In this document: positions 1 to 64,000 of the stretch, in pieces | Layout of the letters: each line of letters opens with the position of its first letter | How positions within the stretch are numbered: the first letter of the stretch is position 1 | Assembly (NCBI GenBank): GCA_026122225.1 | Contig: JANEZZ010000739.1 | Span: 1,736,001 to 1,800,000, forward strand | DNA length: 64,000 nt | Source: Heloderma charlesbogerti | Taxonomy: Eukaryota > Chordata > Lepidosauria > Squamata > Helodermatidae | Direction: 5' to 3' | The notes under the pieces: model-generated | Database searches by the model: none | What the model was told of the DNA's origin: nothing | The model's input: only the letters and a program-made list of their open reading frames with translations | Program-made: the position numbers and the translations under genes

Positions 1-860
1 CAACGTCCCAGACAACTTTGCAGCTCCCCACATTTCTCTGTTTGGCACAAAGAAGATCCACCAAGATTGCCTCCACTGGAGGAGATCCTCCTGCCTTATA
101 CAAGTCCCATGCGCCCTGGGACATTAACATGCGAAAAAGTATTTAGAGTTAGGGTGATGTCTTCCTAACGCTATTTCTGGAGGCGTGTAGCTTGGCCCCA
201 GGGCGCCACCCTCTCACACAATGTAACAGAAGCAAGCAAGCAGGCTGATCTCTCCACTCCAGCATTTCCTCCGCTCCTCCACCACTGTCACCGGTTGGAG
301 ACTGCTGGATTACATTCAGCCCTAATTTGGCAACTAGAGCTGCTATTCGCCAAAGCTTATCCCCCCCCCTCCAGATCTCTCTCAAATTGATATAGTTGGT
401 GCCTCTGCCTCCTCTCCCCTGCCTCCCCTCTCCCCTCTCTGAAGTTGATACACTTGGTGCCAGCCTGTCTGGGCTGCTCAGACAGCATCAAAAGAGCTAC
501 GAAGTGCCAAGGCGGATGAGGTGCCTTGTATACGAGTGGCTTTGCTTTGGGGCTATTCTTCTGATCCACCTTGTATCACACTGAGGCACCTCCGAATTAG
601 CCCACTTTGCCTCATTATTCAGGCTTCAGAATGAAGCGATGCACAGCCCTAGTTTCCAGGACTAGAGAAGTGGCTGCTGCACCCACCCTACAAGGTTAAA
701 AGAGACTGGCTGATGTCTGGGGTCGGAATCCCTCCCCTGCTTCTGCTGGCTGTGGCTGCAATGCTGCGATGCTCTTTCTCTCGCTCACCTGGGACTGGAG
801 CTCGCTGGGGCCCACAGAGATGGCAGGGGCTAGACCAACTGCTTACACAGTGTGAGGCTG
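1..860. other. Intergenic, no gene seen
   Basis: I see no coding exon, RNA gene or recognised transposon here. Short open frames exist on both strands but show no family motif. The stretch around 361-450 is rich in C and T. Homology with the duplicated segment at 46 kb begins only near 1377, so this part is unique within the window. Confidence 0.5.
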
Positions 861-995
861 GAAGGGAAGAGTTGTTGTTGTTGTTGTTCAGTCGTTCAGT
901 CGTGTCCGACTCTTCGTGACCCCATGGACCATAGCACGCCAGGCCTTCCTGTCCTGCGTTCTCTCCCGGAGCGTGCTCAAGTTGAAGGGAAGAGT
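861..995 (-). mobile_element. 5'-truncated RTE-BovB 3' end (873-983) with 12-bp target-site duplication
   Basis: A 111-bp fragment matches the 3' end of the longer BovB copies at 47163 and 60591 (TTCAGTCG, CCATGGACCATAGCACGCCA) and ends in a GTT-type simple tail. It is flanked by the identical 12-mer gaagggaagagt at 861-872 and 984-995. The minus-strand translation recalls the BovB C-terminus (AWRAMVHGVTKSRTRL). This is an extreme 5' truncation typical of target-primed reverse transcription. Confidence 0.85.
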
Positions 996-1065
996 ACTAG
1001 GGCCAGAGCAGCAGTGGCCCAGGCAGCGCCAACCCTCTGAGGCAGGGGAAGCCAAGGGGGAGAGT

Positions 1066-1165
1066 AATAGCACAACCCTATGCCTGTCTCTTCTGCAGTG
1101 AGCCCCACTGAGTTCAATGGCACTTACTTCCAGGTAAGAGCACATGGGAATGCATCCTTAGGACT
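1066..1165. repeat. Short non-autonomous repeat, diverged copy
   Basis: The core (CCCACTGAGTTCAATGG, then ACTTACTTCCAGGTAAG) matches a short interspersed repeat that I remember as common in squamate genomes. A second copy lies at 2243-2335, with its paralog at about 47115 interrupted by BovB. The class is uncertain; the ends look like weak inverted repeats, so a DNA-transposon relic is possible. Confidence 0.45.
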
Positions 1166-2242
1166 TAAAAGACACAACAGCAGGCAGGAGGTGGACATTC
1201 AGATCCAGAGAACTGCTGAAGCTTTACTTCTGGGGAAGTCTCCTAATCTCACATGCTGCAAAACAGGTATAAGATCCTTTCTTTGAGGAACAGACGGAGA
1301 AAACCATGCCTCGCATTATTCAAAAGTTAGCGGCTTGGGCGAAAGGTAAGAGTCTGAAGATGCACTTCAAACTTCATTCGTAATTCCATGTCTCTAACCC
1401 TTTGAAAAATATTACCGGGTTGTTTTCTCAGCCTGTTCCTCAAAGAAAGGATCTTAAACATGTCTTACAGCATATGAAATTAGGAGATGTTCCTAGACGT
1501 AAAGCTGCTTAGTCTGCCCCTCCAAAGAAAACATGCTACACATGTTTACATAGGTCCCACAAAGTCTGAGGGGATTTCCAAGTGAGTATGCTCAGGATTT
1601 CAATCCAGCTCTAACAGTCTGTCACATGCTTATGAGGTTTGATCTTTCATATCACACAGTCCCCTTTCCGCACAGATATGCAGAGCTTCTGTTTTGAAAG
1701 GGAGATAGTGGCCTAAATCCAATTGCTACTCTCAGCTAGAGTAGACACACTGAACCAATGGGAACTTGGTAAGTCCACACTTCTCTAAGTTGCATTGCTT
1801 CAACGGGTCTCCTCTGGTGGGGACTGGGAATTGGATCGGTGATCTGACCTGCTTGCTATGAACTCATCTCACCATCGTGCTGGTACCACTGTGTAGATGT
1901 CAGCAGAAGAGTAGCCATTCATATGACCAGGTGTTTTTTGACAATGGTGGGAACAGTGTAAAAATCCCATTACTCTAGGATGTAGTGTGTGGGCAAATAT
2001 CCAACAATTTCTGTTGTGATTGCTACATATGCGTAAGAAATGCAGTCCTGCCGGGTTTCCATACTGTTACAGTTGAATGCAATGTTGGAGAGTAGCTAGC
2101 TAGATAATAGTCTGAACTGAGGTAACTTGCAAACAGAAGAGTCGGATTTCTTTGAACAGAGAATGATCAACACAAGAAGCTTCAATGGGCTATGGATAAT
2201 GTTGAGAGGGACCCCCACTAGTCAAGGCTTACCAGCAACAGC

Positions 2243-2335
2243 AGAATCCTAGCCATATCTACTCAGAAGTAAGTCCCATGAAGTTCTGTGGGGTTTAGTC
2301 CTCACTAAGTATAAGTGTTTAGAACTGCATCCTTC
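2243..2335. repeat. Short non-autonomous repeat, same family as 1066-1165
   Basis: TACTCAGAAGTAAGTCCCAT and GGGGTTTAGTCCTCACTAAG show the same core as the copy at 1066. The paralogous copy near 47120 received the BovB insertion, splitting it between 47162 and 51903. Confidence 0.5.
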
Positions 2336-3376
2336 AGGGGTATCAATTTTTGCTCTTGAGTGTTCCCATCTCAAAACTGCACAACACTAGGCTCCCCTCT
2401 TCCTACAATGGCCTCTAGCAACTGGCCTGAGGGCAACTTAACCCTTCTTCCCAGAAGCGAATAGGCTAGATTAAATGTTCCCTATCCAGGCTTTGTAAAC
2501 AGGTGAGAAGGAATGATCCCCTCACTTCAGCTGGACCTTGGAACACCCACTTTTAGCTAAGATTTCTATCATAATTTCCCACCAGATAAATATTTACTCA
2601 TGTTTTAGACTTTGTGTTTTTTACTTGAATTACATGCTCTGAGCAACCATGGTAGATGCTTCATGTATCATGCTTCATGATATCACCAGGGCCCGCCACC
2701 TTGACATCACCATGAGCCATCTCTAGGTCTCAGGTTTGGATCCTGAAATCTCAGGGCCTGAAATGTTCCAAACCTGGGAACTCTACTCATGACATCCTTC
2801 TGCCCTAACAGCTTACTTGGTTCTGGTTATCATAGCAGCAGGATCCTATTGTAAAAACCTAGCTCCCACTTGACTCCGGAGTGTTGGACATAGCAGAAGG
2901 CAACCACCCTTTAAAATCATCTGGAACGCAACACCTAACATGACACAAGCAGGAACTCAACTCTCAACAAGGATGGCAGTGGTGTCTGGAAGCTGAGCTG
3001 GGCAGGAAGCAGAGCTGGGGGTGGGGATTCTCATTTCTACCACCCATCCCAATCTGCCAGCTGAGGCAAGAGGCTTGCTGAGCCTAATGGTAGGGCTGGT
3101 GTTGGGTGCTGTGTCTACCTGGGTTTGATTTCTTTGGGATGGTAGTCACTGGAGGCTTATGGCATTTTTCAGTATTTGAGTTCATTTACAAATAGGCAGG
3201 TTGGACATGGGTAGAAGAAAACACTCCAATACCAACCCTGCTGTCCCACATCAGATCTCCACAGGGAGCGAGATGTAATACTGAAATGTTTTCAGAGGTT
3301 ACACCTCAATTCACTCTCATTCTCATTCTCCCTCTTTTGTCTCCCAAGAGTTCTAGTAGTGTTTCTCAGTCACACC

Positions 3377-4359
3377 TAGGGATGTACGAATCCCTTACCT
3401 GGTTCCAGTCCGGGGCTTTGGCAGTGGCAGGGAGATGATCTCTCCCTCCCTCTGGAATCCTCCCCAGACGGCTCCACTCCACGGCAAGGCTGCGGAACAG
3501 CTGGCCGAGGCTGGCCACAGCTGGACTTCTGGACACTGCTGGGCTGCTGTGGCCACAAATGGCGTCCATTGTAGCAGCCGCCATTTGCGTCCTTGCATTA
3601 AGCCATGATAGGCTATTTAAGTATTTACATAGCCTATCATGGCAAAAGGCAGGGACAGAAATGGCAGCCGCTACGCCATTTGCATCCCTGCCTTTTGCCG
3701 TGATAGGCTACGTAAATACTTATGTAGCCAATTACAGCAAAGAGCAGGGGCACAAATGGCGTAGCAGCTGCACCCACAGGGCGTCCGCTACGACGGCCAC
3801 CATTTGTGGCCGCAGCAGCCCGGCAGCAGCTGGAAGACGACCCGGACCTGCCACCGCTGCATCCACTGCCACATCCACCGCCGCTGCATCCGCCGCCAGG
3901 TAGGTCCATTCCGGGGGGGATTGCTAGGGGTGTACAAAACCCCACTTACCTGTCTCCGGTGGGGGGAGGTGATCCGTTACTCCCCCCTGGAATTAGGGAT
4001 GTACGAAACGACTCACCTGTCGCTACGACGGCCACCATTTCCACCTGCAGCAGCCTGGCAATGGCCAGAGCCACCGCCGCTTCATCTGCTGCTGCCAGAG
4101 CCGCTGCCGCATATGCCACCAGGTAGGTCCGCGGGGGGGATTCTGCGGGGTGGGGGGAGGCCATTCTGCCACGGACTCCGGGGGGCCTGATTCTAAAGAA
4201 TCCAGCCTCATTGGAGTCCGTGGCAGAATTCTCTGACATTCCTCGGGATTGTGGGGGGTGGCGATGGGAGGAGGCTGTTCTGCCACAGTTTCTGGGGGGC
4301 CGGATAATAAAAAATCCAGCCTCACTGGAGTCCGTGGCGGAATTCTCCAACATCCCTTA
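3377..4359. mobile_element. Palindromic hAT-like non-autonomous element (copy 1)
   Basis: The element starts TAGGGATGTACGAA and ends AACATCCCTTA. It is flanked by the perfect 8-mer gtcacacc (3369-3376 and 4360-4367). The paralogous site near 52990 carries the uninterrupted sequence, giving an empty site. Inside are the family hairpin modules (GATAGGCTACGTAAATAC near 3703 and GCCGCCATTTGCGT) and two further TAGGGGTGTAC / TAGGGATGTAC starts at about 3930 and 3984, so it may hold collapsed nested copies. It has no transposase. Open frames here are by-products of GC-rich palindromes. Confidence 0.88.
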
Positions 4360-4436
4360 GTCACACCTATTTAGTCTCCTCCCTCTTGCTGGAGGGAGTG
4401 AATAAGGATGACTCACCTTCTCTACCCATCTCCAAG

Positions 4437-5194
4437 TAGGGATGTCAGAGAATTCCGCCATGGATCTTGGTGAGGCTGAATGCCAGTGCATTCGGCCCCC
4501 TGAAATCTGTGGCGGAACGAAGCCCCTTGCCCCCCCGCGCGAAATGGGCCCAGAACAGAGCATCTACCTGCTGCCATCTGCACTGCATTGCGAATGCATT
4601 CACTTTTTCCATATAGCTGTGATAGGCTATGTAAGTATTTACCGGATTTGCGTCCCTGCGGAAGCCATGATAGGCTACGTAAGCACTTACGTAGCCTATC
4701 ATGGCAAAACTAAGGGAATGCAAATGGCGGCGGCTACGGTGGCCGCCATTTGCGTTCCCTTTTTTTTGCAGTGTGATAGGCTACGTAAATATTTATGTAG
4801 TCTATTACAACAAAAGAGAGGGACGCAAATGGCGCAGTGGTCGCCATTTGCGTTCCCTTTTTTTTTTCCGTAATAGGCTACGTAAATCTTTACATAGTCT
4901 ATGACGGCAAAAAAAAGAAAGGAATGCAAATGGCAGCCACTGTAGCCGCCATTTGTGTTTGCTGTGTTTTGGGTTTTTTTGGCCGTGATAGGCTACGTAA
5001 ATATTTACATAGCCTATCACGGCAAAATACAGGGACGCAAATGGCAGCGGGTGGTGGGCAGCCCCACCAGTGGCTCCGCGGAGTTTCCACAGAGCAAAGC
5101 TGGCCAGAGAGAGTTTCAGGTGGAGGGACGGAGCGCCTCCCCACTACCGCGAATGTCACCCTTCGAAAAGTTAAGTGACTTTCGTACATCCCTA
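4437..5194. mobile_element. Palindromic hAT-like non-autonomous element (copy 2)
   Basis: It runs from TAGGGATGTCAGAGAATTCC to GACTTTCGTACATCCCTA. Flanks tctccaag (4429-4436) and tgtccaag (5195-5202) match at 7 of 8 positions, and the paralog near 53070 reads tccccaag once, without an element. It contains five successive hairpins of the GATAGGCTACGTAAATATTT type alternating with GCCATTTGCG palindromes and T-runs. It has an ATTCCGCC-type left end and an ACTTTCG-type right end. No coding capacity is seen. Confidence 0.88.
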
Positions 5195-5752
5195 TGTCCA
5201 AGCTCTTCCAGGGCATTTTTCCTTAAATTCTGCAACAGAAGATGTGTCTTGAAACTTTGCCACTGACTATTAAGGAATATTGGTAGTCCTTCCAGCTCTT
5301 GTCCCGGGCATCTAGCTTTCTATATGGAGTAATTTCTGTCTTTTTTGATATAGAGAATATTGAATTACGTGACTGATATGGAGGCAGACACCAAGCTATC
5401 CTGATCCAAGGTATGCATCCGTATTTGATCACCAGATTCTGTATCAGTAGCTACTTATATATGTCATTCTTCTTCCCTATACCCATGAACCACATTTCCA
5501 ACTAAAACAAACCATAAATCCAACATGTTTTGTGTCAAAAAGCACAACCAAGCATAAGTAGTCCTGAATGTAAAAGAGAGGTTTACATTCTTGTATAAGA
5601 AGGGCTCTAGCTGTAGCCTGATATTCAAGGGTCGGTGACATCTTCCTACTCCTTCCAGACCAAAGGCCATGTCAATTTTCATTACATGGGTTTTGCTGGA
5701 TATGGTATGGTAAGTAGCATGCTTGACATCTGTGAAGAACTATGACTCCTAC

Positions 5753-5879
5753 CCTTCTGATTTGAAATCTTCCCTTCTGGACACAGGGCACAATCATAAC
5801 AGCAAAATGGCTCCCCTTCCTTCTTTTTCCTGATGTAACCAGGATTGCAATTGTCATTACACACAGAAATGGGCAGCAC
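5753..5879 (-). pseudogene. V2R copy B, exon 5 (cysteine-rich region exon)
   Basis: This 127-bp exon encodes the start of the family-C cysteine-rich domain, which links the extracellular Venus-flytrap domain to the seven-helix domain. It reads LPISVCNDNCNPGYIRKKK, then FCCYDCALCPEGKIS, with all expected cysteines. The acceptor AAG|GTGCTG (5881-5880 is AG) and the donor AAGG|GTAGGA are intact, and the final G is in the right phase for exon 6. The exon itself is open, but exons 2, 3, 4 and 6 are absent, so the unit cannot encode a receptor. Confidence 0.92.
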
Positions 5880-5989
5880 CTTGTCAGAAACATGAGTGGA
5901 GAATAGTTAGGACTGAGAAAAAGATGTTTTGATAGTTGTGGTTTCAGTTGTAGGTGTAAAGAAACGTGGTGTTCTAAATGGGGTAGATT

Positions 5990-6017
5990 TGATTGATTGA
6001 TTGATTGATTGATTGAT
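5990..6017. repeat. (TTGA)n microsatellite
   Basis: About seven GATT repeats. The paralog near 53964 has only about three, so the tract changed length after duplication. Confidence 0.9.
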
Positions 6018-6200
6018 AATGCTTTTATACTGCTAGAAATTATAGAATCTCTAAGCAGAAGATATAACAGAGTATTAAAATCACTGCAAAATACAGAATT
6101 AATAAACAATTATGAGACAAACACAAAAACAAGCAAATAAAAATAAACAATAAAATGGAGCAGGGTCAAGATTATCTATTGCAAGACAGGGAAGGAATGG
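6018..6200. repeat. LINE 3'-tail-like fragment next to the microsatellite
   Basis: AATGCTTTTATACTGCTAG followed by TCTCTAAGCAGAAGATA resembles the 3' ends of L2-type elements (tetranucleotide tail, then a 'ctataccgc' motif). A similar arrangement with TCTCTAAGCAGTTCACA lies near 31120 in V2R copy A and an almost identical one at 53980 in copy C, so the insertion predates the V2R duplications. Confidence 0.45.
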
Positions 6201-6511
6201 GTAAACATTTTTTTAGGAGACTTTTAGAGAAGACCATATTTGTTGTCTCCCAAATCACATGGGAGAGTGTTTTTCAGAGGGTGTGCACCACTATTAAGAA
6301 GGCCCACTCTTGAGATGAAGAACATAAGAAGAGCCATGCTGGATCAGACCACAGGTCCATCTAATCCAGCTTTCTGTTCACAGTGGCCAATCAGCTGCCC
6401 ATGGGAAACCCACAAGTAGGACATGAATGCAGCAGCACTTTCCCACCTTTTCCCCCAGCAACTGGTGTACATAGGCATACTGCCTCTGAAAGTGGAGGTA
6501 GCATATTGGAT

Positions 6512-7642
6512 TCATAAAATCATAGAATAGTAGGGTTGGAAGAGGCCTATAAGACCATGAAGCCAACTCCCTGCTCAATGCAGGAACCCAAGTTGAAGCA
6601 TCCCTGAGAAGTGGCTGTCCAGCTTCATCTTCAATGCCTCCAGTGTGGGAGAGCCCACCACCTCCCTAGGTAATTGGTTCCATTGTTGTATTGCTCTAAC
6701 AGTCAGGAAGTTTGTCCTGATGTTCAGCCAGAATCTGGCTTCCTGTCACTTGAGCCCATTATTCCGTGTCCTGCATTCTGGGATGATCAGGAAGAGATCC
6801 TGGCCTTCCCATCTGTGACAACCTTTCAAGTTCTTGAACAGTGCTATCATATCTCCCCTCAGTCTTCTCTTCTCAAGGCTAAACATGCCCACTTCTTTCA
6901 GTCTCTCCTCATAGGGCTTCGTTTCCAGTCCCCCGATCAACTTTGTTGCCCTCCACTGAACCCTCTCCAGTTTGTCTTCATCCCTCTTAAAGTGTGGTGC
7001 CCAGAACTGGACACAGTACTCCAGATGAGACTTAACCAGTGCTGAGGAGAGGGGAACTAGAACTTCATGGGATTTGGAAGCTATAATTTTATTAATGCAG
7101 CCCAAAATAGCATGTGCCTTTTTTACAGCCACATTACATTGTTGGCTCATATTCACCTTGTGATCTTCAACAATTCCAAGATCCTTCTCACTTGTAGTAT
7201 TGTTGAGCCCAGTATCCCCCATTGTGTAACTGTGCATTTGGTTTCTTTTTCCTAGGTGCAGAACTTGACATTTATCCCTATACTTTTCATTCTGTTGTTT
7301 TCTACCCAGTGCTCTAGCTTATCAGGATCACTTTGAATACTGTTTCTGTCTTCCAGGGTATTAGCTATCCCACCCAATTTTATGTCATCTGCAAATTTGA
7401 TCAGCATTCTCTGCACCTCTTCCTCCAAGTCATTAATAAAAATGTTGAAGAGCACTGGGCCCAGGACTGAGCCCTGTGGTACCCTGTTCGTTACCTCTCC
7501 CTAGTTTGAGAAGATCCCATTGATAAGCACTCTTTGAGTCCAGTTCTGTAGCCAGCTGTGGATCCACCTGACTGTTGTTTCATCTAGCCCACTTTGAGCT
7601 AGTTTGCTCATCAGGATATCATGGGGCACTTTGTCAGTGGAT
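6512..7642 (-). mobile_element. CR1 LINE, 5'-truncated, nested in an older CR1-type element
   Basis: On the minus strand the fragment encodes the C-terminal half of a CR1 reverse transcriptase. MLFNIFINDLEEEV with LIKFADDIKLGG (7252-7455) carries the catalytic F-A-D-D motif. DLGIVEDHKVNMSQQCNVA and KPYEERLKEVGMFSLEKRR (6746-7237) match the typical CR1 tail. The reading frame is broken between these blocks. The 3' end lies at the low-coordinate side (TCATAGAATAGTAGGGTTGG). A 56115-56640 fragment is its paralog in duplication copy C. Confidence 0.85.
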
Positions 7643-7908
7643 TAGTAGCCTTATCCTACATGGATTTTTCCAATCCCATTTTAAAGCAATCCAAATTGGT
7701 GGCCATCACTATATCTAGTGGTACTGAATTCCATCGTTTAACTATGTGCTGTCCTGAAAAATATCTCCCCATCCATTTTCTTGACATCATGCATAAGTCT
7801 GCACACCTCTATCATGTCTCCTCTCAGTTGCCTTTCTTTAAGCTAAACGATCCCAGATGTTGTAACCTTTCCTCATAGGGAAGTTGCTCCTGCCCCTTAA
7901 TCATTTTA

Positions 7909-8022
7909 AGGTGCAATCCTATGCATATGTAGACAGAAAAAGCCCAACAAATCCCAGCATTCCCCAACAACACGGATGGGAATTGTGGGAGCTTTTGGTC
8001 TAAACATGCATAGGTTGCACCC
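7909..8022. mobile_element. Short MITE with TTA target duplication
   Basis: Inverted ends AGGTGCAATCCTATGCAT and ATGCATAGGTTGCACCC are flanked by TTA at 7906-7908 and 8023-8025. A 3-bp TTA/TAA duplication fits the PIF/Harbinger superfamily. It is 114 bp and non-coding, inserted in the outer CR1-type element. Confidence 0.65.
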
Positions 8023-8199
8023 TTAGTTGCTCTGCTCTGCACTTGTTCAACTCTACATTGTCCTTTTTAGGTTCGGTGACCAGAACAGTACACAATATTC
8101 CATTTTTTTCTTATACAATGAACACTTTGAAAACCTTTCTATTGGATAATTAACTCCTCTCAGTTATTAAAGTCTAAGCAAAAGGATGCTAGGGAGGTG

Positions 8200-8461
8200 C
8201 TGTTCCCTCATGAACATTGGAGGTAGCTTTTCACTGAAAGTTGTAGAAGTGTACAGGAACGGGAATGTAGAAGCAATTTCTCTGATGATAATGTATCTTC
8301 ATTGATAAAACTTATGCCAAGAAGTGGATGCCATCACATACTCTGTATTTGCTGGAATGAGTCTTGCTGGAATGAACAGAATCTGACTTGCATACAGAAT
8401 GAAGCAACAACCAAAGCAACAATACCAAGAACAGCATCATTTTTAGGACAAATGTTCCCAT
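8200..8461 (-). pseudogene. V2R copy B, exon 1 (signal peptide exon), broken
   Basis: The minus strand begins ATG at 8461-8459 and encodes MGTFVLKMMLFLVLLLWLLL, a signal peptide close to that of copy A, then HSVCKSDSVHSSKTHSSKYR. The frame is lost near the conserved HEFYQ segment. In the shifted frame HKFYQ is followed by a stop (8299-8301) and then by YIIIREIASTFPFLYTSTTF and PPMFMREQ, matching copy A's EIASTFSFLHPSTKF. The donor found in copy A (CAT|GTAAGG) is not preserved. This is a dead exon with at least one frameshift and one stop. Confidence 0.88.
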
Positions 8462-9330
8462 CTAGACATACATTTCCCTGATTTCCTCGAGAGCATTTAA
8501 TCTCAGCCTCGGTCTATTAATCCCCTAGTTTGAATGGGAGCTGACCCTACTGAGCAACTGATCAATCGATCTAAGATGACATCTGCAATAGTCCCTGCAT
8601 TTTAAAGATCTCATTCCTTTTTTGCCACTGTCTGTTTCATGCATGTCTCTATCCACTTGGGGATTTAGGCCTTTTCCTCTTCTACTGCACCAAACAATAA
8701 CCAGAAGTGGAGCAATCCTTTGGAAAAGCAGTGGCAATGCTGGTTGCGGATTTCTCAGGTTACTCAGAATGGTTTGTCTCTTGTAGAAATCCCAAGACAG
8801 CCCTGCGGTGTAGACACTCCTCAAAATTATCAACACTTGAAATTATCAGTAATGTCATATGCAAGGTTTTCCAATGTCATTCTTCTTCTTGAGGCATCTA
8901 GATAACCCACGGGGCTTAGTGAGGAGGACAGTTGGAGACATGCTGCTAATTACAGAGGAGGAAATTCGCTTCCCATGTGCCACCATCGTTGCAGCACCAA
9001 AGACAGCAAAACACGGAAGAGGCAGCGGGTGGCAGGTGACCAGGTGCGTCCAGCCTCTCTTTGCTCAGAGCGATAGGCGCCAGCTTCCTCCTTAGCTTAG
9101 TTTGGTGTTACAGACACAGATAAAATTCCATGTATCATTTTGTATACCCACTTGTTTGACTACAGACTCACATCTTGGTGAATTGTGTATGCTACAGTGA
9201 AATAGTATGCTACTGTGAAATGTGCTGGGAAAGTTCTGATTGTTTTCCTTCTGAACAAGCACTGTTAGTCTATGCTGGGAAAGTTGCAGATGAACGCTCT
9301 TTCATGCTTGCTGTTGTAGCTGCATAAACG
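8462..9330 (-). other. 5' flank of V2R copy B
   Basis: This stretch aligns with 43032-44000 (copy A) and 56646-57200 plus 60604-60700 (copy C). Shared blocks include CAATAACCAGAAGTGGAGCA and TTTCCTTCTGAACAAGCACT. It holds the ancestral receptor's upstream sequence and would include the promoter, but I cannot point to a specific core promoter motif. Confidence 0.7.
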
Positions 9331-9458
9331 AGACGCTCTAAATCATTCTTCCTGGAGGACTGGTCAATTCACCTCTCAAGAAGGGAACCAACACACAGCA
9401 CAAAGGGTACAACTCAGCTTTATTGTTTCGCGAAAGAGATCAGCAGATGAGCTCCTGC
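9331..9458. other. Short unassigned stretch, contains left arm of a 12-bp inverted repeat
   Basis: The left arm aagggaaccaac at 9381-9392 pairs with gttggttccctt at 9979-9990. The 610-bp interval may be an unidentified transposon carrying the palindromic fragment at 9459. No target duplication is visible. Confidence 0.3.
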
Positions 9459-9850
9459 TAGGGGTGTACGGATTCCCCACTGTCTGTTCCAGTTGGGAAT
9501 CTGTGTGTGTGGGGGAGGCGATCCATTCCACCCCCCTAGAATCTTCCAGAGCGGTTCTGCTCCGCTCGGATTCCGGGGTGGACGACTGGCTTGGGGGCGC
9601 TTACTTTCCCTCCTGCCAGCCAGAGCCATTCTCCTCCTCCCTGTCCCTGCCAATTGCCATGTCTTTAAAAAAGAAGAAGAAGGCGATTGGGAGGATGTGC
9701 CCATAGACTTATACGCAAATAGAGTCATGAATCTTGTGTATAAGTCTATGTGTCCACAGGCTTATATGCAAGATTCATGGCTCTATTTTGCATATATGTC
9801 TATGGGCACATCCCGCTGATTGCATGGGCCCATAGACTTATACGCAAAAC
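9459..9850. mobile_element. Palindromic hAT-like element, diverged or truncated (copy 3)
   Basis: It begins TAGGGGTGTACGGATTCCCC with the GGGGGAGGCGATCC module typical of the family, then changes to a variant hairpin (CCATAGACTTATACGCAAA and its inverted repeat near 9790). No CATCCCTA right end is visible and no 8-bp duplication can be assigned. It is a divergent subfamily member or an incomplete one. Confidence 0.55.
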
Positions 9851-10009
9851 AGAGCCGTGACTAAATATGCAAACATTTATTTTGGCATACTGCCTAAAAA
9901 TCGTATCAGCTAAAACCCAAACAACACTTCAAAAGAACAGTAAAAATGGCTAAGTTCCAACTCCGGAGGCTGAGAGAGTTGGTTCCCTTAATTTAATTTT
10001 AATACCAAT

Positions 10010-10345
10010 TAGGGGCGGGCGGATCACTCACCATCTGTCCCACGACGGTGTCCACGGGAGGGGGGGATGTGATCCGTTCCTCCCCCGCGGAATCCTCCGG
10101 GGCTGCTCTGCATCTGGGGGATTTCGCGGAGATGCACTCCTGCTCTGTGGCACTGGCAATATGGTAATGGCATCTGCCATTACCGTATTCATTGGGTTAA
10201 TACAGCCGCAAATGGCATAGTGGACGCCACTTGCGGCTGTAAAGCACTGGTTTTTATGTAAATAGAGCTGTAAATGCCTGCAAGTAGGATAAACTCAGGG
10301 CTTTATGGCTTCAAGTGGCGTCCAATACACCATTTGTTTCTATGT
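10010..10345. mobile_element. Palindromic hAT-like element, partial (copy 4)
   Basis: It starts TAGGGGCGGGCGGATCACTC with the GTGATCCGTTCCTCCCCC module. Inverted modules follow (GGTAATGGCATCTGCCATTACC, and CAGCCGCAAATGGC against GCCACTTGCGGCTG). There is no typical right end. The Ac-like GATAGGCTACG hairpins are missing, so it belongs to a different subfamily from most copies. Confidence 0.5.
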
Positions 10346-10529
10346 TAAAAACATAGACCATGAAAGTGTCTGTGTCTCACAATGTTTTGTCTGCTTGAAT
10401 CTCTCAACTGGATGCTTTCACACACAGAGCGAATCTATGTATCCTTGGTATTAAAGACATGGCTATTCATATAGGTTTGGCTGAATTTATGGATAAACTT
10501 TTGCATGAGCTATTTGCTTTACCATCTGA

Positions 10530-12048
10530 CTGAAGAGTGAGTTTGAAAGGGCCTTAAGAAGCATTGCTAATAACAAGGCAGCAGGAGATGACGGTATCCC
10601 AGCTGAACTGTTTAAAATCTTGCAAGATGATGCTGTCAAGGTGATGCATGCCATATGCCAGCAAATTTGGAAAACACAAGAATGGCCAACAGATTGGAAA
10701 AAATCAACTTATATCCCCATACCAAAAAAGGGAAGCACAAAAGAATGTTCAAACTATCGAACAGTGGCACTTATTTCACATGCCAGTAAGGTAATGCTCA
10801 AGATCTTGCAAGGTAGACTCCAGCAATTCATGGAACGAGAATTGCCAGATGTACAAACTGGGTGTAGAAAAGGTAGAGGAACTAGAGACCAAATTGCCAA
10901 TATCCACTGGATAATGGAGAAAGCCAGGGAGTTTCAGAAAAACATCTATTTCTGTTTTATTGACTATTCTAAAGCCTTGGACTGTGTGGATCATCACAAA
11001 TTGTGGCAAGTACTTGGTGGTATGGGGATACCAAGTCATCTTGTCTGCCTCCTGAGGAATCTGTATAATGACCAAGTAGCAATGGTAAGAACACACCATG
11101 CAACAACGGACTGGTTTAAGATTGGGAAAGGAGTACGGCAGGGTTGTATACTCTCACCCTACCTATTCAACCTGTATGCAGAACACATCATGCGACATGC
11201 TGGGCTTGATGAAGCCAAGGCTGGAGTTAAAATTGCTGGAAGGAACATTAACAATCTCAGATATGCAGATGATACCACTTGGATGGCTGAAAGCGAGGAG
11301 GAGCTGAGGAACCTCATGATGAAGCTGAAAGAAGAAAGTGCAAAAGCTGGGTTGCTGTTAAACCTCAAAAAAACCATGATTATGGCAACCAGCTTGATTG
11401 AGAACTGGCAAATAGAGGGAGAAAACATGGAGGCAGTGACAGACTTTGTCTTTCTAGGTGCAAAGATTACTGCAGATGCTGACTGCAACCAGGAAATCAG
11501 AAGACTGTTACTTCTTGGGAGGACAGCAATGACAAGTCTTGATAAAATAGTTAAGAGCAGAGACATCACACTGACAACAAAGGTCTGCATAGTTAAAGCA
11601 ATTGTATTCCCCGTAGTAACCTATGGCTGTGAGAGCTGGACCATAAGGAAGGCTGAGCGAAGGAAAATAGATGCTTTTGAACTGTGGTGCTGGAGGAAAA
11701 TCCTGAGAGTGCCTTGGACTGCAAGAAGATCAAACCAGTCCATACTCCAGGAAATAAAGCCAGACTGCTCACTTGAGGGAATGATATTCAAGGCAAAACT
11801 GAAGTACTTTGGCCACATCATGAGAAGACAGGATACCCTGGAGAAGATGCTGATGCTAGGGAAAGTGGAAGGCCAAAGGAAGAGGGGCCAACCAAGGGCA
11901 AGATGAATGGATGATATTCTGGAGATGATGGACTCTAAATTGGGGGAGCTGGGGGTGGCGACAACCGACAGGAAGCTCTGGCGTGGGCTGGTCCATGAAG
12001 TCACGAAGAGTCAGAAGCGACTGACCAAATAAACAACAACATCATAAT
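10530..12048 (+). mobile_element. RTE-BovB LINE, 5'-truncated, long open RT frame
   Basis: The BovB reverse transcriptase begins near ALRSIANNKAAGDDGIPAEL and stays open from 10620 to 11906 (428 codons). Motifs in order: IPKKGSTKECSNYRTVAL, FIDYSKALDCVDHHKLW, GVRQGCILSPYLFNLY, the catalytic YADD within LRYADDTTWMAE, and KYFGHIMRRQD near the C-terminus. A TGA replaces the W codon after QPRAR; the frame then continues to VTKSQKRLTK and a short (AAC)n-like tail. The apurinic endonuclease is missing through 5' truncation. Sequence differs clearly from the 47-kb and 57-kb copies, so it is another subfamily. Confidence 0.93.
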
Positions 12049-12424
12049 AAAATGACTATTTATGTGTGTGTATACATATAAATATATTTCTAGATATGAC
12101 ATTACTTAAAATATACAAATGGTTTGCTTTTATTTTTTTATCTTTTTAAAAAACTTTCCCCATTATTATTATTATTATTATTATTATTAATAGCCTTATG
12201 GGATTATTATTATTACTATTTCTTGTTGGCTAAACCTGTAATGTTTATTAATATGCATTAACTGAATGGTAATATATGGCCAATGGAAATGGATTGTTTG
12301 CTCCCATACCTTTGCTATAAGACTGAGGTTATGATATTGAAAGCTAAGGTTTACCATTTGTGGTGTAGCAGATTGAAGATTTAATAATACTTGCAATGTT
12401 TGGAAGAATGCTGCATAGCTTTTA
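12049..12424. other. AT-rich unassigned stretch
   Basis: AT-rich sequence with an (ATT)n tract at 12162-12189. Together with 13201-13447 it may be one older LINE 3' end (possibly L1) split by the Ngaro unit at 12425-13199; I cannot prove this from motifs. Confidence 0.35.
12162..12189. repeat. (ATT)n microsatellite
   Basis: About nine ATT units. Confidence 0.9.
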
Positions 12425-13199
12425 GTGAGCGGAGATGGGTCAAAGAAGAGTCAAACAAGAAGGCTTGGGTTGAATAATTGGGCCACATTTATTGAAAACA
12501 TCTGCAAAGGGGTACCTAGGGCAGGCAGCTCACTGTGCCAGCAACTAGCTGGCACTTCTTGGGCGAAAACACATGCAGCCTGAGGGGTGGCATCGATCTC
12601 GCCATCCCTCCGGACTGCCCCTTGTGCGGGAGGTAGACCTTCCCCTGTTACCCCCTCCTGGTGCTGCACAACACCTGGGTGAGAGAGTAGGGTTGGTCTC
12701 CCAGGCAACCCTCATCCCCCTGCCGAGCCGCACAACCCGTTTGGGGGGCCTCAGGCGTCACCTGTCACCATAAGGTGCCTCTTCATGCACACCATCCATA
12801 ATCTCATTCTGCTTTTGCCCGTCCTAGCCACCAACTGAAATGTGACCTATGAGAGACCGCATTCACCTACAGGATGCACCCCAGCCCAATGGTAGTGTGA
12901 AGTAGGCAAAAAGACTCACATTAGAAGGCCAATTGAACTGTGAGCCAAAAATTCCTACATGGCTCCCAAAGGGGCAACCGGTAATAAACTCACACTGCTT
13001 AAGGGAGGGTGAGAGGGAGCCGTGAGAGCGAGAGAGCTTCTGTTAGGAGGGGCGCAGAGCTTAAGAGGCCTCTGCCGGCCCCTCCCATGCCTGGTAGTGC
13101 CACTGGGGGATACCCAATGGTACAGAGCCACCCCTTCTCTCCCAACCCGCCCGCAATGCCCCCCCTCCTGCCAGACAAGCTGGCGCCGGGGTTAGGGCA
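12425..13199 (-). mobile_element. Ngaro/DIRS-like terminal unit (solo copy 1)
   Basis: It matches, in inverse orientation, the 3' end of the Ngaro-like element ending at 22010 (GACCCATCTCC end, AATAAA-type signal, AAGAAGTGCCAGCTAG, CGGACTGCCCCTTGTG). It matches over its whole length the unit at 54351-55122, with the same two ends (GGAGATGGG and GGCGCCGGGG..AGGGCA). No internal coding region is present, so it resembles a solo terminal repeat or an internally deleted copy. No clear target duplication is seen, as expected for tyrosine-recombinase retroelements. Confidence 0.75.
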
Positions 13200-13200
13200 T

Positions 13201-13447
13201 AATCTGCAATTGGATCTATATTTGGATTTTTGGTTTGTTCTTATTGAAGTTTAATATAATCCTTTTTTCCCCCCACCATTCTTTTTCTCTTCCTTCTTTT
13301 GCTACCCTCCCTTTTTTTCTTTCCCTCAGAATACTGTAATGTTGGAAACTGATGATTCTGATCATGTTGTTGGTAGTGTTTATCTCATTTATAATAATAA
13401 AATAAAAATAGATTAAAAAGAAAGAAAGAAAGAAAGAAGGAGAAACG
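13201..13447. other. Unassigned, LINE-like A-rich tail
   Basis: Pyrimidine-rich sequence ends in AATAATAAAATAAAAATAG and a (GAAA)n run at about 13419-13440, resembling a LINE 3' end. Family not determined. Confidence 0.35.
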
Positions 13448-14209
13448 TAGGGATGTCAGACAATTTCTCCACGAATCTCCGGGAGGCCGAATACCAATGC
13501 ATTCGGCCCCCCAAAATTGGTGGAGAAACGGTCCGCCCACCCCCTGGGATGGGACTTACCTTTGGCGAATGTCCCTCATGGCGGCAGGTCCCGGCGGTGG
13601 TGTGGCGGTGGCGGCAGTGGTGGCAGCTGGTCTTCCGACCGGCTGCTGCCGCCGCCATTTCCAAATTAAAACAAAAACAAAAACAAACAAACGTGATAGG
13701 CTACGTAAAGATTTACATAGCCTATCATGGATAGATTTTCAACAAACACCGTGATAGACTACGTAAATGTTTACGTAGCCTATCACAGCTGACCTTGAAA
13801 AAAAAAAAGCGCGTACGCAAATTAAAAATAGCGTTGCCCTTATTTTCGCCATAGTCTACGTAAATATTTATGTAGACTACCCGTCCCAAAATAAGGAAGG
13901 CAAATGGCGGTGCCCATAGGTGCCGCCATTTGCATATGCGCTTTTTTTTTCCAAAGTCAGCCGTGATAGGCTACATAAACATTTACGTAGCCTATCATGG
14001 CTGACTGCAGGCCAGGGACACAAACGGCGGTGGCTACGGCCGCCGCCATTTGCGTCCCAGCAGGAGAACAGGATTCGCGGCCGGAGAGACGGGCCATTCC
14101 CCCCCGGCTAGAATTTCGGCGGGGAAGGATGGGGACCCTCCCCCCCGCCCAGAATTTCGGCGGGGAGGGTTGGCTTCGGGATCAGGTAAGTGACTTTCGT
14201 CCATTCCTA
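13448..14209. mobile_element. Palindromic hAT-like non-autonomous element (copy 5)
   Basis: It runs from TAGGGATGTCAGACAATTTC to GACTTTCGTCCATTCCTA. The left end has the GGCCGAATACC/GGCCCCCC hairpin and ACTTACC; the right end has CAGGTAAGTGACTTTCG. Between are GATAGGCTACGTAAAG and GTAGTCTACGTAAATATT hairpins. The flanking octamers (gagaaacg, gaaatgat) do not match, so a rearrangement or deletion has touched one side. Its right side abuts, and probably truncates, the V2R exon 1 remnant D. Confidence 0.82.
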
Positions 14210-14403
14210 GAAATGATCACTCCAATGGCAAAGTTTCCCAGCTGATAGAATTCATGCGAAATCAGGACAGAATCACTTATGCTGCAGATCATGTAACAGG
14301 CCTTAATGTTGTTGCAAAAGAACGTGTCTTGCAAGCAATATAATGGAGCAACACCAATGGCACCATCCATTGGAGAAATGAAGCTTCCTTTCCACACGCA
14401 CAT
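14210..14403 (-). pseudogene. V2R remnant D, exon 1 fragment
   Basis: The minus strand reads CSISDSVLISHEFYQLGNFA then IGVIIS, clearly the conserved HEFYQ(P)G(D)..IG segment of V2R exon 1 seen in copy A (VSGHEFYQPEDLVIGEIAST). Upstream is a diverged leader (MCVWKGSFISPMDG..). The exon is cut at 14209 by the palindromic element, and no downstream exon follows at lower coordinates. The family assignment rests on this short block. Confidence 0.7.
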
Positions 14404-14992
14404 TCTTCTGTTTCCTTCAACAGCATTTACTTCCGTTGAATGTCAGCTCATGCTGTTGATAAGTTGTTTCTTGCTTGTCTCGTCAGCCGATGTCTGCATC
14501 AGAGTCTGTCTTTTCCCTCTACAGTTGTTTGGACATACCACTTCTTGCACCTCAAGATTCCTTTGTGGCTGTTTGGGACTTTGCTGAACCTGCACACTGA
14601 GGTTACTTTTCATGGAAGATCCAGAAGTGGAGCGCTCTTTGGAGAAATTGGTGGGCTTGAGGTGCTGATTGCTGAAGTTGCTCACAATACATTCCCTTTC
14701 ATACAAATCACAGGACAATAAATCAGCTGGAGCAAACATGCACTCCATCAGAGTGACAGAACCCTGTCTGCTCCTGCCCTTGTGCAAACGTTTCTAGCAC
14801 TAGAGAGGGCTCTTATGGCCATTTCTCATCCTCGTTACATATTTTTCTTGTGGCCTCCAAATATTCCAGTGGCACTTCGCTTGCAGAAAAATTACTCAAT
14901 GACATGCTCATAATTACAGGGGAGGAAAATAGCCCCCTATGCACTGAAACTGCAAGCACAGCAGAACACCTGGAGAAAGTTGCTGTTTTCAC
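14404..14992 (-). other. 5' flank of V2R remnant D
   Basis: It shows weak similarity to the other V2R 5' flanks, for example CCAGAAGTGGAGC and ACATGCTCATAATTACAGGG (compare ACATGCTGATCATTACGGAG near 56907). It ends at the TSD gttttcac (14985-14992) of the next insertion. Confidence 0.6.
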
Positions 14993-15483
14993 TAGGGATG
15001 TACGAAACTCACTTACCTTTGCTCCGTTCCTCCTCGCAGAATCCTCGATGGGGGGGGAGGCGATCCGGTCCTCCCCCCCGGAATCCTCGATGGCTGGCTC
15101 CACTCCACGGCCAGGCTGCGGAGGAGCCGACCAGGGCCATCCACAGCCAGATCTCCAGCTACAGACGGCCTGGTGCGGACACCATAGCAGCCACCATTTG
15201 CATCCAACTAGACAGCCATGACAGGCTACGTAAGAATTTACATAGGCTATCACAGCTGAGGTAAAAAAACAAACAAAAATGCAGCATACGCAAATGTCGG
15301 CGGCTACGGTGGCTGCCATTTGCGTGGCCTATTTTTCGCCAACTTATCTTATGTAAATATTTACATAAGATAAAACGGCGAAAAAAAGGGGAAAGCAAAT
15401 AGCGTAGTGGACGCTATTTGCATTCCTTTATTTTTCGCCGTTCTGGCCTACGTAAATATTTAGAACGGCTAGAACAGCAAAAA

Positions 15484-15884
15484 ATGCTCACCAGGGGGGT
15501 GGTCCTCTTGCCGGCGCTTGCCACGCCCCCGGGGGGCAATGGCGCTCTGGTTCGCTGGGAGGCGTGGCCCCGCGCTGGGTCTGGCCGTGGCTCCAGGGGT
15601 GCCGGTGCCCGCTGCTGTGGTACGCGTGCCCCTTGCCTCCTACTCACTGGGGGTGCGGCCCTCTCGCCGGTGCTTACCGCGCCTCCAGGGGCGCCGACGC
15701 TTGTGGCTGCGGTGTGCCCGCCCCTCACCTCTGGCTCGTTGGCAGTCGCGGCCTTCTTGCTGTGCTGCCGGGTGCGCCGGCCCTCCCTTGGCAGTGCGCG
15801 CGCCCCTCGCCTCGCTGCCCACTGGCTGCCACGGTGCATGGTCCTGCTCCTTTCAGCAGCTGTTCTTGCTGCTGTAGGGGCATC
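15484..15884. other. GC-rich stretch, probable 5' part of the Ngaro-like element
   Basis: Very GC-rich sequence with long open frames on both strands of low-complexity Ala/Pro/Arg composition. I attribute it to the 5' region of the Ngaro-like insertion only by position between the two halves of the split palindromic element. Confidence 0.4.
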
Positions 15885-16140
15885 AGCGATCGAGACCCAG
15901 TGTGGTGTAGTGGTGAGTGCATTGGTGTGGGGGCCGGGTGATCCCGGTTCTAGTCCCCACGCGGCCATGGAAGCTTGCTGAGTGACTTTGGGCCGGTCAC
16001 AGACTTGTAGCCCAATCTACCTCACAGGGTGGTTGTTTTGAAATTGGAGAGGAGAAGGATAATGTAAGCTGCCTTGGGCTCCTTGCAAGAGGTAAACGGG
16101 TGGCATATAAATGCGATAAATAATAAACAATAATAAATAT
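15885..16140 (+). mobile_element. tRNA-derived SINE
   Basis: A tRNA-like head is recognisable: box A region GTGGTGTAGTGGTGAGTGCA and box B GGTTCTAGTCCCCA. A conserved body (GGCCGGTCACAGACTTGTAG, CTACCTCACAGGGTGGTTG) and a tail GGCATATAAATGCGATAAAT followed by ATAATAAA-type repeats follow. The tail resembles L2-type LINE ends, suggesting mobilisation by such a LINE. It is not a functional tRNA gene. Confidence 0.72.
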
Positions 16141-16514
16141 ATATAATGCAATACCTTTTCCTGTGAGCAACACCAACGCACTCTGCGCATGCCTTCTCTA
16201 CCCCCCCTCATTCATATCTGGCAGTCCTACTGGCATTCATCCTTGGCGTTGCCCTACCTAAGGGTGGTGGGTAGTGACTTGCCTGCGCTTGCCAGGCATT
16301 CGGCCCACTCATACCCTCGGCCTGCCTCCGCCCTACAGTAAGGGGCTATAGGTGCTGCCTTGGTTGCCCTGGGGTCCTGCTGGTTAGCCCTCTCTAGGAT
16401 CTCCTCTCCTGTGGGTTTACGCCCCTGCCTGTGTTTGTGCTTATAGGGATTGGCCACGTAGTGGTTGGAGTATTGCACTGGGACCTAGGTCCTTGTTATT
16501 TTCCCTGCTGCTAG
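16141..16514. other. Non-coding interior of the Ngaro-like element
   Basis: I see no motif of its own. It joins directly to 17497 when the palindromic insertion is ignored (TSD gctgctag / gctgccag). Confidence 0.4.
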
Positions 16515-17488
16515 TAGGGGTGGACGAAAGTCACTTACCTGTCCTCGAAGGCCGTTCGCGGTGGGGGGGAGCGCTTCGCTGCTCCCCCCGCGAAGTTCAG
16601 GCTTGGGGGGGAGGCTTCCCGCCTCGCCCGGCCGAAATTCAGGCCGGGGGAGAGGCTTCCCGCCTCGCCCGGCCGAAATTCAGGCCGGGGAGGAGGCTTG
16701 CCGCCTCGCCCGGCTGCGAACGCGAAAGTAAAAACAAAAAAACAAAAACTCCCCCTGATAGGCTACGTGACGATTCACGTAGCCTATCACGGCTAGATCT
16801 GCAAAGTCAGCCGTGATAGGCTACGTGAATCGTCACGTAGCCTATCACGGGTGACTTTAAAAAAAAAAAAAAAGCGCGTACGCGAATGGCGGCCCCCATA
16901 GGGAGCTGCCATTCGCGTTCCTTATTTAGTGGCTGTAGTCTACGTAAATGTTTACGTAGACTACGGCGAAAATAAGGGCAATGCAAATAGCGTTGCCCTT
17001 ATTTTCGCCGTAGTCTACGTAAACATTTACGTAGACTACAGCCACCAAATAAGGAACGGGAATGGCGGCTCCCTATGGGGGCCGCCATTATCCGTACACT
17101 CTTTTTTTTTTTTTTTTTAAAGTCACCCGTGATAGGCTACATGACGATTCACGTAGCCTATCACGGCTGACTTTGCAAATCTAGCCGTGATAGGCTACGT
17201 GAATCGTCACGTAGCCTATCAGGGGGCATTTTTTTTTCTTTCATTACAATGGCGGCGGCGGCAGCCGGTCGAGAGACCGGCTGCCACTCCCGCCTCGCTC
17301 GAACACCCGCCGAACCGCCGGCCGGACCAGCCACCGGGAGGGACATTCGCAAAAGGTAAGTCCCGTCCCGGGGGGGGGGTGGGGGGGCGGGGGGTGCGAA
17401 GGATTTCTCTCTGAAACTTGTTCGGGGGGCCGAACGCGTTGGCACTCGGCCCCCCGAAGTTTCGGGGAGAAATTCTCCGCCATCCCTA
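16515..17488. mobile_element. Palindromic hAT-like element, complete 974-bp copy (copy 7)
   Basis: Flanks gctgctag (16507-16514) and gctgccag (17489-17496) match at 7 of 8. The left end TAGGGGTGGACGAAAGTCAC is followed by ACTTACC. The right end is a GTTTCGGGGAGAAATTCTCC / GGCCCCCCGAA hairpin preceded by AAAGGTAAGTCCC. Between lies a near-perfect palindrome of about 490 bp (about 16745-17230, centre about 16985), itself made of 36-40-bp palindromes (GATAGGCTACGTGACGATTC, GTAGTCTACGTAAATGTTTA). A 30-bp motif (CGCCTCGCCCGGCCGAAATT) is tandemly repeated near 16600-16710. It has the same length as the copy at 28193-29166. Confidence 0.9.
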
Positions 17489-17549
17489 GCTGCCAGGCCT
17501 CTAGCAGCCTGATACCAAGCACCGACTCTGAAGTCCACCTTCTTACATC

Positions 17550-17789
17550 ATGCCCCCGAAGAAGGGCCATGGTGGAAGGAGGGGGAAGGGTAGGGCCCCA
17601 CGCCCCCCCTCCAAGAGACCTCAGCCTGGGCCCAACTCCAGGGCCCTCAGCCTGGGCCCAACTGGGAGCAACTTAATCCTTGCTCGCCTGGAGGCTGCTG
17701 AGCATTCCTCAGGAATCCCTCCCCCTCTCCTGGCCAGGCCTAAGAAAACCACGGCGGTCCAATCTGAAAGGATGCGACAGCAGACCTAA
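17550..17789 (+). pseudogene. First ORF remnant of the Ngaro-like element
   Basis: A short basic, proline-rich frame starts MPPKKGHGGRRGKGRAPRPP. Such a start recalls the gag-like first ORF of DIRS/Ngaro elements, but no domain is identifiable and the frame closes after 79 codons. Assigned mainly by position. Confidence 0.45.
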
Positions 17790-19349
17790 CGCTGCTATTT
17801 TCTATTTCAGCACATCTGGATGCCATTGCAGCTTCCACCTCCTCTTCACTGGCTTTTCTCAAGAGCCCACTGCCCCCAGAGGGGCTCTTTCCTCCTGCGA
17901 CTTCCTCATTCCCCATCACCCAAGCGACGTCATCCACTTTGCCGGTTGGGGATCAGAACATGGTCACAGTGGGTTCAGTGCATCTGGATGCCATAGAAGC
18001 ATCGCCCAGCCACCTTGTCTGCAGCGCGTCTGGGCACCACTGCAGCCTCCACCTCTTCTTTGCAGGCTCACCTTGGCAGCACACCACCACTGGAGGCAGC
18101 CCACTCACCTGAGGCAGCTCCTCCAGCAGCGACGCAAGTAGCATCATTCACCTTGTCCGCTGGGGACCAGGGCGCTGCGGCCCCCAACCCATTGCGCCTG
18201 CACACCATTGAAGCTACGCCCCGTCTTCTCAGGGTCTCCCAGGTGGCACACCACCATTTGAGGCAGTTCACCCTCCTGGGGCATCCTGTTAGCATAACTG
18301 TAAGCGGCATCATCCCCCCTACCTATAAGGGACCCTGGCACGGCTGCCCTGAATATGGGTGAGACAACCACACCCCCTATATATGACTCCTGGGCCACAT
18401 GCGGCTCCGTCAGTCATATCTACAGTAGCCCCAGCCACTTCACTCCCCTTTCGCTAGTGTCTGGCTGAGTCCTGCAGGGTTAACTTAGGATCTCTTGTCC
18501 CTACCCCCACACGCCCAGACACCCATATACGTGGCAATGCTAGGTCCTTTCACTAATCCCGTGAGAGGAGCAATGCCCTTCCGAGCTGCTTCTTCTGCAA
18601 TTGGCCTTCACCTTAGGAGTGGCATGGCTGACTTATGTCGAGGCCTTCTGTGGAAGGGCCGCTAATAACCTTCTATGCACTGGGACCTGAGAGACCAGGG
18701 CCTTTGGGCTACTAGTTATGTCTCCTTCCCTGCCAGACTGCGGCAATAGGTCTGACAGTGGCCTCCACCTATTGTGGGCCCAGTGGTTCAGCACTGCATG
18801 CTGAGCTGTGAGTACAGCCCCATGGTCACGTGCTCCCAAACCATTGCCATTTTCCATCACATGTGCTCCCTTGGTAGCAGATAGCACCCATCCACCTCTT
18901 GTCCAATAGCCCGGGGGTGGCAGGATCCCCCCCTAGGGGAGGCCAAGACTGCGAGAAGCCTGTACCAGGTTACTGCCCCTCCCAATGGGCCCCAGCCTGG
19001 TCAGAAGGGTGCCGCTCCTTCGGTTTTTAAAATGCTACCCCCCATGACATCCCTTTGGGAGTCCAGGCTAATCCATAGCCTCTATTTCCCGTAGGCCAGC
19101 CCGTTTATGACGAGACCCCTGGGTGTCTGTGCCCTGTACGAAACACCTTTTCTGAAGATATGGTTGTCTCAGTCTGGTAGACCGAGCCCTGGTCTCTGCT
19201 GGGCATGTTGCTACATGGAGTCCAGCGGCGGGGGCAGTGTTCTCACTTAATCAAAGCATTTGTTCCCTTCCCTTTTGACCTCAGTGTCACTTTTGCCCAC
19301 AGGACAGTGGGCCTGTATGCCGCATGACATTCTGGGGAATCAGGTTTAA
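17790..19349 (+). other. Degenerate interior of the Ngaro-like element
   Basis: About 1.5 kb between the first-ORF remnant and recognisable RT. Frames on both strands are short and show no motif; it presumably contained the rest of gag and the N-terminal RT. Confidence 0.4.
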
Positions 19350-20100
19350 TACCCTTGGGCAATGTTCTCCCCGCCCCCCCTGGACAAATCTCTGGCCTTC
19401 AGGCCGTCTCCAGGTGGTTTTACATCTCCCTGGGGTCCCCCTTGGGGGCTCTTGTATGAAGTTGTAGGGCAATTTTTCAATCTCCCCAGTAGGGTAGTGG
19501 CCCCTGGCCGTGCCTTCCTGTGCCGGCTCTGTTCGACAATGCAGGGACTGCAGCGGCCACACCATCAGACCAAGGTCACTTGTGCTGTGCGTCTGGATAT
19601 GTGGTTGCGGCTTCGATATTGTCGGATTTTAATGGCATCTCCTCCCAGTGGCGTGAGCTGCTCCTCAGTGCCAACCCGCAGATCTTACCGGGTGCCGCTG
19701 GTACCCTGAGTTTCAGAATCGGATGGCTGGTTTGGTGGTGCCCCAGGCAGCAACCTGAGAGTTGGGCCACCACCGGAATTTGTCAGGACCAGCCTTCTGG
19801 AGTTCTTCCCCATTCACCTAGCCATACACATTGGGGCCGACCTCACAGCCAAGTCGTTAACCCTCTTTGTACAACAACATGCCCACTGTGCGAGTTACTG
19901 AGTCCCTATCCCACAGAAATCGGGGATCATGTCGTTGGGCAGAGCATCCATGCCCCAGTGTCTGGGTGTCTACATCTGGTTATGGGCCCACCATGTGCTG
20001 GGTTTTGGCACACCCAGTTGCCGATGCTTTGTCATGGAATCAGATCAACAGGTTCTGGGCCTTACCCTCATGGGTGTGTCTGTTACTAGGTCCCATCCTT
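19350..20100 (+). pseudogene. RT-RNase H remnant of the Ngaro-like element
   Basis: LYEVVGQFFNLPSRVVAPGR, AFLCRLCSTMQGLQRPHHQ and KVTCAVRLDMWLRL follow the conserved thumb/connection pattern of DIRS-group RTs (leucine-rich segment, then CRVVxPGRAFxRRL, then NPHH, then DLxxWL). In a neighbouring frame HIGADLTAKSL and VADALSWNQINRFWAL (19867-20148) match the RNase H end (ADALS). Several frameshifts and stops separate the blocks. Confidence 0.72.
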
Positions 20101-20149
20101 GCAAGACTACATGGGACTGGCGTACCGAAGCTGAACATGTTATCCTAAA

Positions 20150-20860
20150 TTACATAGCTCTACGTACTGGTGCCACTATGGTGGGTATGCGGTCCCGCGC
20201 CTTAGGAGCAAACGTCAGTCAGGACCCATTGCCCTTCCCTATAGAGCTTTGCTGCAATTCTGCATCTCTTTGAGGAATAAGAGGGGTATCTGCTAGAACC
20301 AGGAGGGGCGAGCTGGCCTTTTTTAGTCTTCTTGGCCACAACAAGGGAAGTTACTGACGCCAAGACAGCTTTCAGTGCCAGGCATCCACCGTGAGGTGCT
20401 GGCGCGGCCGCCTCCACCTTTTAGCAGATTCTGGGCACCCTCTTTCTCCAGATTCCCTTCTTGGGTCCCAAGATAATGGCCCTCCATTTGTCCCTCCCGA
20501 TATGGCATTTCACTGTCCCATGCTGCAGCCTTAACGGCTCTCTTCAGGGCCCTTGGGATTTTCAGGGTTGTTTTGGGTTCCTTATCTGGCTTGTCTAGAA
20601 GGGTCTTCAGATACTACAATGTACAGCTCTTTCCCACTGTACTCCACCTACCCATTCAGAGGTTAATGCCCGTCAGGGTCATCACAGGTTTTACTGGGAT
20701 ACTGGGTCTGGGAGGGACCCTTGTCTTGTCAGTCCGATGGTTCACTATTAACGAAATTTCAGTTGAGCCGCTACCACATCAGCTCTAGCACGCTAGGCCA
20801 GGTAATTTTCAATAGGATCCATCTTTGGTATTGAGCGGTCCCCAAGGCAGCCACTTCAGG
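20150..20860 (+). pseudogene. Probable tyrosine recombinase remnant
   Basis: The position between RNase H and the SGNH-like domain is where DIRS/Ngaro elements carry the recombinase. A segment reading FPTVLHLPIQRLMPVRVITG and FTINEISVEPLPHQL resembles the LCPVRAL...G.PLTR segment. I cannot see the catalytic R..H-x-x-R..Y set. Heavily decayed, low certainty. Confidence 0.4.
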
Positions 20861-21299
20861 TGTCTCTCACAGGCAAGTTATGGCGGTGGAATGATGGCAG
20901 TTCGAAGCATTCCAGCAGGGCCCTCACAATTTGACCGCTTTCTTTCTGTTGCAATTTTCCCCTTGCTTGCTCTAATGTTTTCTTCCTCACACTGTTGGAC
21001 TCAACGTAAGCCGGTACGGGTGCCCTTATGCGGGAACAGTATAGTGTTTTGGGCTGCACTTATGGTTCTACGCCAGCCTTCAGATCTTAGTTTCCACTAC
21101 CCAACACGCTACAATCCAGTGGCTTAGCAGATGGAACATGCAATGGGATTCCCCCCCCCGTTCCACCAAGGTTTGGTCAGTCTTCCTCTGCAGGTCCAGG
21201 TGCTGCACGATGGAGGAAAGAACTTTGGCTGTAAGGCAAAAGGACCTGATTGAACAAGCCTTGATTAATGTGCAGGTGGTTTGACATACCTGGCCGGAA

Positions 21300-21570
21300 G
21301 TAGCCATTACGATTCTCACTGCTCCCTGGATCAAGTGGAAGGCTCGGAACAACGTTGCCGTTGGCAGGGCGCGTCAGAAAGTGAACGGAGAAATGGCTTA
21401 TGGCCTATGTGAATGGGGTGATGGATGTACCACCCACATGAAATTCTTTGGACAAGGAGGGAGTGTTACAGGCAGGATGGTGTCCACCTGTCTAATGTAG
21501 GGAATAGCATATTTCTGTCAGATCTGCAAAGGGGCCTGCGGGAAGTTCTTCTGCGCAGGTGGGGGGAGTT
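21300..21570 (+). pseudogene. SGNH-hydrolase-like domain remnant of the Ngaro-like element
   Basis: In one frame WIKWKARNNVAVGRARQKVN fits the helix that precedes the C-terminal block of these domains. After a frameshift, RRECYRQDGVHLSNVGNSIF continues to LSDLQRGLREVL (21425-21679). The D-G-V-H-L-S block carries the Asp-His pair of the SGNH catalytic site. This accessory domain is known from Ngaro-type elements; its role there is not established. Confidence 0.72.
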
Positions 21571-22161
21571 CACAAGCACTAGGCTTGTGACTCCTGTGGC
21601 GGCTAGGATGGGCAAAAGCAGAAAGGGATTAAGGATGGTGTGCATGCAGAGGCACTTTATGGTGACAGGTGATGCCTAAGGCCCTCCGAATGGGTTGTGC
21701 GGCTCGACGGGGGGATAAGGGTTGCCTGGGAGACCAACTCTCCTCACACACCCAGGTGTTGTGCGGCACCATGTTGGGGGTGACACCGGAAGGTATACCT
21801 CCCCCACAAGGGGCAGTCCGGAGGGGCGGCGAGATCGACGCCACCCCTCAGGCTGGGTGTGCATTCGCCCAAGAAGTGCCAGCTAGTCGCTGGCACAGTG
21901 ACAGTCAGATGCCCATTCTAGGTTCCACTTTGCAGATATTTCAATAAACGTGGCCCAATTTTCAACCCAAGCCTTGTTGTCTGACTCTTCTTTGACCCAT
22001 CTCCTCTCACAAAGTGCTGTCCCAGGGGGATTCCACCGGGGGGGGGGCAGGAGGCTGTTCCGCCATGGATTCCAGGGGGCTGGATTCTTTATGGAATCCG
22101 TGGCGGAATTCAGAACTCACTGGAATCCATGGTGGAACTCTCCGCCATCCCTAGTTTTCAC

Positions 22162-22238
22162 CAGAGATCTTACCAGGAGGACTTGAAACTTGAAATAAGC
22201 AGCATGGCACACCCACCATTTGCATGCCTAGAGCGGCC
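22162..22238. other. Host spacer between two palindromic insertions
   Basis: A short host segment follows the TSD at 22154-22161. It carries ctagagc-type sequence (22228-22238) used as target by the next element. Confidence 0.4.
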
Positions 22239-22859
22239 TAGGGATGGGGGAGAATTTCTCCACGAATCTCGGGGAGGCCGAATGCCAACGCATTTGGCCC
22301 CCCGAAACTGTTGGTGAAATTCTGCGCCACCCCCCCCCGGTATGGGACTTACCTCCCTCGAATGTCCCTCTCGGCGGCAGGTCCTGGCAGTGTTTCGGTG
22401 GCAGAAGGGGCGGCAGCTGGTCTTCCGACCGGCTGCCACCGCCGCTATTTCTCCGTACAGTTTTTTTTTTAAAAAAAACACGTGATAGGCTACGTAACGA
22501 TTTACGTAGCCTATCACGGCTAGATTTTCAAAGTCAGCCATGATAGGCTATGTAAATCGTTACGTAGCCTATCACGGGTGACTTTGAAAAAAAAAAAAGC
22601 TCGTACGCAAATGGCGGCACCCATGGGCGCCGCCATTTGCGTTCCTTATTTGGGCCCGGGTAGTCTACATAAAGATTTACATAGACTATGGAGAAAATAA
22701 GGGCAACGCTATTTGCTTCTCCCCGCTTGGCCTGAATTTTGGCCGAGTGAGGCGGGGCACCTCCCCCCCTGGCCTGAACATCGGGGGGAGAACCGAAGCA
22801 CCTCCCACCCACCGTGAAGCAAGGTGTGGGACCAGGTAAGTGACTTTCGTACATCCCTA
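22239..22859. mobile_element. Palindromic hAT-like non-autonomous element (copy 8)
   Basis: It runs from TAGGGATGGGGGAGAATTTC to GACTTTCGTACATCCCTA. The right flank ctagagcc (22860-22867) matches the left flank ctagagcggcc if three bases were added. Left ACTTACC and right CAGGTAAGTGACTTTCG are intact. It contains GATAGGCTACGTAACGATTT hairpins, a GGCGGCACCCATGGGCGCCGCC palindrome and half of the ATAAGG module, so the core is asymmetrically deleted compared with the 974-bp copies. Confidence 0.85.
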
Positions 22860-22867
22860 CTAGAGCC

Positions 22868-23918
22868 AAAGTCGGATCAGCCTGCTATAATTAGTTTGAC
22901 ACAGAGTTCATGGGCCAAATGGCTCACAGAGGGGTTGGTGAGAATAACTGAGACCATATTTGAATACAGAAATGGGAACCACAGCCTGGAGTCTCAATGC
23001 TGATCTCTTTCTTCATGGCAGGGGTGGGCAACTTGTCAGCCAAAATAGCTGGAGGGTCACAACTCCCCTCAGCCCTCACCAGCACAGTCGATGATGAGGG
23101 ATGGTGGGAATTGCAGTCCAACAACATCTGGGAGGGGGGCACAAGTTGCAAAGCCAGACTTTATGGAGATTGGGGTTAATACATAACATCCCCTCTCCTT
23201 TCTCCATGCATTGGTGCCTACAGGGTAATAATGAAGATCAAGTGCATTTGAGAATCAGAATTATGTGGGGGTTGGAGGTGCATTGGGGGTTGGCACTACC
23301 TCTCCTGACCTCCGGTAGTCTGATTTGGCATTTGGACTCTGTCTTGTTGACATGCCACCAGCTGTTGCATCCCCCACATGGCAGGTTGTTCAGCATTCCC
23401 AGTCCCAAAGCACGTAAATATATAGCCCTACTCTCATCCTTAAATCGCAGGATAGGGGATCAGGATCATATCTCTTGGCCCTGCCCTAGACCACCATAGG
23501 CTAATGAGAAGGTGTGCATATGACTCTACATGGGTGTAGTCACTGTACATGTAATCAGAAACCCGTGGATGGTTATCTCTTAAGGAAAAGACATAACTGA
23601 AGAATAACTTTTTCTCAGAAAGCATGGGTTTTTGTTCATTTTATTATTTATTTGTTTGCATATTAGACATATCTTTTTTGGTGGATCATGCAGAGAGAGT
23701 AAATATGCTGGTTAATCCAAGGGATGTTTACTTAGAAATACGAGCTGTTGCACTCAGTAGGACTTTGGACTAGATTGACTGTACATCTGTCAAAAGGATG
23801 CATCCCGTTCAACCACAGAGTGGGAGCATTGTCTGTTCTTGTAGATAACGTGGCCTAATTATTTACAAAATCAGAAAAAAGGGAAGTGATTCTCATAATT
23901 TTTAATTCTTGGATTCCT
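22868..23918. other. Sequence downstream of V2R copy A, no gene
   Basis: It holds one short MITE (23019-23150). The rest shows no motif. The window 23650-23918 is AT-rich and just past the last codon of V2R exon 6. Confidence 0.5.
23019..23150. mobile_element. Short hAT-type MITE
   Basis: The ends CAGGGGTGGGCAACTTGT and the inverse GGGGGGCACAAGTTGC, with an internal TCCAACAACATCTGG, match a short element I recall as common in squamates and other amniotes. Inverted arms GATGATGAGGGATGGTGGGA pair with the left half. The family name is from memory of its look, not from a search. Confidence 0.55.
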
Positions 23919-24817
23919 TTAGTTTTTTCTCATTAGTTGCTCCCTGTTGTTCAGATCAGCCCTCCGCATGAGGATATAGCATTTCGGGAAAAAGATGCAA
24001 ACCAGTTAGCCAGCACTGGAGGTTAAAATAGAGAAAATTTCCACAGCCACCATGTATTTTCCTTTGGTGCTCAGGTAGGCTGGGACAAAGGAGAGCCAAA
24101 CACTGCAAAAGACCAACATGCTGAAAGTGATGAACTTGGCTTCATTGAAACTGTCAGGTAACTTCCTGACTAAGAAAGCTACTGTGAAGCTGACAATAGA
24201 CAGAAAGAACATGTAGCCCAGGACACAGTAGAACATGGTGATAGAACCTTCATTACATTCTGCCACAATTTCCCCAGTCAGTGAATGCATGTCCATATCT
24301 GGGAATGGAGGAAAAGTACTCAGCCAAATCACGCAAAGTCCTGTTTGAATCAAGGGGCAGGAAATGACTATCAAATTGGCCGCCTTTTTCCCTACCCATT
24401 TCCTCATTCTGCATCCTGGTTTGGTAGCCATGAATGCCAGAACCACCATGATGGTCTTTGCCAAAAGAGAAGAAAGCGCAAGTGAGAAGATGATGCCAAA
24501 AGCTGTTTGCTGGAGAAGGCAAGTCAATGCTTTGGGCTTTCCAATGAACAACAAGGAGCAGAGGAAACACAGAAGGAGAGAGATGAGGAGGATGTAGGTG
24601 AGACTCCGGTTGTTGGCTTTGACTATGGGAGTGTCCTGGTGCTTCACAAAGGTTCCAAGTACCAAAGCTGTGATCAGAGCAAGACCAGGAGCAGAGAAAG
24701 CTAAAGTGATTCCCAAAGGTTCTTCATAGGAGAGGTAGCTTATAACCTTGGGAATACATTGGATCTGCTCTAAATTTGAATAATGGTCTTCTGAGCATTC
24801 AGTACAGAAATCCATAT
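23919..24817 (-). pseudogene. V2R copy A, exon 6 (seven-transmembrane domain)
   Basis: The acceptor TTTTCCAG|ATATGG defines the start at 24817. The exon encodes the end of the cysteine-rich region ([20 protein letters not shown]), then [20 protein letters not shown] and seven helices. Family-C landmarks: [20 protein letters not shown] (TM3), [17 protein letters not shown] (loop), [19 protein letters not shown] (TM6 entry), [20 protein letters not shown] (TM7). A TAA at 24006-24008 follows SSAG inside TM7. Beyond it the frame is open for 28 more codons (CIFFPKCYILMRRADLNNRE..) to the natural stop at 23919-23921. The stop removes part of TM7 and the C-tail. Confidence 0.94.
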
Positions 24818-25568
24818 CTGGAAAGAAAAGAGAGATAGAGAAGTTATGAAATCTACGATAGCAGAGGCCTCCAAGCAACAATGTAGCATGGTTCAAACTT
24901 CATTTCCTTATTATTCAGCAGTGCCCACATACATACTCCTTAGTCCATATGTGCAAAGCAAACATAAAATAAAGGATGCTTCAAATATGAAAGAGAAGGC
25001 AGTGCTTTGTGGTATAGCATGGTAATGCATGAACAGTAAGCCAAGAAATCTGTGATTAAGACCTCACCAGAGCAGTAAAATAATCACCCAGAAGTCCCCC
25101 CCCCTCTCATACACACACACACACACACACACACACTTGCCCAACCGGTGAGAATTTCCATGGGCACTGTCAACCTCAGGCAGCCCAAGCCATGCCACTG
25201 CACGAGGTTGGCAAGCAAAGACTGTCCCCCAGCCAGGCTGCCCCCATCAGTCTATCACCCATGTGCCTGCCTCTTGCTTCTGCCAGTCCACACCCTCTTC
25301 CTGCCCCTCAAGCTCAGTTTATGCTTTTCTGGGATTAGTAATAGAAGCAACCTACTGTAGAAGCTGAGCTCCCACTTGACTCCAGAGTGCCAGATACAGC
25401 TGCAGACAACCACTGATTAAAATACACTTTTTCTTTTGCTGTTGTCCCCCTGCCCCTCATTTTTTGTTTCTGTAATTAGTTGAAATAATAAAGAAAACAC
25501 AAACTGGGAGGTGAGGGAGGACAGACAGAAGGGTGGGGGTGGGGATACACAGACACACACACTTTGCG
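24818..25568. other. V2R copy A intron 5, gene-proximal part
   Basis: It contains an (AC)n microsatellite at 25109-25136 and a block near 25365 (GAGCTCCCACTTGACTCCAG) paralogous to about 2860 in copy B and about 52480 in copy C. A 60-bp block at 25019-25080 (GGTAATGCATGAACAGTAAG) recurs at 31349-31420. Confidence 0.6.
25109..25136. repeat. (AC)n microsatellite
   Basis: About fourteen AC units. Confidence 0.9.
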
Positions 25569-26410
25569 TAGGGATGTACGAAAGTCACTTACCTTTTCGA
25601 TGGGGTGATTCGTGGTGGGGGGGAGGCGCTCCGCACCTCCCCCCGAAATCCTAACCCGGCCGGCTCTGCTCCACAGAGATTCCGTGGAATTGCTGGCCGG
25701 GGCCGCCCGCAGCCAGACATCTGGCCGCTGGGCACCTGCAGACAACCCCCCCCCCACAGCATATGCAAATGGCAGCTGCTATGGCATCCGCCATTTGCAT
25801 TCCCTTTTTTTCGCTGTTTTAGCCTACATAAATATTTACGTAAGCTATTATGTCAAAAAAAAGGGGAACACAAATAGCATAGTGGGCTCCATTTGCATTC
25901 CTCCCCCCCCCGCTGTTTTAGCCTATGTAAATATTTACATAAGCTATTACGGTGGGAAAAAAAAGGAACGCAAATAGCGCCCACTACGCTATTTGCGTTC
26001 CCCTTTTTTCCGCCATAATAGCCTACGTAAATATTTATGTAGGCTACAACAGTGAAAAATAGGGAACGCAAATGGCAGATGCCGTGGCTGCTGCCATTTG
26101 CGTACGCTGGTTTTTTGGGGGGGGATTAGCCGTGATAGGCTATGTAAATACTTACATAGCCTATCACGGCAGCCTGTCTGGACACAAATGGCGGCCGCTA
26201 CAGCGGCCACCATTTGCATCCGCAGCAGCCTGTCCGGCTGCTCCACGGAGCTGCCGTGGAGCAGAGCCGGCCGGGCAGGATTACAGGGGGGAGGACTGGA
26301 TCGCCTCCCCTCCCATTCTGGATTCTGGGGGGAGGGACGGTGTGCCTTCCCCGGTCCCTCCCCACTGCGAAAAATTCCGTGAAAAGGTAAGTGAGCTTCG
26401 TACATCCCTA
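25569..26410. mobile_element. Palindromic hAT-like non-autonomous element (copy 9)
   Basis: Both ends are of the same type: TAGGGATGTACGAAAGTCAC at the left and GAGCTTCGTACATCCCTA at the right, giving a TIR of about 25 bp. Both carry ACTTACCTTTTCG or its inverse AAAAGGTAAGTGAG. Inside are TTTAGCCTACATAAATATTT-type hairpins, then GATAGGCTATGTAAATACTT. Flanking octamers (actttgcg, gatttacc) agree at only 4 of 8, so the duplication is decayed or absent. It lies in V2R copy A intron 5. Confidence 0.85.
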
Positions 26411-26595
26411 GATTTACCACCTTCACTACCATATCCAGTCATAGTCCCCTCCCCCGCCTGTCCATATGCGGCAGTGTTTGTATTTCCCTCCTGTCCAATC
26501 ACAGCTCTCTACGGCCCATGTCTTCTTCCAGCTACCGTTTGCATAGCTTCCACAGCAGCCCCTGTTTCTTCAGCAACAAGCAGAGGGCTGGATGT

Positions 26596-27111
26596 GCGCG
26601 CACTTGTCTGACCTCGAAAGCTAAGCAGGGTCGGTCCCAGTCAGTGCTTGGATGGGAGACCGCCTGGGAATCAGGCTTCCTGCACTGAGCAGGGGGTTGT
26701 TGTATCCCTTCAAATGAGATTAAGTTTTACCCCCTCCTATCCCCAGCTCTGGATGTTTTTTTTTTTAAATTCAGGCATTATCCTCGCAGAATCGGGGCTT
26801 CTCCGTGATGTTTTTTTTTCTACTTCAGGCATGATCTTCCAATCTTCAAAGTTGTGAAGCTTTGAATCTTTGAAGATCATGCCTGAATTAGAAAAAAGAA
26901 ATCACGGAGAAGCCTGATTCTGCGAGGATAATGCCTGATGTTTAAAAAAAACATCTGGAGCAGGGGAGAGGAGGGGGTAAAACTTAGTCTCATTTGAGGG
27001 GCTACAACAACCCCCTGCTCAATGCAGGAAGCCCGATTCCCAGGCAGTCACCCATACAACTACTGACAGGGGCCAACCCCGCTTAGAATCTGAGATCAGA
27101 CAAGCATGCGC
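26596..27111. repeat. 516-bp inverted repeat with 5S rRNA-derived arms
   Basis: The left arm (26603-26680) matches 5S rRNA from about nucleotide 33 to 105, including the internal control region AAGCTAAGCAGGGTC (26618-26632) and TGGATGGGAGACCGCCTGG (26649-26667). The right arm (about 27027-27105) is the same sequence inverted, more diverged. Between them the two halves stay complementary to the centre at about 26853 (CTTCAAAG...CTTTGAA). Ends read GCGCGCACTTGTCTG and CAGACAAGCATGCGC. It is not a functional 5S gene: the first third and the normal 3' end are missing. Likely a 5S-derived SINE (SINE3 type) in foldback form. Confidence 0.85.
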
Positions 27112-27588
27112 AGGAGAACAGCAGGAAAACAGCACAGCACTTGAGTGTGAACCGAGCTCGCACATTCGATGAAGCACTGCAACGGGGAAAATGGGTGAGT
27201 GTGAATAATCACATTTTAATGAGAGAGCGTTTAACCCGACAGGACACCGAATTCATTGCGATGGCGGGTGCAATGTAAATCAGCCCAGAGAGAGACACAC
27301 ACAGTGAACTAGGCAGACACAGACAGGAACATGCACACACACTGGAGAATGAGGATAAAGACAGATGCACACTGGGGGGGGGAGACATACACAAACCGGG
27401 GGGTTGGGGAGAGATCCAAACATATACAGAAGGGTGGAGAGAGACACAAGCCAACAAACTCACACACTGAGGGGTAGGAGTGGATGGAGATACACATATC
27501 TACAGACTTACTGTAGGGTGGGGAGATACGGAACACACAAACCTAGCGGTGGGACAACCCACGCTGTCTCAGCGTTGGGGGATTCCAG
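27112..27588. other. Low-complexity purine/CA-rich stretch
   Basis: Many ACACAC and GAGAGA runs, no gene. It ends at the TSD gattccag (27581-27588). Confidence 0.5.
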
Positions 27589-29442
27589 TAGGGATGCACG
27601 AAAGTCACTTACCTGGTCTCGCAGCTTGCTTCACAGTGGGGGGGAGGTGCTTTGCTGCTCCCCCCGAAGTTCAGGCCAAGGGGGGAGGCTTCCCGCCTCG
27701 CCCGGCCGCGAACTTCAAAAGAAAAAAAAAATGCCCCTGTGATAGGCTACGTAACGATTTACATAGCCTATCATGGCTAGATCTGCAAAGTCAGCCGTGA
27801 TAGGCTACGTTCATCGTCACGTAGCCTACCACGGGTGAGTTTGGAAAAAAAAAAAAAGCGCGTACGCAAATGGCGGCCCCCATAGGGAGCTGCCATTCGC
27901 GTTCCTTATTTGGTCCCTGTAGTCTACGTAAAGATTTACGTAGACTACGGCGAAAATAAGGGCAACGCTATTTGCGTTGTCCTTATTTTCGCCGTAGTCT
28001 ACGTAAATCTTTACGTAGACTACAGGGACCAAATAAGGAACGTGAATGGCTGCTCCCTATGGGGGCCGCCATTAGCCATATGCGCTTTTTTTAAAAAAGT
28101 CACCCGTGATAGGCTACGTGACGATTAACGTAGCCTATCATGGCTGACTTTGCAAATCTAGCCGTGATAGGCTACGTAAATCATTACGTAGCTAGGGATG
28201 GCGGAGAATTTCTCCCCGAAACTTTGGGGGGCCAAGCGCCAATGTGTTCGGCCCCCCGAACAAGTTTCGGGGAGAAATCCTCAACACCCCCCCGCCCCCC
28301 GCACCCCCCCCGGGACGGGACTTACCTTCCCTGAATGTCCCTCCTGGCGGCGGGTCCGGCTGGCGGTTCGTCGGGTGTTCGAGCGGGGCGGGAGCGGCAG
28401 CCGGTCTTTCGACCGGCTGCCGCCCCCGCCATTGTAATAAAAGAAAAAAAAAAAGTCCCCTGATAGGCTACGTGACGATTCACGTAGCCTTTCATGGCTA
28501 GATTTGCAAAGTCAGCCGTGCTAGGCTACGTGAATCGTCACGTAGCCTATCACGGGTGACTTAAAAAAAAAAAAAAAAAGTGTGTACGGATAATGGCGGC
28601 CCCCATAGGGAGCCGCCATTCCCGTTCCTTATTTGGTGGCTGTAGTCTACGTAAATGTTTACGTAGACTACGGCGAAAATAAGGGCAATGCTATTTGCGT
28701 TGCCCTTATTTTCGCCGTAGTCTACGTAAACATTTACGTAGACTACAGCAACTAAATAAGGAATACGAATGGCGGCTCCCTATGGGGGCCGCCATTCGCG
28801 TATGCGCTTTTTTTTTTTTTTTTTTAAGTCACCCGTGATAGGCTACGTGACGATTCACGTAGCCTATCACGGCTGACTTTGCAGATCTAGCCGTGATAGG
28901 CTACGTGAATCGTCATGTAGCCTATCAGGGGGCGTTTTTTTTTTTTTTTTTAAGTTTCGCATTCGCGGCCGGGCGAGGCGGCAAGCCTCCTCCCCGGCCT
29001 GAATTTCGGCCGGGCGAGGCGGGAAGCCTCCCCCCCAGCCTGAATTTTGCCCGGGCGAGGCGGGAAGCCTCCCCCCCGGCCTGAACTTCGCGGGGGGAGC
29101 AGCGAAGCGCTCCCCCCCACCGCGAACAAGCTGCGCGAAAAGGTAAGTGACTTTCGTCCACCCCTATACGTAGCCTATCACAGGGGCGTTTTTTTTTTTT
29201 TACTTTTCTTGTAATGGTGGCGGAGGCAGCTGGTCGAAAGATTGGCTGCCGCCCCCGCCCCTGATGAAGACCTGCCGAACCGCCGCCGGGACCTGCCGCC
29301 AGGAGGGACATTCATGAAAGGTAAGTCCCATCCCGGGGGGGCGGGGGGGGCGGAGAATTTCTCCCCGAACAACCTTCAGAGGACCGAATGCGTTGGCGCT
29401 TGGCCCCCTGAAGTTTCGGGGAGAAATTCTCCCCCTTCCCTA
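27589..29442. mobile_element. Palindromic hAT-like element containing a second copy (copy 10)
   Basis: Left end TAGGGATGCACGAAAGTCAC, right end GAGAAATTCTCCCCCTTCCCTA. The octamer gattccag flanks it perfectly (27581-27588, 29443-29450). An internal 974-bp copy (28193-29166) with its own TSD interrupts it. Subtracting the inner element and one TSD leaves about 872 bp with the usual palindromic core. Outward GGTAAGT motifs are intact at both ends. Confidence 0.9.
28193..29166. mobile_element. Palindromic hAT-like element nested in its own family, 974 bp (copy 11)
   Basis: It runs from TAGGGATGGCGGAGAATTTC to GACTTTCGTCCACCCCTA, flanked by a perfect octamer tacgtagc (28185-28192, 29167-29174) that is part of the host element's own hairpin. 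It has exactly the length of copy 7 (16515-17488) and the same internal order in inverse orientation, so the two belong to one subfamily. The core palindrome centres near 28690. Confidence 0.92.
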
Positions 29443-29450
29443 GATTCCAG

Positions 29451-30354
29451 GCTGTCTGGGTGTGGGGATAGGGCAATCTGGGTTGTTTTGGAGGGGGGGT
29501 GTGATCTATGTGATCTGCAGGGGGAGGGGAAATTCAGGGCTCTCCTAGGGTGGTGGGCAATCCAGGTTATCATTAGACGACAGAATTAGGATTTCTATTC
29601 TAAAAATAGAAATTTGATTGAAATACTTTCCCACCAACCCCAGTACAAGAGGAATATCTTTTACGTGAGAACGCTTTCACTTCTTCAGAAATCTGCACTA
29701 AAAAAAATGGTTGCCAGCCTGTTCCTAAGGCCGCCCTTTCACTAAAGAAAACCCAGGCAGCCCCCCCATTCTGGACCATTTCTGCATTTATCGCATGCTC
29801 CCACATGGTGACCACATGACTGCTGAGAAGGGAAGCATTTTATTTTCAAGGTTCCATCAAACACCATGAATCTCTGCCATCTTGTGGCTGTTTTAAGAGT
29901 GTAACAATCTGACTTTAAAAGATGGTTTATTCATTCCAGGTCCTTTTGGAGCAAAATAACGAGGAAATTCCTTTGGATGTGACCTGGAAGTTAACAACAT
30001 CATGAAAAGGACCCACAAACGTCCATGAGTAAGCAATCTCAATAGAATAAAAGCTCAATGTGAAGGAGCCCTAAAACTAAGTCACTTTTGACAAATGGAG
30101 GAGCTTTTTTTTCACTTTTTGTCTTTAAACTGTTCTTCCTCCCTCAAACTCTCACCAATGTTTCTGATATTTTCAGGATATGTAAATTCAATGCTTCTTT
30201 CTGGCATCCAAAAGTTTCACAGAGATTGGTGAAATTATTCCAGTTTTATAAAAGTTAAAACAATCCAAGACCCGATCACCATTTAACATGGTGGAATGCT
30301 TAAACAAACAAACACACACAGACAACCTCATGGGACTTAAGAATATAATACATA
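29451..30354. other. V2R copy A intron 5, no exon seen
   Basis: Unassigned sequence. The block 29985-30080 (CTGGAAGTTAACAACATCAT, GACCCACAAACGTCCATGAG) recurs at about 36570-36640, so it is an unidentified interspersed repeat. Confidence 0.5.
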
Positions 30355-30540
30355 GACTAAGACGGCCAAAAATAAGGAACGCAAATGGTGGCGGCCGTAG
30401 CCGCCGCCATTTGTGTACGCGGTTGTTTTTTTTTTTAACCCAGCCATGATAGGCTATGTAAATCTTTATGTAGCCTATCACATCTTGCAACCCCCCCCCC
30501 GACAAGACTGCAAATGGTGGCGGTGGCAGCCGGTCGGACA
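30355..30540. mobile_element. Fragment of a palindromic hAT-like element (copy 12)
   Basis: ACTAAGACGGCCAAAAATAA, GGCGGCCGTAGCCGCCGCCA and GATAGGCTATGTAAATCTTT are internal modules of the family. Neither terminal motif is present, so both ends are lost. Confidence 0.75.
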
Positions 30541-30831
30541 TATATCCTTCTTCTTTCATTTGCATATGAAGGACATTATTAACTAAATCAAACCACACAT
30601 CCAATGTTTGGAGTGTTGAAAGGCATAACCAAGTATCACCAGGCCTGTATGTGAAAAGGAGATTACATTCTTCTATAACCAGGGCTCTGGCTATAGCCTT
30701 ATATTCAAGGATCAGTAACATATTCCTACTCCCTCCAGGTCAGGGGCCATGCTAATTTTTATTACATTAGTTTTGCTTGATATAGTATGATATGTAGTGG
30801 ACTTGACAGCTGTGAAGACTATGCCTCCTAC

Positions 30832-30958
30832 CCTTTTGATAAGAAACCTTCCCTCATGCACATGGAACACAATCATAACAGCAAAATGCCTCCCCTTCCT
30901 TCTTTTTCCTGCTGTAACCAGGATGGCAGTTGTCGTTACACAGGGAATGGGGCAGCAC
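30832..30958 (-). pseudogene. V2R copy A, exon 5 (cysteine-rich region), with a stop
   Basis: The exon has the same 127-bp length as in copies B and C, with intact acceptor (GATTAG|GTGCTG) and donor (AAGG|GTAGGA). It reads [20 protein letters not shown] then [11 protein letters not shown], followed by TGA at 30854-30856 where the family has glutamate in C-P-E-G-K, then GKVSYQKG. All cysteines before the stop are kept. Confidence 0.93.
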
Positions 30959-31348
30959 CTAATCAGAAATATCAGTGGAGAAGGGTTAGGACTGAGGAAG
31001 ATATGGTTGAGGATTCATCTGATGATTGAGGATTCATTTGCAGGTATAAAGAAATGTGGTGTTCATGGGGTGGATTTCCTATGAGTTTGTTTGTTAATAA
31101 TATTGCATGCCACTAAATATAACAAAGTCTCTAAGCAGTTCACATACTAAAGTATTAAAATTACCATTAGAAATATACTGTTACTAAACAATTACATCTA
31201 GTATGGCAAAAATATAATAAAAATAATAAAATGGACCAGCATTTCAATTTTTAATTACAAGCCAGGGGAAGCCTGAGTAAACAGGTACATTTTCAGGAGG
31301 CTATTAAACACATCCTGTTTTATGCCTCCTGAACTACATGGGGGAAGT

Positions 31349-31425
31349 TGGTAATGCATGAACAGTAAGCCAAGAAATCTCAAATCTGTGATTAAGATGT
31401 CACCTGAGCAGTAAAAAAATGTGGC
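31349..31425. repeat. Intronic repeat pair with 25019-25080
   Basis: GGTAATGCATGAACAGTAAG and CTGTGATTAAGATGTCACCT match the block at 25019. Both are in introns of V2R copy A; it may be a small repeat or a trace of local duplication. Confidence 0.5.
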
Positions 31426-31761
31426 CATCACTACTGACTGAGAAGGCGTTCTTTTGAGATTTCAGATCAATCCACTGAGACATTTTTCAGTATAAGATAT
31501 AGAATGTAATCCCCATTGATTTCTGGTTATAATGATGGAATGTGTTTCTCCCAACTCAGCCTTAACATAGGGCCACAGCTACGGCCCTATAATATTTATT
31601 GTTTTTATTATTGTCTACCACCTGGATATGTTGTATATGACAGATGGCATTAAGTTACTTTTAAATGAACTAACAAAAATAGGTTGTGCTAAATCAGACT
31701 CATATGAATTAGCCATCTACAATTTTTCATCTAAAGAAACTTTAGCTTCTTTCTGTCTCAC

Positions 31762-31989
31762 CTGGTTAAACATCCTAGGTTACACAATGCTTTTATCTTC
31801 GACTGTTAGCTGCTTTCCACGAGGAGCCTGTGGACTGAACCTTCCCACTTGAACTCTCAGAAAAGACTGATTTGGGAAAATTACCCAGTTGGTAACATCA
31901 AATCCTGTGACTACTTCTCCATTTTCATCAAACTGTATTGTCTCTCCTGCACTGTTGTTGAATGAGATGCTCCTTAGAAAAGGATGGAG
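31762..31989 (-). pseudogene. V2R copy A, exon 4 (end of ligand-binding domain), with a stop
   Basis: This 228-bp exon is bounded by AATTTAG|CTCCATCC and AACCAG|GTGAGA. It encodes LHPFLRSISFNNSAGETIQF, DENGEVVTGFDVTNWVIFPN and RVQVGRFSPQAPRGKQLTVE, the second lobe of the Venus-flytrap domain. In the conserved I-V-W-H segment the tryptophan codon is TAA (31780-31782), eight residues before the donor (counting the stop codon). Confidence 0.94.
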
Positions 31990-32784
31990 CTAAATTCAAA
32001 GAGGAAAAGATATAATGGGACAGTAAAGTATTTTCACGATCACACTGACAGGTACCTATCCTAGATTTGTTGAGAGTATTTTACATTTGTCTGGGTCTAG
32101 CCCCCTAAAGGCTTTTCCTGAGAGTTCTGTGGCTGGAGGGATGCAAAGTCTGTCTCCCAAGAAGAGCTGTCTGTCTCCAATTGCTAACCAGGTAGAAACA
32201 GAAATTTGTGACAGAACGATTTGGTGAATTGGGTATTGAGTCATCATCCCCTCCCCTATCCTGTCTTAATGTGACCCTCGAGAAAACTAAGTTACTGATC
32301 AGGGGTCTATGGAAAAGGAGAGGGAGACAATGATCAAATTGATAGTACTTAACCCTAATTTAACCGAAACCGAAACCCTAACAACTCATGTATCATGGCC
32401 CCATTCAGGCATTCTTCTTACCATGTTTACTCAACACATGAGGAGGGAGTGTGCTCCAGCCCCATCATGCTCTGTTGCCACATCCATCACCCTGTACATG
32501 TGGATGGTGACAGTTGGAAGACGAGAGATTCTTGTATTCATGGAGGCCCCATTAAGAACCCTGTTTAAGAACCCATGGATACAGGGTCACTCCTCTTCAG
32601 ACTGTCACCCTCCATGTATACAGAGTGACAGATCTGACAGCAGAGAGGGGTGGAGCTGGAGCATTCTCTCTCCTTGTGTGTTGATTGAACATGGTAAAAT
32701 GAAGACGTGAATAGGGTTCATGCCTTCAAGCAATGAATCTGGGAAGCAATTTGTGGTAACTACACTGTTCTCTGGACAGTGAAA
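31990..32784. other. V2R copy A intron 3, unassigned
   Basis: No exon or recognisable repeat. A short TAACCCTAATTTAACCGAAA / CCGAAACCCTAAC stretch near 32350 is telomere-like only over a few units. Confidence 0.5.
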
Positions 32785-33500
32785 GCCTAGCTTCACTTAT
32801 CCATGCTCTGATAACCTCTCATCTGGGTTACTGCAATGCATTATAGGCAGGGCTGCCTTTGAAAATGGTCCAGAAGCTCCAAAATTGGACAGGAAGATTC
32901 TTAGCAGGGACTGGCCAATGAGATCACATTATACCAGTACTTTTCCAGCTGCACTGGCTGCCAGTCCATTTCCGGGCCCAATTCAAAGTGCTGGTATTAA
33001 CATTCAAAGCCTTTAATGGCTTGGGGCCAGGTTATGTGAAGGATTCCCTCCTTCCGTATGTGCCTGCCTGGACCATAAGGTCATCCTCAGTGGTCCTTCT
33101 CTGTGAGCCCCTGTCAAAGGAAGTGAGGTGGATGGCTACCAGGAAGAGGGCTTTTACTGCTGTGGCACCCCGGCTGTGGAATGAGCTCCCTAGAGAGCTT
33201 TGCCTGGCACCTATGTTGTACTCCTTCTGGCACCAGGTGCAGACCCTTTTATTCTCCCAGTATTTTAGCATGTAAGCATCCTGGTCTTTTATCTTTGGCG
33301 TTTTAAATCTGTATTTTAAATCTCTGCATTGCTGCTAGGTTTTATTCTGGTTGTACTGTTCTATTGTGGTTTTAAGCATTCATATTTTATATAGTTTTAT
33401 GCTGTGTTTTGTGGTTTTAATTTTTGTGAACTGCCCAGAGAGCTTTGGCTATTGCTTGGTATAGAAATGAAAGAAATAAAATAAATGCAATTAATTAATT
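32785..33500 (+). mobile_element. L2-type LINE 3' end
   Basis: The plus strand encodes VLTFKAFNGLGPGYVKDSLL (32988-33275), ATRKRAFTAVAPRLWNELPR and then a 3' UTR ending GAACTGCCCAGAGAGCTTTGG, TATAGAAATGAAAGAAATAAA and an (AATT)n tail. It is the same family as 63168-64000. 5'-truncated, lying in V2R intron 3. Confidence 0.8.
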
Positions 33501-33628
33501 AATGTAGAGTGGACCTCATAAAGCTGAAAAGGTTTTACATGGATTTTGATGGCACTGATATGAGCTTACGTTTCCCATAGCCATCACCCAATCAAACAAA
33601 GAAGACATGAGCTTTCATGTGAAAATAC

Positions 33629-34483
33629 CTGCCATGCCAGCAGATTCAAAGGCTCCATCTTTCTTCCAGCCACCCATGACCTGTGTTTGGATCTGGATTC
33701 ACGCATCAACTGTAGAGCATGCACCACAGCATGGGCAGCACTGTGAACACTGTAGCTGTGACCAGCCATACTCATCTCAAAGAAAGTTCCAGGGAGGCTC
33801 TCCAGTTCCTCCTCCCCACTGCAGCCTTGATTTATCACCTCACCCTCATTTGATTTTTTCAATGAACACTTGAAAACCTTCTCCCAGAAATCATGGATGA
33901 ATCCATCTTGTTTTGCCCAGGAAGGATTTACGCTCTGAAGAAATTGCCTGAATCCTAGCGGTTCCTTTGAGTGGACTGCAAAGGATAGCATGCCATGGAG
34001 GGACTGTATATCATGGCCCCTTTGACTGGTGCTTGCTGTGAAATCCCAGTATGTTGTCATAATCCATACCTTACTTATTGGGGAATCCAGCACTGCCCTC
34101 TGAAGAAATGAGCTTATTTCAATTATTAATGTATGTGCAGCATCAGCAAAAAAAAAAACATTGGCTTTCGTTTCCAAGAAGGCCAAATTGTGTTCCAGTT
34201 CACCCTGCAACGACCCTGCCTTTTCAACGTGTTTTTGGAATGGCGGCAATTTTTCTATGAAGGCAACACAGATGCCTCCCTGTGAAAGCATTGGCAGTAG
34301 TTTTTGCAAATGCCCTTCTCCATGAATATTATCCATAGTAAAGAGCCCAATCCATGTCCATTTGAAATGCACAAGCAACTGGACAATCCCAGTGTACTGC
34401 TGAGCTTCATTTGGGACCATCTGGTATACAGGACGGGAGACTGATTTGTCACCCCAAGCTGGGAGAAATGCTCCACAAGTGAG
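33629..34483 (-). pseudogene. V2R copy A, exon 3 (main ligand-binding exon)
   Basis: The frame is open across 285 codons. Family blocks: VYQMVPNEAQQYTGIVQLLV, HFKWTWIGLFTMDNIHGEGH, SKVWIMTTYWDFT, GMLSFAVHSKEPLGFRQFLQ, FIHDFWEKVFKCSL, CSGEEELESLPGTFFEMSM and HSYSVHSAAHAVVHALQLM, ending PLNLLAWQ|GTATTT with a usable donor. This is most of the Venus-flytrap domain. The acceptor just before CTC-ACT-TGT reads CAA instead of CAG, probably abolishing normal splicing. It is slightly longer than I expect for this exon, so a modest insertion is possible. Confidence 0.93.
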
Positions 34484-34769
34484 TTGAAATAGAATGCAAT
34501 GATATTTTATGAATATAATAGATTTTGTGTGCAGAACGTGTACACATCTAATCATTTCTACCAAAACCTGATGGGGTAAACATTGCCTGCATGGATAAAT
34601 GAGGACCAGATATGATAATGTATCTCTTGTATCACTTTATGCTTCAGTTGAAGTCTCAGTTGATGGAACCCTCTCTCAATAATGCCCCCCCCACCCTGAA
34701 AGGTGGGACATTATGGAAATGGCTTGACATGCTAGTAGTATGTTCAGGGATTAAAAATGTATCATAAAA
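34484..34769. other. V2R copy A intron 2, exon-proximal
   Basis: No feature recognised. Confidence 0.5.
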
Positions 34770-35030
34770 ATATGTATAGAATCATATTTTCATAGAATCA
34801 ATTACCTATGAGGGGTCATCGAGTCCAACCCCCTGGTCACTGCAGGAATCCTGTTCAAACCCTGACAGATGGCTGTCCAGTCTCTGCTTGAACACCTCCA
34901 GTGACAGAAAACTGATCACCTCCCTCAGTATTTGGTCCCATTGTCTGACTGCTCTGATATTTAACCAAAATCATCCTTCATGTTCCTTAAGCCTGTTTGT
35001 TTGTTTGTTTGTTTGTTTAAAACATTGGTA
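34770..35030 (-). mobile_element. CR1 LINE 3' end with (GTTT)n
   Basis: TTTTCATAGAATCAATTACC, GAGTCCAACCCCCTGGTCAC and GATGGCTGTCCAGTCTCTGC are hallmark sequence of the CR1 3' region read on the minus strand. A (TGTT)n tract lies at 34995-35020. A 22-bp unit (CCAAATCCCATTCGGAATACTG) is then tandemly duplicated at 35045-35092. Confidence 0.75.
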
Positions 35031-35099
35031 TATCATTAAGAACTCCAAATCCCATTCGGAATACTGCCTCCAAATCCCATTCGGAATACTGTACCTGAG

Positions 35100-35590
35100 C
35101 TAGCCAGAGGCTTGTCGGCCCCCTCCTGCTCTGTGTCTGAGAATGTGGACTCCTCTGCCTAGGGAGCTAGTGGGCCCTCCAGCCTCCCCTTTCTGCCCAG
35201 GAGCATCCAGCCAGTCCTGGTCTCCAGCCTCCTGCACTGTGGCTCAGGCATCCCATCGGGGCCACAGCAATAAATTCCACTGACTGTGCATGGCCACGTT
35301 TGCAGCCTGGATGATTCTGGGCTGTGCCACAGCCACCAAGCTGCAACTTTCGGCACTGGCACATGTAGGAAGAGTCGGAAGGCCTTCACTGCTGCATTCA
35401 GAAATAGCAGGAGCTTTTAAAACCAGTCTGGATTTGCTTTTGTTTCAAAGCCAAGCTGGTTTGATGCCAATAACAACTTTAGGTATAAGCTACACTGGGG
35501 GAGGTAAACTTATACTCCAGTGTCTCTTAGATCCCGTGTTGTTGCCAAAACTATCTCAAAAGTGTGAAGCATTGTGTAATGCAAGGTACT
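35100..35590. other. Unassigned intronic sequence
   Basis: GC-richer stretch without motif; open frames on both strands show no family resemblance. Confidence 0.4.
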
Positions 35591-35680
35591 TTTTGTGTGT
35601 GTGAACTGCCCAGAGAGCTCTGGCTATTGGGCAGTATAGAAATGTAATGAATGAATGAATGAATGAATGAATGAACTCAG
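35591..35680 (+). mobile_element. L2-type LINE 3' tail
   Basis: GTGAACTGCCCAGAGAGCTC, GGGCAGTATAGAAATGTAAT and an (AATG)n tail. Only the last 90 bp are present. Confidence 0.75.
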
Positions 35681-35799
35681 GGCGCCTTACAAAGAAAATC
35701 AATTTAAACAGTATAAAACAACAATGAATTTAAACAGCTAAAAGCACATTAAACCATTCAACAAGCTATGTTATTTCATGTCCTACAGTCCTGGGTGAT

Positions 35800-36385
35800 A
35801 GAGACCAGGTTGTGGCCCTCTCCTTCAGGTCCTTGAAAAGTGCTATGCTATCTCCTCTCAGTCTACTATTCTAAAGGCTAAACATACCTTGATCGTCTCT
35901 GTTGCCCAACTCGTTACAATTTATCTGACTCCTTCTTAAAGTGTGGTGTCCTGAACTGAACTTAGTATTCAAGGCAAGGTCTGACCAGCACAGTATAGGA
36001 TGCAATGATTACTTCCCGTGATTTTGAAACTATACTTCTATTGATGCCACCTGAAAATGCATTCGCCTCCTTTACAGCCACATCACACTGCTGACTCATA
36101 TTCAGCTGGTGGTAGACTACAAGCCCAAGATTCTTGTCATATGTACCAGCCAGGCATTCCCCATCTTACACCTGTGCATTTGATCTCCCCCACCTCAAAT
36201 GAAGAACTTTGCCCTTGCCTCTGTGAAATTTCATTCTGTTCCTTTCTGCCCGGTTTTCTAACCTATCAAGATAATTTTGAATTTTGTTGCTGTCTTGAAG
36301 GTAATAGCTACCACACCAATTTTGGGTCATCTGCACATTTGAGAAGCATTCCCCCAAATCTTCCTCCAAGCCAAGGGGGCAGAAT
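35800..36385 (-). mobile_element. CR1 LINE fragment, older subfamily
   Basis: AAAGTGCTATGCTATCTCCT, AAAGTGTGGTGTCCTGAACT, GCCACATCACACTGCTGACT and TGGGTCATCTGCACATTTGA follow the same order as the CR1 at 6512-7642 but are more diverged and shifted in frame. No coding frame survives. Confidence 0.75.
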
Positions 36386-36700
36386 TGTCATTTTCCTAGT
36401 TCTTTTGCTTTTTTTGGCTTCTTTTCAAAAGAATGGCTTCTTTTTCCCAGGCTGCAGTTATAGCAGAACTGCACACACACTAAAGCAAATACACATCTCA
36501 GTAGTGGATTATCTCCTTTTTTGTTTATTTATTTAGTGGGATAAGAATATAAAACAGCTGGATATGCCCTGGAAGTTGACAGCATTCTGTAAATGACCCA
36601 CAAACTTCCATGAGTGACCAATCATGAGCGCATGATAAATGCCTTGTGTAAAGACAGCCTATGGTTCTCCAGCCAGCTGTGGAACCACAGACTCAGAGAT
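36386..36700. other. Unassigned intronic sequence
   Basis: Contains the second copy of the repeat at 29985-30080 (about 36570-36640, CTGGAAGTTGACAGCATTCT). Confidence 0.4.
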
Positions 36701-36890
36701 GCTTCATTTTGTACTAACTGATGTTCCCAAGAAGTCTTCAAAGGCAGCCCCAAATACAGTGCATTGCAGTACTCCAATCTACAGGGTAATAGTGCATGGA
36801 TAAAACAATGGGCAGGCAATCACTGTCTCGGAGATGTTGTAGCTTTCTCACTAGCCTAAGCTGGTGAACATCATTGTATGCCAGAAAACA
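36701..36890 (-). mobile_element. L2-type LINE fragment
   Basis: TCTTCAAAGGCAGCCCCAAA, GTGCATTGCAGTACTCCAAT and ATAGTGCATGGATAAAACAA align with the minus-strand L2-type element near 63810-63880. The residual translation LEYCNALYLGLPLKTSWEHQ matches LDYCNALYVGLPLKTVRKLQ there. Confidence 0.75.
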
Positions 36891-37263
36891 GAAATGTGCA
36901 TTCTTTTAAAAAAGAATTGAAACATGAAATGAATGCGTTCACATTTGTTCTACATTTGTTTAATGCAAAGAGAATGCAAAGAAGACAAAAAGAAGAAAAG
37001 AATGTAAAGAATAAATATGTTCATGTTCATTTTCACATTTTTTCACCTTTACTTCAGTGAACTCTGACTGAAATTTAATGTGCATGATGGCCTGGAGGAA
37101 TAGTAGAAAACATGGATGGAGAAAATGCCTTGTTTTCCTGCCATCAAGAGCATGATGGTGGGGGTAGAGATGTGAAGGTCAAGAAAAAAACTGGAAAAAT
37201 GCAGGGAAAAATGAGGTCTTTCAATTTTCCCCTCCTAAGAACCTTGTTTTGTCCCCCCCCCCC

Positions 37264-37295
<32 letters not shown>

Positions 37296-38274
37296 AATGT
37301 TTTGGAAAAAATGAGCAACTCTGGATTATGAAATCTTTTGTTTTAAAATGATGAATACATTTAAGAGAATATGAACTATGTAATAAGAAAACTTTTATAG
37401 GAAAACGAGAGATGTAAACTTTCTGGAAACTGTGGATCCATGGGTGGAAATTCATCATCATCATCATCATCATCTACCCTTTAGGATTCATTCAATATCT
37501 TCCACTGTTTATTAATATTATTGATCTAATGTATCTTTTGCTGATATACAGTTAGGGACATTTCGGGATGCTCCAAGTCATGCTCAGTTTCCCAACATGC
37601 GGCTAGGATCATTATATCATTACATGTAAAGGAAATGTTGTGCTTGCCAGTTTGGGGTGTGGGCCATAGAGCGCTCTGTTTCTGGGCTTGTTCTTGTACC
37701 CTCCATGTACCCTTCATGTATGATACCCTCCATGGTGCCCACCATGGTGCCCTCGTCCTCCTGATTTTTATTTTACGGTATTGTTTTTAAAGGACTTACA
37801 AGCAGCTGGGACTGATTCAAAGCGAAGTGAGGGCCTCCAGCCCCTGCCTTTACAACTGCCGCATGCATGGCTTTGGCCTGCACATGGGGCTCAGAGATAT
37901 AGTAGGAAATTAAGATGCGTGGATGGCTGCAGGTTGATACTTCCCTCTGCAACACACCCAGCCATCAAGACCAAGAACGGGGGAGAAGATGATGGGACCC
38001 CTGTTGCTGCTGTTTGGCAAGATCCAGCATATGAGGGGGTTAGAAAGCAGTGAGGAGGTAGGGAGACCAGTGGGGGCCTAGGAAGGGCAGCAGGAGGCCC
38101 TCCAGAGGGTTAGGGGAGCCAGCTTCAGGTGTCCTGGGGGTTTTGGGTAGTGCAGTGTCCTTATGTCTGAATGGAGGTCAGATGCATATGTGTGTGTCAC
38201 ACAAGGGGAGAAATAAAGGTTTTAGGGGTGCTCTCCAAAGGGGGGAGTGTAAGAGAGAGAGAAAGAGAGAGAGA
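36891..38274. other. V2R copy A intron 2, unassigned
   Basis: No exon seen. Microsatellites: poly-C/GC/AC at 37253-37295 and (ATC)n at about 37452-37474. The 37780-38240 part is GC-richer, without a recognised motif. Confidence 0.5.
37253..37295. repeat. Compound C-run, (GC)n, (AC)n microsatellite
   Basis: A run of about 12 C, then GTGCGCGCGCGC, then about ten AC units. Confidence 0.9.
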
Positions 38275-39158
38275 GAGTAAGGCCGTGCACCGCTTCGGCC
38301 CAAAGCCCGAGCTGTGCACCACTTCGGCCCATCTCTAAGGCAAGGAATTGTTAGAATGGCAACTTCCTGTATTTCCTGCGTTTCCCCATTCCCCAGAACA
38401 ACAAGATGGCTGCTAGTGTGTCCCCAGAGGGCCTAGGAGCTGCAGCAGCAGTGGCTTCCCTGGCAGCACCAGCAGCAGCTCGCCTTCATTGCGAGCTGCC
38501 AGCACTGGCCTCACTCAAGCCTGCATGGGCTCCTCGCAAAAAAGGAACCCATAAAGGCTTCTTCTGAGGCAGGAGCCATCCTCCACCCAAGCACCCTGCC
38601 CTCCTTGCCAGGAAGGGAGAGAGCACCAATGGTGGGTGACTCCCGCCCTCATGCCTGTCAAATCTGCAAGGTCTGCTTCAGTGCAAGAACGGAGGCCGTG
38701 CAGGCTTGACAGGCAGTGCCTCCCACCAGTCACCACTTGCAAAGAGGGCAGGCAGTTGGCGGGCTGTGCCAGGCAGTGCCCGCAGCAGCAGCTCCCTCAG
38801 CGGCGCCTCCCAGGGTGGTGGTAGTGGCATCCCCCCACATGGAACAAGGGTCCAGGTGAGGAGCTGGGGGTTGGCGGCGTGCTGGGGAGGGTGACGCGGG
38901 ATTTGGATGACTGAATATTTGCGTAGCCTATCGCGTGAAGAAAAATGTGATAGGCTGCATTTAGGCTAATCCACCAGCTTTACGGCTCCAAATGGTGCCC
39001 AATACGCCATTTGCGACTAGATACTTAACATAGCGATACGGCATGGCAATGGCAGGGGAGCCAGAGGTGAGTGCTCCATTCTGCCACGGGCCCCAATGTG
39101 GCCAGATTCCAAGAATCTGGCCTCATTGGGGTCCGTGGCGGAATTCTCAGACATCCCA
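38275..39158. mobile_element. Diverged palindromic hAT-like element (copy 13)
   Basis: The right end GGTCCGTGGCGGAATTCTCAGACATCCC matches the inverse of the family's TAGGGATGTCAGAGAATTCC end but lacks the final TA. Internal AATATTTGCGTAGCCTATCGCG and GTGATAGGCTGCATTTAGGC are decayed hairpin modules. The left boundary is uncertain (GCCGTGCACCGCTTCGGCCC near 38282 may or may not belong). Confidence 0.5.
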
Positions 39159-40289
39159 ACAAATTACCAAACATACCATAGCCAGAAAGGTTGCAGACCT
39201 CTTGATGAGATGCTGTAGCAGTCAATGAATTTAGTTCTAAAACCTGCCTATGAAAGAAATGCTCTATGTTATCTCATTACTGCCACTATATACTATAGAA
39301 CAACATGTGGGTTATCCACCCATGTTTCTTTTTCAGATATTTGAGAGCTATGGGACTCTTTGCCACAGTTTCTAATGAAGTTCCTAATTAGACCTCACCA
39401 TTAGAAATGCTTCCCCCAGCTATAAAATCTTTCATTTCTGCCATCAAAATAAACCCTTTATACTGAAACAAAACACAGTAACCTGGTTCCCATGGTGTAG
39501 GCATGGGATTGACACCATCACTAGAACCAGTCTTTCAAAAGGAAAAAAAATTAAGATGTGTATTAAGGGGAATGCTTTATAAAATAATGGGCTAAGATTG
39601 CTTGAAGTTTCTTAAATAAAATATGCTTGGTTACCATTCCTAATAGCTCAGAGAGTGTCTAGATGGAGGTATTGGGGGAAGTGCAGGCATGAAGACTCCT
39701 TTCTGGATCCTTCACATGTGGGGGTGATGGGGAATTGCCAGAGTCAAAGGGTCCCAAATTCTGCCTGCCTTAGGTCTTTCTCCAGCTCTGAGTCTTGGAT
39801 TCGATTGACTGCTAAACATTCAGTTTCTCTCTCTCTTCCCCGCCAACTCAATGGGATGCAGCTGAAACAGCCTCAGCCTCTCCCTCTCTCTTCCCTATCC
39901 TTCCAAATAGATAAGAGACTCTTCCCTAGCTAGATTTCCCTTCAGTCCAGATTTCCTTGAACTCCACCCCAACCAATTCCTCACACACAGGAACAGATGC
40001 TGTACAGCAGTCATCCTCTGTCTCCAGCTCTTCCTACTTCTGTTTGGTAGGATAGTTCAGATGTTTTAGGAAGTACTTGCTGAAGTTCCTAAAATATAGA
40101 ATGTATAACTCAGTTTGCTCATAAAACTATAGTGTTTGGTATATTAAATTTAAAAGTATACTTTATTCAGACAATAATTACAAATTTACTGCATTTACTT
40201 TTAAATGTTTTTTTTATTTAATGATAATTATATGAGAAAACCAAGTTATACGTAATGTATTTTATGTTCCTAAATTAGCAAAGTTAATT
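39159..40289. other. V2R copy A intron 2, unassigned
   Basis: AT-rich. The block 39690-39780 (CTTTCTGGATCCTTCACATG, GGGAATTGCCAGAGTCAAAG) recurs in diverged form at about 41017-41100, indicating an unidentified repeat. Confidence 0.45.
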
Positions 40290-40655
40290 TAGCAAAGCAA
40301 CACCAGACAGGCCGCTCAACAAGATCAGCCTCGGATGGCCTTCTCTCTGTCCTATCTGCCAGGACAGGTAGGCTGGTGAGGACGAGGGAGAGGGCCTTCT
40401 CTGTGGTGGCCCCCACTCTGTGGAACTCCCTCCCTAGGGAACTCTGCCATGGCCCCTCTTTAAGGAGCTTCCGCCACGCATTAAAAACATGGTTGTTCAG
40501 GCAGGCATTTGGGGTGGGTTAGGCTATTTTTAGAAATGTGATGTTTTTAATGTAGTATTTTATTGTTTTAAATTGTTTTTGTTGTACATCACCCAGAGTG
40601 GCTGGGCAACCAGCCAGATGGGTGATTAATAAATGAAATAAATAAATAAATAAAA
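40290..40655 (+). mobile_element. L2-type LINE 3' end, second subfamily
   Basis: GGGCCTTCTCTGTGGTGGCC, CTGTGGAACTCCCTCCCTAG, then CATCACCCAGAGTGGCTGG and an (AAAT)n tail. The coding end is broken. It is a different subfamily from the 32.8- and 63-kb copies (different 3' UTR). Confidence 0.7.
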
Positions 40656-41435
40656 TGGCTGCAAATCTTTAACGATCTGTAAAAACATAGGAATTGCATA
40701 GTTTTCAATTATCCACTAAACTTTCATTATTTTCCAGAAGAAAAGAAAAAACAAATGCCCAAACACACAGATTTATACCATTGAAAATTTCCAGATGCTT
40801 TATGTAGGAATTGGTGAGAATTTAATTTCAGTCCAGTTTTCATAGGAATTTAACAAAATTGGTGAAGATCTCCATATCTGGGACAAAAAAAACCTTGCAG
40901 GGTTTTTTTTTTTTTTTAAATACATGTAGGAAAAACTGAAACTGACATATTTGCCCACTCCTAATTCATGTCTCTAGGTGGTGGTAGGTGCTGGTGGTGT
41001 GGAATGGCAAATATTAAGCCTGCTTTCTGAATCATGCACATCTGGGGTGTGATAGGGGAACTGCCAGAATTGAATGTCTGCTCAACTCTGTCTGCCTGCC
41101 TGGTTATAACTTCACTGAAAACATAGTTTTATTCTATCAGAAACCCAAAGGGTTTCAGCCAAATTATTAGTAACTTCCTTCCTTGGGACCATAAAAGCAG
41201 AAAATATCTTAGTTTAGTATATCATCAATAACTAATAAATAAAATAATACACATGGCAAAGGTGGTATATGTATACTTTAATTCTTTAAAAGGCCTTCAG
41301 AGACCTCTGTCAGGATTGTCCCATACATTTGAAGAGAGGCAGGTGAAAAGATGGTGGAAGGTGATACAATTTGTACCATACAACAGAGGTTATCTATCTG
41401 CTACACAGGTGTTAGACATAAGTTGTGATTAAATG
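40656..41435. other. Unassigned intronic sequence
   Basis: AT-rich, with a T-run near 40902-40916 and the repeat block at 41017-41100 noted above. Confidence 0.45.
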
Positions 41436-41714
41436 TCAGGGACAAACTGGTTGTATTGGTACTCCAAGGAGAAGTGTCTCTAGCTGTAAGGTCTGAATTA
41501 CATGAGAGAAAAGCAAATCCACGCCCTCCTTGAGGTCATGTGGAACTAAGGTTTTAAGTCTCAAAAGCCACTTCATTGCCTTTCTGCGCAACATCTTCTC
41601 ATTCTCTGGATTTATCATTGTTCTGATGGCCTTTTTAAGAATTGTAAGTATACATGGGCAATTTTTGCAATGTGTTTTATTTTGCAAGGTGTAAACACCA
41701 GATGAAACATGCAT
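41436..41714 (-). mobile_element. Possible Penelope-like element, C-terminal remnant
   Basis: The minus-strand frame reads SSGVYTLQNKTHCKNCPC, later MLRRKAMKWLLRLKTLVPHD and LKEGVDLL. This recalls the GIY-YIG-type C-terminus of Penelope-like elements (a C-P-C motif after G-V-Y, ending in a W-x-x-x-L-x-T-L-x-P-x-G-L-N-E pattern), with much of the nuclease apparently deleted. A short match recognised by eye. Confidence 0.45.
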
Positions 41715-41953
41715 GTATGGGACTCACAATGGATAAATGCCAGCACCTTCCTTCTTGCTGTTCTTTGTTTGGGGTTCCCTCTCACCTTTGGAGCAAAATA
41801 CCAGTCACAGAACCACCTTGCAGAAACACTGACTGCCCACTCTGTCAGCCTGTGCCTCTTAACTGATGTGAGGAAGGAGCCAGAATTGAAATGGGAAAGC
41901 CTGCTCTTTCTGCTATTATGAGGGAAGAAGCCAATTCATGACTACAAACCTTC

Positions 41954-42245
41954 CTGTGGAATCTTGAAAGGCTGTGAGATTGTGGCAATCTCAAGAGAGA
42001 TGAGAGGGTACATTCCTCCAATGATGGCTATCAAATTGTTCTGCAGATCACACTTGTAGTTGGGGTGGAATCTATGCAGTGTAGAAAGCAGGCCAAGGGT
42101 GGCCATATAAGTAATCTGTGGATTGTAGTAGCTCTCAGAGATGCGAAACCCCAAAGTGACATTAGGTAAGAGTGAGGGAGTTTCGTTGATCTCTTTTGTA
42201 GCAAATACTAAGGCTAGGATATGCTGGTAATTCTTTGGCATCACA
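41954..42245 (-). pseudogene. V2R copy A, exon 2 (first lobe of ligand-binding domain)
   Basis: 292 bp, the size expected for this exon, with acceptor TATTGCAG|TGTGATG. It encodes VMPKNYQHILALVFATKEIN, LPNVTLGFRISESYYNPQIT and FHPNYKCDLQNNLIAIIGGM, ending ISQPFKIPQ. The frame is open. After the last CAG the sequence is GAAGGTTT where a GT donor is expected; the next GT, four bases on, would shift the frame against exon 3. I read this as a lost donor. Confidence 0.93.
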
Positions 42246-42765
42246 CTGCAATAGAAAATACATACTGTGTACTGAAACAATAACAATAGCTGAAGCATCT
42301 TAGAGAAATAGAATTTCTTATGGACTTGATTTTCTGTAATGGGACATTGGTTGCTCTTCTGCATTATGTGTAGCATCAGCATTCTAACTGCATGAAATTA
42401 CTTCAGCTCTGTGTTGTTCCTGGAGTGCTGCAATAACATTGTGTCAGGCATAATGCCACAAAAAAGGTCAAAAACTGATCTAGTTTCCACTTGCACCATA
42501 AAGAGGCCATGTGAAAGAACAGAAAAAAAGACTTTTTGCCTTTATTTCCTTAATTTTCATTTCATGTTATAATCAAGTGATAGAAAAAATCAATTAATTC
42601 TTACCAATTAACAAAAAATATCACTGAAAACCCAGAGGTGGCCTATATACATTTTTTCATATTGAACGGAAACCATTTTTCAAGCTTTCAGTTGGATATT
42701 AATCCGCTTCAAGTTATTATGGGCTAAACAAAAAGATGCTATGGGTGTGAAGGAGAAGTCCTTAC

Positions 42766-43031
42766 ATGAGTTCCTTCATGAACAGTGGAGATGGCTTTGC
42801 ATTGAACTTTGTAGAGGGGTGCAGGAAAGAGAACGTAGAAGCAATTTCTCCGATGACAAGGTCTTCCGGTTGATAAAACTCATGCCCACTCACGATGTGG
42901 TCACTTACTCGGCATTTACTGGAAGGAGTCTTCATGCTGGGATGAAGAGAATCTCTCTTGCACACAACATGTGGCAGCAGCACAAGCAGCCACACCAAGA
43001 AAACCACCGTTTGGAAGAAAAAAGTTCCCAT
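42766..43031 (-). pseudogene. V2R copy A, exon 1 (signal peptide and N-terminus)
   Basis: ATG at 43031-43029 starts a clear signal peptide (TFFFQTVVFLVWLLVLLP, then HVVC). SKCRVSDHIVSGHEFYQPED and LVIGEIASTFSFLHPSTKF follow. The donor CTCAT|GTAAGG at 42765-42764 joins in frame to exon 2 (phase 2). The exon is open and looks functional; it is called pseudogene because of lesions downstream. Confidence 0.92.
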
Positions 43032-45500
43032 CTAGACACACATTCCACTGTTTTCCTCCAGAGCAGTTAATGTCTCAGCGCTGGACTGTTTACAACCTGC
43101 TTTGAATGGGAGCCGACCCTACTGAAAAACTGGTCAATATCAGAGTATGACTTCACTCATTCCGCAATCCTTTATTTCGAAACGTTTAGGAGGGCTTGGT
43201 ACTGCTTCATGCACTGCTGTATCCCCACGGAGATTTAGACCCTTTCCTATACTAGTGCAACAAACAAGACCCAGAAATGGAGCAATCCTTTGCAAGAGAG
43301 TTGGCCCCAATAGTTGCCAAGTTCTCAAGCTACTCGTATTAGTTTTTCCCTGAGAGAAATCCCAGGACAGTTCTGCATTGCAGAAATCCCTGAAAATGAT
43401 CAACAACTTCACGGACAGAGTCTCTGGCCCTTCGGCACTGCTCTGAGCATTGTGGATGTCTTTTACAGGATTTTCCAGTATTATTGTTAATGTTTCTTGA
43501 GGCCTCTAGATGTCCCCTGGGGCTTAGTGAGGAGCACAGTTAATCAGGGACGTGCCGATAATTGCAGGGGAGAAAAGTCCCTTTCCCTGTGCTGCCATTA
43601 CTGTGGCACGAAAAGAGCCAAACTCAGCTGCAGCGGCAGGTGGCAGGTGACTTGGTGCGTCCAGGCTCCCTTAGCCCAAGCAAGGGGAGTGTCAGCCGGC
43701 TTCCTGCTCAGGCTGTTTTGGGGAGACACAGAAGTAATCCTCATCTCATTTAGCATCTGCACCCACTTGACCACAGCCCCACCACTTGCAGAACTATGTG
43801 TGCTGTTCTGAAAGAGTCTGCAGCTTTATTGATCTCAACCTATAGTAAACACACACACACACCTCTTTAAACAAGTATAAGCCACTGAGGAGGAAAGCCA
43901 GCTCATGGATTCCCTATGCCTAGGCTGACTGGCATAGATGCCATTCCACAAAATGGTGCCCAGGATCTCAACTAAGTCCTTAGTGACTATTGTGGTCAGC
44001 TCTGCCCTCTCAATGCATGTGCGCAGTGTGATATCCAGGCAGCGCCAGCTCAGATCACTGCCACCTGTGGACCAACCAGGTTCACCGGGAGGAGATTTGA
44101 GACCCCTTGCTCAATCTGTAACCTGACTGATTGACATTTGTGCTGCACCTCCCTCAGATGGTATTGACTGGCTCCCCTCCCATCACAGGCCCACCCACCT
44201 TGATGTAAAGCCTGTGTTAGCTTGGCACCCTTCTGTTCAACCTCTTGTGATGTGTGCCTATTTACATAGATGCATGCAGATTACACACACATCAACTGAA
44301 CCTAGAGATGCAGAATCTTTTGACATGGAACTCTGGGTGCAAAGGAAAATCTGATACCCCAAAGGCTAAGGAAGTCAGAGACCACAGACAAAGTCCTTGA
44401 AAGCCGTTATTTGAAAGAAGAACTGAAGTGAATCACCGGATGAAGTTCATTCACCAGGGGAATTGGAATCATAAATTCAAAAGACATTAAAATGGAGACA
44501 GTGAGGGCACCATCCTATCGAGAGAGGCACCAGCCTCTGACCTCAGAGGCTACTGACGATCCTACGCAGGCCAGCCACAGCACAGGATAGAGGGTCTAGC
44601 GTCTAGCTGCAGCTTCAGGGAGGAGGACAGAGGGGGACTGGAGACCCGATAGGAAACTGTTCAAAATAGCTTCTGCGGTCTCCTCCCCTCCCTGTGTCCA
44701 GAAATTTTCCTATTTTCACCCTCAACATGCTCCATTTACAAGCATAGTGAGGGCAGCGGGTTGGAAAGAACTGTGCTGGCTATGAAGGGGCAAGGAAGGG
44801 GGCAGGGAGTGCCATTTCTGGGAACTGAGGTTGGACATCCTTATTTCTCAGAAACAAACAAACAAATTGTACCGGCTATGGGGGGGGGGCAGGGTAAGGG
44901 GTGGGGAGTGCAGTTGCTGGGGTTGGGCAACCTTGTTTCCCAGGAACCAAAAAAAAAATCCTATGGCTGCCTAGATAATGTCTAGTGGCATGGGACTGCC
45001 ACTTTTAAAAGAAGAAAAGAATTTAAATTTCAGTGATATACCTAGATACATCAATATACAGAAAGTGAGTGAGTGAGTGTGTGTGCGTGCGTGCGTGCGT
45101 GCATGTGTGTGAGAGAGAGAGAGAGAGAGAGAAGGTCAACCCTACCATTACCCAGAGTCATGCACTTGCCTCAGGCATCAGATTTTGGGAATCAGGGAGG
45201 ACACCAACATGGTAGTTGTTTAGTTTGTCATTCTTGTATTTTTAAGGTCCACGATGATGAGGGGGGATAGCAGGATTTTCTGCCTTGTGTGCCAGAGTAG
45301 CCTGGCTTGACTTGTGTGGGTGAGGAGTGTGAGTTGTCGATCCTCCCAAGGCAACCAATTTTCTGGGGCCAGCCCTGATGTCTGACTGAGAAGAGGAGTA
45401 GTGTTGGGAGTGGGACCTTGAAGATAATTTCATATTGACATATTAAATTTAAGCACCGAGCATTAAACAGCATTGAGTATATGAATTGTATCCTCAGCTC
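43032..45500 (-). other. 5' flank of V2R copy A
   Basis: Paralogous to copy B (8462-9330) and copy C (56646-62640). Shared blocks: AGAAATGGAGCAATCCTTTG, CATCCCAGGCAGC-type sequence near 44030, GCAGAATCTTTTGACATGG near 44309 (compare 61251), and CCAGATTTTGGG-type sequence near 45178 (compare 62387). It holds any ancestral promoter. No core promoter can be pinned down. An (AC)n tract lies at 43846-43861. Confidence 0.7.
45065..45132. repeat. Compound (GAGT)n, (GT/GC)n, (GA)n microsatellite
   Basis: AGTGAGTGAGTGAGTG, GTGCGTGCGTGCGTGC and about ten GA units. The paralogous place in copy C (62290-62360) has a (TG)n tract instead. Confidence 0.9.
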
Positions 45501-45529
45501 CTGTCCATCTTGATTTGTTACACAGAATG

Positions 45530-46222
45530 AGGAGGGGAGTGGTTGGCTGGGTCCAGGAGGATGTAAATTACTCTTTGAGAGAGGGCTGGTGGTACCAGCC
45601 TTCTTAAAAACGGCACTAATCAGGCTGTTCCTGCAAAAAACCCTAAGCTTGACCCAGAAGTGGAGAACTAGGAATTTCACTGTCCCTGGCCACCCTCTGG
45701 GATGACCTTTGCTGAGAGAAAGATGGGAGTGCAACCGTGTTGGTTCTGTTGGACCCCACAGTGGCTTTTGATACCATTGACCATGGTATCCTTCTGGATC
45801 AGCTCTCTGGGTTGGGAAACTGGGGCACTGTTTTACAGTAGTTCCATTGCTACTTGGATGGTCAGTTACAGAAGATGAAATCAGAAGACAAAAGTGAAAT
45901 CTTGCGCAGCCAGAACACAGTTCCACAGCTAGGGCTCATTGTGCCAAAGTCCCCATTAGAACAAACCATTGCTGAACCATCCAGCAACATCAGAGCAGAC
46001 CTTCAGCTTCACAGCGAGGCACATAGGTTCCTGCCAGAAAGGCATTCCAGTCTAGGAAAAATAATAATAGTTTTTCGTATGTGTTGTTGTCTATTTTGTC
46101 CATATGGTTTTATGTAAATGTTTTTTTAAACTTTGTCTATTGTATTTTAATGTTTTTACTTTTGTACACCACCCAGAGAGCTTTGGCTATGGGGCAGTAT
46201 AGAAATATAATAAATAATTATT
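45530..46222 (+). mobile_element. L2-type LINE, internally deleted 3' portion
   Basis: GTGGTACCAGCCTTCTTAAA, then TGGACCCCACAGTGGCTTTTG encoding L-L-D-P-T-V-A-F-D-T-I-D-H (the RT palm block), then a jump to the 3' end CACCCAGAGAGCTTTGGCTA and an (AATA)n tail. Its tail adjoins the start of segmental duplication copy C. Confidence 0.75.
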
Positions 46223-47734
46223 TGTAATTCCACGTCTCTAACCCTTTGAAAAATATTACCGGGTAGTTTTCTCAGCCTGTTCCTCAAAGAAAGGATCTTA
46301 AACATGTTTTACGGCATATGAAATTAGGAGATGTTCCTAGATGTAAAGCTGCTTAGTCTGCCCCTCCAAAGAAAACACGCTACACATGTTTACATAGTGA
46401 GGTCCCACAAAGGTCCCACATAGGTCCCACAAAGTCTGAGGGGATTTCCTAGTAAATAGGCTTAGGATTTCAATCCAGGTCTAACAGTCTGTCACATGCT
46501 TATGAGATTTGATCTTTCATATCACACAGTCCCCTTTCCGCACAGATATGCAGAGCTTCTGTTTTGAAAGGGAGATAGTGGCCTAAATCCAATTGCTACT
46601 CTCAGCTAGAGTAGACACACTGAACCAATGGGAACTTGGTAAGTCCACACTTCTCTAAGTTGCATTGCTTCAACAGGTCTCCTCTGGTGGGGACTGGGAA
46701 TTGGATCCGTGATCTGAACTGCTTGCTATGGACTCATCTCAGCATCGTGCTGGTACCACTGTGTAGATGTCAGCAGAAGAGTAGCCATTCATATGACCAG
46801 GTGTGTTTTGACAATGGCGGGAACAGTGTAAAAATCCCACTGCTCTAGGATGTAGTGTGTGGGCAAATATCCAACAATTTCTGTTGTGATTGCTACATAT
46901 GTGTAAGAAATGCAGTCCTGCCGGGTTTCCATACTGTTACAGTTGAATGAAATGTTGGAGAGTAGCTAGCTAGATAACAGTCTGAACTGAGGTAACTTGC
47001 AAACAGAAGAGTCGGATTTCTTTGAACAGAGAATGATCAACACAAGAAGCTTCAATGGGCTATGGATAATGTTGAGAGGGACCCCCAGTAGTCAAGGCTT
47101 ACCAGCAACAGCAGAATCCTAGCCATATCTACTCAGAAGTCCCATTAAGTTCTATGGGGTTTGTTGTTGTTGTTCAGTCGTTAAGTCGTGTCTGACTCTT
47201 CATGACCCCATGGACCATAGCACGCCAGGCCTTCCTGTCTTCCACTCTCTCCCGGAGTGTGCTCAAGTTCATATTCATTGCATCGGTGATGCAATCTAGC
47301 CATCTCATCCTCTGCCATCCCCTTCTCCTTTTGCCTTCAATCTTTCAAGCATCAGAGTCTTTTCCGGGAAGTTTTCTCTTCGCATTAGGTGGCCAAAATA
47401 TTTGAGCTTCAGCTTCAGTATCTGTCCTTCCAATGAGCACTCAGGGTTGATTTCCCTTAGGATGGACTGATTTGACCTCCTTGCAGTCCACGGGAGTCGT
47501 AAAAGTCTTCTCCAGCACCACAGTTCGAAAGCATCAATTCTTCAGCGCTCAGCCTTTCTTATAGTCCAGCTCTCACAGCCATACATTACTACTAGGGAAA
47601 CCATAGCTTTGATTATACGAACCTTGTTGGCAAGGTGATGTCTCTGCTTCTTACTATGCTGTCTAGCTGTGCTATAGCTTTCCTCCCAAGGAGCAAGCGT
47701 CTCTTAATTTCATGGCTACAGTCACCGTCTGCGG

Positions 47735-48700
47735 TAGGGATATACGAAAGTTCCGCCACAGATCTAGGGGAGGCCGAATGCCAGCACATTCGGCCGCTGG
47801 AAGTGGTGGCGGAACAGCCCGCCACCCCCCCCGCCACCCCCCCGGGACGGGACTTACCTGGGGCAGATCTTTGTGGCAGCGGCGGCTCCAGTGGCGGCTG
47901 CGGCGGTGGTTCGGCGGCGGCGGTGGCTGCGGCGGCTGCGGCGGCCAGTCTTCTGACCGGCTGCCGCCAGCACCATTTCCAAGTTTTATAAAAAAACAAA
48001 ACAAAAAAAGTGATAGGCTACGTAAAGATTTACGTAGCCTATCATGGCTAAATTTTAAAAAAAACACCATGATAGGCTACATAAATGTTTAAGTAGCCTA
48101 TCACGGCTGATTAAAACACACACACACACACACATGCATAAGCAAATGGCGGCGCCCATGAGCGCCGCCATTTGCGTTCCTTATTTTGGCACATCTTAGT
48201 CTATGTAAACATTCACGTAGACTAAGACGGCAAAAATAAGGGGAACACAAATAGCATAGACGCTACGCTATTTCCGTTCCCCTTATTTTCGCCGTCTTAG
48301 TCTACGTACATGTTTACGTAGACTAAGATGTGCCAAAATAAGGAATGCAAAATAAGGAACGCATTTGCGTATGCGCATTTGTTTTTTTTTAATCGGCCGT
48401 GATAGGCTATGTAAACATTTACGTAGCCTATCACGGCTGACTGCAGGGACGCAAACGGCGATGGCTACGGCCGCCGCTATTTGCATCCCTGCTAGCCAGC
48501 GGCCAGATGTCCGGCTGCTGGCAGAGCCGGCCGGCGGCTCTGCAGAATCACTGCGGAGCACAGCCGGCCGGCCAGGATTCCGGGGGGGGAGGAACGGGGT
48601 GCCTCCCCCACCGGCGAGGATTCTGGGGGGAGGGACGGAACGCATCCCCCGCGACCATCAGCATAATCCCCAAAAGGTAAGTACCTTTCGTAAATCCCTA
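47735..48700. mobile_element. Palindromic hAT-like element in BovB (copy 14)
   Basis: It runs from TAGGGATATACGAAAGTTCC to CCTTTCGTAAATCCCTA. Flanks gtctgcgg (47727-47734) and gtgcgcgt (48701-48708) agree at 5 of 8. The 57-kb BovB copy near 60027 shows the uninterrupted sequence, so one 8-bp duplication is present but decayed. Left GGGACTTACCTGGG and right AAAAGGTAAGTACC are intact. It contains GATAGGCTACGTAAAGATTT hairpins and a CTTAGTCTATGTAAACATTC pair. Confidence 0.9.
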
Positions 48701-49315
48701 GTGCGCGTTTATCTTGGAGCCCAAGAAAGTAAAATCTGTCACTACTTCCGTTTCTTCCCCTTCCATATGCCAGGAAGTGATGGGGCCAGATGCCATGATC
48801 TGAGTTTTTTTAATGTTGAGTTTCAAACCAGCTCTTTAGATCCTCTTTGCTTTCTGCCATTAGGGTGGTATCATCTGCGTATCTGAGGTTGTTGATAATT
48901 CTCCCGGCAATCTTAATCCCGACCTGTGATTCATCCAACCCGGCGTTTCTCTTGATGTACTCTGCATATAAATTAAATAAGCAGGGTGACAATATACAGC
49001 CTTGTCGTACTCCTTTCCCAATTTTGAACCACTCGGTTGTTCCATGTCTGGTTCTTACTGTTGCTTCTTGACCCTCATACAAGTTTCTCAGGAGACAGGT
49101 AATGTGGACTGCTACTCCCATCTCTTTAAGAATTTGCCAGAGTTTGTTGTGATCCACACAATCAAAGGCTTTAGTGTAGTCAATGAAGCAGAAATAGTCA
49201 TTTTTCTGGAATTCTCTTGCTTTCTCCATGATCCAGTGAATGTTGGCGATTTGATCTCTAGTTCCTCTGCCTCCTCGAAACCCAGCTTGTACTTCTGGTA
49301 GTTCTTGGTTCACAT

Positions 49316-49894
49316 TAGGGTTGGCGGAAAATTCCTCCATGAATCTTCGGGAGGCCGAGTGCCGATGCATTCGGCCCCCTGAAAGTGTTGGGGAAATTCT
49401 CCGCTGGGATGGGACTTACCTTCGGCGAATGTCCCTCTCGGCAGCGGGTTCTGGCGGCGGTTCGGTGGCAGTTCGTCAGGGGCGGGGGCGACGGCCGGTC
49501 TCCCGACTGGCTGCCGCCACCACCATTGCAAAAAAAAAAAGTAAAGTAAAACAAACAAACAAACACCCGTGATATGCTACGTGACGATTTATGTAGCCTA
49601 TCATGGCTAGATTTCCAAAGTCAGCCATGATAGGCTACGTAAATCGTCACATAGCCTATCACGGGTGTGTGTGTGTGTTTTACTTTTTTTTTCACGGCCG
49701 GGTAGACGGGGGGCTCCTCCCTGCCCTGAATTTCGGCGGCGAGGGATGGGGCGCCTCCCCCCCGGCCTGAATTTCGGCCGGACGAGGCAGGGCACCTCCC
49801 CCCCTTGCCTGAACTTCGGGGGGAGAACCGAAGCGCCTCCCCCCCACCGTGAATCAAGCTGCGGGATGAGGTAAGTCCCTCTCGTCCATCCCTA
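49316..49894. mobile_element. Palindromic hAT-like element in BovB (copy 15)
   Basis: Perfect octamer gttcacat at 49308-49315 and 49895-49902. The empty site is seen in the 57-kb BovB copy near 59380. Left end TAGGGTTGGCGGAAAATTCC, right end CTCTCGTCCATCCCTA. Only two GATAGGCTACG hairpins remain in the core, so this is an internally deleted 579-bp copy that keeps both end modules and both outward GGTAAGT motifs. Confidence 0.93.
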
Positions 49895-52800
49895 GTTCAC
49901 ATTCTGCTGCAGCCTAGATTGTAGGATTTTGAGCATAACCTTGCTGGCATGTGAAATGAGTGCAATTGTGTGGTAGTTTGAACACTTTTTGTCATTGCCC
50001 TTCTTTGGAATTGGAATGTGAACTGACGTTTTCCAGACTTGTGGCCACTGTTGAGTGTTCCAAATTTGTTGGCATATTGAGTGCAGCACTTTAACAGCAT
50101 CATCTTTTAGGATTTTAAATAGCTCAGCTGGAATACTGTCATCTCTGCTAGCTTCGTTGTTACTAATGCTTCCTAAGGCCCACTTGACTTCACTCTCGAG
50201 GATGTCCGGCTCAAGTTCAGTGACCGCAATATCATGGCTATCAGGGACATTCAGATCTTTCCTGTATAGTTCTTCTGTGTATTATTTCCACCTCTTCTGA
50301 ATCTCATCTGCTTCTGTTAGGTCCCTGCCTTCTTTGACCTTTATCATGCCCGTCTTTGCACAATACATTCCCTTAAGATCTCCGATTTTGTTGAAAAGAT
50401 CTCTATTCTTTCCCATTCTATTGTTTTCCTCGATTTCTTTGCATTGTTCATTTAAGAAGGCCTTCTTGTCTCTCCTTGCTGTTCTCTGGAACTCTACATT
50501 CAGTTGGATATATCTTCCCCTTTCTCCCTTGCTTTTTGCTTCTCTTCTTTCCTCAGCTACTTGTAAAGCCCCATCAGACAGCCACTTTGCTTTCTTGCAT
50601 TTCTTTTTCTTTGGGATGGATTGAGTTGCTGCCTCCTGAACAATGTTACGGACCTCCTTCCATAGTTCCTCAGGCACTCTGTCTATCAGGTCTAATCCCT
50701 TAAACGTATTCCTCATCTCCACTGTATATTCATCAGGGATATGATTTAGGTCATACCTAAATGGTTTAGTGGTTTTCCCTACGTTCTTCAATTTAAGCCG
50801 AAATTTTGCAAGAAGCAACTCATGATCTGAGCCACAGTCAGCTCCAGGTCTTGTTTTTTACTGACTGTATAGAGCTTCTCCATCTTTGGCTGCAAGGGAC
50901 ATAATCAATCTGATTTCGATATTGACCATCTGGTGATGTCCATGTGTAGAGTCGCCTCTTGTGCTGTTGGAAAAGAGTGTTTGCTATGATCAACGTGTTC
51001 TCTTGGCAAAACTCTATTAGCTTTTGTCCTGCTTCATTTTGTACACCAAGGCCATGCCTGCCTGTTATCCCAGTGATTTCTTGACTTCCTACTTTAGCAT
51101 TCCAATCCCCTATGATGAAGAGGACATCTTTGTTTGGTGTTAGTTCTAGAAGGTGTTGTAGGTCTTCATAGAACCAATCAAGCTCAGCTTCTTCAGCCTC
51201 CATGGTTGGGGCATAGACTTGAATTACTGTGATGTTGAACGGTTTGCCTTGGATTCATACTGAGATCATTCTATCGTTTTTGAGATTGTACCCCAGTATT
51301 GCTTTCCCCACCCTTTTGTTGACTATGAGTGCCACTCCATTTCTTCTAAGGGATTCTTGCCCACAGTAGTAGATATGATGGTCACCTGAATTAAATTTGC
51401 CCATGCCTGTCCATTTGAGTTTGCTGATTCCCAAGATGTTGATGTTCAATCTTGCCTTCTCATGTTTGACCACCTCGAGCTTACCTTGATTCATTGACCT
51501 TACATTCCAGGTTCCTAAACAATATTGTTCTTTACAGCATTTTCTTTTCACCACCAGACATATCCACAGCTGAGTGTCCTTTCGGCTTTGGCCCAGCCAC
51601 TTCACTCTTTCTGACACTACTTGGAAATTCCCTCTGCTCTTCCCCAGTAGTATATTGGAAACCTTCTGACCTGATGGGCTCACCTTCCGGCATCATATCT
51701 TTTAGCCTTGTGATACGTTCCATGGGGTTTTCTTGTCAAGAATACTGGAGTGGGTTGCCATTTCCTTCTCCAGCGGACCACATTTTGTCAGAACTCTCCA
51801 CCATGACCTGTCCATCTTGGGTGGCCCTGCACGGCATAGCTTATGGCTTCACTGAGTTACGCAAGCCCCTTCGCCACAACAAGGCAGTGATCCATGAAGG
51901 GATCTATGGGGTTTAGTCCTCACTAAGTACGTGTGTTTAGAACTGCGTCCTTCAGGGCATCCATTTTTGCTCTTGAGTGTTCCCGTCTCAAAACTGCACA
52001 ACACTAGGCTCCCCTCTTCCTTCATTGGCCTCTGGTGACTGGCCTGAGGGCACCTAAACCCTTCTTCCCAGAAGCGAATAGGCTAGATTAAATGTTCCCT
52101 ATCCAGGCTTTGTAAACAGGTGAGAAGGAATGATCCCCTCACTTCAGCTAGACCTCGGAACACCCACTTTTAGCTAAGATTTCTATTGTAATTTCCCACC
52201 AGATAAATATTTTCTCATATTTTGGACTTTGTGTTTTTTTACTTGAATTACATGCTCTGAGCAACCATGGTTAATGCTTGATGTATCATGCTTCATGTAT
52301 CACCAGGGCCTGCCACCTTGAGATCACCATGGGCCATCTCTAGGTCTCAGGTTTGGATCCTGATATCTCAGGGCCTGGGATGTTCCAAACCTGGGAACTC
52401 TACTCATGACATCATTCTACTCTAACAGCTTACTTGGTTCTGGCGATCATAGCAGCAGCATCCTATGGTAAAAACGTAGCTCCCACTTGACTCCAGACTG
52501 TTGGACACAGCAGAAGGCAACCACCCTTTAAAATCATCTGGAACACAATACCCAACATGACCCAAGCAGGAACTCAACTCTCAACAAGGATGGCAGTGGT
52601 GTCTGGAAGCTGAGCTGGGCAGGGAGCAGGGCTGGGGGTGGGGATTCTCATTTCTACCACCCATCCCAATCTGCCAGCTGAGGCAAGAGGCTTGCTGAGC
52701 CTAGTGGTAGGGCTGGTGTTGGGTGCTGTGTCTACCTGGGTTTGATTTCTTTGGGATGGTAGTCACTGGAGGCTTATGGCATTTTTCAGTATTTGAGTTT

Positions 52801-53725
52801 ATTTACAAATAGGCAGGTGGGACATAGGTGGAAGAAAACATTCCAATACCAACCCTGCCTGTCCCACATCAGATCTCCAGAGAGCGAGATGTAATCCTGA
52901 AATATTTTCAGAGGTTACACCTCAATTCACTGTCATTCTCATACGTTCTCCATCTTTTTCTCCCAAGAGTTCTTGTAGTGTTTCTCAGTCACACCTAGCT
53001 TGTCCCCTCCCTCTTGCTGGAGAGAGTGAATAAGGATGAGTCACCTTCTCTAACTATCCCCAAGCCCTTCCAGGGCATTTTTCTTTACAGTCTATAACAG
53101 AACATGTGTCTTTAAACATTGCCACGGACTATTAAGGAACATTGGTAGTCCTTCTGCCTTTATTAACCCTCCCCAGTCCAGGTCCCCACAAACTTTACAT
53201 ATCAGTCTGCCTGTCCATCATTCATCCATCTATAACTGTATATAGTAAAATTTTGACAGACACTATAATTCTTCTCCCTGGCATCTACCTTTCTATATGG
53301 AATAATTTCTGTCTTTTTTGATATAGAGAATATTGGATTACATGTCTGATATGGAGTCAGACACAGCGCTATCCTGATCCAAAGTATGCATCTGTATTTG
53401 ATCACCGTGTTCTTTATCAGTAGCTACTTATATATTTTATTCTTCTTCCCTTTACCTATGAACCACATTTCCAACTAAAACAGACCATAAATCCAACATG
53501 TTTTGTGACAAAAAGCACAACCAAGTATAACTAGGCCTGAATGTAAAAGAGAGGTTTACATTCTTGTATAAGAAGGGCTCTAGCTGTAGCTTGATATTCA
53601 AGGGTGGGTGACATCTTCCTACTCCTTCCAGACCAAAGGTCATGCCAATTTTCATAACATGGGTTTTGCTGGATATGGTATGGTATGTAGCATGCTTGAC
53701 ATCTGTGAAGAACTAAGACTCCTAC

Positions 53726-53852
53726 CCTTCTGATTTGAAATCTTCCCTTCTGGACACGGGGCATAATCATAACAGCAAAATGGCTCCCCTTCCTTCTTTT
53801 TCCTGATGTAACCAGGATTGCAACTGTCATTACACACAGAAATGGGCAGCAC
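53726..53852 (-). pseudogene. V2R copy C, exon 5 (cysteine-rich region exon)
   Basis: 127 bp with intact acceptor (CAAG|GTGCTG) and donor (AAGG|GTAGGA). It reads LPISVCNDSCNPGYIRKKK then FCCYDYAPCPEGKISNQK. The frame is open, but compared with copy B one conserved cysteine is tyrosine (C-C-Y-D-Y) and an asparagine is serine. No other V2R exon survives in this copy. Confidence 0.92.
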
Positions 53853-54350
53853 CTTGTCAGAAACATGAGTGGAGAATAGTTAGGACTGAGAAAAAGATGT
53901 TTTGATAGTTGTGGTTTCAGTTGTAGATGTAAAGAAACGTGGTGTTCTAAATGGGGTAGATTTGATTGATTGATTGATAATGCTTTTATACTGCTAGAAA
54001 TTATAGAATCTCTAAGCAGAAGATATAACAGAGTATTAAAATCACTGCAAAATACAGAATTAATAAACAATTATGAGACAAACACAAAAACAAGCAAATA
54101 AAAATAAACAATAAAATGAAGCAGGGTCAAGATTATCTATTGCAAGACAGGGAAGGAATGGGTAAACATTTTTAGGAGACTCAGAGGGTGTGCACCACTA
54201 TTAAGAAGGCCCACTTTTGAGATGAAGAACATAAGAAGAGCCATGCTAGATCAGACCACAGCTCCAGCTAGTCCAGGTTCTGTTCACACAGTGACCAATC
54301 AGCTCCTCATGGGAAACCCACAAGTAGGACCTGAGTGCAACAGCACTTTG

Positions 54351-55122
54351 CGAGTGGAGATGTGTTAAAGAAGATGCAGAAAACAAGCTTGGGTTGAAAA
54401 TTGGGCCACATTTATTAAATACTTGCAAAGGGGTAACTAGGATGGGCATCTAACTGTGTCAGCGGCTAGCTGGCACTTCTTGGGCAAAAACATACCCAGC
54501 CTGAGGGGTGGCGGGGATCTTGCCATCCCTCCGGACTGCCCCTTCTGAGGGAGGTAGACCTTCCGGTGTCACCCCCGACCCGGTGCCACACAACCCCTGG
54601 GTGAGTGAGAAGAGTTGGTTTCCCAGGCAACCCTTATCCCCCCGCCGAGCCGCACAACCCGTTCAGGGGGCCCTCAGGCATCACCTGTCACCATAAGGTG
54701 CCTCTGCATGCACACCATCCCTACTTTCCTGTTTTTGCCCGTCCTAGCCGCCAACTGGAATGTGACAAATGATAAAGACCATATTCCCTTACAGGACACA
54801 CTCGACCCGCAAAACAGTGTGACGTAGGCAAAAAAGATGCACAGTAATAGGCCAATCGAACTGTGAGCCAAAAAATTCCTACATGGTTCCCAAAGGGCAA
54901 CCGGTAATAAACCTACACTGCTTAGGGGAGGGTGGGAGGGAGCTGCGTCGAGCCAGAGAGCTGAGATTGGGAAGGGGGCTGAGTTTAAGGCAACACAGCC
55001 TGCCCCTCCTTGCATGGTGGTGCCACTGGGGTGCACCAATCAGAGGCCCCTACATCTTGTCACCCCACCCACCCGCAATGCCCCCCCTTTCGGCCAGACA
55101 AGCTGGCGCCGGGGTGAGGGCA
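54351..55122 (-). mobile_element. Ngaro/DIRS-like terminal unit (solo copy 2)
   Basis: Similar over its whole length to 12425-13199 and, over the outer 400 bp, to the inverse of 21590-22010. It begins near GCGAGTGGAGATG and ends GGCGCCGGGGTGAGGGCA. It splits the CR1-type element that in copy B is continuous at 6318-6511 (CAGCACTTT before, TTTCCCAACATGTTCCCCAG after), and no extra duplicated target bases beyond about TTT are visible. Confidence 0.8.
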
Positions 55123-55207
55123 TTTCCCAACATGTTCCCCAGCAACTGGGGTACCTAGGCATACTGCCTCTGAAGCTCGAGGTGTTCCAGAAATCTGAGT
55201 CAGAGAG

Positions 55208-56114
55208 TAGGGATGGACGAAAGTCACTTACCTGTCCTCGAAGCTTGTTCGCAGTGGGGGGGAGGCGCTTCGCTGCTCCCCCCGCGAAGTTCAGGCTGGG
55301 GGGGGAGGCTTCCCGCCTCGCCTGGCTGAAATTCAGGCCGGGGGGGAGGCTTCCCGCCTCGCCCGGCCGAAATTCAGGCCAGGGAGGAGGCGCCTCGCCT
55401 CGCCCGGCCGCGAACTAAAAAGTTTTTTTTTTTTTTTAAGAACGCCCCCGTGATAGCCTATGAGACAATTAACGTAGCCTATCACAGATAGATTTCCAAA
55501 GTCAGCCGTGATAGGCTACGTAAATCGTCACGTAGCCTATCACGGGTGACTTAAAAAAAAAAAAAAAAGCGCGTACACTAATGGCGCCCCCCATACGGAG
55601 CCGCCATTCGCATTCCTTATTTGGTCGCTGTAGTCTACGTAAATCTTTACGTAGATTACAGCAACCAAATAAGGAACGGGAATGGCGGCTCCCTATGGGG
55701 GCCGCCATTATCTGTACGCGCTTTTTTTTTTTTTTTAAAGTCACCCGTGATAGGCTACGTGACGATTTACGTAGCCTATCTTAGCTGACTTTGCAAATCT
55801 AGCCATGATAGGCTATGTTAATCGTCACGTAGCCTATCACGGGGGCGTTTTTGTTTTTTTTTCTTTTCTTGGAATGGCAGCGGTGGCAGCCGGTCGAAAG
55901 ACCGGCTGCTGCTCCCGCCCCGCACGAACACCCGCCGAACCGCCGGCCGGACCCGCTGCCGGGAGGGACATTCGGCAAAGGTAAGTCCCGTCCCGGGGGG
56001 GTGTGCGGGGTGCGGGGGGGTGCAGAGAATTTCTCCCCGGAACTTGTTCGGGGGGCCAAACACGTTGGCGCTCGGCCCCCCGAAGTTTCGGGGAGAAATT
56101 CTCCGCCATCACTA
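55208..56114. mobile_element. Palindromic hAT-like non-autonomous element (copy 16)
   Basis: Left end TAGGGATGGACGAAAGTCAC with ACTTACC; right end GGGGAGAAATTCTCCGCCATCACTA with AAAGGTAAGTCCC. It is close to the 974-bp copies but its centre is shortened (a single GTAGTCTACGTAAATCTTTA hairpin). Flanking octamers (tcagagag, cagtcagg) differ; the CR1 sequence on the right continues at a different point from that on the left, so a deletion accompanied or followed insertion. Confidence 0.88.
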
Positions 56115-56640
56115 CAGTCAGGAAGTTTTTCCTGATGTTCAGCAGGAATCTGGCTTCCTGTAACTTGAGCCCATTATTCCGTGTCCTGCACTCTGAGATG
56201 ATCAAGAAGAGATCCTGGCCTTCCTCTCTGTGACAACCTTTCAAGTACTTGAAGAGAGCTATCCTATCTCCCCTCATTCTTCTCTTCTCAAGGCTAGATG
56301 TGCCCAGTTCTTTCAGTCTCTCCTCATAGGGCTTTGTTTCCAGTCCCCTGATCATCTTCGTTGCCCTCCTCTGAACCCTCTCCAGTTTGTCTGCTGCATC
56401 CCTCTTAAAGTGTTGTGCCCAGAACTGGACACAGTACACCAGGTGAGGCCTAACCAGTGCTGAGTAGAGGGGAACTAGTACTTCATGGGATTTGGGGGCG
56501 ATACCTCTATTAATGCAGACCAAAATAGGATTTGCCTTTTTTGCAGCCACATCACATTGTTGGCTCATATACACCTTGTGATCTTCAACAATTCCAAGAT
56601 CCTTCTCACTTGTAGTATTGTTGAGCCCAGTATCCCCCAT
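56115..56640 (-). mobile_element. CR1 LINE fragment (paralog of 6690-7225)
   Basis: On the minus strand it encodes VCINRGIAPKSHEVLVPLYS, KRDAADKLERVQRRATKMIR and KPYEERLKELGTSSLEKRRM. It is better preserved than the copy B counterpart (open over about 170 codons). Both its ends were trimmed by neighbouring rearrangements. Confidence 0.85.
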
Positions 56641-56645
56641 ACCTG

Positions 56646-57568
56646 GTAGTAATGCACCAAACAATAACCAGAAATGGAGCAATCCTTTGGAAAAGCAATA
56701 GCAGTAGTAGTTGTGGATTTCTCAGGTTACTTGGAATGGTTTATCTCTTGCAGAAATCCCAATACAGCCCTGCAGTGTAGACATTCCTTAAAATTATCAG
56801 CACTTGAAATTATCAGCACATGTCATATACAAGGTTTTCCAAGGTTATTCTTCTTTTAGAGGCATCGAGATAACCCTCTGGGATTAGTGAGGAGGACAGT
56901 TAGAGACATGCTGATCATTACGGAGGAGAAAACCCACTTTCCACATGCCACCATCATTGCAGCACCAAAGATAACAAAACACGGAAGCATCAGCAAGTGG
57001 CAAGTGACGAGGTCCGTCCAGCCTCTCTTTGCTCAGAGTGAGAGGCACCAGCTTCCTGCTCAGATTAGTTTGGTGTTCCAGACACAGATAAAATTGCACG
57101 TATCATTTTGTATACCCACTTGTTTGACTGCAGGCTCACATCTTGGTGAACTGTGTATGCTACTGTGAAATAGTCTACAGTTTTATTAACCTCAGCCCAT
57201 CTTAAACAACTCTTTAAACCATTCTAGGCCAGTGAGGAGAGAGCCAGATCATGGATTCCCTCTGCCTGGGTAGATTAGCTTGGATGTCCCCCTGTAAAAT
57301 GGCCCCAAGGCTCTGCAATGGCCCCAGGCTTGTAACCAAGTCACCAGGAGTTTTAGAGGGGCCTAGAGATCCATAATGCCTTCTTCCTTGGTTCATTATT
57401 AGTGCAGTTCTCTTGCTAGTGGGCCTCTTGGCTGATAAGATGATTCAGTGGTCGATATCGTCACCGCAACACATTCCATGCTAATGAACTCTGAACTGTT
57501 GCTCTTACCAGGGCCTAGGATGCATCTGAGAAGAGAGGCTGTGTTTGTGCTAAGCTACAGGTGTCTGT
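56646..57568 (-). other. 5' flank of V2R copy C, proximal part
   Basis: Aligns with 8688-9330 and 43255 onward (AACAATAACCAGAAATGGAG). It is interrupted after the TSD acaggtgtctgt by BovB and resumes at 60604. Confidence 0.75.
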
Positions 57569-60500
57569 AGAAGAAGAAGAAGAAATGTAGAAAAAGAAGA
57601 AGAAATTGGAGAAGGAAATGGCAACCCACTCCAGTATTCTTGACAAGACAACCCCATGGAACGTATCACAAGGTTAAAAGAGATGATGCTGGAAGATGAG
57701 CCCCTCAGGTCGGAAGGTGTCCAATATACTACTGGGGAAGAGCAGAGGGTATTTCCAAGTAGCGCCAGAAAGAGTGAAGCGGCTGGGCCAAACCCGAAAG
57801 GACACTCAGCTGTGGATGTGTCTGGTGGTGAAAAGAAAATCCGATGCTGTAAAGAACAATATTGTTTAGGAACCTGGAATGTCAGATCAATGAATCAAGG
57901 TAAGCTGGAGGTGGTCAAACATGAGATGGCAAGACTGAACATCGACATCTTGGGAATCAGCGAACTCAAATGGACAGGCATGGGCGAATTTAATTCAGGT
58001 GACCATCATATCTACTACTGTGGGCAAGAATCCCTTAGAAGAAATGGAGTGGCACTCATAGTCAACAAAAGGGTGGGAAAAGCAGTACTGGGGTACAATC
58101 TCAAAAACGATAGAATGATCTCAGTATGAATCCAAAGCAAACCATTCAACATCACAGTAATTCAAGTCTATGCCCCAACCACTGATGCCGAAGAAGCTGA
58201 GGTTGATCGGTTCTATGAAGACCTACAACACCTTATAGAACTAACACCAAAAAATATGTCCTCTTCATCATAGGGGATTGGAATGCTAAAGTAGGAAGTC
58301 TTGAAATCACTGGGATAACAGGCAGGCATGGCCTTGGTGTACAAAATGAAGCAGGACAAAAGCTAATAGAGTTTTGCCAAGAGAACACGCTGATCATAGC
58401 AAACACTCTTTTCCAACAGCACAAGAGGCCACTCTACACATGGACATCACCAGATGGTCAATATTGAAATCAGATTGATTATGTCCTTTGCAGCCAAAGA
58501 TGGAGAAGCTCTATACAGTCAGTCAAAACAAGGCCTGGACCTGACCGTGGCTCAGATCATGAGCTGCTTCTTGCAAAATTTCAGCTTAAATTGAAAAACG
58601 TAGGGAAAACCACTAAACCACTCAAGTATGACCTAAATCATATCCCTGATGAATATACAGTGGAGGTGAGGAATAGATTCAAGGGATTAGACCTGATAGA
58701 CAGAGTGCCTGAGGAACTATGGATGGAGGTCCGTAACATTGTTCAGGAGGCAGCAACGAAATCCATCCCAAAGAAAAAGAAATGCAAGAAACCCACGTGG
58801 CTGTCTGATGAAGCTTTACAAGTAGCTGACGAAAGAAGGGAAGCAAAAAGCAAGGGAGAAAGGGGAAGATATAGCCAACTGAATGCAGAGTTCCAGAGAA
58901 TAGCAAGAAGAAACAAGAAGGCCTTCTTAAATGAACAATGCAAAGAAATCATAGGGACCTAACAGAAGCAGATGAGATTAAGAAGAGGTGGCAAGAATAC
59001 ACAGAAGAACTATACAGGAAAGATCTGAATGTCCCTGATAGCCATGATAGTGCGGTCACTGAACTTGAGCCGGACATCCTCAAGAGTGGAGTCAAGTGGA
59101 ACTTAGGAAGCATTAGTAACAACAAAGCTAGCGGAGATGACAGTCTTCCAGCAGAGCTATTAAAAATCCTAAAAGATGATGCTGTTAAAGTGCTGTACTC
59201 AATATGCCAACAAATTTGGAACACTCAGCAGTGGCCACAAGACTGGAAAAGGTCAGTTCACATTCCAATTCCAAAGAAGGGCAATGCCAAAGAGTGTTCA
59301 AACTACTGCACAATTGCGCTTATTTCACATGCCAGCAAGGTGTTGCTCAAAATCCTACCAGCTAGGCTTCAGCAGTATGTGAACTGAGAACTACCGGAAG
59401 TACAAGCTGGGTTTCCAAGAGGCAGAGGAACTAGAGATCAAATCGCCAATATTCGCTGGATTATGGAGAAAGCAAGTGCTAATTTCAGAAAAACGTCTAT
59501 TTCTGCTTCATTGACTAGGCTAAAGCCTTTGATTGTGTGGATCACAACAAACTCTGGCAAATTCTTAAAGAGATTGGAGCAGCAGACCACCTTACCTGTC
59601 TCCTGAGAAACTTGTACGAGGGTCAAGAAGCAACAGTAGGAACCAGACATGGAACAACCGATTGGTTCAAAATTGGGAAAGGAGTACGACAAGGCTGCAT
59701 ATTGTTGCCCTGCTTATTTAACTTATATGCAGAGTACATCATGAGAAACGCTGGGTTGGATGAATCACAGGTCGGGATTAAGATTCCCGGGAGAAATATC
59801 AACAACCTCCGATATGCAGACGATACCACCCTAATGGCAGAAAGCGAAGAGGATCTAAAGAGCCTCTTGTTGAGGGTTAAAGAGGAGAGTGCAAAAGCTG
59901 GTTTGAAACTCAGCATTAAAAAAATGAAGATCATGGCATCTGGCCCCATCACTTCCTGGCATATAGAAGGGGAAGTAATGGAAGCTGTGACAGATTTTAT
60001 TTTCTTGTGCTCCAAGATCACCGCAGACGGTGACTGTAGCCATGAAATCAAAAGACGCTTGCTCCTTGGGAGGAAAGCTATGGCAAACCTAGACAGCATA
60101 GTAAGAAGCAGAGACATCACCTTGCCGACAAAGGTCCCTCTAATCAAAGCTATGGTTTTCCCAGTAGTAATGTATGGCTGTGAGAGCTGGACTATAAGGA
60201 AGGCTGAGCGCTGAAGAATTGATGCTTTCGAACTGTGGTGCTGGAGAAGACTCTTACGACTCCCCTGGACTGCAAGGAGGTCAAATCAGTCCATCCTAAA
60301 GGAACTGAACCCTGAGTGCTCATTGGAAGGACAGATACTGAAGCTGAAGCTCAAATATTTTGGCCACCTAATGCGAAGAGAAAACTCTCTGGAAAAGACG
60401 CTGATGCTGGGAAAGACTGAAGGCAAAATGAGAAGGGGACGGCAGAGGATGAGCTGGCTAGATAGCATCACCAATGCAATGAATATGAACTTGAGCACGC

Positions 60501-60591
60501 TCCGGGAGAGAGGGCAGGACAGGAAGGCCTGGCGTGCTATGGTCCATGGGGTCACAAAAGTCAGACACGACTGAACGACTGAACAACAGCA
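57569..60591 (+). mobile_element. RTE-BovB LINE, 3.0 kb, degenerate
   Basis: Perfect 12-bp duplication acaggtgtctgt at 57557-57568 and 60592-60603. Endonuclease: YCLGTWNVRSMNQGKLEVVK (about 57850-58129), GDWNAKVG near 58275. RT: IPIPKKGNAKECSNYCTIAL, DHNKLWQILKEIGAADHLTC, GVRQGCILLPCLFNLY, YADDTTLMAE, KYFGHLMRRENSLEKTLMLG. The end reads AWRAMVHGVTKVRHD. Relative to the 47-kb copy it has an internal deletion of about 0.13 kb near 58950, TGA codons at 58127-58129 and after QQYVN (about 59385), and frameshifts. Not autonomous. Confidence 0.95.
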
Positions 60592-60603
60592 ACAGGTGTC
60601 TGT

Positions 60604-61469
60604 GCTGAGAAAGTTCTGATCGTTTTCCTTCTGAACAAGCACTGTTAGTCTCTGCTGGGAACATTGCAGATGAATGCTAATTCACTCTTGCTGCTGTCAT
60701 GCTGCCTCACTGCTAACATGTATGGCATAAAACCCATCTTACCCCTTGGCTCTGGGTTCAGATAAACTGTCTGATCCAACCACTGGGTATGTCTGTGTGC
60801 TGTAAGTACTCAATAAAGTCTCCTTCTAAGTGAACCTGGATCCTGCTTATCACTTCCGCAGCACCTCCAAACCTTAGCAGCCCACGGACGGGGCATACAG
60901 GCTCTCGGCTAAGTCCTGAGCTGAGTATTCTGGGCAGGTCTGCCCTTTCAGTGCATGTGGGGAGTGTGATGCCCAGGCAGCAGCCGCCCAGATCACTGCC
61001 ACCTATGCAGCATCTAGTTTCACCTGGAGGAGATCAGAGACCTCCTTGCTTGATCTGTAACCTGATCTGTTGGCATTTGGGCTGCACCTCCCCCAGGTGT
61101 GAATCCTGACTGGCTCCCCTTCCATCGCTCACCCACACACCCTAAGGCAAGACCAGCTCAGTTTGGCACCTGTCTGTCCAACCTATTATGATGTGTGCAT
61201 AATTACATATATGCATGCACGCTGTATACATGCCAACTGAACAAACATAAGCAGAATCTTTTGACATGGTACTCTGGGTGTAGATGAAAAGCAAAAACTA
61301 AGGGAGAACGAAACCAACAGACAAGGTCCTTGAAAGCAATTACCTGTATAATAAAAAACTAAAGTGAATTCGAATCATACACCAGGGGAAATGGAATCAA
61401 ACATTCCAAAGACATTAAAATTCTGATAGTTAGAAGAGGACAAGCATTTAATCATCAGTCATATAGCTG
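60604..61469 (-). other. 5' flank of V2R copy C, distal part
   Basis: Aligns with 44030-44500 of copy A (GATGCCCAGGCAGCAGCCGC, CAGAATCTTTTGACATGGTA). No exon. Confidence 0.65.
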
Positions 61470-62258
61470 TAGGGATGTACGAAAGTCACTTACCTTTCCG
61501 CAGATTATGTTGATGGTGGGGGGGGAGGCGTTCCGTCCCTCCCCCCAGAATCCTCGACGGGGGGGGAGGTGATCCATTCCTCCCCCCCGGAATCCTCCAC
61601 AGCCAGCTGTGCTCCGTGGCAGCTCCGTGGAGCAGCCAGCCAGGCCCAGCCAGGCCCAGCCAGGCCAGAGCCTTCCGCAGCCGGATTTCAGGCTGCGGAG
61701 GACTCTGGGGGAAAAAAACAAAAACTCGCGTACGCAAATGGCGGCGGCTACGGCTGCCGCCATTTGTGTTCCTTATTTTTGATCGCCTTAATCTACGTAA
61801 ATATTTACATAGACTATGACGGTGAAAATAAAGGGGAATGCAAATAGCGTAGCGGGCGCCCGCTACGCTATTTGTGTTCCCCTTTATTTTTGCCGTCATA
61901 GTCTACGTAAATATTCACGTAGATTAAGGCGGTCAAAAATAAGGAACACAAATGGCGGCGGACATAGCCGCCGCCATTTGCATACGCGTTTTTTTTTTTA
62001 AACCCAGCCATGATAGTTTTAAAGAAGACCAGCCTCCGCTGCCATTAAGACCAGCCACCGCTGGAGCCGCTGAAGCTGCCGCCGGAGCCACTGCGGCCCG
62101 GAAGATCCGCCCCAGGTAAGTCACATCCTGGGGGGATCCATGGGGGGGATCCGTGGGGGGGCGGGAGGGGCAGGCCGTTCTGCCACGGAGTTCGGGGGGC
62201 CGAATGCACTGGCATTTGGCCTCTCTGTGATCCGTGGCAGAATTCTCTGACATCCCTA
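61470..62258. mobile_element. Palindromic hAT-like non-autonomous element (copy 17)
   Basis: Left end TAGGGATGTACGAAAGTCAC with ACTTACCTTTCCG; right end GCAGAATTCTCTGACATCCCTA with CCAGGTAAGTCAC. Copy A near 45040 (ATATACCTAGATACATC) is the empty site. The TSD is about atagctag (left atagctg, right gtagctag). The core has paired TTAATCTACGTAAATATTTA hairpins about a GCGGGCGCCCGC centre at about 61857. CCAGGCCCAG is tandemly repeated near 61640. Confidence 0.9.
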
Positions 62259-62799
62259 GTAGCTAGATACATTGAGGTACATCGACAAGTGTTTGTGTGT
62301 ATGTGTGTGTGTGTGTGTCTGTGCATGCATCAGTGTGTGCATGAGTGCGTGTGTGTGTTACAATGCTGGCAGCTGCCTGAGATACCAGATTTTGGGTGTC
62401 ATGAAAGGGCAACAAAGTGTGAGATCTTTACTACACAGGAGGAGTCAAGGTGGTTGCGGGATTGTATTGCCTGGTTTGACTAGGGTGGGTTTGGGAACCA
62501 TTTGTTGCTCCACCTAAGGCAGTAAAATGCCTGGGGCTAGCCCCAGTGTCTGACTTAGAAGAGCGGTGGGGGTTGGGAGTTGCACTTTGAAGAGAATTGA
62601 ATGTTAACAGTTTAAATTTAAGCACTACTTGGCATTTAAATGGAGTTAATTAATCCCCCCAAATTAGGAGTAGGATCACCCTCAATTTCCTACAAACAAA
62701 TAAACACACAATTCACTATTTTTTCCTTTGCCAGACAGCTCACCCCCGCCCCATCTCTTTGTCTCTTTCTTTCATGATCAGCACCTAAATGACAAGTGT
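62259..62799. other. Distal V2R 5' flank of copy C, with (TG)n
   Basis: (TG)n-rich 62290-62360. The stretch to about 62640 aligns with 45170-45490 of copy A. The rest is unassigned. Confidence 0.6.
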
Positions 62800-63165
62800 C
62801 TTCAAATACTGGAAGGGTTGCCATGCTGAAGGTGAAGAAGACTTGGTCTCTGTTGTTCCACATTAGAGCCAGTGGGTGGAGTAGGGGAGTAGATTTCAGT
62901 TGAACTTTAGGAGAACTTCCTAACAGTCAGAAATATTTGACAGTGGTGCAGATTGACTAAAGAGGTGGTGGGCTCTCCTGCACTAGAGGGTTTTAGGCAG
63001 ATACTGGATGGCCTTTTGTTAGAGATGCTGTAGGGCCCAACTAAATGTTCTGCTAATCTTGCATAGTAGAGCTAGGCATGACTGGCTTGCTTACTTGAGT
63101 TAGAGATGTTGTAGTTGCATCCTACATCGAACACATGGTTGGACTTGGTGTCTTCAAAGGTCCTT
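62800..63165 (+). mobile_element. CR1 LINE 3' end
   Basis: GGAAGGGTTGCCATGCTGAA, GAACTTCCTAACAGTCAGAA, GAGGTGGTGGGCTCTCCTGC and ACTGGATGGCCTTTTGTTAG are in the order of a CR1 3' coding end and UTR on the plus strand, ending near TTGGACTTGGTG and GGTCCTTTCCAA. Confidence 0.75.
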
Positions 63166-63167
63166 TC

Positions 63168-64000
63168 CAATTTATTTATTTATTTATTTATTTCATTTCA
63201 TTTCTATACCGCCCAATAGCCGAAGCTCTCTGGGCGGTTCACAAAAACTAAAACCAAACAACACACAATAAAACAATTTAAAATATATAGAACATTAAAA
63301 CCACAATATAACAATACAACCACAATAAAACCTAGCAGCAGTACAGGAGTTTAAAATACAGATTTAAAACACCAAAGATAAAAATTTAGAAAGCTAAAAT
63401 GCCTGGGAAAATAAAAAGGTCTTCACCTGGTGCCGAAAGGAGTACAATGTAGGCGCCAGGCGAACCTCACTAGGGAGCTCATTCCAGAGCCGGGGTGCCA
63501 CAGCAGAAAACGCCCTCCTCCTAGTAGCCACCCACCTCACTTCCTTTGGCAGGGGCTCATGGAGAAGGGCCTCTAATGATGACCTTAATGATGTGCCGGG
63601 CAGGCACATATGGGAGGAGGCGATCCTTCAGGTAACCTGGCCTCAAGCCGTTAAGGGCTTTGAATGTTAACACCAGCACTTTGAATCGGGCCCGGAAATG
63701 GACTGGCAGCCAGTGCAGCTGGAAAAGTACTGGTGTAATATGAGCTCGCAGGCCAGTCCCTGTTAACAATCTTGCTGCCCTATTTTGGACCAGCTGAAGT
63801 TTCCGGACCGTTTTCAAAGGCAGCCCCACGTATAACGCATTGCAGTAATCCAGACGAGAAGTTATCAGAGCATGGATAACTGTAGCTAGGCTATCTCTGT
63901 CCAGATAAGGGCGTAGTTGGTATACCAGCCTAAGCTGATAAAAAGTGCTCCATGCCACTGAGTTCACCTGTGCCTCAAGTGACAGTTCTGGATCCAAGAG
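63168..64000 (-). mobile_element. L2-type LINE 3' end, continues past the window
   Basis: Starts with the (TTTA)n tail and TTTCTATACCGCCCAATAGC, the 3' terminus. The minus strand encodes DPELSLEAQVNSVAWSTFYQ, SRLDYCNALYVGLPLKTVRK, QLVQNRAARLLTGTGLRAHI, LHWLPVHFRARFKVLVLTFK and ALNGLRPGYLKDRLLPYVP, the typical C-terminal RT tail of L2/CR1-superfamily LINEs. One frame break occurs near 63570. It is the best-preserved L2-type copy here. Confidence 0.88.

Follow-up and report, generated by a model that had tools for sequence, protein, structure and literature searches.

A family of palindrome-cored mobile elements, probably non-autonomous hAT transposons, in a contig of Heloderma charlesbogerti

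A family of mobile elements with a palindromic core occupies the window, by which we mean the whole stretch of 64,000 nucleotides of Heloderma charlesbogerti DNA that was analysed (GCA_026122225.1, contig JANEZZ010000739.1, positions 1,736,001 to 1,800,000), and the earlier note's observation of this family was found to be largely right, its interpretation partly so. We consider it probable that these are non-autonomous, trans-mobilised cut-and-paste transposons of the hAT kind, with a non-coding core of two modules, X and Y, whose palindrome was renewed in the founders of subfamilies.

Copies, termini and target sites

About 17 copies had been reported; both ends could be paired in 13 elements, and the other 4 of the 17 coordinates mark remnants that have decayed or lack ends. 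On the plus strand, with an A end on the left and a B end on the right, lie the old copy E3377 (3377..4359), the best young copy E16515 (16515..17488), E27589 (27589..29442), E55208 (55208..56114) and E61470 (61470..62258). E4437 (4437..5194), E13448 (13448..14209; both ends present) and E22239 (22239..22859; one core arm missing) lie on the minus strand, with B on the left and A on the right. E47735 (47735..48700, minus strand) has an A end on the right and a mixed, B-like left end, E25569 (25569..26410, strand unassigned) has two A ends, and E49316 (49316..49894, minus strand) is a short copy with one X pair. E28193 (28193..29166, minus strand) interrupts E27589 within an X palindrome. The own parts of E14993 (14993..22153, plus strand), parts of which resemble other members, lie at about 14993-15489 and 22021-22153, with about 6.5 kb of inserted DNA, E16515 included, between them. 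The 11 elements free of nested inserts measure 579-983 bp, and the other two are longer through nesting. In E3377, positions 3925 and 3994 carry additional solo A-type ends. For the 6.5-kb insert, a DIRS-like identity was considered and dropped after Pfam gave nothing.

Among the remnants, the left ends of the proposed copies at 9459 and 10010 are degenerate (TAGGGGTG and TAGGGGCG), and no right end was found for either. The former is a decayed A-type end, TAGGGGTGTACGG, with a subterminal GGGGGAGG repeat (9459..9546, plus strand); in the latter, two Y-type rows come after a decayed A-type end, TAGGGGCGGG (10010..10338, plus strand). Position 30355 is not a copy start: the TAGGG end is absent, and 30355..30531 (strand unassigned) is an end-less, internal fragment of Y and X modules. 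The start at 38275 is likewise not TAGGG, but a decayed copy lies nearby (38901..39159, plus strand) that retains X, Y and, on its right, a B-type end finishing CATCCCAA.

The ends had been described as shared by all copies. Termini of the TAGGG...CCCTA type are indeed present in the 13 elements, but only 5 of them carry exact TAGGGATG and CATCCCTA at their two ends, and the terminal 8-mers of the remaining 8 deviate at one or a few positions. Exact matches in the window number 11 for TAGGGATG and eight for CATCCCTA. There are two end types, A (TAGGGATGTACGAAAGTCACTTACCT) and B, which have TAGGGATG in common and diverge beyond about 8 bp; since A and B are different sequences sharing only about 8 bp, the termini are not a simple TIR pair. 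The A end carries an AAGT-C-ACTT dyad; of 18 A-type ends, 9 have AAGTCACTT at positions 14-22 and 13 contain exact ACTTACCT. Nine of the 16 AAGT-N0-2-ACTT matches of the window fall in A ends, and shuffles of the whole window gave a mean of 3.7 and a maximum of 12 matches. Exact AGGTAAGT, which we take to be a 5' splice-site word, was found in 9 of the 12 B ends examined (that of E14993 not included). The A end presumably resembles Tol2's own end sequence.

The 8-bp target site duplications (TSDs) attributed to the family were recovered at 7-8/8 identity in 7 of 13 elements: GTCACACC (E3377), GTTTTCAC (E14993), GATTCCAG (E27589), TACGTAGC (E28193) and GTTCACAT (E49316), all 8/8, and TCTCCAAG/TGTCCAAG (E4437) and GCTGCTAG/GCTGCCAG (E16515), both 7/8. 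Such identity occurred in none of 156 cross-pairings. An eighth, E47735 (flanks GTCTGCGG/GTGCGCGT, 5/8), was added through its empty site. In the other five, no in-register 8-bp duplication was found (E13448 and E22239, 3/8; E25569, 4/8; E55208 and E61470, 1/8). Both flanks of E22239 contain CTAGAGC and both flanks of E55208 contain AGTCAG, each offset three bases from register.

For E3377, E4437, E47735 and E49316, the joined flanks have an uninterrupted counterpart, to which they align, in paralogous DNA at 52844-53064, 52984-53154, 60171-59893 (a related repeat copy, gapless at the site) and 59528-59229, respectively. Removal of E28193 restores the X palindrome, which aligns to intact X palindromes of other copies, e.g., 55680-55984, with no gap where the insertion lay. 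With eight sites only, a possible tendency towards the target nTnnnnAn was observed, with T at position 2 in 4/8 and A at position 7 in 5/8 (9/16, p 0.011). TA at positions 4-5, as in the Buster target nnnTAnnn, occurs in none of the eight usable sites, which speaks against a Buster-type hAT.

The palindromic core and the history of its arms

The interior had been said to consist of small palindromes, and we found this borne out: two dyad modules, X (core TACGTAAATATTTACGTA) and Y (GCAAATGGCGGC...GCCGCCATTTGC), alternate. X-type dyads number 55 at a threshold of at least 20/32 matches. Three shuffles reached best scores of 19, 20 and 19, which makes the weakest few X hits borderline by score. 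The X pattern has 27 strand-matches versus 0.00 expected, and there are 37 Y-type rows, a few of which overlap. The element cargo looks non-coding. CpG observed/expected is up to 1.16 in young copies, 0.58 in E3377 and 0.42 for the window.

The modules are mirror-ordered in young copies, and the core is therefore a single large palindrome. The claim that this holds for the whole core is valid for the young copies, at about 500 bp, but the palindromes of the others are shorter or weaker. The 506-bp core of E16515 (16736..17241, strand unassigned) reads X X Y X Yc X Y X X; its inner X units are of the GTAGTC type and its outer ones of the GATAGGC type, and the spacers are mirrored too. Core arms were measured in 12 of the 13 elements, E14993 being left out. 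In young copies they are 249 bp at 94.4% identity (E16515), 250 bp at 92.4% (E28193), 234 bp at 92.3% (E27589, nested copy removed) and 203 bp at 90.1% (E55208). Weaker arms are those of E61470 (148 bp, 89.9%), E47735 (174 bp, 85.6%), E25569 (174 bp, 82.8%), E4437 (166 bp, 83.7%) and E3377 (114 bp, 80.7%), and only short foldable stretches were found in E13448 (73), E22239 (50) and E49316 (49). The E16515 core also contains sub-arms of 138 and 100 bp, both at 96%, and folds at -285.5 kcal/mol versus -62.3 for shuffles (z -48); for E28193, z is -50. The alignment between elements displays 6 of the 12.

Changes in the two arms of the X dyads are correlated. For 51 of the 55 hits, excluding the ragged ones at 4621, 15442, 28166 and 38901, 73 cells were changed on both sides versus 34.3 +/- 4.7 in shuffles (0/500), and 47 cells were compensated versus 20.8 under arm permutation (maximum 38 in 1000). 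Pair types, at 32, were no higher than in shuffles (31.9; 291/500), and part of the signal is therefore shared ancestry. The outcome was the same in a smaller set of 39 units (55 cells versus 25.1 +/- 4.2, 0/500), from which 12 had been excluded by hand, most of them near-duplicates, with the less symmetric 27799, 55452 and 55807 also among the 12. Several X columns are invariant or nearly so, and column 6 varies freely yet stays paired, with 5 one-arm changes and 17 alike on both arms; the corresponding counts for columns 10-11 (CpG) are 26 and 4.

The halves of the cores were then compared as separate sequences. With CpG transitions excluded, the nearest half is the own mirror half for 9 of 18 halves and another half for the other 9. 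Variants peculiar to E27589, E47735, E61470 and E25569 are present in both arms of each. Half-core tree rows have only about 120 columns. In a tree of 19 of the 21 halves (both short halves of E55208 dropped), own halves pair in E25569, E61470 and E47735 with support of 87/85, 87/78 and 89/65, respectively. In a 14-half tree, those of E47735 (96/90) and E3377 (91/96) pair, the halves of E61470 and of E27589 stand in open forks, and those of E4437 are separate on a weak branch. The A-side and B-side arms of E16515 and E28193 stay apart in the trees. In the AU test on 14 halves from seven elements (excluding E25569, with its two A ends, E55208 and three single-half elements), a single clade made up of the seven A-side halves was rejected (p 0.00015; the group was chosen after the first tree). 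Collectively, the half-core tree rejects a single ancient fold-over followed by independent evolution of the arms, with moderate support for single pairs.

Class assignment and rival readings

The earlier note had proposed a hAT-type transposon served by a transposase in trans, and the 8-bp duplications and hAT-type ends agree with this assignment. The five elements without an in-register duplication, the two A ends of E25569 and the failure to find a transposase in the window weigh against it. In our proposed history, A would be the left-end-like and B the right-end-like terminus, with a hAT transposase presumably acting in trans on both. The palindrome may have been rebuilt from one half by fold-back template switching or arm-to-arm conversion, and such renewal would have taken place in active copies founding subfamilies and not continuously in resting copies.

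Foldback elements from a different superfamily (Mutator or, as for Galileo, P) could also yield 7-10-bp duplications and a long palindromic structure. However, the seven clear duplications are all 8 bp, the TAGGG ends, the AAGTCACTT dyad and the possible nTnnnnAn tendency look hAT, the palindrome is internal with short, unlike terminal repeats where foldbacks have long end repeats, and the Galileo target GTATTAC is unlike the sites of these elements; we regard this origin as improbable. Palindromes faked by assembly or chimeric reads are scarcely credible: long reads are known to contain palindromic chimeras, but here there are 13 separate copies, 8 with their own TSD or empty site, and lineage-specific changes.

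The remaining alternatives concern how the arms came to match. Mirror order might be passive, in that a tandem array of small palindromes is mirror-symmetric by construction and its arm similarity would come from array amplification, with no renewal. The simple alternating array of E25569 (Y X Y X Y X Y X Y) and the only moderate pairing of halves in the trees favour this account, whereas the symmetric placement of the X variants and mirrored spacers in E16515, together with the occupation of both arms by the private variants of four elements, speak against it, and we hold it possible but not likely. It is rather doubtful that selection maintains the dyads, with X and Y as putative protein-binding sites in a regulatory or transposase-docking array. 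This array might be a two-way promoter, because AGGTAAGT points outward at both element ends; the ATGGCGGC core within Y is, we assume, that of YY1. The near-invariant X columns beside the freely varying, paired column 6, the frequent exact ACTTACCT and AGGTAAGT and the raised CpG ratio of young copies are consistent with selection, but the same words could serve as hAT subterminal sites (AAGT), and a paired, base-free column looks structural or copied rather than sequence-specific. A combined reading is offered as speculation: in a family living by palindrome renewal per subfamily, with pairing kept as letters drift, the dyads might form an array with a function of its own, either as a docking platform for the transposase or in transcription in both directions, with splice donors facing outward.

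Relatives, searches and significance

The probable assignment to non-autonomous hAT elements was compared with described systems. As excerpted, PMC3517528 gives 8-bp TSDs, short TIRs of 5-27 bp and a length below 4 kb as hAT traits, and the present elements have short TIRs and, nested inserts apart, are below 4 kb. According to the excerpt of PMC10368747, Hermes has nTnnnnAn TSDs and, adjoining the TIR, a quasi-palindrome with AAG(T/C) subterminal sites, and Tol2 has AAGTACTT directly after the TIR. A quasi-palindrome of this kind, a Hermes/Tol2 trait and not a superfamily-wide rule, lies beside one end here, in the A ends. The family resembles Hermes and Tol2 in its 8-bp TSDs with a possible nTnnnnAn tendency (eight sites), its unlike ends and an AAGT quasi-palindrome immediately inward of the TIR at one end; it differs in having no transposase gene and in an internal palindrome array, which the excerpted text of PMC10368747 does not mention for either. 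Like Mar of Drosophila as described in PMC3517528, these are short non-coding elements, probably hATs, with short TIRs and 8-bp TSDs, but Mar is AT-rich with the Buster target nnnTAnnn, whereas the lizard elements have a GC content of 0.50-0.59 and a palindromic core. The turtle hAT-6_XT is the subject of PMC11008031, whose abstract offers no sequence for comparison.

The architecture is foldback-like: the elements are non-coding, modular and strongly self-folding, although the ends are unlike and the long fold is internal, without long inverted repeats at the termini. The sea urchin foldback element is named TU. In the excerpts available, a sea urchin foldback is mentioned alongside Tetris (PMC4079207), and Galileo, of the P superfamily, has TSDs of 7 or 8 bp (PMC4168063). 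Tetris (PMC4079207) and Galileo (PMC4168063), as far as these excerpts describe them, are likewise modular, strongly foldable, non-coding and variable among copies, with 7-10-bp TSDs; theirs are long inverted repeats as ends, and here the fold is internal, with two dyad modules and short unlike termini.

A skink primer containing TAGGGATGTGTA (PMC7526180, in excerpt) was set aside as too short for meaning. Two X patterns and a 25-mer of the A end had no matches in viral contigs. In genome contigs, there were two matches to a 16-mer of the A end and three to an X pattern; these five were judged to be chance, since neither TAGGGATG ends nor Y motifs occurred in the sequence read. Rfam gave no matches in the window at gathering scores. 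Pfam, run on 15 different ORFs of the window (sets of 8 and 9), returned domains of V2R-type receptors and of reverse transcriptase only, and no hAT transposase domain, and no autonomous relative or transposase was seen in the window. The V2R exon has its best protein match in Elgaria (83%), in line with a squamate host. Among the papers listed by full-text searches, none was recognised as describing such a family; Dfam/Repbase and squamate genomes were outside the search.

Within Y-chromosome palindromes, the arms are more alike than old duplicates should be. The lizard elements share this unexpected similarity of arms but are mobile and short, and their renewal seems linked to subfamily birth and not to continuous conversion. 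Vertebrate DNA is expected to lose long near-perfect palindromes quickly by deletion. Here, nested palindromes have been carried through several subfamilies with the arms seemingly changing together, a natural series for the making, keeping and moving of palindromes, in which the end requirements of a hAT can be read from the copies alone.

Elements, their ends and their insertion sites

When the window was scanned for the two end types, 13 elements (each named by E and its left coordinate) were found to have an end on each side. The A end has the sequence TAGGGATGTACGAAAGTCACTTACCT, and the B end starts with TAGGGATGGCGGAGAATTTCTCC and continues further. One A and one B end were present in 11 of the 13; E25569 carries an A end on both sides, and E47735 combines an A end with a left end of mixed A/B-like type. 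The exact 8-mers that the earlier note had assigned to the termini of the whole family were recovered at both ends in five of the 13. Solo A-type ends lie inside E3377 at 3925 and 3994, which suggests composite or nested fragments. E16515 also carries, at 16605-16727 next to its A end, a tandem array of three 41-bp units (GGGGGGGAGGCTTCCCGCCTCGCCCGGCCGAAATTCAGGCC), with 98% and 71% identity to the first unit.

The flanking octamers were alike at 7-8 of 8 positions in 7 of the 13 elements, a level that none of the 156 cross-pairings between elements reached. Since the window has paralogous blocks, joined flanks could be compared with uninterrupted DNA, and those of E3377, E4437, E47735 and E49316 were gap-free at the site. 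Two related repeat copies stand in opposite orientation at 47162-51772 and 57607-60594; one bears E47735 and E49316, and both sites are empty in the other. These repeats are LINE-like, being similar to a reverse transcriptase ORF at 10530-11906.

E28193 sits within a palindrome of the core module X of E27589; the duplications of both are perfect, and the palindrome of E27589 is restored once the flanks of E28193 are joined. E14993, whose outer duplication is perfect, spans 7161 bp because it is split by an insert of ~6.5 kb that itself holds E16515. The tail of this repeat (15490-22020) is common to 12422-13200 and 54340-55123, giving three occurrences in the window, and the scanned ORFs of the repeat had no Pfam match.

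When flanking octamers were compared, no in-register duplication was found in 5 of the 13 (E13448, E22239, E25569, E55208 and E61470). The left flanks of E22239 and E55208 hold matches of 7 bp (CTAGAGC) and 6 bp (AGTCAG), respectively, each ending 4 bases short of the element and three bases out of register, which are perhaps footprints or shifted ends. Same-type matches of 6 bp occurred 3 times and of 7 bp 0 times in the 156 cross-pairings, and the 6-bp match of E55208 is perhaps due to chance.

Class assignment and genomic setting

The earlier note had favoured a hAT-type transposase. Of the hAT features described in PMC3517528 and PMC10368747, the 8-bp TSD, short and unlike ends and small element size are present, and the AAGTCACTT dyad occurs at positions 14-22 in 9 of 18 A-type ends. 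The eight usable target sites suggest a bias toward nTnnnnAn (9 of 16 positions, p 0.011); the Buster target was absent from the target sites examined. Foldback elements, as portrayed in PMC4079207 and PMC4168063, share the folding, but their repeats are not internal.

Full-text literature searches, with Repbase, Dfam and squamate genomes outside their scope, listed nothing recognised as describing these sequences or the core; at least one of six sequence words occurred in each of two papers, neither with a transposon subject by title. Given this literature-only scope, a Repbase or Dfam entry for the family may exist.

V2R-type vomeronasal receptor exons with 7tm_3 and ANF_receptor domains lie on the minus strand at 24006-24899, 33584-34636 and 41942-42397. 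The top protein match of the first (7tm_3) was Elgaria multicarinata webbii at 83%, among the best 120 of 3873 hits, by which the window is squamate-like. If the exons form one gene, E25569, E27589 and E28193 would be intronic in it. Another large inverted repeat (26598-27111; ~520 bp, 84% self-complementary) lies, as far as seen, outside this family.

In most copies AGGTAAGT, which we take to be a 5' splice-site word, is directed outward at both ends: of the 18 A-type ends, 13 have an exact copy of its complement in the inward reading, ACTTACCT, and of the 12 B ends examined, 9 have AGGTAAGT itself without change. It can be read as a 5' splice site or as a portion of AAGT subterminal sites.

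Architecture and history of the palindromic core

The core is built from module X, a dyad of ~36-44 bp (consensus GCCGTGATAGGCTACGTAAATATTTACGTAGCCTATCACGGC; 55 matches in the window), and module Y, a dyad GCAAATGGCGGC...GCCGCCATTTGC (37 rows). The order in E16515, X X Y X Yc X Y X X, is mirror-symmetric, and the variants are also mirror-placed. Its 506-bp core folds into a single hairpin at -285.5 kcal/mol, versus -62.3 +/- 4.6 for 100 shuffles; full-length E28193 had a fold z of -50 (20 shuffles). Arms were measured in the 12 elements other than E14993. Their identity was 92-94% across 234-250 bp in E16515, E27589 and E28193. E55208 had 203-bp arms at 90%, and five further copies had arms of 114-174 bp at 81-90%; three copies had short folds only. 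CpG o/e was 1.10-1.16 in E16515, E28193 and E55208, 0.58 in E3377 and 0.42 in the window.

Among 51 X units, 73 still-pairing cells were altered on both sides versus 34.3 +/- 4.7 when shuffled (reached in 0 of 500). The number of pair types (32 versus 31.9) was not above shuffles, indicating that shared ancestry contributes to this covariation. With right arms permuted 1000 times, compensated cells averaged 20.8 (maximum 38), against 47 observed. Column 6 is G, T or C, yet its pairing is kept between the arms, with 17 compensated cells and 5 changed on one arm; column 2 (10 and 9) and column 13 (8 and 6) were mixed, column 1 was asymmetric (5 compensated, 4 one-arm, 11 different), and decay at CpG columns 10-11 was mainly one-armed (26 one-arm, 4 compensated). 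From this pattern, resting copies do not look subject to arm-to-arm repair, though some older changes are symmetric.

Of 18 core halves, 9 had as their nearest half the mirror partner from the same core. A 19-half tree joined both halves in E25569 (87/85), E61470 (87/78) and E47735 (89/65), and grouped E16515 and E28193 by side. A 14-half tree joined the halves in E47735 (96/90) and E3377 (91/96), those of E61470 and E27589 remaining in open forks. Constraining its seven A-side halves together, a constraint chosen after the 19-half tree was seen, cost 70 log-likelihood units (AU p 0.00015). Collectively, the half-core distances, trees and column pattern, drawn from short rows, lead us to infer that the palindrome may have been renewed around subfamily births.
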